A stretch of DNA of 37,669 nucleotides from Chloroflexota bacterium (lineage in GTDB: Bacteria > Chloroflexota > Anaerolineae > Anaerolineales > Villigracilaceae), in assembly GCA_021795965.1 (NCBI GenBank), contig JAJYOU010000019.1, forward strand, positions 1 to 37,669, read 5' to 3'. Both the position numbers and the translations under genes were made by a program. Positions 1 through 37,669 of this stretch are shown in pieces (position 1 is the stretch's first letter; each line of letters opens with the position of its first letter). The notes under the pieces are model-generated. The model made no database searches and was not told the DNA's origin. It worked only from the letters and a program-made list of their open reading frames with translations.

Positions 1-813
1 TTTGATCTCAGCGGGCGGGTTGCAGTGGTCACAGGCGGCTGCGGCTTGCTCGGCTCTGAATTTTGCCGCACCCTGGCTGAAGCTGGAGCAGCGGTTGCGA
101 TTGTTGATTTGAACGCAGAAAAATGCGCTCTGGCTGCTGCCGCTCTTTCAAAAAGTGGTTATCAGGCGCTGGGCATCCAGACGGATATCACCGACCCTCA
201 ATCAGTTCAGGCGATGGTCAATCAGGTGGTCGCAGCTTTTGGGCGGCTGGATATTCTTGTCAACAGCGCGGCGCTCGATCCAAAATTCGACCCGGATGCG
301 GTTGCAAAGGGAATCGCTGCCGGAAATTTTGAAGAATACCCCCTGGATCAGTGGAACGCAGCCCTGAATGTCAATCTGACGGGCACTTTTCTGGCAACCC
401 AGGCCTGTGTAAAACAAATGGTTGCCCAGGGGAAAAAAGGCAGCATTATTAACATATGCTCCACTTATGGTTTAAATGGACCAGACCAGCGCATTTACCG
501 CAAGCAGGATGGCTCACAGCCTGCCTTTAAACCCGTTTATTACACGGTGACCAAAGCCGGCATTGTTGGCTTTACAAAATACCTGGCAGCGTATTACATG
601 CAGACGGAAATTCGTGTGAATATGCTCACGCCGGGCGGAGTTTTTAATAATCATGACGACCTTTTTGTTAAAAACTATGCCGCAAAAACCATTCTCGGGC
701 GGATGGCTCATAAAGATGAGATGAACGGCGCTCTTCTTTTCCTGGCTTCAGATGCGTCGACCTATATGACAGGCAACAACGTTATCGTGGATGGCGGATG
801 GACCGCATGGTAG
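1..813 (+). CDS. SDR-family oxidoreductase (5' partial)
   Basis: Short-chain dehydrogenase/reductase, NAD(P)-dependent by family. The reading frame is open from base 1 (FDLSGRVAVVTGG...), so the true start lies before the window and the GTG at 25 is an internal valine. Visible SDR hallmarks are the Rossmann glycine motif TGGCGLLG close to the N-terminus, the NSAA motif after the fourth strand, the catalytic-region serine in NICSTYG, and the catalytic Tyr/Lys pair in YYTVTKAG. The C-terminal VDGGWTAW ending is typical of the family. The stop overlaps the start of the cytidylyltransferase-phosphatase gene by 16 bases at most, so the two are probably co-translated. From the context it may oxidise or reduce a sugar precursor of the nonulosonic acid. 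The substrate cannot be read from sequence. Family is near certain, role is inference. Confidence 0.9.
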   Translation, partial: FDLSGRVAVVTGGCGLLGSEFCRTLAEAGAAVAIVDLNAEKCALAAAALSKSGYQALGIQTDITDPQSVQAMVNQVVAAFGRLDILVNSAALDPKFDPDAVAKGIAAGNFEEYPLDQWNAALNVNLTGTFLATQACVKQMVAQGKKGSIINICSTYGLNGPDQRIYRKQDGSQPAFKPVYYTVTKAGIVGFTKYLAAYYMQTEIRVNMLTPGGVFNNHDDLFVKNYAAKTILGRMAHKDEMNGALLFLASDASTYMTGNNVIVDGGWTAW

Positions 814-2039
814 CCAAACCTGAAGTCCTGGCGATTATTCCAGCCCGCGGCGGCTCAAAGGGAATTCCCGGGAAAAATATCCGCAGTTTTTCCGGATATC
901 CCCTCGTAGCCTGGAGTATTGCGGCAGCCAGGCAGTCCGTTTTTGTAACCCGGATAATTGTGAGTACAGATAGTGAGGAAATTGCGGCGGTGGCGCGCGA
1001 ATGGGGCGCTGAAACTCCCTTCCTGCGACCGGCTGAATTTTCCCAGGATCGCACTACTGATTTGCCAGTTTTTGTGCATGCCCTCAAATGGCTGGAGGAA
1101 CACGAAGGTTATCGACCTGACGTGGTGGTCCAGCTCCGGCCGACTTCCCCAATTCGTCCGCAAAACTGCGTCGATGATGCAGTCCGCATTTTGCTTGATC
1201 ATCCCGATGGGCAGTCCGTCCGGGGCGTGGTGCCGGCTGGTCAGAATCCGCATAAAATGTGGCGCCTGCCCGGAGGCGAAAATGCCCCCATGAAAAACCT
1301 GCTCGCCGTGGATGGAATTGACGAACCATACAACGCACCCCGACAGATATTGCCCAATATCTACTGGCAAACCGGGCATGTTGACGCCATCCGTCCGCAG
1401 GCAATTTTAGACGGATCGATGAGTGGGAAAACGATCTACCCACTCCTGATTGATCCGAAATTTACGGTTGATCTGGATAACCTGAACGACTGGATACGCG
1501 CTGAATGGCTGGTGTCTTTTGGCGGGTTGGATATGGTCTGGCCGGGTCGTTCCAGGCGAAAAATGCCTCAAAACCCCAGGCTGCTTGTCCTGGATTTTGA
1601 TGGAGTCCTGACGGATAACCGCGTCTGGGTCAGTGAAACCGGTCAGGAAATGGTGGCAGCCTACCGCAGCGACAGCCTGATCCTGACCAAATTAAAACAA
1701 ACGGGAGTGACCACCATCATCCTCTCCTCCGAAGTCAACCCGGTCGTCACTGCCCGGGCGAAGAAAATGAAAATTGAAGCGATTCACGGCGTGGGGCTGG
1801 ATGATAAATGGTCTGTGCTGGAAAATCTACTGCGCGAGCGCAACATCCAACCTGGTGATGTGATTTACATCGGGAACGATCATAATGATTTGGAATGTAT
1901 GAAAAATGTCGGTTGGGGTGTGGCGGTGGCTGATGCTCAACCTGAAGTCATTCAAGCGGCTGATTTTGTGACCACCAAAGCCGGCGGTCACGGCGCTGTT
2001 CGTGAAATTTGTGATTTAATCCTTTCCAACTGGAAATAA
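798..2039 (+). CDS. CMP-nonulosonate cytidylyltransferase fused to KdsC-type HAD phosphatase
   Basis: Two-domain protein of 413 aa. Residues about 8-245 are a NeuA/CMAS-type cytidylyltransferase with the nucleotide-binding motif IIPARGGSKGIPGKN (13-27) and the LRPTSPIR segment near 113. These enzymes activate sialic-type sugars with CTP. Residues about 258-413 are a C0-type HAD phosphatase like KdsC: the nucleophile motif DFDGVLTD (266-273, Asp266 and Asp268), LSSE near 310, and the acidic GNDHNDLECM motif (359-368). The fusion resembles vertebrate CMAS, which carries a KdsC-like C-terminal domain. In bacteria the two activities are more often separate proteins. I infer that the HAD part may remove a 9-phosphate from the NeuB product before CMP transfer. 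Start is ATG 798 or ATG 807 (residue 4); neither has a strong ribosome site, and translation is likely coupled to the overlapping SDR gene. Confidence 0.88.
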   Translation: MDRMVAKPEVLAIIPARGGSKGIPGKNIRSFSGYPLVAWSIAAARQSVFVTRIIVSTDSEEIAAVAREWGAETPFLRPAEFSQDRTTDLPVFVHALKWLEEHEGYRPDVVVQLRPTSPIRPQNCVDDAVRILLDHPDGQSVRGVVPAGQNPHKMWRLPGGENAPMKNLLAVDGIDEPYNAPRQILPNIYWQTGHVDAIRPQAILDGSMSGKTIYPLLIDPKFTVDLDNLNDWIRAEWLVSFGGLDMVWPGRSRRKMPQNPRLLVLDFDGVLTDNRVWVSETGQEMVAAYRSDSLILTKLKQTGVTTIILSSEVNPVVTARAKKMKIEAIHGVGLDDKWSVLENLLRERNIQPGDVIYIGNDHNDLECMKNVGWGVAVADAQPEVIQAADFVTTKAGGHGAVREICDLILSNWK

Positions 2040-2114
2040 CCTGACGTTTGGTTAATCGCCTTGAACTCGATTGAACTGAATTTGATTTTAGACTGTCCAG
2101 CGTTCGCTCCATAT

Positions 2115-2120
2115 TACAAT
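2115..2120 (+). promoter_or_regulatory. Candidate -10 element before neuB-like gene
   Basis: TACAAT in the 109-bp gap between the cytidylyltransferase fusion and the neuB-like gene, the largest gap inside the glycan locus. No convincing -35 hexamer lies 16-18 bases upstream. A direct repeat of TTGAACT (about 2061 and 2071) lies further up. It may be an internal promoter but the support is weak. Confidence 0.2.
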
Positions 2121-2148
2121 TGATTGACTTTTAACCGGAGGAAAAATA

Positions 2149-3033
2149 ATGACTCGTGAAATAAAACTCGGAAACAGGCTGGTCGGAGATCAGCACCCCG
2201 CTTACATCATCGCTGAAATTGGAATTAACCATAACGGCGACGTGGAAATTGCCAAGAAAATGATCGAAGCTGCTGTCCATGCAGGAGCAGATGCGGTCAA
2301 GTTTCAAAAACGCACCCCCGAAGTCTGCACCCCACCCGAACAGCAAAAACAGATGCGTGAAACTCCCTGGGGATATATTACCTACCTGGATTATCGCTAC
2401 AAAGTGGAATTAGGTCTGGACCAGTACCGGGAGATTGATCAGCTCTGCAAAAAGCTGGGCATCGATTGGTTGGTGTCTGTCTGGGATGAACCCTCGGTCG
2501 ATTTCATGAGTCAGTTCGAAACCCCCGCGTATAAAATTCCATCCGCTTCTCTGACAGACAAGTCGCTTTTAAAATTTGTCCGTCAGACGGGTAAACCCCT
2601 GATCATTTCAACCGGCATGTCCACCATGCAGGAAATCAGGCGGGGTGTGGATGCGGTCGGATTGGATAACCTGGTCATTTTGCACTGCACCAGTGCCTAT
2701 CCCTGCGAACCTGAAGAACTAAACCTGCGCATGATTGAAACCCTGCGGCGTGAATACCCTGAAACTCCGATTGGATATTCCGGGCATGAAGTTGGACTGG
2801 TGCCATCCGCCGTCGCAGTGGCTCTTGGAGCCTGTGTCGTTGAACGGCATTTCACCCTGGACAGAGCCATGTGGGGCGGAGACCAGGCTGCCTCGGTCGA
2901 ACCCGGCGGTTTTGAAAAACTGGTTAAATATATTCGCGTGACCGAAGCCGGACTGGGAGATGGAGTCAAAAAGGTATACGACAGCGAGTTAAAATCCCTC
3001 AACAAACTGCGCCGCGTCAAAGACAGCGAGTAA
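2149..3033 (+). CDS. NeuB-type nonulosonic acid synthase lacking the SAF domain
   Basis: Condenses phosphoenolpyruvate with a hexose or hexosamine derivative to form a nine-carbon 2-keto acid, the committed step of sialic-like sugar synthesis. NeuB TIM-barrel signatures are EIGINHNG (23-30), GADAVKFQ (46-53), YKIPSASLTD, ISTGMST and GYSGHE. The family is normally about 335-350 aa with a C-terminal antifreeze/SAF domain. This protein ends at 294 aa just after the linker (SELKSLNKLRRVKDSE), so that domain is missing and is not encoded in the 24 bases before the next gene. Start is ATG 2149 with a good ribosome site (CCGGAGG) 8-9 bases upstream. It sits directly after the CMP-transferase/phosphatase, which fits one pathway. 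Exact substrate (ManNAc, ManNAc-6-P, Man-6-P or a dideoxy sugar) is not resolved. Confidence 0.88.
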   Translation: MTREIKLGNRLVGDQHPAYIIAEIGINHNGDVEIAKKMIEAAVHAGADAVKFQKRTPEVCTPPEQQKQMRETPWGYITYLDYRYKVELGLDQYREIDQLCKKLGIDWLVSVWDEPSVDFMSQFETPAYKIPSASLTDKSLLKFVRQTGKPLIISTGMSTMQEIRRGVDAVGLDNLVILHCTSAYPCEPEELNLRMIETLRREYPETPIGYSGHEVGLVPSAVAVALGACVVERHFTLDRAMWGGDQAASVEPGGFEKLVKYIRVTEAGLGDGVKKVYDSELKSLNKLRRVKDSE

Positions 3034-3057
3034 CCTGCCGGAATTCAGCCAGTAAAT

Positions 3058-3912
3058 ATGAAACTAATCACAAAACTAAGGCAGTCCTTGCGAAGCCCAG
3101 TTAAATATGCGCAGGCGGCCATGCGTTGGAAGCGGGTAAACTTCGACGATTCTCCTCCGATTTTCGCGAATGCCAAACCCAAGAGCGGCTCACATTTGTT
3201 GCTTCAGATCATGAACGGGCTGTGTCTTGTGGCGCCTTACGCTTATGTGGCGGCTGATCCTGTTCGCACAATTAATGCCAGTGGGGGCAGGAGACCTGAA
3301 GACAGGGTATTGGAAGATCTCCAGGCAGTCCGCCCCGGCGTCATCGGCTGGGGCTATGTCGATGCCACTTCGCAGAATGTTGCTTATCTCTGTTCTCCCG
3401 GGCGGGTGAATTATTTCATATATCGCGACCCGCGCGACATGCTGGTTTCGCATGTTTTTTTTGCAACGGACATGCATCTCGGGCACGGCATGCATGCATA
3501 TTATCAGACCCTTCCAAGTTTTGCAGAGCGGTTAAAGATCGCAATTACCGGCATCAACCAGGACGGTCTCTACATGGTGGATGTGCGCCAACGATACCAG
3601 GGAGTTTTTGACTGGCTCAAGCAACCTGCCGCCCTCTGTATTCGTTTTGAAGATTTGATCGTGAACCGGAAAGTCACTTTAAACCGGGTTCTGGATCAGG
3701 TTGAAAAGACCGGATTTCGGATCCCAACTCCACGCGAAAAAGCACTCACCATCCTGGAGAATGCCATTCAACCGAAAAAATCGCGTACTTTTCGTTCCGG
3801 GAAAACAGGCGGCTGGAGGGAATATTTCACTCCAGAACTGAAATCACTTTTTAAAGAAACTGCCGGGGATCTTCTGATCCAACTCGGTTACGAGAAATCC
3901 AACGATTGGTAA
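3058..3912 (+). CDS. Sulfotransferase domain protein (copy 1)
   Basis: PAPS-dependent carbohydrate-type sulfotransferase, 284 aa. The 5'-phosphosulfate binding loop is PKSGSHLL (41-48) and the 3'-phosphate binding motif is YRDPRDMLVSH (122-132). A late RSGKTGGWREYF segment matches the conserved C-terminal PAPS-contact region of sulfotransferases. No signal peptide is apparent, so it is probably cytoplasmic and acts on a lipid-linked or nucleotide-linked precursor. It is clearly paralogous to the gene at 5592; the last third of the two proteins is nearly superimposable, ending GDLLIQLGYEK. The gene follows the neuB-like gene by 24 bases. A sulfotransferase beside nonulosonate genes suggests a sulfated acidic glycan, which is inference. 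Confidence 0.85.
   Translation: MKLITKLRQSLRSPVKYAQAAMRWKRVNFDDSPPIFANAKPKSGSHLLLQIMNGLCLVAPYAYVAADPVRTINASGGRRPEDRVLEDLQAVRPGVIGWGYVDATSQNVAYLCSPGRVNYFIYRDPRDMLVSHVFFATDMHLGHGMHAYYQTLPSFAERLKIAITGINQDGLYMVDVRQRYQGVFDWLKQPAALCIRFEDLIVNRKVTLNRVLDQVEKTGFRIPTPREKALTILENAIQPKKSRTFRSGKTGGWREYFTPELKSLFKETAGDLLIQLGYEKSNDW
3847..3882 (+). repeat. Near-identical 36-base segment shared by two sulfotransferase genes
   Basis: The segment at 3847-3882 matches 6420-6455 at 34 of 36 bases, including 22 consecutive identical bases (3861-3882 and 6434-6455), although the rest of the two genes is more diverged. It encodes the C-terminal LFKE-AGDLLIQ stretch of both sulfotransferases. It reflects duplication, possibly with local gene conversion. 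Confidence 0.8.
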
Positions 3913-3922
3913 AAATTCAACC

Positions 3923-5530
3923 TTGCAGAACCTGAAAGAATATCATCGTCAACAAATCCTGCGTCGTCTCGTCCGGCATTTCAACAATGCACGGATTTTC
4001 CTGATGAGCCTGCGAGTTGCGCGTCTCTCTCCAACCCCTAGCGATGCCAGACCTGTGGCTTTCTTTAAAGCTTCAAGCGGGATTGACGATTTTTCCTGGA
4101 ACAGCGCTTTCCATCTGCTGACATCCTGGGGGCTGCGATTAAGCGGGATCCCGGTTACTTATTTCGCCTGCGATCACGGCATGAGCCGCTGCGTTTTGGG
4201 AACGGATCGCGATCATCCCGAAAAAGAACCCCCATGCAAATCCTGCGTTTACCAATCAAAAACCCTTTACACCGGAGCATCGGTTGAATGGTTTCACTTC
4301 GAGCGGGACGCAGAGCTTGCTAAACAACTGGCTGGTTTATCGCTTAAAGATTTAATGTCCTTCGAATACAAGGATATCCCGCTTGCAGCACTGGTTCTGC
4401 CGGGGCTGCGCTGGATATTAAGACGATACAACCTGATCGAAAATGAGTCGACTCTATTTTTCTTTCGCGAGTACATTCTTTCTGCCTGGAATGTTGCCAG
4501 GCAGTTTGATAAATTTCTGGATGCGGTAAATCCTCGCAGCCTGGTGGTATTCAACGGGCAGTTTTTCCCGGAAGCCACCGCCAAATGGATCGCCACAAAG
4601 CGTGGAATCAGGGTGATCAGCCACGAAGTTGGTCTTTTGCCCATGACTGGATTTTTTACCGATGGAGAATCCACGGCTTACCCAATCACCATTCCCGAAA
4701 CCTTCGAATTGGACGAAAGCCAAAATTCACGATTGGATGCCTACCTTCAAAATCGTTTCCAGGGGAATTTCAGCATGGCAGGGGTCAAATTCTGGCCAAA
4801 CATGAAAGGGCTCGATCAAGCCCTTTTGAATAAAATGGGGAATTTCAAGCAGGTCGTCCCGGTGTTCACGAATGTGATCTTCGACACCAGCCAACCGCAT
4901 GCCAATACCATTTTCTCGGACATGTTCGTCTGGCTTGATCTGATTTTAGCGACTGCTCAAAAACATCCTGAAACGCTGTTTATCATTCGGGCACATCCAG
5001 ACGAAACCCGGGTTCGAAAATCCAGCTTGGAGACCGTGGCTGAGTGGGTTGACGAGTGCGGAGCGACCAGTCTTGATAATATTCTCTTCATTCCACCGCA
5101 GGAAAATATCAGCAGCTATGAGTTAATTGCACGATCCAAGTTTGTGGCGATTTACAACTCGACCATCGGGCTGGAAGCCTCGATCATGGGTTCGGCTGTC
5201 CTCTGCGCTGGAAAAGCACGCTTTACTCAATATCCTATCGTGTTTTTTCCCGAGAGCCGGGAAAATTATTCGCGAATGCTGGAAGAATTCCTGTCTGCTG
5301 ATACAATTACTCCCCCCGCAAATTTCCGTCGAAATGCGCGACGATTTTTGTACTATCAACTCTTCCGAACTTCCCTGCCCTTTGGCGATTTTCTCAAGAC
5401 AGGTATTCGCAGCACACATGCCATCCTGAAATGGTTCGACCCGCGTGATCTATTAAAATCGCCGGCAATTCTAACCGTGAAAAAGGGTATCATTAATCAG
5501 GAAGATTTCCTCCTGGAAGAAAAACTTTAG
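3923..5530 (+). CDS. Capsule-synthesis-type glycosyltransferase with N-terminal Cys4 motif
   Basis: A 535-aa soluble protein resembling capsule polysaccharide synthesis (GT-B-like) enzymes. The nucleotide-sugar half has IIRAHPDE (His358, Pro359) and a downstream YNSTIGLEASIMG motif (Ser413, Gly416, Glu418). This is the usual HP ... S-x-x-G-L-E-A arrangement of capsule and CDP-glycerol-type transferases. Near the N-terminus four cysteines, Cys83 and Cys90 (CDHGMSRC), then Cys105 and Cys108 (PPCKSC), form a plausible zinc or structural site. The called start is TTG 3923, 10 bases after the previous stop, without a clear ribosome site. ATG 4004 (residue 28) is an alternative start. It lies between two sulfotransferase genes, so it probably adds or transfers a sugar in the same glycan. 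Donor and acceptor unknown. Confidence 0.7.
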   Translation: MQNLKEYHRQQILRRLVRHFNNARIFLMSLRVARLSPTPSDARPVAFFKASSGIDDFSWNSAFHLLTSWGLRLSGIPVTYFACDHGMSRCVLGTDRDHPEKEPPCKSCVYQSKTLYTGASVEWFHFERDAELAKQLAGLSLKDLMSFEYKDIPLAALVLPGLRWILRRYNLIENESTLFFFREYILSAWNVARQFDKFLDAVNPRSLVVFNGQFFPEATAKWIATKRGIRVISHEVGLLPMTGFFTDGESTAYPITIPETFELDESQNSRLDAYLQNRFQGNFSMAGVKFWPNMKGLDQALLNKMGNFKQVVPVFTNVIFDTSQPHANTIFSDMFVWLDLILATAQKHPETLFIIRAHPDETRVRKSSLETVAEWVDECGATSLDNILFIPPQENISSYELIARSKFVAIYNSTIGLEASIMGSAVLCAGKARFTQYPIVFFPESRENYSRMLEEFLSADTITPPANFRRNARRFLYYQLFRTSLPFGDFLKTGIRSTHAILKWFDPRDLLKSPAILTVKKGIINQEDFLLEEKL

Positions 5531-5550
5531 ATCATTTAATTGAGAACCGA

Positions 5551-5556
5551 TATAAT
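5551..5556 (+). promoter_or_regulatory. Candidate internal -10 element (TATAAT)
   Basis: Perfect TATAAT in the 61-bp gap before the second sulfotransferase gene. No good -35 hexamer is at the expected distance, so it is a candidate internal promoter only. The following ribosome site is TAGGAA, about 8 bases before ATG 5592. Confidence 0.3.
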
Positions 5557-5591
5557 AACGGGTAGATTGGAATCTTATTTTTAGGAATTTT

Positions 5592-6485
5592 ATGAAAAAG
5601 CAACTTGCTGCGATCATCCCGGCTGGATTGCGAAACCAGCTTCGACTTTCCATGTACCGCAATGAAGTACTGGTGCAAAGGATTAAATTTGCTGGAATCA
5701 AAGCCCCTCAAGGTGGATGGCCGGTGCTGATGGCTAATTCATTCCCAAAGAGCGGTTCCCATCTTCTGGACCAGATTCTGATGGGATTCTCAAAAGTTGC
5801 ACCCTTTTCACCCCATGTCCCCCTTCCATTTTTTTCCTATGACGGCGAGACGGGAAAAAAACACAGTGTTCAGGAAGCATTGGCTTATATCCACGCGCTT
5901 CACCCCCTGGATGTTACAAGCACACACCTGTTAGCCTGGCCCGAAGTGGTTGCGGAAGTATGCACTCCCAGGTTTGTCCCTTATATTATTTTCCGCGATC
6001 CACGGGATATTGTCGTTTCTCATGTTTTCTATATCACGGAGATGGAGCCCGGACACGCTCATTACAAATACTATAATGAGAATTTGAAAAATTTTGACGA
6101 ACGCTTGAAAGTAAGTATTCTGGGGCGGCCTGATGCTGATATCGAATTTCCAAATATCGCCCAGAGATTTGAACAGTACCAGGGCTGGCTGGAACGCCCG
6201 GAAATGCTCAAGGTGCGCTACGAAAGCTTGATCCATCACCGGCGGGAAGCCCTCGGGGAAATTGTCGATCATTTTTTGAAAAGAGTAAACACTCTGCCAA
6301 CCCCCCGCGAAGAAATTATTGACATTCTTGAGGCTTGTATCGATCCTCAAAAATCTCCCACATTTCGTTCCGGCAGAACCGGCGATTGGAACAAATATTT
6401 TAAGGAAGAGCATAAGAAACTTTTTAAAGAAGTTGCCGGGGATCTTCTGATCCAATTGGGGTATGAAAAGGATCAAAACTGGTAG
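5592..6485 (+). CDS. Sulfotransferase domain protein (copy 2)
   Basis: Second PAPS-dependent sulfotransferase, 297 aa, paralogous to the gene at 3058. The 5'-phosphosulfate loop is PKSGSHLL (52-59) and the 3'-phosphate motif is FRDPRDIVVSH (134-144). The C-terminal RSGRTGDWNKYF and AGDLLIQLGYEK stretches match copy 1. The middle regions differ, including the acceptor-facing part between about 70 and 120, so the two copies may sulfate different positions or acceptors. That is inference. The start ATG 5592 has an AGGAA ribosome site. It is separated from its paralogue by the capsule-type transferase, and followed 20 bases later by a GT2 gene. Confidence 0.85.
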   Translation: MKKQLAAIIPAGLRNQLRLSMYRNEVLVQRIKFAGIKAPQGGWPVLMANSFPKSGSHLLDQILMGFSKVAPFSPHVPLPFFSYDGETGKKHSVQEALAYIHALHPLDVTSTHLLAWPEVVAEVCTPRFVPYIIFRDPRDIVVSHVFYITEMEPGHAHYKYYNENLKNFDERLKVSILGRPDADIEFPNIAQRFEQYQGWLERPEMLKVRYESLIHHRREALGEIVDHFLKRVNTLPTPREEIIDILEACIDPQKSPTFRSGRTGDWNKYFKEEHKKLFKEVAGDLLIQLGYEKDQNW

Positions 6486-6505
6486 GCATTTTACCGGATC
6501 GCCCT

Positions 6506-7474
6506 ATGGATTGTTCCATTGTAATCCGTGCTTATAATGAAGGGCAACATCTTGGCCGGCTGCTCGAGGGGATTCAACAGCAGACGATCAGCGATGTTGA
6601 AGTCATTTTGGTAGATTCAGGATCAAGCGACAACACCCTTGAAGTTGCCAGCAATTTTAAGGTCAAAATTGTTCATATCCAACCCGATGATTTTACCTTT
6701 GGGCGTTCTCTCAACCTCGGTATTGATTCTGCCACGCATCCGCTGGTCGTTATTGCCAGCGCCCATGTTTACCCCGTCTACCCCGACTGGCTGGAAAGCC
6801 TGTTAAAACCTTTTGACGATCCGCAAACGGCGCTGACCTACGGCAAACAACGCGGGTTGCAGGCATCTTCCAAAATCAAGCAGAAGCAGCAAACCAAATT
6901 TTCTGAACACGAAATTTTTGCACGCTGGTACCCGGACGAATCAACCCTCCAGCAAACCCAGCCCTTTTGTAACAACGCCAACGCCGCCATCCGGAAATCG
7001 ATCTGGCAGGAACGTCCGTATGATGAGACATTGACTGGATTGGAAGATCTCGAATGGGCAAAATGGGTTCTTTCCCAAAACTATTATCTCTCATACGTGG
7101 CTGAAGCAGAAATCATACACCTCCATAATGAAACTCCGCAGGGGGTTTTCAACCGGTACCGACGCGAAGCCATGGCATTTAAGCAGATTTACCCCGAAGC
7201 CCATTTCAGCCTCTATGATTTCGCCCGCATGGTCAGCAGCAATATTTCCAATGACCTCTGGCATGCTGCCCAGCAAAAAAAACTTTTCCAAAGCTTTGGC
7301 AGTATTTTCTGGTTCCGCTGGAATCAATTCTGGGGAACCTACCAGGGTTACCGCCAGTCTTTGGAATGGAACTGGCAGCTGCGTCAAACCTTTTATTATC
7401 CGCGAGGAACAGAAATCACCACTGCTCCAAAACGTGAAGTGGAACCAATTAGGTATAATAAACAATATAAGTGA
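6506..7474 (+). CDS. Family 2 glycosyltransferase
   Basis: GT-A fold, family 2 transferase of 322 aa. The N-terminus MDCSIVIRAYNEGQHLGRLL and the following LVDSGSSDNT motif (about 36-45) bind the nucleotide sugar. The usual DxD position reads IASAHVYP (about 90-97), as seen in rhamnosyltransferase-like members, and NNANAAIRKSIW and LEDLEWAKW lie in the acceptor half. No membrane segment is obvious. The ATG 6506 start lies 20 bases after the sulfotransferase stop without a strong ribosome site. The gene ends 10 bases before the second cytidylyltransferase. It probably transfers one sugar onto the locus's lipid-linked glycan. Sugar unknown. Confidence 0.85.
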   Translation: MDCSIVIRAYNEGQHLGRLLEGIQQQTISDVEVILVDSGSSDNTLEVASNFKVKIVHIQPDDFTFGRSLNLGIDSATHPLVVIASAHVYPVYPDWLESLLKPFDDPQTALTYGKQRGLQASSKIKQKQQTKFSEHEIFARWYPDESTLQQTQPFCNNANAAIRKSIWQERPYDETLTGLEDLEWAKWVLSQNYYLSYVAEAEIIHLHNETPQGVFNRYRREAMAFKQIYPEAHFSLYDFARMVSSNISNDLWHAAQQKKLFQSFGSIFWFRWNQFWGTYQGYRQSLEWNWQLRQTFYYPRGTEITTAPKREVEPIRYNKQYK

Positions 7475-7484
7475 GGCAAATCAG

Positions 7485-8180
7485 ATGACAACCATTGCCG
7501 CTTTGGTCCCCATGCGTCACCACAGCCAGCGAATCCCAGGGAAAAATTACCGCCAGCTGGCTGGTAAACCCCTCTACCAGCATATTATCGAGACATTGCT
7601 GGATGTTCCCCAAATTTCAACCATTCTTGTTGATACTGATTCAGAACCGATCAAGCAGGGTCTTAAGCAGAATTTTCCCCAGGTTCAAATCATCGATCGC
7701 CCCGATTATCTTCGGGCAGATGCGATATCCATGAATGAAATCCTCGCTTATGATACGTCTCAAATCAAGGCGGATTTTTACCTGCAGACTCACAGCACAA
7801 ATCCCCTCCTGACCGCTGTCACGTTATCGAATGGCATCCAGGCTTTTCTTTCCCAATACCCCGCTTTTGACTCAATGTTTTCAGTCACCCGGCTTCAAAC
7901 CCGTTTATGGGATGGTTTAACCCGGGCGATTAACCACAACCCGGCGATTCTGCTCCAAACCCAGGATCTTCCTCCCGTTTTTGAAGAAAATTCCTGCTTT
8001 TATCTTTTTACAAGGGAAAATTTACTCAGCAGGCGTAACCGCCTGGGCGAACGTCCATTCATGTTCGAAACACCCCGTCTCGAAGCTGTGGATATCGATG
8101 AAGAAGTTGATTTTCAGATGGCTGATATTCTACTGAAAACCAGAAGTGCAGATTTAAAAAATAAATCGGTGAACGAATGA
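7485..8180 (+). CDS. Second CMP-sugar cytidylyltransferase (NeuA-like, unfused)
   Basis: Single-domain cytidylyltransferase of 231 aa. The open frame runs further upstream, but the real start is ATG 7485: it has a GTGAGG ribosome site, begins just after the previous stop, and puts the family motif at the N-terminus. The CTP-binding motif is PMRHHSQRIPGKN (9-21), a NeuA/KdsB-type variant, followed by LVDTDSE (about 46-52) and LQTHSTNPLL (about 99-108). It lacks the HAD domain of the protein at 798 and is divergent from it, so the locus holds two different CMP-sugar activating enzymes. It may activate a second nonulosonic acid or a related sugar. Its stop overlaps the next start as ATGA. Confidence 0.8.
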   Translation: MTTIAALVPMRHHSQRIPGKNYRQLAGKPLYQHIIETLLDVPQISTILVDTDSEPIKQGLKQNFPQVQIIDRPDYLRADAISMNEILAYDTSQIKADFYLQTHSTNPLLTAVTLSNGIQAFLSQYPAFDSMFSVTRLQTRLWDGLTRAINHNPAILLQTQDLPPVFEENSCFYLFTRENLLSRRNRLGERPFMFETPRLEAVDIDEEVDFQMADILLKTRSADLKNKSVNE

Positions 8181-10246
8181 CCGAAAAAAGCCCAAAGGTT
8201 CGTGATCTTGAACCCTGGCTGAGCGCTGGATTCATCATCATCGCCACACTTCTGGTCTATGGAATTTCCATCCCCTGGTTGGGATTTTATCACGATGACT
8301 GGTACATGCTCTGGGCGGGGCAGTCGAAAGACGGGCTGAACGCAATCATCCGGCTCTTCCAGACAGATCGTCCCCTGATTGGCTGGACTTTTGCTTTTTT
8401 ATACAAATTTTTCGCTGCCAGGGTTCTGCTCTGGCAGGTTTTCGCCCTGGTACTGAAGATTCTCACGGGTCTTTCAGTTTTCTGGTTATTAAGGTTGGTC
8501 CTGCCCAGGGAGCGCCTGGTTACTTTCATTGCCGCGCTCCTTTTTGTACTTTACCCCGGCTTTTTCCAGCAGCCGGTTGCGGCAACATTTTGTATCGATC
8601 TGCTGGGTTTGAATGCGATTTTTATTTCCATTTCATTAACAATTTTTTCGATTAAGACACCTAACCGGATATTAAAGATCCTGGCAATCCTGGTCGCCGT
8701 GATCCTGGGACTGGTTAACCTCGGTTTGTATGAAGCCACCATAGGTTTGGAAGTCGTTCGATGGGCATTAGTCTGGTGGACCCTGAAACAAAAGGATCAG
8801 CTTGAGCAGGAAAATGCTGCCAGTTCAACCAGAGTCAAAGGTCGTTCCTTTCATTCTTTTCTTAAAGCAGCCCAAAACCTTGCGCCTTATTTGCTTATGC
8901 TCATGGGGTATCTCTACTGGCGCTTGTTTATCTTTGTCAGCATCCGCAAGGCAACCAGTGTCAGTGCGCTTTTATCTGATTATTCCAGCAACCCGCTCTA
9001 TAGTTTCGTCCAGATTGCAACCGGATACATTAAAGATTTGCTTGAGACAATTCTTTTTGCCTGGTTCGTCCCTTTTTACCAGTTTACTGCGAGCGGTCGT
9101 TTCAATACATTTTTGGAAGCCGCGGGGATCGCAGGGATTGTGTTGGCGCTTTGTGGCGGATATTTTGCCTGGTGCCGGCATGCCGGGCAGAATGATGTTT
9201 CGGAAAATGGATTGGATAGTTTGCTCTGGCTGGGTTTGATCGCTGTCATCGTTCCCCAGGCGGTTATCAATATACTCGGGAGAAATGTCATTTTCAGCAG
9301 CCAGTGGGACCGCTATACCACTCAATCCATGCTTGGTGTGGCAATCCTGATCAGCGCAGGTATATTTAAGTTTTTGCGGGGAAATTTTCGCTGGGTTGTA
9401 CTGGGCTTTTTAATCAGCTTTGCAGTAATGACTCAAATTCACAGCGCAGCCTACTATGCTCGATTCTGGGAATATGAGCGAAATGTCATCTGGCAATTAT
9501 CCTGGCGGGCGCCAGGATTTCAACCTGATACCACCCTCATTGTTTCCCTGCCCGAAGGAGATCGGCTGGCTGAGGAATATGAAATTTGGGGACCGGTGAA
9601 TATGGCTTATTATCCGGGACAGCCCCTGCAGGTAACCGGACAAGTGCCCAACCCCACCCTGATCCTCGATTTGAATGCGAAAACCCTGGACAAAAGAACC
9701 GTCCGGAACATTAATGTCCGGCGGGATTATGGAAAGGCGTTGGTCTTATCGATTCCTTTTTACGGGGCATGCCTGCACGTGCTGGATGGCAACCAGCTTT
9801 CTTTGCCATTCAGCGAAGATGGGTTGATCAAGGAAATCGCATCCTATTCGAACATCAACCTGATCAACACAGCTGCAACCCCCATCCAGCCCCAGGTTTC
9901 ACTTTTCGGTGCCGAACCGGTTCACGATTGGTGTTATTTTTACCAAAAGATCGGATATTTTAACCAGGCAGGCAATCCACAGGAAGCCGCCAGGCTGGCT
10001 GACGAAGCTCGCCAGGCAGGTCTGAAGCCTGCGGATGAATCTGAATGGATCGTGCTGGTGACTGCCTACATTAACTCGGGACAATTTGAAAAAGCCAGAG
10101 CCGTCGTTGCAGAAATTGACAAAGATCAGCGAAAATATATTTGTCTGCAATCCAGCCAGTGGAACTCCAGTGATTCAAATCTCAATCCTGCATCCCTCGC
10201 CAATACTGCCCAGCTGCATACAGTTTTGTGCGGCAGCACGAATTAA
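8177..10246 (+). CDS. Large polytopic membrane protein, GT-C-like, with C-terminal soluble domain (copy A)
   Basis: A 689-aa protein with many hydrophobic segments from residue 16 to about 430, then a soluble C-terminal region. The first extracytoplasmic loop has YHDDWYM (His39, Asp40, Asp41, Trp42); acidic residues in this loop are characteristic of GT-C polyprenyl-phosphate-sugar transferases. The soluble part has WGPVNMAYYPGQ, then CLHVLDGNQ (Cys532) and HDWCYFYQK (His583, Trp585, Cys586), followed by helical TPR-like sequence. The tandem gene at 10247 carries these motifs at the same residue numbers. The start overlaps the cytidylyltransferase stop (ATGA). It probably works on the outer face of the membrane, transferring or modifying glycan. 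I do not recognise a named family, and the GT-C assignment rests on topology and the loop motif. Confidence 0.65.
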   Translation: MTEKSPKVRDLEPWLSAGFIIIATLLVYGISIPWLGFYHDDWYMLWAGQSKDGLNAIIRLFQTDRPLIGWTFAFLYKFFAARVLLWQVFALVLKILTGLSVFWLLRLVLPRERLVTFIAALLFVLYPGFFQQPVAATFCIDLLGLNAIFISISLTIFSIKTPNRILKILAILVAVILGLVNLGLYEATIGLEVVRWALVWWTLKQKDQLEQENAASSTRVKGRSFHSFLKAAQNLAPYLLMLMGYLYWRLFIFVSIRKATSVSALLSDYSSNPLYSFVQIATGYIKDLLETILFAWFVPFYQFTASGRFNTFLEAAGIAGIVLALCGGYFAWCRHAGQNDVSENGLDSLLWLGLIAVIVPQAVINILGRNVIFSSQWDRYTTQSMLGVAILISAGIFKFLRGNFRWVVLGFLISFAVMTQIHSAAYYARFWEYERNVIWQLSWRAPGFQPDTTLIVSLPEGDRLAEEYEIWGPVNMAYYPGQPLQVTGQVPNPTLILDLNAKTLDKRTVRNINVRRDYGKALVLSIPFYGACLHVLDGNQLSLPFSEDGLIKEIASYSNINLINTAATPIQPQVSLFGAEPVHDWCYFYQKIGYFNQAGNPQEAARLADEARQAGLKPADESEWIVLVTAYINSGQFEKARAVVAEIDKDQRKYICLQSSQWNSSDSNLNPASLANTAQLHTVLCGSTN

Positions 10247-12289
10247 TTGATTCGGAAATCTTTCGCCGTGACCCAAATGGAAAAAACGCGCAGTAGTCTG
10301 ATGTCATTTACCAGGCGTCACTCTGCCTGGATCGCTCCAATTCTTTTTTTTATCCTTGCCGGATTGATTTATCTTCCCCTCGTCAACCAGTTTGGTTTTT
10401 TTCATGACGACTGGTATTTGATGTATGACGCGCATGTTAAAGGACCAGCCTTTTTCTCAACCGTATTTGCCAGCGACCGACCAACGCGTGCATTTCTTCA
10501 ATATGCCTTGTATATTCTTTTCGGTGAAAAGTTAATTTTTTACAATATCAGCGCCTATCTCTTTCGTGTGACAGGTGCACTGGTACTCTGGAAAATTTTC
10601 GAAATGGTCTGGCCGGATAATAAGCGCGCCAACCTTTTTGCAGGCGCCCTCTTTCTGATCTATCCAGGGTTTTTATCCCAGCCAAACGCAGTCGATTTCC
10701 AGGCGCACCTCTTCAGTTTAATGCTGGCTTTGTTTTCCATCAGCCTCAGTCTAAAAGCTTGCCTCACAGAAAATCGATTTGCTCGTTGGACGATGGCGAT
10801 CGCATCCATTTTGCTCGGATGGTGCTACCTTGGTCTGATGGAGTATTTTATTGGACTGGAAGTCTTTCGTTTTGGACTGATCGGCTTAATGTTCTGGCGC
10901 AAACAGTCCAAACCTTTTCATTTATTTCTGCAAAGTTTTGCCCGGCATGCCCTGGTTTTTGCCCTGAGCCCGGCAGTTTTTTTGATCTGGCGTCTTTTTT
11001 ATTTTAAAAGTGAGCGGCGAGCCACAGACCCGGGCGCACAAATCGGTTTGATCTTATCTTCACCATTGTCCACCGGATTAAAATGGCTGATCACCCTGGC
11101 GCAGGATGCCATCAATGTGCTTATTACAGCCTGGGTTTTACCGCTTTATAACCTTGCTTTTGGACTGCGGTTGCGCGACCTTTTACCCGCGATCCTGGTT
11201 GGTTTGATCGCCGCTTTAATAATCTGGTTCCTTTGGACAATTTGGGACGATCAAAGTGAACACTGGCTGAGCGAGGTATTGGTCATCGGGATCGTGACGG
11301 CGGCTGGCGGCTTAATCCCGGTAATTTTGGCGAACCGTCATGTGGATTTCGCCAATTATTCGCGCTACACTCTGCCAGCCCTGGCAGGCGCTGTTTTGCT
11401 GGTAAGCGCATTGCTCACACAGGTGCGTTCGGCATTCCTGTGGAATTTCCTGATAATTTTCCTGGCGGTTAGTGCCGGCATGACTCATTATGCAAACGGT
11501 GTCAATGCTGCAGCCGAAGCCCAGGCTACCAGGAATTTCTGGTGGCAGGTGGCGTGGCGCGTTCCAATGCTGCAAAAAGGGACCACTCTCGTGGCAGATT
11601 ACCCTTCCATCGCAATTCAGGAGGACTATTTCGTCTGGGGACCGGCAAACCAGATTTATTATCCCCAGGCGCAAACCGGCGACCTGGTACAGGTGCCCAT
11701 CACAGCCTTTGTTCTCACACCTCAGAATGCAAATGCCATCAGTGTCGGGCGCGGGCAGGATGTTCAAATCCGGCGCGGTAATGAAACTGTATCCAGCTAC
11801 AACAATGTGCTGGTCATCAGCCAACCCGCCGACAACGCCTGCGTTCGCGCCTTGGATGGAAATCAACCCGAAATCTCTGAAAATGACCGCCCGGAAATAA
11901 TGCAGGTTGCAGCCTCCTCCCGGATTGGTAATATCCAGCCAGAGGGGAAAGCGCCGCTCCTGCCCCTCGAATATTTCAAACAGGAACCCCTGCATGGTTG
12001 GTGTTATTATTACGAGAAAGCCAGTCTGGCCCGCCAGGCAGGTGATTGGAAAAGTGTGGATGCACTCGGGGAAAAAGCTCTCGCCGAAGGTTTCTATCCA
12101 TCGGATAAAATTGAATGGATGCCATTCTTGCAAGCTTACACAATTTTGGGTAAAAAGGATAAACTGCGTCCTTTCGTAAGTATTTTAGGCGAAGACCCAT
12201 TCATCCAAAAGCAAGCCTGTACCATACTTTCAGCAAGCGCAGCAAATACTGACATGCTTGCCATTATCAAGGAAGATTTTTGTAAATAA
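10247..12289 (+). CDS. Large polytopic membrane protein, GT-C-like, with C-terminal soluble domain (copy B)
   Basis: A 680-aa paralogue of the preceding gene. The first loop has FFHDDWYLMY (His53, Asp54, Asp55, Trp56), many membrane segments follow to about residue 430, and the soluble tail has WGPANQIYYPQAQ, CVRALDGNQ (Cys532) and HGWCYYYEK (His583, Trp585, Cys586), then a TPR-like helical end (SLARQAGDWKSVDALGEKAL). The start called here is TTG 10247, touching the previous stop. ATG 10277 (residue 11) is an alternative, and no strong ribosome site distinguishes them. Overall identity to copy A is moderate, so the duplication is not recent. The two could act on successive sugars or form a heteromer. 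Function is unknown beyond probable glycan transfer at the outer membrane face of the cell membrane. Confidence 0.65.
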   Translation: MIRKSFAVTQMEKTRSSLMSFTRRHSAWIAPILFFILAGLIYLPLVNQFGFFHDDWYLMYDAHVKGPAFFSTVFASDRPTRAFLQYALYILFGEKLIFYNISAYLFRVTGALVLWKIFEMVWPDNKRANLFAGALFLIYPGFLSQPNAVDFQAHLFSLMLALFSISLSLKACLTENRFARWTMAIASILLGWCYLGLMEYFIGLEVFRFGLIGLMFWRKQSKPFHLFLQSFARHALVFALSPAVFLIWRLFYFKSERRATDPGAQIGLILSSPLSTGLKWLITLAQDAINVLITAWVLPLYNLAFGLRLRDLLPAILVGLIAALIIWFLWTIWDDQSEHWLSEVLVIGIVTAAGGLIPVILANRHVDFANYSRYTLPALAGAVLLVSALLTQVRSAFLWNFLIIFLAVSAGMTHYANGVNAAAEAQATRNFWWQVAWRVPMLQKGTTLVADYPSIAIQEDYFVWGPANQIYYPQAQTGDLVQVPITAFVLTPQNANAISVGRGQDVQIRRGNETVSSYNNVLVISQPADNACVRALDGNQPEISENDRPEIMQVAASSRIGNIQPEGKAPLLPLEYFKQEPLHGWCYYYEKASLARQAGDWKSVDALGEKALAEGFYPSDKIEWMPFLQAYTILGKKDKLRPFVSILGEDPFIQKQACTILSASAANTDMLAIIKEDFCK

Positions 12290-12291
12290 CC

Positions 12292-13248
12292 ATGCCCACC
12301 ATCCTTTTTTCTGCTCCTTACATGCTCCCATTTACGGAGCGTTTTCGCCCGGTTTTTGAAAAATTTGGGATCGACTTGATCATTCCCGAAGTGCATGAAC
12401 GCCTCGAAGAAGCGGACATTCTCAAGTTTGCCGGTCAGTTTGACGGCGCCATCTGTGGAGACGATCGTTACACTCCCCGCGTCCTTGAAGCCTGTGCCCC
12501 TCGCCTAAAAATTATTTCAAAATGGGGGACCGGGATTGATTCCATACATTCTGAGACTTGTGACCGGCTGGGAATCAAAATTGGACGAACTCCAAATGCT
12601 TTTACCATGCCGGTGGCAGATACTGTCATGGCTTACATTTTGGCATTTTCGCGCCGGCAGCCATGGATGGACCGTGCCATGAAGCAAGGCGAATGGGAAA
12701 AAATTCCCGGCAAGGCCCTGCATGAGCAGGCACTTGGAATTATAGGTGTCGGCTCAATCGGAAAAACACTTGCCCGGCGCGCGAGGGCTTTCGGCATGAA
12801 AATTTTCGGGACAGATATCATCGAAATTGATCATGTCTTCATTGCCGAAACAGGGATCCAGATGACCAACCTTGAATCCCTGCTGGCAAATTCAGATTAC
12901 ATCTCAATCAACTGTGATCTCAACCCCACCTCCCACCATTTGATCAATTCTCGCAGCCTGGCGCATGCCAGGTCATCAGCGATACTGATCAACACTGCCC
13001 GCGGTCCAATTGTCAAGGAGGACGATCTGATCCATGCCCTTCAAACGAAAAAACTCGGCGGAGCCGCGCTGGATGTATTTGAGGTTGAACCGCTTCCGGC
13101 TGACAGTCCTTTGATCCGGATGGATAATGTGATGATGGCGCCCCATAATGCAAATTCCAGTCCTGCCGCCTGGGAGAGGGTCCACTGGAATACGATTAAA
13201 AATTTACTTGACGGGTTAAATATCGCGCATGGAGAACTGGGCGAATGA
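12292..13248 (+). CDS. D-2-hydroxyacid dehydrogenase (phosphoglycerate dehydrogenase-like)
   Basis: NAD-dependent D-isomer 2-hydroxyacid dehydrogenase, 318 aa. The split substrate domain surrounds a Rossmann domain with GIIGVGSIGK (glycines 152, 154, 157). Catalytic residues are visible as Arg237 in NTARGPIV, Glu266 in DVFEVEPLP, and His285 in APHNAN. There is no C-terminal ACT or ASB regulatory domain, so it is shorter than housekeeping SerA and unlikely to be serine-feedback-regulated in the classic way. It starts 2 bases after the membrane-protein stop and sits just upstream of an SDR gene. In this locus it may make or use a hydroxyacid substituent or sugar acid. That role is inference, and the exact substrate is unknown. 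Confidence 0.85.
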   Translation: MPTILFSAPYMLPFTERFRPVFEKFGIDLIIPEVHERLEEADILKFAGQFDGAICGDDRYTPRVLEACAPRLKIISKWGTGIDSIHSETCDRLGIKIGRTPNAFTMPVADTVMAYILAFSRRQPWMDRAMKQGEWEKIPGKALHEQALGIIGVGSIGKTLARRARAFGMKIFGTDIIEIDHVFIAETGIQMTNLESLLANSDYISINCDLNPTSHHLINSRSLAHARSSAILINTARGPIVKEDDLIHALQTKKLGGAALDVFEVEPLPADSPLIRMDNVMMAPHNANSSPAAWERVHWNTIKNLLDGLNIAHGELGE

Positions 13249-13308
13249 ACAACCTCCGGGAAAAATTGATCTCAGGCAGAAGGAATTCCTGGAGTGAAGG
13301 AGAATCAC

Positions 13309-14073
13309 ATGCAAAAACAAAATAAGACTGTCCTGATTACCGGTGCAGGCGGTGGAATTGGCCGGGCAACGGTGGAACTTTTTGCAGAAAAAGGCTGGAG
13401 AGTGATCGGTGTTGATCGTGCTCCCTATGGAGATGGCTTTCCAGGAAATGGAAGTTTTATCCAGGCTGATATCTCGCACACTGCTGAACTCGAAAAAATC
13501 TTCACAGAAATACAGGCATCCACACCTTCCCTGGGTGCGCTGATTAATAATGCGGCGGTCCAGGTGGCAAAACCCCTGGTTGAAACCACGGTCGAAGAAT
13601 GGGATGGGGTCATGGCATCCAACCTGCGCTCTGCCTTCCTCTTTATGAAGCTGACATATCCACTATTCAAGGCAGCGGCAGGCGGAGCCATCGTGAATGT
13701 CTCTTCGGTTCATGCAATCCAGACCTCGATGAATATTGCCGCTTATGCTGCCAGCAAAGGCGGCTTACTGGCTCTGACGCGTGCCATGGCAATTGAATTT
13801 GCCTCCGATAATATTCGCGTGAATGCGATCCTGCCGGGAGCGGTCGATACACCCATGCTGCGGGCGGGTTTGGACCGCGGGCATGTTGGAAAGGGAGACA
13901 TGCAATCGCGCCTCGATAACCTGGCGCGAAAAACGGTCAATGGACGGGTCGGCAAGCCATCAGAAATTGCCCATGCAATTTATTTCCTGGCGGATAATGA
14001 GCAATCATCCTTCATGACCGGTCAGGCGATGGTGGTGGATGGTGGTGCAACCGCACGTCTGAGCACGGAATGA
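13309..14073 (+). CDS. SDR-family oxidoreductase
   Basis: Classical short-chain dehydrogenase/reductase of 254 aa. The Rossmann motif is TGAGGGIG (11-18), with INNAAVQ near 79, the catalytic Ser in VNVSSVHA (132-133), and the catalytic pair Tyr146/Lys150 in YAASK. I chose ATG 13309 over the in-frame GTG 13294 because an AAGGAG ribosome site (13297-13302) sits six bases before it. It belongs to the same family as the partial SDR at the window start but is clearly a different member. Together with the adjacent hydroxyacid dehydrogenase it forms a redox pair within the glycan locus. Substrate unknown. Confidence 0.9.
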   Translation: MQKQNKTVLITGAGGGIGRATVELFAEKGWRVIGVDRAPYGDGFPGNGSFIQADISHTAELEKIFTEIQASTPSLGALINNAAVQVAKPLVETTVEEWDGVMASNLRSAFLFMKLTYPLFKAAAGGAIVNVSSVHAIQTSMNIAAYAASKGGLLALTRAMAIEFASDNIRVNAILPGAVDTPMLRAGLDRGHVGKGDMQSRLDNLARKTVNGRVGKPSEIAHAIYFLADNEQSSFMTGQAMVVDGGATARLSTE

Positions 14074-14117
14074 AGTATTTTCAAAACCTTTTCCACCCTG
14101 GGTTGAAATTCATTTAA

Positions 14118-14960
14118 ATGAACATGAAACAATCTCTCAAGAACACCTCCCTTTGGCCTTTTATTCGCGATACCTTTATCGGCATTCGCGACCTGCCCCA
14201 ATTGCCGGCGGCTTACCTGCATCCATGGAGGCAGACTGCAATCCGCCGAATGAAAGATTACAAGGATGTTTATCGCGGTAAGCGGGCTTTTATCATTGGG
14301 AATGGACCCAGCCTGAAACTAACCGACTTGAGCAAACTCAAGAATGAGATTACTTTTGGGATGAACCGGATCTACCTGATGTTCCCCGAGCTGGGATTCA
14401 AAACGACCTTTCTCTCAGTGGTTAATGACCTGGTGATCGAACAGACGGCTTCAGACCTGGCTTCCCTGGAAATTCCAAAATTTATCACCTGGCGCTCGCG
14501 CAGGTATTTTGACAAATCCCGCTTCTCTGATCCCAATGACCCCCAACTCCCGACATTTTTATACACAACTTATGACGCACCAGGTTTTTCCCGCGATGTT
14601 AGCGGAAGAATCTGGGAAGGGGCTACCGTGACTTACGTCACGATGCAGATTGCCTTCCATATGGGGTTTGATGAAGTGATCCTGATCGGTGTCGACCATA
14701 ATTACACCACCACGGGCAAACCCAATACCACTGTCACCTCCGAAGGCGATGATCCGAACCACTTTTCCAGTCAATACTTTGGGAAAGGTTTTCGCTGGCA
14801 GCTGCCAGATTTGGAAACTTCAGAAATTGCCTACAAGATGGCTCGCCAGGCTTATGAAAACGCGGGTCGAAAAATTGTGGATGCCACCATTGGTGGAAAA
14901 CTGACTATTTTTGAAAAAGTCGAATATAAAAGTTTATTCAAGACTGAATCTTCAGCCTGA
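14118..14960 (+). CDS. DUF115 / MptE-like protein
   Basis: A 280-aa protein with the DUF115 (6-hydroxymethylpterin diphosphokinase MptE-like) signature: RAFIIGNGPSL (57-66), TFGMNRIYLMFPELGF (about 79-94) and DEVILIGVDHNY (185-196). Homologous domains occur in archaeal MptE and in Maf-type flagellin glycosylation proteins that handle nonulosonic acids, so a role with the CMP-activated sugars here is plausible. That link is established for Maf relatives but inferred for this gene. Start is ATG 14118, with ATG 14124 as an alternative. It is followed 19 bases later by the first GT-C/GT2 module. Confidence 0.75.
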   Translation: MNMKQSLKNTSLWPFIRDTFIGIRDLPQLPAAYLHPWRQTAIRRMKDYKDVYRGKRAFIIGNGPSLKLTDLSKLKNEITFGMNRIYLMFPELGFKTTFLSVVNDLVIEQTASDLASLEIPKFITWRSRRYFDKSRFSDPNDPQLPTFLYTTYDAPGFSRDVSGRIWEGATVTYVTMQIAFHMGFDEVILIGVDHNYTTTGKPNTTVTSEGDDPNHFSSQYFGKGFRWQLPDLETSEIAYKMARQAYENAGRKIVDATIGGKLTIFEKVEYKSLFKTESSA

Positions 14961-14979
14961 AACAGGATAACAACCCCCC

Positions 14980-16569
14980 TTGAAAAGCTACCTTCGCAAT
15001 CCACTTGCCTCCAACTGGAGTTTCAGTATTCTGCTGATCCTCCTGGTTGGATCTGGAATATTCCTCCGGTTTAATGACCTTTCGGCGCCTCTGCTCGATT
15101 TTCACCCCACCCGCCAGTTGTTTGGGGCAATCAAGGCTCGCGGTCTATATTACGAAACGATTTCCAACACCCCGAACTCAGCCATTTTCGCCTCCTGCTT
15201 CCACTCGGAATGTCTTGATAACGAAACGATTTCCAACATCCCGAACTGGCAAAAGGATCTGGCTGTCCGGCAGTATTCGAATGAAGCCACCATTGAACCG
15301 CCGATCATGGAGACCCTGACAGCCAGGCTCTATGCTTATTGGGGAGTGCAAACCGCAATTCCCCGCGCCATTTCAGCAAGTTTCTGGCTGATCGGGGCGT
15401 TTTTCCTCTTCCTGCTCACAAAAAATCTCTCTGGTTCCCGGGTTGCTGCAGCCATTGGGCTGGCTTTTTACCTCTTGCTGCCTTATGCGGTCTCAGCCAG
15501 CCGGGCATTTCAGCCCGATCCATTAATGATCATGGCAATCATAATTTTTTGGTGGGCGATTGAAAATTGGGGCAGGCACCAGGGTTGGCGCTGGGCGATT
15601 GTTGCCGGAATCAGCGGAGGCATCGCAATTTTCGTCAAATTTCCTGCTGTCTTCTTCATCATCGCTCCTGCCCTGGCGATCATCCTGACGAGGGTTGGTT
15701 TCTTAAAGGCGTTCAAAACTCCTCAAATTTGGGTCATCATCCTGCTGGGGATTTTGCCTCCCGCGGGATACTTGTATTACGGTATTACTCTGCATGGCTT
15801 CCTGGGACAACAATTCAGTTCGCGTTTTTATCCAGGTTTATGGATCGATCCTGTTTTTTATTTACGCTGGCTGCTGAAAGTGGAAATCATTGCCAGCTTC
15901 CCCTGGATTGCAGCCGGGTTGACCGGTTGGTTGATATTCAGCAATAAGCAGGTAAAATTTTTCCTGGGCAGTTTGTGGGCTGCATATTTTGTTTTTGGCT
16001 TGACTTTTGCACATCACATCTCCAGCCATGATTACTACAGCTTGCCGTTGATTCCATTGCTGGCTCTTTGCCTGGCGCAGCTCTCCGTCCCGCTCTTCCA
16101 AATTTTCAAATCGAAACCTTCCCAGGTGGAGGATCAGGCTGGATTTGCGCTTTCAGGTCCTGCCCAGTTGTTTTGCCTGATCCTGGCTGGACTTACCATC
16201 TTGATCTTTACGGCAAATCAATATCTTGATCACCGCACAAATGATTACAGGGCACAGGCAGCATTCTGGGCTGAAGTCGGGCAGGCTGTAAACCACCAGC
16301 CGGGAGTAATTTCAATCACTACCGATTACGGCTATCCCCTGGCGTATTATGGTTGGCAAAATACCAGCCTCTGGCCGGCATCCGTGGATATTCAAAATTT
16401 CGATAAAACCTACCAGCAGCTGCTTTCCAATAAAGATTACTTTCTGGTGACTGACTTTGATGAATTCAACCGGCAACCGGAACTGCAGAAGCGGTTAAGC
16501 GAAAATTTCCCAATTCTGGTGCAAAACCGGACCTATCTCGTTTTTGATCTGGCTCATCCAAAGAAATAA
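14980..16569 (+). CDS. GT-C family membrane glycosyltransferase (module copy 1)
   Basis: Polytopic membrane protein of 529 aa of the ArnT/PMT-like GT-C type, which uses polyprenyl-phosphate sugars at the outer face of the membrane. The first loop has LLDFHPTRQLFGAIKARG (about 37-54), and a late loop has HHISSHDYYSLPLIP. Both are shared with the paralogue at 17542 (DFAPTRQLFSALKARG; HISTHDYYQLPLIP). After the first loop it carries an extra stretch flanked by a direct repeat (15152-15178 and 15221-15247) that the paralogue lacks. The start is TTG 14980 with AGGATA upstream. Together with the GT2 gene at 16584 it forms a two-gene unit that is repeated downstream. Confidence 0.8.
   Translation: MKSYLRNPLASNWSFSILLILLVGSGIFLRFNDLSAPLLDFHPTRQLFGAIKARGLYYETISNTPNSAIFASCFHSECLDNETISNIPNWQKDLAVRQYSNEATIEPPIMETLTARLYAYWGVQTAIPRAISASFWLIGAFFLFLLTKNLSGSRVAAAIGLAFYLLLPYAVSASRAFQPDPLMIMAIIIFWWAIENWGRHQGWRWAIVAGISGGIAIFVKFPAVFFIIAPALAIILTRVGFLKAFKTPQIWVIILLGILPPAGYLYYGITLHGFLGQQFSSRFYPGLWIDPVFYLRWLLKVEIIASFPWIAAGLTGWLIFSNKQVKFFLGSLWAAYFVFGLTFAHHISSHDYYSLPLIPLLALCLAQLSVPLFQIFKSKPSQVEDQAGFALSGPAQLFCLILAGLTILIFTANQYLDHRTNDYRAQAAFWAEVGQAVNHQPGVISITTDYGYPLAYYGWQNTSLWPASVDIQNFDKTYQQLLSNKDYFLVTDFDEFNRQPELQKRLSENFPILVQNRTYLVFDLAHPKK
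15152..15247 (+). repeat. In-frame 27-base direct repeat, 69-base period, inside a GT-C gene
   Basis: Two copies of a 27-base unit beginning ACGAAACGATTTCC lie at 15152-15178 and 15221-15247. They differ at a single base and are offset by exactly 69 bases (23 codons). Both encode ETISN-PN, and the reading frame stays open. The paralogous gene at 17542 has neither copy, and aligns again only at IEPP-E. This suggests insertion of a small repeat element, or local duplication, that preserved the frame. Confidence 0.85.
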
Positions 16570-16583
16570 TCAGGCATATTCCC

Positions 16584-17519
16584 ATGCGGGTTTCCATTGT
16601 TACACCATCTTTCAACCAGGCGAAATATTTGGAGCAAACCATTCGCTCCGTGCTGGATTCCAATATCCCTGAGTTGGAATACTTCGTCATGGATGGTGGT
16701 TCTTTGGATGGCAGTGTGGAAATTATAAAAAAATATTCCGACCGCCTGGCGGGATGGGTCTCTGAAATAGATCACGGCCAGGCAGATGCGATCAATAAGG
16801 GTCTGCGCCAGTCTACGGGGGATGTGGTCGCCTGGCTAAATTCGGATGATTTTTACCTCCCTGGAGCAATTTCAAAAGCGCTTTGTTTTTTTGAACTTCA
16901 CCCCGATGCAGGTTTGATCTACGGGAATGTTCTGTCGGTGGATGCAGCCGGAAAAACGTTTAATCTCCAAACTTTTCGCTCCTACGACCTGGTTGACCTG
17001 ATGTCCTTTCATATCATCAGCCAGCCCGGGGTTTTCATGCGTCGCTCCATTTTGGAAAAAGCTGGATTATTGGAGCCCCGCTATCATTTATTGCTTGATC
17101 ACCAGCTCTGGTTGCGCATCGCCAGCTTGTCGAAAATTTACTATGTTCCCGAAACTCTGGCGGCTGCACGATATCACCCCGAAGCAAAAAATTTATCAAG
17201 GACCGCGGATTTTGGCAGCGAAGCGTTTCAAATTGTTGAATGGATGAAATCAGATCCTGCTTTCCAGTCTTTGTACAACAAAAATCAGAACCAAATTTTG
17301 GGTGGTGCACACCGCCTGAATGCTTTTTACCTGCTGGACGGCGGGTTTTACGTTCAATCACTCAAAGCATACTGGCAGGCTTTTCGGTTTAATCCTTCGG
17401 TGGTATTAAAAGAGTGGTACCGCATCATTTACGCACTCCTGGCAATGGCAGGTTTAAAAAACCTGAGAAAATTCTACATTCAAATTCGGCAATGGTTAAA
17501 AACAAAGAAATTATCATGA
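16584..17519 (+). CDS. Family 2 glycosyltransferase (module copy 1)
   Basis: GT-A fold family 2 transferase, 311 aa. The nucleotide-binding motifs are VSIVTPSFNQ (3-12) and MDGGSLDGS (36-44), with the metal-binding NSDD (86-89) in WLNSDDFYLPGA. The HGQADAINKG motif lies between them. It is paralogous to the gene at 19038, which shows the same sequence of motifs. The C-terminal region about 210-311 is longer than in the paralogue and is helical and basic, possibly membrane-associated. It starts 14 bases after the GT-C gene and ends 22 bases before the next GT-C gene. Sugar unknown. Confidence 0.88.
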   Translation: MRVSIVTPSFNQAKYLEQTIRSVLDSNIPELEYFVMDGGSLDGSVEIIKKYSDRLAGWVSEIDHGQADAINKGLRQSTGDVVAWLNSDDFYLPGAISKALCFFELHPDAGLIYGNVLSVDAAGKTFNLQTFRSYDLVDLMSFHIISQPGVFMRRSILEKAGLLEPRYHLLLDHQLWLRIASLSKIYYVPETLAAARYHPEAKNLSRTADFGSEAFQIVEWMKSDPAFQSLYNKNQNQILGGAHRLNAFYLLDGGFYVQSLKAYWQAFRFNPSVVLKEWYRIIYALLAMAGLKNLRKFYIQIRQWLKTKKLS

Positions 17520-17541
17520 ATGGATTCCTCGGACGGGTAAT

Positions 17542-19038
17542 GTGACCTGGTTCTTTGGTAATAAAAAATCGCTGATCGCCGTCGTGGTGCTCGCGCTCAT
17601 TCTCGCTGCGGGGATCCGTTTTTATGATCTGACCGATCTCCCGCTGGATTTTGCCCCAACGCGCCAATTGTTTTCAGCCTTAAAAGCAAGGGGAATGTAT
17701 TATGCCATGCTTCCGGCAAGCGAAAATCCGCCTTTTCGGGAAATAGCGATTAATCAATGGCATTCGCTTCAAGTGATCGAACCACCCTTGATTGAAAGCC
17801 TGGTGGCACTGACTTACCGTGTTTTTGGAGAGCACCTCTGGATCGCACGTATTTATTCATTGCTCTTCTGGGTCCTGGCCGGTATTCCACTTTTCTTCCT
17901 CGCAAAGGAGATCGCCGGTCCGGGAGGGGCTTTCATCTCCCTGCTCTATTACCTTTTCCTGCCTTACGGAGTGATTGCAAGCCGGACATTTCAACCGGAT
18001 CCATTAATGGTCGCACTGATCGCGACCGCAGCCTGGGCGAGTTTCCATTGGGCAAATCGACGTGACTGGAAATGGGCGTTGATTACCGGTATATTAAACG
18101 GTCTGGCAATCTTTGTCAAAAATGTTTCGGTTTTTCCGCTTGCCTTTGCGATGCTGGGGCTGGTTTTTGAATTTGGATTCGTAAAATCCATCAAAGACAA
18201 GCAAACCTGGACCATTGCAGGGTTGTCTTTGCTTCCATCAGCGCTTTACACACTTTATGGCGTGGTTTTCGCCGGTTTCCTCGGTCAACAATTTGCTTTC
18301 CGATTCTTCCCTCAGCTCTGGCTTGACCCGGGGTTTTATTTGCGCTGGTTGGGTCAAATCGAAGGAGTGGTTGGGTTCGGCGCCTTTGCCGCTGGAATGA
18401 TCGGCATATTTGTCGCAAAAAGGCGCGGAATGTTTTTTCTCACCGGCTTATTCGCGGGTTATATTGTTTACGGCATGACCTTTGCCTATCACATCAGCAC
18501 CCATGATTATTACCAGCTTCCTCTCATCCCGATTGCAGCCCTGGCGCTGTCGCCAATTGCCGAAACATTGCTGGAATCGATCGCGAAAATCAGGTCAGGA
18601 ACCTTCGTGCGCGCGCTCCTGGCACTCTTGATCATGTTGGTTGTCTCCATCCAGCTTTGGGATGTTCGGGTAACCCTTGCCCGCGATGACTGGCGCCCCG
18701 ATGCCGCTTTTTGGCAGGGATTGGGCGAAAAATTGGGCTATTCCGGACCGGTTTTGACCATTGCCCAGGATTATGGCTATCGCCTGGCTTACTGGGGCTG
18801 GCAGGAGGTCGATTCGTGGTACGATTCGGGCGACCTTGACCTGCGCGCTCTTGACGGTCGGAAGATTGACTTGCTGCAGAGGTTCCAGCAACAGGTCATG
18901 GGTAAAAAATATCTGGTAATTACTCAATTAAATAAACTGGATAACCAGCCAGAAATTAAAAGTTATATTTATAAGACATACCCGGTTTTTGCACAGGACA
19001 AAGGGTATGTAATATTTGACCTGACAAAAACAAAATAA
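17542..19038 (+). CDS. GT-C family membrane glycosyltransferase (module copy 2)
   Basis: Polytopic membrane protein of 498 aa, paralogous to the gene at 14980. Shared landmarks are the DFAPTRQLFSALKARGMYY first loop, IEPPLIESL, SRTFQPDPLM after the middle membrane segments, GFLGQQFAFRFFPQLW, and HISTHDYYQLPLIP. It lacks the repeat-flanked insertion of copy 1 and is therefore shorter. Start is GTG 17542 preceded by GGACGGG; an overlapping ATG at 17540 is in another frame. The stop overlaps the next gene's ATG by one base (TAATG). Role is probably transfer of a polyprenyl-linked sugar on the outer face of the membrane. The acceptor is unknown. Confidence 0.8.
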   Translation: MTWFFGNKKSLIAVVVLALILAAGIRFYDLTDLPLDFAPTRQLFSALKARGMYYAMLPASENPPFREIAINQWHSLQVIEPPLIESLVALTYRVFGEHLWIARIYSLLFWVLAGIPLFFLAKEIAGPGGAFISLLYYLFLPYGVIASRTFQPDPLMVALIATAAWASFHWANRRDWKWALITGILNGLAIFVKNVSVFPLAFAMLGLVFEFGFVKSIKDKQTWTIAGLSLLPSALYTLYGVVFAGFLGQQFAFRFFPQLWLDPGFYLRWLGQIEGVVGFGAFAAGMIGIFVAKRRGMFFLTGLFAGYIVYGMTFAYHISTHDYYQLPLIPIAALALSPIAETLLESIAKIRSGTFVRALLALLIMLVVSIQLWDVRVTLARDDWRPDAAFWQGLGEKLGYSGPVLTIAQDYGYRLAYWGWQEVDSWYDSGDLDLRALDGRKIDLLQRFQQQVMGKKYLVITQLNKLDNQPEIKSYIYKTYPVFAQDKGYVIFDLTKTK

Positions 19039-19826
19039 TGCATCAACCTCTCATATCAATCGTTACACCCTCTTTTAATCAAGCCAATTATATCGAAGCA
19101 ACCATCCGTTCTGTGCTGGAACAGGATTACCCGGCAATTGAATATATTATTGTTGACGGTGGTTCAACTGATGGGTCTGTGGACATCATCAGGCGGTATG
19201 AAAATCGCCTTGCTTGGTGGGCATCCGAACCGGATCACGGGCAGACAGATGCTCTCAATAAAGGTTTTGCGAAAGCGACCGGTGAAATTCTCGCATGGAT
19301 TAATTCTGATGATACTTATGAACCGGGTGCCTTGAAGGCTGCCGCAAATTATCTGGTTGGGCATCCAGAAATTGGCATGGTTTATGCGGATACGAATTTT
19401 ATCGATGGAAATGGTCGAAACATCGGTCAATTCCCGGCAGCGGCTACAGATCTCCGCCGGTTAAAACGGGGTTATGTTCATATCCCGCAGCAGGCGACTT
19501 TCTTCCGGGCAGATCTTTGGCAACAAGTGGGACCGCTGGATCCTGATTTTTACTTTGCCATGGATTATGATCTCTGGGTGAGGCTGGCAAAAATTACACA
19601 ATTCACTTATTTGCCCGGAGAGACCTGGGCAAACTTCCGCCTCCATACTTCAGGCAAAACTATGGCTGCTGATGACCGCTGCTGGCCTGAAATGTTAAAA
19701 GTACATTATCGGGATGGCGGCTCATTCTTTTCTCCAATTGTTGCAAAATATGCCCTTCGAAAAATGGCAGCCCCATTCCTCACCTGGCAGCGAAAAAACA
19801 GAATTAAACGTTATGAAGACAGCTAA
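19038..19826 (+). CDS. Family 2 glycosyltransferase (module copy 2)
   Basis: GT-A fold family 2 transferase of 262 aa. Motifs are ISIVTPSFNQ (7-16), VDGGSTDGS (39-47), HGQTDALNKG, and the metal-binding NSDD (89-92) in WINSDDTYEPGA, with HIPQQATFFR and MDYDLWVRL further on. Its start overlaps the GT-C stop by one base, so the pair is translationally coupled. It is closest in this window to the gene at 16584, which has the same position relative to its own GT-C partner. It may make the polyprenyl-phosphate sugar or add a sugar in the cytoplasm for its partner; this is inference. Confidence 0.88.
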   Translation: MHQPLISIVTPSFNQANYIEATIRSVLEQDYPAIEYIIVDGGSTDGSVDIIRRYENRLAWWASEPDHGQTDALNKGFAKATGEILAWINSDDTYEPGALKAAANYLVGHPEIGMVYADTNFIDGNGRNIGQFPAAATDLRRLKRGYVHIPQQATFFRADLWQQVGPLDPDFYFAMDYDLWVRLAKITQFTYLPGETWANFRLHTSGKTMAADDRCWPEMLKVHYRDGGSFFSPIVAKYALRKMAAPFLTWQRKNRIKRYEDS

Positions 19827-19838
19827 TGGAAAAATGGC

Positions 19839-20549
19839 ATGAATTTCATTTTTAGACCACCATCGATGGAAGATTTTATCCGCCTGCTGCAAGCGTGGCG
19901 TTTTTGGGTCATTGGAGCTTTAATTGGCGGGCTGGCGGGGGCGGGGTTTTATGCAATTTTCCCGCCTGAATACCAGGCTCATGCCACCGTGGCGGTCAGT
20001 TTCAACATGGAAAAAGCCTGGCCAAACAAGCCCGATAACGAGTTGTTTTATTATCTTGATCGTGAAAGTCGAAAAGTGGAAGAAATTGCCTGGTCGGATC
20101 TCACCCTCCAGACCGTGACCGATCAAACCGGATTGGATGCGGCTGCGCTGCGCGCCGGCAAGCTGGAACTCAGCCAGCCCGAGGACGGCGGCTGGCATTT
20201 TTATGCCAGTGACCCATCTCCAATCATCGCAGAAAAACTGGCATCTGCCTGGGCGGAAGCTTTTACCAGCCAGGTGCAGCAGGGGCTGCTGGTGGAGGTT
20301 GAGCTGGATGCTGCCCGTAAGGCGCTGATCCAATCGCCGGACGATGCAAAATTAAAAGCAGAAATAGGCTCTCTGGAAGCCAAATCCCTGGCAATCACCC
20401 CCGAACTCCAGATTTCTATTTCCCATAGTAAAAACCTCTCGGCAGAACGGAAAACCAACCTCGCAACCTATATCCTGGCAGGCAGCGCTCTCTTCCTGGC
20501 ATTGGCTGGTTTGGGCATTCTATTTTTTGGAGATCGAAAAAGTGCCTAA
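19839..20549 (+). CDS. Wzz-like chain-length regulator / polysaccharide co-polymerase
   Basis: A 236-aa protein with two membrane segments, one near residues 22-42 (FWVIGALIGGLAGAGFYAIF) and one near 210-230 (LATYILAGSALFLALAGLGIL), enclosing an extracytoplasmic helical region. This is the topology of Wzz/Wzc N-terminal domains that set polysaccharide length. PPEYQAHATV after the first membrane segment fits the conserved Wzz start (P..Y.A.A.V). There is no kinase domain. It ends inside the start region of the polymerase/ligase-like gene, a usual Wzz-Wzy pairing. Sequence similarity beyond topology is modest. Confidence 0.65.
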   Translation: MNFIFRPPSMEDFIRLLQAWRFWVIGALIGGLAGAGFYAIFPPEYQAHATVAVSFNMEKAWPNKPDNELFYYLDRESRKVEEIAWSDLTLQTVTDQTGLDAAALRAGKLELSQPEDGGWHFYASDPSPIIAEKLASAWAEAFTSQVQQGLLVEVELDAARKALIQSPDDAKLKAEIGSLEAKSLAITPELQISISHSKNLSAERKTNLATYILAGSALFLALAGLGILFFGDRKSA

Positions 20550-22068
20550 AGTCACATGGGCTTCCAGCGCGCGCTTTCTGTGGGCTCTTGTACTGGTGAC
20601 TCTTCCCGTCACCAGTTTTCGCGTCATGCCGTTCATGGGATCCGGGACTTCCGTCAGGCCACTGGCACTATATCCCTTGGTTTTACTGCTCCCGGTGTTA
20701 TTCATCCGGTTGAAGCGAGGCGAAATCGCCCGACCCATGCCGGGAGCCGTCACAATTCTCCTGGCGTTTATGATTGTTGCCCTCGCGTTGACTGCTTTTG
20801 GCGCATCCTTCCCGCCGAACGAATTACGGGGGATTGACTATGCTGACCGGGCAATTCGGGCAGTTGTGACGCTCGGCATTGGTTTGGCTTTTTTTATGGC
20901 AGCCGTTTGGATGAACCAGGATCTGTCGGATTTAAAATTTTCGGTCCGATGGTTGCTGCTTGGGTTGGCTGTGGATCTGGCTTGGGCAGCGGTTCAATTT
21001 GTGGGATTAAACAGTGGTCACAGGCAGGTATTGCGGCAAATTCAAAACTTGTTTTCTGTACGCGGGTTGGTAAAAAATAAGCGGGTCTCTGGTTTTGCTT
21101 TTGAACCTTCCTGGCTGGCAGGACAGATTTCATCCCTTTACCTGCCCTGGCTCCTGGCAGCAGTATTGATGCGCGTTCGCTCCTGGGATTCCGGGACTAA
21201 AAATCCCACTGATTTTGGCTGGTCATCCTGGAAGAGGGTCTCCGGTTTTATTGAACCAGTCCTCCTGGTTGGAGCGGTCATCGGGTTATTGATGACTTAT
21301 TCCAGGTCAGGGCTGGTGATTGCGGCTCTTTCAGGACTGGTAACGTTTCTCCTGGTGGGTAAGGAAGCCTGGAAAATATTTTGGAGTTGGTTTCTCCGTG
21401 GTTTTGATCGCCATCGCTGGAACAATTTCTTATCAACACTGCAGAATTTAGGTTTGCGGATGCTCTTGATCGGGATCCTGCTGGCATTTGTCATCGGAGC
21501 AGGAGTTTTCCTGACCGATAAAGGGTACATATCTGCGGTCATAAAAGCGGATAAGTCAGATATTTTCGCGTTTGCCCAGGATGTTTACCTGGGACCACGC
21601 CTGGCTTATTCGAGTGCTGCCATGAGCGCATTTTTTGCGCACCCCTTAACGGGAGCTGGATTGGGAGCCAGTGGTTTTTGGATTTACCCGAATATGCCCG
21701 ACTGGGTGTTATCCGGGAATCCGGAGATTGCACAGCAGCTCAATCCAAATTCAAATCTTTATCCGAATCCCAAAAACCTTTTTGTACGACTGCTTGCCGA
21801 AACTGGCTTGGTCGGATTTATCTTATTCCTTTCGTTTTACTTCAATTTATTCGGAGAAGGTTTAAAATTATTAAAGAATGAATCGGTAAAAGATCGTCGA
21901 TCTGCCCGTTGGCTGGCAGCTGCCGGATTTTTTGCATTAACATCCATCTTTTTACAGGGAATTTCACAGGATTCTTTTGCCATGCCCGAAATATGGATAA
22001 ACCTGGGAATCCTGGCAGGTTCAGCCGGATATTTTTTGAGCAATGCCAAAGCAGGAAATTTACCATGA
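20542..22068 (+). CDS. O-antigen ligase / Wzy-type polymerase-like membrane protein
   Basis: Polytopic membrane protein of about 508 aa of the O-antigen ligase/polymerase superfamily. The diagnostic parts are MTYSRSGL in the central membrane segment, then the large outer loop with HPLTGAGLGASGFW, and NPKNLFVRLLAETGLVGF before the last membrane helices. I prefer GTG 20542, overlapping the Wzz-like stop by 8 bases, because a GGAG site lies about 9 bases before it. A TTG at 20527 would add five residues. It probably polymerises repeat units or ligates the finished glycan at the cell surface. With no outer membrane or lipid A expected in this organism, ligation onto protein or a cell-wall anchor is possible. 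Confidence 0.78.
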   Translation: MPKVTWASSARFLWALVLVTLPVTSFRVMPFMGSGTSVRPLALYPLVLLLPVLFIRLKRGEIARPMPGAVTILLAFMIVALALTAFGASFPPNELRGIDYADRAIRAVVTLGIGLAFFMAAVWMNQDLSDLKFSVRWLLLGLAVDLAWAAVQFVGLNSGHRQVLRQIQNLFSVRGLVKNKRVSGFAFEPSWLAGQISSLYLPWLLAAVLMRVRSWDSGTKNPTDFGWSSWKRVSGFIEPVLLVGAVIGLLMTYSRSGLVIAALSGLVTFLLVGKEAWKIFWSWFLRGFDRHRWNNFLSTLQNLGLRMLLIGILLAFVIGAGVFLTDKGYISAVIKADKSDIFAFAQDVYLGPRLAYSSAAMSAFFAHPLTGAGLGASGFWIYPNMPDWVLSGNPEIAQQLNPNSNLYPNPKNLFVRLLAETGLVGFILFLSFYFNLFGEGLKLLKNESVKDRRSARWLAAAGFFALTSIFLQGISQDSFAMPEIWINLGILAGSAGYFLSNAKAGNLP

Positions 22069-22799
22069 TAATTCTTTCTGTCGGAATGCCTCGGGCGGGA
22101 TCAGGCTGGCATTACAATTTGATCCATGATTTGATGGCTACAACCGGTTGCGATGACGCGCGCGATATCAGGACACAATTTGGTCTGGAGAATATCCTGA
22201 CGGAGGTTAATTGCAATATCGGAGTTCTGAGCGCCCGCCGTCTAATCATTGTCGCCTGGCCGGCATTGCTTGGTCACACCTTTGTGATTAAAGCCCATGC
22301 CGGACCGAGCATCTGGGCACGCGGGATGATCCGGGCAGGACTGATCCGGGCAACCTATATCTATCGAGACCCGCGCGATGCGATGCTCTCAGCTTTTGAT
22401 TATGGGAAACGTGTTTTGGAAAAACAGGGCCGTCCGAACGCATTTTCGCACCTGACCGACTTCAACCAGACCATGGAATTTTTCGTCGAATATGTGGAAG
22501 GCTGGGAGGAATGGATGAAGGTTCCCGCTGTCTTGAAATCACGTTACGAAGATCTGCTGCAAAATTATGACGCCGAAGCTGTTAAACTGATCAACCATCT
22601 TCACTTGGATCCTTCAGCCGCCGCGGTTAAGGCTGTGATTGAAAAATATCGTCCTGCCGGACCGTCCCAGGCCAAACAGGGAACCCATTTTTTCAAAGGT
22701 CAGATCGGCCGGTTCCGCGAGCGCTATTCAGAGGAAGAACAACAAATCCTGGCAAATAAATTTGGAGCGGCGCTGGAAAAAATGGGATATGATATTTAA
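22065..22799 (+). CDS. Sulfotransferase domain protein (third, divergent)
   Basis: A 244-aa sulfotransferase. The 5'-phosphosulfate loop is PRAGSGW (9-15), placed right at the N-terminus, and the 3'-phosphate motif is YRDPRDAMLSAF (100-111). A late FKGQIGRFRERYSEEEQ segment matches the C-terminal region of the family. I chose ATG 22065, which overlaps the previous stop (ATGA) with AGGAA upstream; the open frame extends further up but inside the polymerase gene. It is more distant from the other two sulfotransferases than they are from each other. As the last gene of the locus it may sulfate the polymerised or lipid-linked glycan. Confidence 0.83.
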   Translation: MIILSVGMPRAGSGWHYNLIHDLMATTGCDDARDIRTQFGLENILTEVNCNIGVLSARRLIIVAWPALLGHTFVIKAHAGPSIWARGMIRAGLIRATYIYRDPRDAMLSAFDYGKRVLEKQGRPNAFSHLTDFNQTMEFFVEYVEGWEEWMKVPAVLKSRYEDLLQNYDAEAVKLINHLHLDPSAAAVKAVIEKYRPAGPSQAKQGTHFFKGQIGRFRERYSEEEQQILANKFGAALEKMGYDI

Positions 22800-22828
22800 G
22801 ATGTTCGAGTGAACTTCTAAATTTTTTT
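22799..22828 (+). terminator. Candidate Rho-independent terminator at end of glycan locus
   Basis: A stem AGATGTTC / GAACTTCT (22799-22806 and 22811-22818, one T-T mismatch, GAGT loop) is followed three bases later by seven T residues (22822-22828). It overlaps the last base of the sulfotransferase stop codon. The stem is AT-rich, so strength is moderate. Confidence 0.45.
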
Positions 22829-22979
22829 AATTAAAGCCATCTGATCAGAGTTTCAAACCGCAAAAAAGCATTCAAATTTGCTGAAATCACCACGCTGATT
22901 AATTCAAGCAAACGCGATCAGTGTTCTTTTTAAGAATCAGAAAATTCTCCTGAAATAAGCGAAAATTCAAGGAAAAATT

Positions 22980-23759
22980 ATGCCTTTGTCTGCAGGAATA
23001 TACTATTTTGAAAATGGAACCAATTGGGCCAGACCACCGGTCGTCCTGATCCATGGAGCTGGCGGCAACAATCTTTTCTGGCCACCGGAAATCAGGCGCT
23101 TAAAAAATCAGCGAATATACGCAATCGATCTGCCGGGACACGGTAAATCCGACGGAATTGGAAGACAATCGATTGCTGATTATGCTGCGAGTGTTTTGAA
23201 ATTTTTGGAATCACTCAAAATTCAGAAAGCCGTTTTTGTGGGACATTCCATGGGGGGGGCAATTGCCCTCTGGCTCGGAATTCATCACCCCAGCCGGACG
23301 CTGGGTCTCGGTTTGATCGGGACAGCTCCCCGTCTGATGGTTACCGAGGCTTTGCTGACCGATTCATCCATTGCCGCTTCATTGCCCCTGGCGGCGAAGA
23401 GAATAACAGATTTGGCTTTCAGCCGGTATACCGATGCACGTTTGAGGGAATTAGCCAGCCAACGCATGCTGGAAGTGAGATTCCCAGTTTTACACAATGA
23501 TTTTTTAGCCTGCAATATTTTCGATCAAACAAACCTCCTGGGGCGGGTAAAAGCACCCTCAGTGATCATTTGTGGAGCTGAAGATCGAATGACGCCGCTT
23601 CGTTATTCCGAAATTCTCCACCTCCGCTTGAAGAGGTCCTCAATTCATGTCATTGAGCAGGCAGGACATATGGTCATGCTTGAACAGCCGAGGATTGTTG
23701 CAAATCTTTTGGATGAATTTATCGATTCCATCCCTTTTCAACCCGGCAGTTCTGAATAA
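22980..23759 (+). CDS. Alpha/beta hydrolase
   Basis: Alpha/beta-hydrolase fold protein of 259 aa. The oxyanion-hole region is LIHGAGG (23-29), the nucleophile elbow is VGHSMGGA with Ser90, the acid is probably Asp202 in GAEDRMTP, and the base is His230 in QAGHMVMLEQP. DLPGHGKSDG (50-59) is the usual conserved loop. No signal peptide is seen, so it is probably cytoplasmic. Its ATG 22980 has AAGGA upstream, and it is set off from the glycan locus by a 180-bp gap containing a terminator candidate. It is therefore probably a separate unit. Family members include esterases, lactonases and C-C hydrolases; the substrate is unknown. Confidence 0.88.
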   Translation: MPLSAGIYYFENGTNWARPPVVLIHGAGGNNLFWPPEIRRLKNQRIYAIDLPGHGKSDGIGRQSIADYAASVLKFLESLKIQKAVFVGHSMGGAIALWLGIHHPSRTLGLGLIGTAPRLMVTEALLTDSSIAASLPLAAKRITDLAFSRYTDARLRELASQRMLEVRFPVLHNDFLACNIFDQTNLLGRVKAPSVIICGAEDRMTPLRYSEILHLRLKRSSIHVIEQAGHMVMLEQPRIVANLLDEFIDSIPFQPGSSE

Positions 23760-23868
23760 ACTGTAAAATCCAGCTTGTTTCACAAATTTCGTCCATGAAA
23801 AATGGGTGCAAAGCCCGATAGCATTGCTGGAGTTTTATAAATTATTTTGATTGGGGGGATTACTAAAA

Positions 23869-24468
23869 TCAGAAATTGGGGATCTTCTTCAAAATTGGAA
23901 TTGCATTTATAACCGCCAGAGCCCGGTGGCTGACAAGATTTTTTTCTTCCATGGGTAATTCAGCCATGGTTAATCCCAGGTGGGGGAAATAAAAAATAGG
24001 ATCATAGCCGAATCCATTTTGACCGTGCTCTTCCGGGATGATTTCGCCAAAACAATCCCCCTCGCTGAAAAAAATTTTTCCGCCCGGCGCACCTATCGCC
24101 ACGGTTGCGTGGAAATGTGCAGACCAGGGAAGAGGTTTGCCTGCCAGGTTTTGTAATAAGTACTGGCGCCGGTCTGCATCCGTTGCGCCAGGTTGAGGGG
24201 AATATCGCGCAGAATGTAAGCCTGGAGCGCCATCCAGGGCATCCACCTCGAGACCCGAATCGTCCGCGAGCGAAACCAACCCACTCGCCTCGCAATATGC
24301 CAGGGCTTTTTTGCCGGCGTTCTCCTCATAATTTTGACCGTCTTCAAGAACTTCGAGATTTAAGCCAATTTCCCGGGGGGTGACCAATTGGAGATCCAGG
24401 GATCCGAGTAAATCCTGGAATTCCTTGATCTTGCCTTTATTTCCTGTTGCAATTAATAATTTGCGCAT
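23869..24468 (-). CDS. rdgB: dITP/XTP pyrophosphatase (RdgB/HAM1)
   Basis: House-cleaning non-canonical purine nucleoside triphosphatase of 199 aa, which hydrolyses dITP and XTP to monophosphates. Family motifs are LLIATGNKGKIKEF (4-17), SLADDSGLEVDALDGAPG (66-83) with the catalytic acidic pair Asp69/Asp70, ARYSP, GFGYDPIF and LVSHRALA near the C-terminus. Length is normal for the family. It is convergent with the alpha/beta hydrolase, 109 bp apart, and lies 48 bp downstream of queG on the same strand. Confidence 0.95.
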   Translation of the reverse strand: MRKLLIATGNKGKIKEFQDLLGSLDLQLVTPREIGLNLEVLEDGQNYEENAGKKALAYCEASGLVSLADDSGLEVDALDGAPGLHSARYSPQPGATDADRRQYLLQNLAGKPLPWSAHFHATVAIGAPGGKIFFSEGDCFGEIIPEEHGQNGFGYDPIFYFPHLGLTMAELPMEEKNLVSHRALAVINAIPILKKIPNF

Positions 24469-24516
24469 TTAATCATCCTGAAGATAAGCGAACAGTGACC
24501 GTTCAAAATGGAATGA

Positions 24517-25614
24517 TTATTCCCGAGTTAGAGCATCCTCTTCTTTCGATAGATCCCCGGAAATATTTTTTAGATGATCAATCGCCCATGAAACCGAGGA
24601 ACGCACGAGTGGTTCGTCGTGATTTTTTGCCCGTTCCAGGAAAGTTAGCGCGTCTCTTTTTGAGCTGTTCCCCAGGGCAATGGCAATGTTTCGCAGAAAC
24701 CCACGTCTTTTTGCACGTTTGATCGGACTTTTCCGATATTTATGATTAAATTCCTGGCTGGTAAGCATTAATTCCTGCCCCAGGGAAACATTGAGAAGAT
24801 CATCCCGCGGAGCAAAATGACTGTCCACCTCTCGAGGGGCAAAGCGTAAATTCCACGGGCAAACCATCTGGCAAACATCACAGCCGAAAATCCAATTCCC
24901 CAGGAGGGGTTTTTGGTCATCGGGAATCTCACCTTTATTCTCAATCGTCAGGTAAGAAATGCAACGATTTGCATCGAGCGTGCGGTCAGGCAAAATACAA
25001 CCTGTGGGACAGGCTTCGATACAACGCGAACAGGACCCGCACCGGTCTTCATAAAATGCCAGGTCCGGGGGTAAATCAATTCCCAATAAAATCTCACTCA
25101 AGAAAAAATATGATCCAAGCGTTGGATTAATCAGGCAGGAGTTTTTACCGATCCAACCCAATCCCGCTTGCATCGCCAGTTCGCGTTCGAGGATGGGTCC
25201 GGTATCGGTATACCATCGATTGGGAACAGGGCTGCCCACCTGCTCTTCCAAAAAACGTACTAATGCTTGCAGCTTTTCTGGAATCACATCATGATAATCA
25301 TCCCCCCAGGCATAAGCGGCAATCCGTCCATCCATTCCATCCAGTCGATCAGGATGATTGGTTCTTGGGTCGGCATACGGCAGACCCAATACCATGATGG
25401 ACCGGCATTCTGGCAGTATGGATAGTGGATTTCTGCGGCGTTCGATTGCCGCCGGGTTCGAGAGATAATGCATTTCTGCCTGCATCCCGGCAGCAACCCA
25501 TTTGGAGAAAACATCAAAATGAGGTGGCGTACCAGGTAAAGTAAAGCCCACCAGCTTAAAACCAAGCTGACGGGCTTTTTGTTTTAAAAGATCTGCCAAT
25601 TCCGCAGAGGTCAT
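24517..25614 (-). CDS. queG: Epoxyqueuosine reductase
   Basis: Cobalamin- and iron-sulfur-dependent enzyme for the last step of queuosine synthesis in tRNA. It has 365 aa, close to the usual length. The catalytic Asp is probably Asp137 in WYTDTGP, followed by GLGWIGKNS. The two [4Fe-4S] clusters are served by Cys192, Cys195, Cys198, Cys202 (CGSCSRCIEACPTG), then Cys218, Cys245, Cys248 and Cys252 (FGCDVCQMVCPWN). A C-terminal HEAT-like region (about 305-355) is present as in known QueG. Its ATG overlaps the stop of the upstream lipoprotein gene as ATGA, so the two are coupled. Confidence 0.95.
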   Translation of the reverse strand: MTSAELADLLKQKARQLGFKLVGFTLPGTPPHFDVFSKWVAAGMQAEMHYLSNPAAIERRRNPLSILPECRSIMVLGLPYADPRTNHPDRLDGMDGRIAAYAWGDDYHDVIPEKLQALVRFLEEQVGSPVPNRWYTDTGPILERELAMQAGLGWIGKNSCLINPTLGSYFFLSEILLGIDLPPDLAFYEDRCGSCSRCIEACPTGCILPDRTLDANRCISYLTIENKGEIPDDQKPLLGNWIFGCDVCQMVCPWNLRFAPREVDSHFAPRDDLLNVSLGQELMLTSQEFNHKYRKSPIKRAKRRGFLRNIAIALGNSSKRDALTFLERAKNHDEPLVRSSVSWAIDHLKNISGDLSKEEDALTRE

Positions 25615-26207
25615 TGTACCGTGATGCTGACGAATAAGAATTTTCCAAATGGAACGCCGTTGCTATTTTGAAGCCGCCAAAACCCCATATAATCACCCGA
25701 TTTCAGGGGAGCTTTCATGTTAACAGATACTTCGACTTCCTGCCCGGGGTTGACAGCACTTGCGAGCGCGTTCGGTACACCGCTCATTTTTTCTCCATAA
25801 CCGTAAATAACTTTATAACTGCTGCCCCACGTACAACTGCCAGTATTCAAGATCCGCCAGGTTTTGACGAAAGATTGACCAACGGTCATTATAGTTCCAT
25901 CTTTTACGGAAGTGTCTCCAACAAAGGCATAATCATCGCATAAGGTTGGTGTGGCACTGACGGATAAGGTTGGTGTGATCGTTGTGGTCATGGTGGCAGG
26001 GATGGGGGTTAAAGTTGGGGTTGATTCCACGGTCATCAGAACAACGGCGGTCTGGGTAACATTGCTAAAAGCGGTTCCCACGGCAGAAGTTTGAATTGCA
26101 GAAATATCTACCGGAGTACTGGTGGGATTAACCGTAGTATTCCCATTGCACGAGGAAAGCAGGATCATAAGGGTGAACAGGAGGGTTATAAAAAATTTGT
26201 TTTTCAT
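25611..26207 (-). CDS. Lipoprotein with NBR1-type Ig-like domain
   Basis: Secreted, lipid-anchored protein of 198 aa. The signal peptide has a basic start, a hydrophobic stretch (FFITLLFTLMILL) and the lipobox LSSC with Cys20. A Thr/Ser/Pro-rich spacer follows (about 25-88). The C-terminal domain (about 92-198) has the hallmarks of the NBR1/FW Ig-like fold: the first strand DTSVKDGTIM, then FVKTWRILNTGSCTWG, NPGQEVEVSVNMKAP and GFWRLQNSNGVPFG. Such domains are common in exported proteins of Chloroflexota and probably bind other proteins or carbohydrates. Coupling to queG by an ATGA overlap is probably an operon coincidence and not a shared function. Confidence 0.88.
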   Translation of the reverse strand: MKNKFFITLLFTLMILLSSCNGNTTVNPTSTPVDISAIQTSAVGTAFSNVTQTAVVLMTVESTPTLTPIPATMTTTITPTLSVSATPTLCDDYAFVGDTSVKDGTIMTVGQSFVKTWRILNTGSCTWGSSYKVIYGYGEKMSGVPNALASAVNPGQEVEVSVNMKAPLKSGDYMGFWRLQNSNGVPFGKFLFVSITVQ

Positions 26208-26286
26208 GGTTTTACCTCTGGTGAAAGATCATGAGTTGTGTCAAAGATTGATTTGACTCTTCCTGATTCGATTCACATTCATTTTT

Positions 26287-26292
26287 ATTATA
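26287..26292 (-). promoter_or_regulatory. Candidate -10 element for the lipoprotein-queG-rdgB unit
   Basis: On the - strand this reads TATAAT, about 80 bases before the lipoprotein start. No clear -35 lies 17 bases away. The ribosome site AGAGG precedes the ATG. Promoter assignment is tentative. Confidence 0.35.
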
Positions 26293-26321
26293 TAACGTAG
26301 ATTCCACTTGGGCGTTCTTCA

Positions 26322-27647
26322 TTAATCAGGGAAAATATTTTGTAAAACTTCCGGACAATATTTCTGAACCATCTCACTCGATAAACCATTTTCCTTGCAG
26401 ATATCTGCGAAAAGATCCACTGATTTGCGGCGGATGCGCTCCTGGGTATCCACATTCAACCCCCATAACCCAAAGCGCATTGTCCAGCCTCTTTCCCATT
26501 CAAAGTTGTCCACCAAAGACCAATGGAAGTAACCTTTAATCGGCCAGTTAAAATTAACCGCCCGCCATAATTGATGGATATGCTGGGCAATGTAGCGCGG
26601 TCTCATCTTGTCCTCAAGATCTTCCACACCATTTTCAGTCACCAACATCGGAACTTCGTACTGCAAGCCCCATTTGAGAGATTCAAAAAACCCTTCGGGT
26701 TCATTTGCAATAAAACCATTTTCACTTAAATCCGCATTCTCGGGATAGCGTAAACGACCAAATAATGCTGGGGCGCGGGTGATATCGAATGAAACCAGGT
26801 CTCTCGAGTAATAATTGACCCCGAGGAAATCCTGGGTGTGGGCTGCCTCCGGGACGTTTATGCTCCGGTAAAGGAATCGAATTTTGCCATCCTTGGCAGC
26901 GCGGGGGAATAAATCATTAAATATTGCAGATTGAATTCGAGCGACAAACCGGTCCAGGGGTGAAGAAGATGCAGGTTTGAAGGAGCGATAGTGGATGGAC
27001 AGCCCGACGCGGGCTTCTGGCTGAATTTCGTGAAGAGCATGATAAGCAAGCGCATGACCGCGGACCATGTTTTCCATGACATGCATGGCGGCATTAAAGT
27101 CTTTTTTCCCTGGAGGAAATTTTCCTTCCAGGTAACCCGTGTAGGTAAACACATTTGGTTCATTGATGGTGACCCAGTAGGAAACATATTCCTTAAGGGC
27201 TTCCCCTATTTTGCGGACAAAGGCGGCGAATTTCAGCGGGGTTTCCGGGTTTTCCCATCCGCCTTGTTCTTCAAGCCAGATTGGATTGCTGAAATGGTGA
27301 AGGGTCACCATTGCCATTAATCCACGCTCCCTCAAGCCCCTCATGATGGATCGATAGCGTTCAATTGCCAGTTCATCCCAGCGGTCGGGTTCGGGCTGAA
27401 CACGGCTCCATTCAACCGATAAACGGTGCGCATTTTGACTGGTTTCAGCCGCACGATCCAAATCTTCCTTCCAGCGCCCATTCCACCAGTCGCAAGCCAG
27501 CCCCGATTTGTCATCATTTAGAATCCGCCCGGGCTGTTGTTCCCACTGCCACCAGCTGCTGTTGGTGTTGTTTCCTTCCACCTGGTAGGCTGCGGTTGCT
27601 GTACCCCATAAAAAACCTCGCGGAAATCGGACGAACGCTTGATTCAT
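26322..27647 (-). CDS. GH1 family beta-glucosidase / beta-glycosidase
   Basis: Family 1 retaining beta-glycosidase of 441 aa, the usual length. The N-terminal signature FLWGTATAAYQVEG (12-25) is present. The acid/base Glu163 is in TINEPN and the nucleophile Glu338 is in VTENG. FHWSLVDNFEWERG near the C-terminus is the conserved sugar-binding Trp/Glu motif. There is no signal peptide, so it probably cleaves imported oligosaccharides in the cytoplasm. Its ATG has TTGGAG upstream and lies 28 bases after the stop of the capsule-synthesis-like gene on the same strand, so the two may be co-transcribed. Substrate range within GH1 is not readable from sequence. Confidence 0.93.
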   Translation of the reverse strand: MNQAFVRFPRGFLWGTATAAYQVEGNNTNSSWWQWEQQPGRILNDDKSGLACDWWNGRWKEDLDRAAETSQNAHRLSVEWSRVQPEPDRWDELAIERYRSIMRGLRERGLMAMVTLHHFSNPIWLEEQGGWENPETPLKFAAFVRKIGEALKEYVSYWVTINEPNVFTYTGYLEGKFPPGKKDFNAAMHVMENMVRGHALAYHALHEIQPEARVGLSIHYRSFKPASSSPLDRFVARIQSAIFNDLFPRAAKDGKIRFLYRSINVPEAAHTQDFLGVNYYSRDLVSFDITRAPALFGRLRYPENADLSENGFIANEPEGFFESLKWGLQYEVPMLVTENGVEDLEDKMRPRYIAQHIHQLWRAVNFNWPIKGYFHWSLVDNFEWERGWTMRFGLWGLNVDTQERIRRKSVDLFADICKENGLSSEMVQKYCPEVLQNIFPD

Positions 27648-27675
27648 GACTGCTCCAATATATTTACTGCGAAAT

Positions 27676-29133
27676 TTAGATTTTTGCCGGCGTCGATTTA
27701 TTTAATACCTTCAAAATAAATTCTGCGGTTCTCTTCCCGGCAGAAGCATCGGTATAGGTAATTTCGCGCTCGATAAAAGCCTTGCGATTGATTGAATCCA
27801 GCTTTGGTTCGCGCAAATAGGCATTCAGGATTTCTTTAAGCTCGCCTTCATTCGCAGCAACACGCCCGGCATGTGCCTTGCGAAAGCGCTGATGAGTGGG
27901 CCAGTCGCCAATATCTTTGAGCGAAAGTGAAAATTTCCCCGGGACATTCCAGCCGCCGGGAGTATCGATGACCGCAGCCACTATGGGCGTATCATGTACG
28001 GCCGTTTCCACGACCATGGTTGAATAGACTGTCACGAAAACATCAGAGTGCGCCATCATGGATGATTTTTCATCCATGTCTTCCCCGCCATAATATCCCA
28101 ATGATCCGCCCAGTGGGATTGGATGAACAACATGGACATGAGGATATTGTTGTTCCAGCGCGTAGATTTTTTCTTTTTCTTCGGAAAAAATCCTGGGTTT
28201 ATCCTGGTAATGACTGGGATGCAAACGAATTAAGAGTTGGGAAGGTTCAGCCAGGTCGTTTGATTCAACCAAACGCGCCAGGGCTTCCACGTTCGGAAAA
28301 TTGGGAGCAAAGTGGACGAAACTGCAGGCATAAGAGATTAACTTGCGGGCTGGGTCAAGACCATGCAGCCGGAAATAATCTTCACGTGAAATCAACCAGG
28401 TTTTGCGAAAATACCCATCATAGGAAGGGATCCCTCCGATGTTTACTCTTTCTTTCGCCCAATCAGAGCCCAGGACTAATTCATCTTTCTGCTCCTGTGA
28501 CCAGCAGGTCGCCCAATCAACAGGTGCTCCGGGGATGGCATAACTGGAAGGGTTGTCCCATCCCACGATGGCGGTCATCGTTTCAATGTTTCGCTTGGCG
28601 GCTTCCCGCAAAAGGTATCGATCAATTCGCCATCCCGGAGTGGAGGCAACCACCAGGTCGGGTTGATACTGATCAAAATAATCTTCATAAATATTGGGGG
28701 TATAACGCATTTGAGCTTTAACCAGGTTTTTTCGCGCCAGCCTGCTGGATCGCAGCAAGAGAACCTGGAACATCGCCGGAAACCAAACCCCCAGGCGAAA
28801 TTTCCACGAGTTTTCAGCCCAAACTTCCCAAATGTGGCTGGTTTGTGCCTCATTATTGATGCGCCAGGAAGCACTTACGCGCCTTAAAAAAGCAAGCAGC
28901 CATTGCCGGCGGTTATCAACTTTTTGATAGTATGTATTTGCCTGGGCGAGTCGCAAGCCCTCAAAAATTAAGCCGGGGCGGGCAAATTTTTCGGCGATTC
29001 GATCTTTTATCTCGTCATCGGTAAATAAGATCACTTCCACACCGGCTGCGAGTAAAGTTGAAACCACGTCACTTTGCAGAAAATAAATCAGCGCCATACC
29101 GTGATCTGCAATGATAAATACTTTTTTGGGCAT
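27676..29133 (-). CDS. Capsule-synthesis / CDP-glycerol-transferase-like protein
   Basis: A 485-aa protein I do not recognise by name. It has a GT-B-like layout. The N-terminus KKVFIIADHGMALIYFLQSDVVSTLL resembles the Rossmann start of such enzymes. The second half has LLIRLHPSHYQ and, further on, VTVYSTMVVETAVHDTPIVAA, the HP and S-x-x-x-x-E-A pair typical of capsule synthesis and CDP-glycerol:glycerophosphotransferase families. No membrane segment is evident. Start is ATG 29133 with AAGGAA upstream. It is separated from the main glycan locus by 5 kb and transcribed in the opposite direction. Probably a cytoplasmic glycosyl- or polyol-phosphate transferase; donor and acceptor unknown. Confidence 0.6.
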   Translation of the reverse strand: MPKKVFIIADHGMALIYFLQSDVVSTLLAAGVEVILFTDDEIKDRIAEKFARPGLIFEGLRLAQANTYYQKVDNRRQWLLAFLRRVSASWRINNEAQTSHIWEVWAENSWKFRLGVWFPAMFQVLLLRSSRLARKNLVKAQMRYTPNIYEDYFDQYQPDLVVASTPGWRIDRYLLREAAKRNIETMTAIVGWDNPSSYAIPGAPVDWATCWSQEQKDELVLGSDWAKERVNIGGIPSYDGYFRKTWLISREDYFRLHGLDPARKLISYACSFVHFAPNFPNVEALARLVESNDLAEPSQLLIRLHPSHYQDKPRIFSEEKEKIYALEQQYPHVHVVHPIPLGGSLGYYGGEDMDEKSSMMAHSDVFVTVYSTMVVETAVHDTPIVAAVIDTPGGWNVPGKFSLSLKDIGDWPTHQRFRKAHAGRVAANEGELKEILNAYLREPKLDSINRKAFIEREITYTDASAGKRTAEFILKVLNKSTPAKI

Positions 29134-29170
29134 TATTTCCTTGCCTGAGATGGGTAATGTTAAAAATCAT

Positions 29171-29199
29171 CAAGACGTAAATGATTCTAACATGTCTTG
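29171..29199 (-). promoter_or_regulatory. Extended -10 with overlapping inverted repeat
   Basis: On the - strand TGTTAGAAT (extended -10, hexamer at 29184-29189) lies about 50 bases before the start of the 29133 gene. It is flanked by an inverted repeat CAAGAC (29171-29176) and GTCTTG (29194-29199). The position suggests an operator overlapping the promoter, but this is inference. Confidence 0.35.
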
Positions 29200-29295
29200 G
29201 CAGCCAAAATTAATTTATGGAATTTTTTTGATTGATCTTCAAAATCATTTTCCATGAGATGACAGCCGTTCGACTGGATGAACAAATCATGTAAA

Positions 29296-29339
29296 GGGTT
29301 AAACCAACCCGTTTCAGGCGTTGGAATTACCGTCCAACG
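29296..29339. repeat. Two adjacent hairpins
   Basis: Hairpin 1 is GGGTT (29296-29300) with AACCC (29306-29310). Hairpin 2 is a perfect 7-bp stem CGTTGGA (29319-29325) and TCCAACG (29333-29339) with a 7-base loop. Neither is followed by a T run, so they are not standard terminators. Confidence 0.6.
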
Positions 29340-29441
29340 AGGTCTTACTTCAGGCAGCCCAAATTCGTTAGAAAATCCGCAGCTGATAATTCCCCCATTA
29401 TTAATTTCTAATACCCATCATATATTCAATAATAATCCCTA

Positions 29442-29450
29442 TGCTATAAT
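29442..29450 (+). promoter_or_regulatory. secA promoter, extended -10
   Basis: TGCTATAAT is a perfect extended -10 (TGN plus TATAAT at 29445-29450). The -35 region is weak, as is usual for extended -10 promoters. It would give a leader of only about 15 bases, containing the AAAGGA ribosome site before ATG 29472. Confidence 0.6.
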
Positions 29451-29471
29451 TTCTACTTTGAAAGGAACGCC

Positions 29472-32400
29472 ATGCTCCAAAAATTTATGAAATTTGTCGG
29501 GGGAAACCCCAATAAACGAGAAATTGATCACCTCGCTGATGAAATCCTTCCGATCAATGATCTTGAATTACAGTACGAAAAATTAAGCGACGAAGCTCTG
29601 CTTGCCAAGACGGAGGAATTCCGTTCCTTGATATCCGACCGGGTGCGGGGGATTGAATCCACGGAAGAACTTAGAAAAGCGGAAGAAGAAGTCCTGGATG
29701 AAATTTTACCTGAGGCATTTGCGGCGGTCCGGGAAGCATCCAAACGCACCCTGGGATTGCGCCATTATGATGTCCAGCTGATCGGCGGCGCTGCTCTCCA
29801 CAGGAATAAAATTGCTGAAATGCGAACCGGGGAAGGAAAAACCCTGGTGGCAACCTTGCCGCTTTATTTGAACGCTTTATTGGGTCACGGAGCCCATCTT
29901 ATTACGGTGAACGATTACCTTGCCCGGCGTGATGCACGCTGGATGGGTCCTATTTACCATTTGCTGGGATTAAAAGTCGGCATTCTTCAATCGGCTGCTG
30001 CCACGGAAAACGGCAAAAAAGCCTTTTTGTATGATCCGGAGCACGATTCGCCCCAGGAAGATAAGAACAAGCTCCGACTCGTTGACCGGCGCCTGGCTTA
30101 TGAAGCAGATATCACCTACGGAACAAATTCCGAGTTTGGTTTTGATTATCTGCGCGATAACATGATTTATACCGTCGCGGAAAAGGTTCAGCGTGGACAT
30201 TATTACGCGATTGTTGATGAAGTGGATAATGTTTTGATCGATGAAGCGCGTACTCCGCTGATTATTTCAGGTCCGGCTTCAGGAGACCTGGAATATTATG
30301 GCGAGATGGCGCAGGTGGTCAAACAATTAATCCCCGAAGATTACGAAATTAATGAAAAAGACCGGTCCATTTCCCTGACAGAGTTGGGGACGGTTCATGT
30401 TGAGCAGCTGCTTGGTCAGCCCTTACGCGACCCGGAGCGACCGGAGGACGTGACCCCCGAACAGGCTCGTCTGCTGGGTTATCTGGAACAAGCCTTGCGC
30501 GCCCAATATCTCTTCAGACGCAACAAGGATTATCTCGTTCAGGCTGGAAAAGTTGTGATTGTGGATGAATTTACCGGCCGGTTAATGGCGGGCCGGCGCT
30601 GGAGCGATGGTTTGCATCAAGCGGTGGAAGCCAAAGAAGGTGTCAAGGTTGAGCCTGAGAATGTCACCTATGCAACCATCACTCTCCAAAATTACTTCCG
30701 CATGTACCAGAAACTCGCAGGTATGACGGGCACGGCGCTGACGGAAGCTGAAGAATTCCATAAAATTTACAAGCTTGAGGTCTTGCCCATCCCAACCAAT
30801 TTGGAATTCAGCGCGAATCAAAACGATTCTCCCCTGGTAGAAACTAAATCCAAGGATGAAGATGGTTACGATATCGCTTACTACGCGACCAAAGACGATA
30901 TTGAAAAAAAACCGGTTTTTTGGCGTCGTTCAGATTACCCGGACTTGGTCTACCGGACAGTTGAAGCCAAGCTGAGAGCGATTGTGATGGAAATTACCCG
31001 GGATCACGTCCTGGGTCGTCCCATTCTGGTCGGCACCACTTCGGTGGAATTGTCTGAAAGATTATCTTCAAGGTTGAAGGCGGAACCCGTTCGACGTTTG
31101 CTGCAGGTTGCGCTTTTACGCCAGGTTTGGTTTGAACAAAACAAAAAAGAGGAAGATGGAAGGCTGGTCCCTGAGCTTGAACCTCTTTACAAGCCTCTCG
31201 ATCAACTGGAGCCGCAGTTGCTGCGTGCGTTTGCGAAACCATTAAACATTTCGATCAACCCGGAAGATCCGGCAAACCTGGTTAAACTCCTGTCGATTTT
31301 ACGAATTGGAACGGAATACGAAACCCGCCTGAAGATGATCATCCAGGCCGGCATTCCGCACGAAGTTTTGAATGCCCGCAAACACACTGAGGAAAGTCAA
31401 ATTATTGCAGGCGCAGGAGCATTCGGAGCCGTGACCATTGCGACCAACATGGCGGGTCGTGGTGTTGATATCAAGCTGGGTGGAGACCTGGCGGATGAGA
31501 TCATCGCAGTGGTCAGCCGCGTCCTCAAACGCGCAGGATTTGATCCCTACAATATGCGCCTTGAAGAACAACGCCAGGCAATTCTCAAGATGAATCCTGC
31601 CGAATTTGGCATCTACGAATCTGAAATCCAGTATTTTTTGAAATATTTTGAAGACATGGAAACCGTTCGTCGTGTGGGCGGTTTGCATGTGATCGGCTCA
31701 GAACGGCATGAAGCCCGCCGGATTGATAACCAGCTGCGAGGGCGTGCAGCCCGCCAGGGCGACCCGGGTTCATCGAGATTTTATTTATCCCTCCAGGATG
31801 ACTTGATGAGACTCTTTGGCGGCGAGCAGGTGGACAATATCATGCAGCGATTCCACCTGGATGATGATTTCCCGCTCGAAAACCGGATGGTGACGGGTTT
31901 GATCGAGCAGTCCCAACACCGTGTTGAAGGTTCCAACTTCGATGTTCGTAAACACCTGCTTGAATATGATGATGTTTTGAATAAACAGCGCACCATTATT
32001 TACACGCAGCGTGACAAAGCGATGAACAAGGCAAACCTGACCGAAGATATTGAGACTCTTCTTAATGATGAAATCAAGCATCGAATCTCTCCAGCCATGT
32101 CTGATGAAGAAGGTCCCTGGAAATTACTATCCTGGTTGGAACAAATCCAACCTCCCTTTGCTTATGGGGAAAACACCATCTTCCCATCATTTACCTATCG
32201 CCTGCTTTTGGATGAGTTGTCAAAGGCAGTGGGCAGCCCTGCAGAAGAGCTTCTGGATTTGGTGCGCCGGACAGTGGAACTTGAAGAAAGCCATATTCTC
32301 AAGGCAATCGAAGTGGCTGTTGCCAAGACGGCAGAATCACTGGAAGCGCAGGTCCAGGAAAGATTTGATCTGGTCGATACCTTTTTGGATGGCATCAAGG

Positions 32401-33491
32401 ATAGCGAAGAACCAAAACGAGCCTCAGAAATTCTTGATGAATTAAAATCCTTAATTCATATTGAAGTCCGGCTTAATAATGAACAGCTGAAACTCCTGAC
32501 TACCAACCCGGAGGCTCTCGAGGAACCCATCAAGGAACAGGTGGATACGATTCTTTCCAATATCGCCATTTCGCGCCTGGTCGGAACCATCGAATACCGC
32601 TTAAATGATTCGCTTTCCATCAAACCTGAAAGCCTTGGACAGTTGGAATGGGCTGAAGCAGCTGCAAGCATGATGGAAGCCGCAAGAAAGATGCTTATCA
32701 ATCGCAGGGAAAAACTCTCCGGCAGCGGCAGCCAGGTAGCCAAAGAATTGGATGGAATCCTCAATCATATCGATTCGGACCCGCTGACCGAATCTGATCT
32801 GATCAAAATTTTGGCTGAAATCAGTCGCGGAAGACGGACGCTTTTCAACCCCAAGACTCATAAACAGGAAATTCAGGAATTCCCCAGGTTCAGTTACTTT
32901 TATCTCGCGGCACAAATATTGAGCGACCGGAAACCAGAAACTGTTGAAGAGGATATACTGAATCACCTGACCGAAGCCAACGCCAGCCTGTTATCGGGCT
33001 GGGGTCAGGCTGAATTTTCACATCTTTATTCCATTTCACCCCAGCTAAAGGTTGGTGAGATCGATCCGGATCTTGGAATCTCACCCGAGACTCAGATCGC
33101 GGCGCTCTCGGCAGAAGAACGGTCAATCCTGGTAAATAAACTTGGTCAAAAGCATATGACTGAAATCCACCGCAACGTTCTTCTGGGTGTCATCACAGAA
33201 TTGTGGGTGGAATACCTGACCAAGGTTGAGGCTCTTCGTGTATCAATCGGGTTGGAAGCCTATGCTCAACGCGACCCCCTGGTGCAATATAAAACAAAAG
33301 CTTCAGACATGTTCCAGAACCTCCTGGTGGAAATTCGATCAGGGGTGATTGATCGCGTGTTTAGATATCTGCCGAAGACAGTCACAGCGGAAAGAGTGCT
33401 CGAAACCAGCTCAGACTCAGCTGCCAATCCAACCCCCGATCAGCGGGAAGCTGCAGAAAGAGCTCGACGCAAACGGCATAAAAAGAAATAA
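29472..33491 (+). CDS. secA: Preprotein translocase ATPase SecA, exceptionally long
   Basis: Motor ATPase that drives proteins through SecYEG. Walker A is MRTGEGKT (117-124), Walker B is AIVDEVD (246-252), then [27 protein letters not shown] and [17 protein letters not shown]. The second nucleotide domain has [12 protein letters not shown] (520-531), [13 protein letters not shown] (655-667) and [22 protein letters not shown]. At 1,339 aa it is far above the usual 800-900. Extra stretches lie at about 537-626 between VGTTSVE and [13 protein letters not shown], at about 671-735 before [15 protein letters not shown], and most of 855-1225 in the helical scaffold region. The C-terminal [22 protein letters not shown] (1260-1281) is conserved. 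The end is basic (ARRKRHKKK) and lacks the CxCxSGKK zinc motif. No stop or frameshift is seen. Confidence 0.95.
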   Translation: [1339 protein letters not shown]

Positions 33492-33559
33492 GGATTTTGG
33501 ATACCAACAATCATCAGCAAAACGAAAAATGACAAAATTAAATTCTCAAAGGAGATCGA

Positions 33560-36259
33560 ATGCAAACTGATTTTTTCAATTCCAAGTCCACCCTGAAAAC
33601 CAGTCATGGTGATTATGTAATTTTTAAGTTGGATGCCCTCGAGAAAGCCGGCCTGGTCACGTTGAACAAGCTGCCTTTTTCTGTCCGCGTCATGCTGGAA
33701 GCAGCACTGCGTCAGTGTAATGGGAACGAAATTACAGAATCAGACGTGCGCAATATTGCCGCATGGAAACCTCGCGGAACCAGGCCGGGCATCCCGTTTT
33801 TGCCGGCGCGAGTGGTCATGCAGGATTTCACCGGTGTGCCTGCTGTTGTAGACCTCGCAGCGATGCGTTCAGCGGTTGCAAGGCTGGGCGGTGATCCAAA
33901 AGTGATCAATCCGCTCGTTCCAGTTGATCTGGTGATCGACCATTCGCTCCAGGTGGATTTTTTTGCGACCAGCGACGCGATTAATCGGAACGCTGAAGTT
34001 GAGTTCCAGCGAAACCGGGAACGATACGAATTTTTGAAATGGGGTCAAAAAGCGTTCAAAAACTTCCGGGTTGTGCCGCCCATGACCGGAATTATTCATC
34101 AGGTTAATTTGGAATATCTATCCAATGTTGTGGCAACCAAAAAAGAAGACGGCCTGATTTATGCTTTTCCGGATACCGTGGTGGGGACCGATTCACATAC
34201 CACCATGATCAATGGTTTGGGCGTGGTCGGCTGGGGTGTCGGTGGCATTGAAGCCGAAGCAGTCATGCTCGGACAACCCATGGATATGCTCCTGCCCGAC
34301 GTGATCGGGTTCAAACTGATGGGCAAGCTTGGGGAAGGAATCACTGCCACTGACCTGGTTTTAACCATCACGCAAATGCTGCGTAAAAAAGGTGTGGTGG
34401 ATAAATTTGTGGAATTTTATGGTCCGGGGCTTAAATTTATGTCTCTCACCGACCGGGCTACCATCGCCAACATGGCGCCGGAATATGGCGCGACCATGGG
34501 CTATTTCCCGGTTGATTCTGAAACAATTCGATACATGAAGCTCTCCGGGCGTTCTCAGGACGTCATTGAAAGAACCGAAGCTTACTGCCATACTCAAGGT
34601 CTCTTCCGGGACGAAAACACACCTGATCCTGAATTCACCGACACGCTTGAGCTTGACTTGAGCAGCGTGGTGGCTTCCCTGGCAGGACCCAAGCGCCCGC
34701 AAGACCGGGTCGCCCTGACAGACATGAAGACCACGTTTGAGAAAGCCCTGACCGCTCCAATTAAAGAACGGGGTTATGAACTTCCCAAGGAAGCCCTTGA
34801 CCGCGAAGTTCCATTTGGAAATAATGGTCATAAAATGAAGCATGGAGCGGTTGTGATCGCAGCGATCACATCCTGTACCAATACCAGCAATCCATCCGTT
34901 TTGATCGGGGCTGGTTTGCTTGCCAAAAAAGCAGTTGAAAAAGGACTGAAGGTTAAGCCTTACGTCAAGACCAGCCTGGCTCCAGGTTCAAGAGTGGTCA
35001 CCGAATACCTCAAATCGGCTGGATTGATGGAGCCGCTTTCCAAGCTGGGCTTCAACGTGGTTGGCTATGGCTGTACAACCTGCATCGGGAATAGCGGACC
35101 GCTGCCTGGAGAGGTTGCCCGGGCTATTTCCAGCGGAGATCTGGTTGCATCAGCAGTGATCTCCGGAAATCGCAATTTTGAAGGACGGGTTCATCCGCTC
35201 GTGAAAGCCAATTACCTGGCGTCGCCAGCTCTGGTGGTAGCCTATGCCCTGGCGGGAACGGTTGACATTGACTTGTCCAAGGATTATTTGGGCGAAGGCA
35301 AGGATGGACCGGTTTATCTGAAGGATATCTGGCCAACCAGTGCTGAAATCGCTGATGCAGTGGCTTCACATGTGCGGACCGAGATGTTCAAGGAAAAATA
35401 CGCCAGCGTATTTGAAGGATCGGAAATGTGGAAGGATATCAAGGTGTCTGGCGGAGAATTGTTCCAGTGGGACGAAAATTCCACTTACATCCACCACCCG
35501 CCTTATTTCCAGAGCCTGACACTGGAACTGCCTTCCATCCAAAACATACACCATGCACGCGTCCTTGGGTTGTTTGGTGATTCAATCACCACCGATCACA
35601 TCTCTCCGGCAGGAAACATCGCGTCGGATAGCCCTGCGGGTTTATTCCTGCAAGAGCACGGGGTGCAGCCTAAGGATTTCAACCAGTACGGCGCCAGGCG
35701 TGGCAACGATCTCATCATGGCTCGTGGCACCTTCGCGAACATCCGTTTAAAAAACAACATGGTCGCCCCTAAAGAGGGTAACTTTACAAAATATTATGAT
35801 AAAACAAACACTCCCCAGGAGATGCCAATCTTTGACGCTGCAATGCGCTACGAGGAAGCAGGCATTCCTTCGATTGTGCTTGCCGGCAAGGAATACGGCA
35901 CTGGATCCAGCCGCGATTGGGCTGCAAAAGGTCCGATGCTTCAGGGTGTTAAAGCTGTCATCGCCGAATCCTTTGAACGTATTCACCGCTCAAACCTGGT
36001 GGGGATGGGAATATTACCCCTCAGATTTATGGACGGTCAAAACACGGAATCACTTGGCTTGAATGGCAGCGAGATTTTTGATATCGAAGGTTTGAATAAT
36101 GACCTGGAACCTCAAAGCATTGCTTCGGTCAAAGCCACAAAGCCCGATGGTAGTTTTGTGGAATTCAAGGTCAGGGTCTTACTTAACACCAAGGTTGAAG
36201 TAAATTATTTCCGCAACAGCGGTATTTTGCAGACGGTAATGAGGAATTTGGTCAAATAA
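33560..36259 (+). CDS. acnA: Aconitate hydratase A
   Basis: TCA-cycle enzyme converting citrate to isocitrate through cis-aconitate with a [4Fe-4S] cluster; family members can also act as iron-responsive RNA-binding proteins. It has 899 aa, normal for AcnA. Cluster ligands are Cys439 in SCTNTSN, then Cys505 and Cys508 in GCTTCIGN. Long AcnA-type motifs such as [19 protein letters not shown]-like sequence near 90-107, [15 protein letters not shown] and [13 protein letters not shown] (swivel domain) are intact. The start has a strong AAAGGAG site. It lies 68 bp after secA with no clear terminator between, so partial co-transcription is possible. Confidence 0.96.
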
Positions 36260-36284
36260 ATCTTTCAAACCAATAATTACGAGG

Positions 36285-36393
36285 CATGATGACCAATGTT
36301 TGTCCAAATCATGTCCGAAATACCGTTGAGAGTGTGCTCAACAAAAAGTAAACTTAGACCATCTGAAGCCTTGTAATATGGGAAAAATTTCCC
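36285..36393. promoter_or_regulatory. Palindrome-rich regulatory region before the sugar-binding protein gene
   Basis: Three inverted repeats occur within 110 bases: CATGAT (36285-36290) with ATCATG (36308-36313); GTTGAG (36325-36330) with CTCAAC (36337-36342), both perfect; and GGGAAAAATTTCCC (36380-36393), perfect 6-bp arms. A TAATAT -10-like hexamer (36374-36379) touches the last one. TTAGAC at 36354 is too close (14 bases) to be an ideal -35. The layout suggests operators controlling a sugar-uptake operon. Confidence 0.4.
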
Positions 36394-36462
36394 GGAGCAG
36401 CTTCGGATACGCACAGGAGAGTTAGTTTCTCCACATTTTTCGTTGATCTTAAGGAGGTCAAG

Positions 36463-37641
36463 ATGAAGAAGTTCGTATTTGTAATGCTTTCACTGCTCGT
36501 CGCAGCTTCCATGTTAGCTGCCTGCGGTACGCCTGCTGCCACCCCGGCACCTGCTGCCACCGAAGCACCTGCCGCTGCCACAGTGGCACCTGCTGCCGCC
36601 ACCGAAGCGCCTGCTGCCAGTGGTGTCGCTGTTGGTATCGTTCTACCCACCAAAGACGAACCCCGCTGGATTCAGGATGAAACCCGCTTCCAGGATGCTC
36701 TTAAGACCGCTGGTTACAGCGCTCAAATCCTGTTCAGCCAGGGCGATTCCGCCAAGGAAAAGGCTAATGTTGAAGCCCTCATTTCCCAAGGCGTAAAAGT
36801 TCTGATTATCTGCCCGCAGGACGCTGCTGCTGCCGGAGCTGCCGTTGAGGAAGCCCGCAAGGCTGGTATCAAAGTCATCTCCTACGACCGCCTGATTACT
36901 GGCACCGATGCTGTTGATTTCTACGTAACATTTGACAGCGTCTCTGTTGGCAAGGCTCAAGGTCAGTACCTGGTAGATCACGCCACTGGCAAAGCCGGAC
37001 AGCCTCTCTATCTTTATGCAGGAGCAGCTTCTGACAACAACGCATTCCTTTTCTTCCAGGGTGCATGGACTGTTCTTCAACCCAAGATCGCTGATGGCAC
37101 CTTTGTCATCAAGAACTCAAGCGAAGCTGTTGCCCTCAAGGACAAAGCTGAACTGACCCGCGATGAAGAAGCCAAGATCATTGGTCAGGTCACCACAAAC
37201 TGGGACTTCAACACTGCCAAGAACCTGGCTGAAGCCAATCTGACTTCTGCTGTGGCTGCCGACAAGGGCGATGTCCTCATTCTCGCTCCAAACGATGGAA
37301 CTGCCCGCGCGATTGCAGATACCTTCAAGGCTGACAAGGATGTTACATCCTACGTCGTCACCGGTCAGGATGCTGAAAAAGCCTCCGTTCAGTACATCAT
37401 CGATGGCAAACAGTCGATGACCGTTTTCAAGGATGTTCGCACCCTGGTTTCTGACGCCATTAAAGCTGCAGTCACCTTCATTCAAGGACAGACTCCTGTT
37501 TCCACCAACACTTATGACAACGGAAAAATCCAGGTACCAGCCGCTCCTTCAGCTGTGATCGTGGTTGATAAATCCAATGTCAAAGCAGCTCTGATCGATT
37601 CTGGTTATTACCAGGCGAGTGATTTCACTGGCCTTCCCTAA
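36463..37641 (+). CDS. Sugar ABC transporter substrate-binding lipoprotein (ChvE/xylose type)
   Basis: Surface lipoprotein of 392 aa that captures a monosaccharide for an ABC importer. The signal peptide ends in the lipobox LAAC (Cys21), followed by an Ala/Pro/Thr/Glu-rich linker (22-51). The type-I periplasmic-binding fold follows: GIVLPTKDEPRWIQDETRF, ISYDRLITG, FDSVSVGKAQGQYL, GAASDNNAFLFFQGAW, TGQDAEKASVQYIIDGKQSMTVFKDVRTL, and IDSGYYQASDF at the end. This run of motifs is close to the ChvE multiple-sugar and XylF xylose receptors. Start ATG 36463 has a full AAGGAGGT ribosome site. Permease and ATPase genes would be expected after the window. Sugar specificity is not fixed by sequence; xylose, glucose or galactose are candidates. 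Confidence 0.9.
   Translation: MKKFVFVMLSLLVAASMLAACGTPAATPAPAATEAPAAATVAPAAATEAPAASGVAVGIVLPTKDEPRWIQDETRFQDALKTAGYSAQILFSQGDSAKEKANVEALISQGVKVLIICPQDAAAAGAAVEEARKAGIKVISYDRLITGTDAVDFYVTFDSVSVGKAQGQYLVDHATGKAGQPLYLYAGAASDNNAFLFFQGAWTVLQPKIADGTFVIKNSSEAVALKDKAELTRDEEAKIIGQVTTNWDFNTAKNLAEANLTSAVAADKGDVLILAPNDGTARAIADTFKADKDVTSYVVTGQDAEKASVQYIIDGKQSMTVFKDVRTLVSDAIKAAVTFIQGQTPVSTNTYDNGKIQVPAAPSAVIVVDKSNVKAALIDSGYYQASDFTGLP
36523..36618 (+). repeat. Low-complexity coding repeat, Ala/Pro/Thr/Glu linker
   Basis: Imperfect repeats around CACCTGCTGCCACCGAAG encode APAATEAP-type units directly after the lipobox cysteine. Such flexible linkers tether binding proteins to the membrane in organisms without a confined periplasm. 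Repeat length may vary between strains. Confidence 0.7.
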
Positions 37642-37669
37642 TATCTTGAAATTCTGAAAAAATAATACA

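Follow-up and report, generated by a model that had tools for sequence, protein, structure and literature searches.

A conserved Anaerolineales locus predicted to direct synthesis of a sulfated, ulosonate-containing surface glycan

Gene content and extent of the locus

The window analysed here is the whole 37,669-nucleotide stretch of DNA. Between positions 1 and 22799 its ORF list holds 20 co-directional ORFs on the + strand, two more than the 18 genes counted in the first-pass annotation. Many relatives share much of this gene order, so a chance or artefactual origin was rejected, and the cluster is confirmed, with corrections, as real and larger than first reported. Its features are listed below with Pfam scores (in bits, cut-offs after "vs") or E-values.

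1..813, +, SDR1, PtmA-like short-chain dehydrogenase, first codons on the adjoining contig C35 (PF13561, 1.1e-46)
798..2039, +, NeuA-HAD, CMP-sugar cytidylyltransferase fused to a KdsC-type phosphatase (CTP_transf_3, 77.1 bits)
2149..3033, +, SAF-less NeuB-family ulosonate synthase, 294 aa (PF03102, 265.8 bits; no SAF; NeuB and PseI equivalog cut-offs missed)
3058..3912, +, ST1, PAPS-dependent sulfotransferase (PF00685, 35.2 bits vs 22; PAPS-site segments conserved)
3923..5530, +, Caps, candidate KpsC/WbbB-like ulosonate transferase of GT-B fold (PF05159, 23.4 vs 20)
5592..6485, +, ST2, sulfotransferase 40% identical to ST1 (PF00685, 37.4 vs 22)
6506..7474, +, GT2a glycosyltransferase (PF00535, 79.9 bits)
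7482..8180, +, NeuA2, second, divergent cytidylyltransferase (PF02348, 92.2 bits)
8177..10246, +, large membrane protein with C-terminal TPR, possible GT-C (TPR_19, 26.4 vs 25, the only match above cut-off)
10247..12289, +, large membrane protein, possible GT-C (no Pfam match)
12292..13248, +, D-2-hydroxyacid dehydrogenase family protein (PF02826, 194 bits)
13294..14073, +, SDR2, short-chain dehydrogenase (PF13561, 178.8 bits)
14118..14960, +, MptE/DUF115-like protein, candidate CMP-ulosonate transferase (PF01973, 42.4 vs 34.6)
14980..16569, +, PMT_2 membrane glycosyltransferase (43.8 vs 26.1)
16584..17519, +, GT2b (93.4 bits)
17542..19038, +, PMT_2 membrane glycosyltransferase (63.2 vs 26.1)
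19038..19826, +, GT2c (97.3 bits)
19839..20549, +, Wzz-like chain-length protein, weak (18.3 vs 25.5, below cut-off)
20527..22068, +, Wzy_C polymerase or ligase (47.5 vs 31.7)
22065..22799, +, ST3, sulfotransferase of a second type (PF00685, 30.8 vs 22, scanned as a longer ORF from 21909)

Most of the earlier inventory was borne out by Pfam: the two CMP-sugar cytidylyltransferases (CTP_transf_3 in 798-2039 and 7482-8180), the NeuB-type synthase (cut-off 22.1), the three sulfotransferases (Sulfotransfer_1), the DUF115/MptE-like protein, the three GT2 enzymes and the ligase/polymerase-like protein. Two of the four membrane proteins described as GT-C-like are PMT_2 proteins above cut-off; the other two, at 8177-10246 and 10247-12289, have no GT-C Pfam match at E 0.01 and are possible members at most. 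The Wzz-like protein was recovered as a weak match, below cut-off. Genes previously unnamed are the two SDRs, the D-2-hydroxyacid dehydrogenase and the Capsule_synth (PF05159) protein at 3923-5530. The translations place the starts of NeuA2 and ST3 near 7482 and 22065, downstream of the listed ORF starts (21909 for ST3). Neither a tRNA nor an RNA family reaching its gathering score was found in the window.

The start of the window is a contig end, and its first 127 bases are identical to the end of contig C35 of the same genome, an overlap of exactly 127 bp across which the locus continues. C35 adds a fourth sulfotransferase (ST0), a Gfo/Idh oxidoreductase, an ATP-sulfurylase/APS-kinase fusion (PAPS synthase) and a membrane protein; the first three went unreported earlier because they lie beyond this edge of the window.

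A SAF-less NeuB subfamily and its partners

The PF03102 barrel domain is matched in the window's NeuB over positions 1-241 of 241, and the ORF ends at 294 aa with no C-terminal SAF/antifreeze domain. A frameshift was rejected as the cause of this shortness, as the protein ends at 290-296 aa in 24/24 region relatives; an apparent NeuA-NeuB fusion in one genome (G072, a 736-codon open frame) was likewise rejected, the two genes ending and beginning in different frames. According to the available text of PMC6795526, Arg314 in the SAF domain of NmNeuB contacts ManNAc and its change to Ala kills the enzyme; its counterpart is absent from the short NeuB. The position of Glu134 (numbering mapped to NmNeuB) is occupied by Ser, Ala, Leu, Thr, Cys or Gly, and by Glu in none of the 105 readable sequences among 106 short loci, a motif-match count that includes duplicates of some genomes. 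E23, K51, Q53, K129, S211, H213, E232 and H234 are invariant in 19 NeuB sequences. The only two NCBIfam matches, NeuB (260.5 vs 399.65) and PseI (218.4 vs 340.25), fall below their equivalog cut-offs, a weak feature taken alone since the SAF-type NeuB of the same genome misses both as well (258.0 and 239.8).

By these features the window's NeuB belongs to a subfamily lacking both SAF and Glu134; an ordinary N-acyl nonulosonic acid is then less probable as its product, and Kdn or a Kdn derivative is favoured. Such SAF-less genes occur in several phyla and may there make something other than N-acetylneuraminate, and they need not share one substrate, because a class-III aminotransferase gene accompanies NeuB in 17 and transketolase-like genes in 15 of 40 loci outside Anaerolineales (one example of each confirmed in Pfam). 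The structure 6ncs, presumably from Leptospira, also lacks a SAF domain, as its 290-residue chain aligns with the short NeuB along its whole length; it differs in having Asp rather than Ser at the Glu134 position and scores 132 bits with a single query.

The HAD half of NeuA-HAD is closer to KdsC-type phosphatases (TIGR01670, 108.9 vs cut-off 106.95) and to PDB 3mmz (best PDB match, 133 bits) than to the KDN-9-P phosphatase. Phosphatase, cytidylyltransferase and NeuB-family synthase together resemble the KDN pathway of Bacteroides thetaiotaomicron, which reportedly consists of a synthase, a KDN-9-P phosphatase and a CMP-KDN synthetase, but the HAD half scores 92.7 bits against the KDN-9-P phosphatase model (cut-off 180) and 65.1 bits against PDB 3e81, which we take to be the B. 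thetaiotaomicron enzyme. NeuA2 matches PpNeuA (PDB 9t4z) at 63.9 bits; a partnership with the SAF-type NeuB was not supported, that locus having its own CTP_transf_3. SDR1 lies below the cut-offs of the best 25 of 221 NCBIfam families (PRK09186, 192 vs 255; PtmA, 132 vs 350). It counts against a Kdn product that plain Kdn needs none of SDR1, Gfo/Idh, the hydroxyacid dehydrogenase, SDR2 or a second cytidylyltransferase.

In a tree with long-branch warnings, the short NeuB shares a clade with the sole NeuB of the four Streptomyces genomes checked, the actinobacterial sequences not being firmly the nearest neighbours of the Anaerolineales ones. Those four genomes and two other actinobacterial genomes each have one NeuB, of the SAF-less kind. 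Streptomyces walls carry a Kdn polymer (PMC11481543 and PMC7831098, in the text available), and the known polymer of S. coelicolor is, as described there, anionic and phosphate-free like the one proposed here. We compared its teichulosonic region, SCO4873-SCO4882, through other Streptomyces. The S. thermodiastaticus order (PF07388 polysialyltransferase, GT2 assigned by eye, DUF6716 transferase, NeuA-HAD, NeuB) fits SCO4877-4881 within that region, listed as hypothetical, glycosyltransferase, hypothetical, transferase and polysaccharide-biosynthesis protein; in one published table the sialic acid synthase is SCO4880 rather than SCO4881. NeuA-HAD is matched in three of six actinobacterial loci (L142, L146, L153) and in neither L127 nor L151, while L148 is cut 81 bases upstream of NeuB; among the Streptomyces loci it adjoins NeuB in three of four, the fourth being cut short. 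A SAF-less NeuB with an adjoining NeuA-HAD, the arrangement that we infer for Streptomyces, is present in the window. The systems differ in that the PF07388 and DUF6716 transferases of the Streptomyces-type locus L146 are matched by no window protein in Pfam, in the extra oxidoreductases and second cytidylyltransferase of the window, and in that the actinobacterial loci, Streptomyces included, gave no match to SDR1, a sulfotransferase or PAPS synthase.

Distribution of the core locus and the sulfation genes

Across a phylum sample, the short NeuB was found in 17/17 genomes of the source genome's family, 6/6 of the sister family and 0/13 others of the same class. NeuA-HAD is present in all 17 same-family and all six sister-family regions, SDR1 in 17/17 and 5/6, and Caps in 16/17 and 6/6; the sister-family regions also hold the D-2-hydroxyacid dehydrogenase (6/6), SDR2 (5/6) and the MptE-like protein (6/6), and relatives of the 10247-12289 protein occur in 5/17 same-family regions.

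Within the family, 54 of 61 genomes, the source genome included, carry a short NeuB at 70% identity or more, 48 any sulfotransferase and 46 a PAPS synthase. The first-pass annotation had made its proposal depend on co-occurrence of sulfotransferase and NeuB/NeuA genes, and they do co-occur: NeuB, sulfotransferase and PAPS synthase are found together in 45 of the 61. Three genomes have sulfotransferases without NeuB or PAPS synthase, four have none of the three, and one (G335) has PAPS synthase without a sulfotransferase. Anywhere in the genome, PAPS synthase and sulfotransferases co-vary (45/1/3/12, Fisher p 3e-9, the genomes not being independent).

The PAPS synthase, a Sat-APS kinase above its NCBIfam equivalog cut-off (NF004040, 842.1 vs 669; L156:8443-10167), shares contig and strand with NeuB in 42 of its 46 genomes, where it is found 2.3-6.5 kb upstream of that gene; in the remaining four it is on another contig. 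ST0 also exceeds the PF00685 cut-off. ST3 is 20% identical to ST1, and all 13 aligned ST1-3 sequences contain RDPRD..S, with FR.G+.G.W in ST1 and ST2, segments that we take to bind PAPS. ST1 follows NeuB in 15/17 same-family regions and is present in none of the six sister-family regions.

The shared core locus does not include sulfation, whose genes are absent from all six sampled sister-family regions, where the core stands without them, and from eight of the 54 NeuB-bearing family genomes (three genera). The region analysed from the cultured Bellilinea caldifistulae (L101) likewise has the core locus and gave no match to a sulfation gene. A Leptolinea MAG of the sister family (L105) has both sulfotransferase and PAPS synthase genes, and L102 has an ST0-like gene with no PAPS synthase nearby. 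Many family genomes have further sulfotransferases elsewhere, among the matches listed.

Proposed product and alternative readings

We lean towards reading the product of the locus as a teichulosonic-acid-like surface glycopolymer that bears sulfate and carboxylate groups and contains a non-N-acylated ulosonate (Kdn or a derivative), a chemistry inferred from the proteins encoded. NeuB would condense phosphoenolpyruvate with a phosphorylated sugar lacking an N-acyl group, perhaps mannose 6-phosphate or a relative that SDR1 and Gfo/Idh help to form by oxidation or epimerisation. Phosphate would be removed by the HAD half of NeuA-HAD, and the CMP-sugar (CMP-Kdn or a derivative) made by its other half. 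Caps and the MptE-like protein may add ulosonate residues to a chain that the sulfotransferases would sulfate with PAPS from Sat-APS kinase, and the Wzz/Wzy_C-type proteins would extend or attach it. That the product is an exported glycan is very probable, and we are nearly as confident that it is sulfated and, to the same degree, that it contains an ulosonate made by the window's NeuB. The earlier proposal of an exported acidic glycan with a nonulosonic acid and sulfate is supported in part, as an Anaerolineales locus with a NeuB-derived sugar and sulfate; an ordinary N-acyl nonulosonic acid became less likely.

The fold matches of both candidate transferases are weak. Caps (model pLDDT 91.2) shares PF05159 with the group 2 capsule beta-Kdo transferases KpsC and WbbB, both among its Foldseek matches, and aligns weakly to KpsC 6mgd (E 0.005), but at 12-17% identity and behind UDP-GlcNAc 2-epimerases of the same fold class by E-value. 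A group 2 (KpsMT) system is not evident within 1-22799, where Pfam finds this one PF05159 protein, no KpsC/KpsS pair and no ABC exporter. The MptE-like protein (pLDDT 85) shares PF01973 with Maf/DUF115 nonulosonate transferases and has Maf 5mu5 as its best Foldseek match (1.9e-5), but is a 280 aa single domain at 12% identity, with the kinase HPPK almost as close and sialyltransferases appearing only above E 0.001; its PDB sequence matches were non-significant (CstII sialyltransferase, E 0.057). Wzx/Wzy-type export features comprise Wzy_C above and Wzz below cut-off, with no flippase among the window proteins; three PF02397 initiating enzymes lie elsewhere in the genome. LCP wall-ligase homologues occur in 21/21 family genomes searched, which would permit peptidoglycan attachment, and anchoring to the wall, rather than to protein or release, is a somewhat doubtful element of the reading.

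Whether the ulosonate is N-acylated separates the preferred reading from one in which the sulfated glycan carries Neu5Ac, legionaminic or pseudaminic acid, from the window's NeuB or from the SAF-type NeuB locus. On contig C19 the same genome has such a NeuB with a dehydratase, an RmlD-like reductase (named by eye) and its own CTP_transf_3; a long NeuB lies 7-30 kb from the short one on the same contig in 13 of 23 relatives from the two families, and NeuB and PseI are the short protein's only NCBIfam matches. Against this, the window's NeuB falls short of both equivalog cut-offs and lacks the SAF domain and Glu134, and none of the locus proteins has a NeuC-type epimerase, aminotransferase or acetyltransferase family among its best matches. 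We consider N-acylation unlikely, and a product of the window's NeuB without it slightly the better expectation.

Equally unlikely is a Maf-like protein-glycosylation system acting on pilin, flagellin or S-layer protein, with Wzy_C as O-oligosaccharyltransferase and no wall polymer. The Maf fold match and the PMT_2 proteins suit it, as does a weak TfpM match of the Wzy_C protein, though at 20.8 bits vs 600 that cut-off is far away; no acceptor-protein gene was recognised among the locus proteins, and a partner resembling Wzz, though its match is below cut-off, suggests that chain length is controlled. Sulfotransfer_1 acceptors are varied, and with the additional sulfotransferases elsewhere this leaves a slim chance that those of the locus act on a lipid or small molecule as mere neighbours of the glycan genes; against this, many family genomes have ST1, ST2 and PAPS synthase scattered among glycosyltransferase genes, and genomes with a PAPS synthase mostly have sulfotransferases while those without it mostly lack them.

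In the available text of PMC10483923, Pse/Leg, followed by Kdn, are reported from the EPS of anaerobic granular sludge, and NeuAc from the aerobic sludges only; sulfated glycoconjugates occur in all samples, the authors were unable to separate Neu5Ac from Kdn synthases by annotation, and few sulfotransferases were found with their reference sequences. Words starting with "anaerolin" or "chloroflex" are absent from its main text, and in the literature as available we found no earlier description of such a Chloroflexi/Anaerolineae sulfated nonulosonate locus, weak evidence of absence. For finding producers, the locus offers candidate genes, a linked PAPS synthase and a sequence rule (SAF and Glu134 both missing, a phosphatase-cytidylyltransferase adjoining), and a gene set conserved in common filamentous bacteria could help explain the sulfated and sialylated slime of wastewater granules. 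Speculatively, and with low expectation, the product may be a sulfo-teichulosonic acid wall polymer with Kdn-type carboxylates and sulfate instead of phosphate. Its lineage-specific sulfation module would then be a PAPS synthase and at least four sulfotransferases at several points of one older locus, which, along with the SAF-type nonulosonate locus that these genomes also carry, would be a main source of granule-slime Kdn, Pse/Leg and sulfate. In the portion available of a survey (PMC9723792), its two Chloroflexi MAGs are described as having no sulfotransferase, a result that differs from the window's family.

Extent of the locus

Twenty ORFs, all co-directional, span positions 1-22799 of the window, which upholds the orientation of the 18 co-directional genes claimed in the first-pass annotation and raises their number. 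The window belongs to a genome of 1.94 Mb (completeness score 62%), in which the terminal sequence of a second contig, C35 (12,009 bp), is identical to bases 1-127 of the window. Because of this exact 127-base overlap and the gene order in relatives, we infer that C35 sits directly upstream of the window. It contributes the following genes:

C35 6213-7244, sulfotransferase ST0 (PF00685, 62.7 bits vs 22)
C35 7263-8294, Gfo/Idh oxidoreductase
C35 8443-10167, Sat-APS kinase fusion, or PAPS synthase (ATP-sulfurylase 282 bits; APS_kinase 195 bits; NF004040 842.1 vs 669)
C35 10219-11811, membrane protein (PMT_2 24.4, slightly below the 26.1 cut-off)
End of C35, first part of SDR1, which continues into the window

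Joined to the window genes, these would make a locus of at least 24 genes with four sulfotransferases, of which the three reported initially are those within the window. Given the 20 ORFs, the C35 genes and recurrence in relatives, the original observation of a glycan cluster stands, and more strongly than first stated.

Conservation of the core and of the sulfation genes

The window NeuB (2149-3033) is a short form without the C-terminal antifreeze (SAF) domain. In a phylum sample of 301 genomes searched for it, matches were found in all 17 other genomes of the source family (74-82% identity) and in 6/6 of a sister family (66-70%) that takes in the cultured species Bellilinea caldifistulae (NZ_LGHJ01000024.1, locus L101), with no match in one genome from another family of the order or in the 13 other same-class genomes listed. 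Outside the class, the Chloroflexota locus L057 (genome G202) has a SAF-less NeuB (54%), with NeuA and SDR1 relatives about 12 kb off.

Genes found in the 23 regions surrounding NeuB (source family; sister family); several regions are short, so that genes distant from NeuB are undercounted
SDR1 (1-813): 17/17; 5/6
NeuA-HAD (798-2039, cytidylyltransferase-phosphatase fusion): 17/17; 6/6
NeuB: 17/17; 6/6
Caps (3923-5530): 16/17; 6/6
PAPS synthase: 16/17; 0/6
ST1 sulfotransferase: 15/17; 0/6

NeuA2, the hydroxyacid dehydrogenase, MptE, GT2b and GT2c are each present in 6/6 sister-family regions, and SDR2 in 5/6. Since these regions share the core genes without PAPS synthase or ST1 in the surroundings of NeuB, we read the locus as an older core, with a sulfation module that may have been gained later or lost from it.

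Co-occurrence of sulfotransferase and NeuB genes, a check asked for at the outset, was scored in 61 family genomes, own included. Any PF00685 match anywhere in the genome counted as a sulfotransferase, and NeuB had to reach at least 70% identity; the NeuB genes so counted include a partial one and two interrupted by an internal stop. NeuB, PAPS synthase and sulfotransferase occur together in 45 genomes; eight have NeuB only, three a sulfotransferase only, one (G335) NeuB and PAPS synthase without a sulfotransferase, and four none of the three. PAPS synthase and sulfotransferase are associated (45/1/3/12, Fisher p 3e-9), an association weakened by kinship and incompleteness. PAPS synthase lies 2.3-6.5 kb upstream of NeuB on the same contig and strand in 42/46 genomes, and on a separate contig in 4/46, including our own, whose two contigs adjoin. 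PAPS synthase and ST0 are also present at the named locus L141. Besides G335, exceptions to the pattern are L102, with an ST0-like gene and no PAPS synthase nearby, and L105, a sister-family Leptolinea MAG with PAPS synthase, ST1 and ST2, whose NeuB is placed by the tree on the Anaerolineaceae side.

The short NeuB and its candidate product

The short NeuB has 294 residues, and 24/24 of its region relatives end at 290-296; the SAF-type NeuB of the same genome has 356. Aligned with the N. meningitidis enzyme (1xuu), the window protein keeps counterparts of Glu25, Lys53, Gln55, Lys129, Ser213, His215, Glu234, His236 and Asp247, and has Ser134 for Glu134, Ser110 for Thr110, Trp112 for Phe112 and Ser182 for Asn184. 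Glu occupies the Glu134 position in 0/105 readable loci from a set of 106 short loci picked by similarity to the window NeuB, some genomes being represented more than once. The SAF-type NeuB of the genome keeps this Glu, but 4/5 long forms are also without it, so its loss is wider than that of SAF. In other Chloroflexota (L029, L030, L032, L033), NeuB is long, SAF-bearing by length, and has Asp or Val there; on sequence, these are intermediates between the two kinds. Short forms separate from long forms in the NeuB tree (99/96), with long-branch warnings attached. According to PMC6795526, the antifreeze domain of the meningococcal enzyme makes contact with ManNAc through Arg314, the R314A variant is inactive and mannose is not accepted; the related Kdo-8-P synthases are without the domain.

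The sugar product may be Kdn, an unproven reading that would sharpen the chemistry and that draws on actinobacteria with a sole NeuB and on the Kdn walls of Streptomyces. Six actinobacterial genomes (four Streptomyces) each have exactly one NeuB match, SAF-less by length and 60-63% identical to the window NeuB; NeuA-HAD is matched in three of the six loci (37-38%). A Gal/Kdn polymer is present in Streptomyces walls according to PMC11481543 and PMC7831098, and SCO4873-4882 is named the teichulosonic acid cluster in PMC13011467, citing Ostash 2014. In S. thermodiastaticus (L146), one strand encodes a PF07388 polysialyltransferase together with a GT2 (named by eye), and the opposite strand a DUF6716 transferase, NeuA-HAD and NeuB. 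This set fits the annotations of SCO4877-4881 tabulated in PMC2267785, S. coelicolor being compared by annotation only. Another table, from PMC8269224, gives SCO4880 as sialic acid synthase, so exact orthology is provisional. Against a simple Kdn reading weigh SDR1, Gfo/Idh, the hydroxyacid dehydrogenase, SDR2 and NeuA2 in the locus, the absence of a NeuA-HAD match from the actinobacterial loci L127 and L151, and an aminotransferase beside SAF-less NeuB in 17/40 non-Anaerolineales loci.

The class-III aminotransferase loci are L112, L115, L116, L118, L121, L123, L126, L130, L131, L133, L135-L137, L143, L147, L149 and L152. Loci of this type, from Bacteroidota, Ignavibacteriota and some Chloroflexota, mostly also have transketolase-like genes and a sterol-desaturase-like ORF (by eye), and possibly represent a different ulosonate pathway.

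The SAF-type NeuB (356 aa) of the source genome lies in a second nonulosonate locus (L162, contig C19, 4397-12311) with its own CTP_transf_3, a dehydratase and an RmlD-like reductase (the last two named by eye). In 13/23 relatives from the two families, the short NeuB shares its contig with a long NeuB, 7-30 kb away. Anaerobic granules contain Pse/Leg, then Kdn, with sulfated groups throughout, according to Chen et al. 2023 (PMC10483923); the match to a genome with two pathways is suggestive only.

Candidate transferases and other window genes

The predicted structure of Caps (PF05159; pLDDT 91.2) has a GT-B fold, for which UDP-GlcNAc 2-epimerases were the best matches by E-value, followed by the beta-Kdo transferases WbbB and KpsC, whose TM-scores are slightly higher (0.42-0.47 by target). 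The MptE-like model (14118-14960; pLDDT 85) matched, in order, Maf (1.9e-5), HPPK (3.4e-5) and human sialyltransferases (1.4e-3 and 3.2e-3). Because TM-scores are low, we take these matches as fold hints rather than assignments.

Three further window genes were noted:

25611-26207 (-), small protein with an NBR1-type Ig domain; several homologues stand in tandem after QueG in some relatives
27676-29133 (-), PF04464, glycerophosphotransferase-like; several loci of the sister-family type have relatives (51-62%) of this protein upstream of the NeuB locus
29472-33491 (+), SecA, 1339 aa, with a long stretch separating the matched domains
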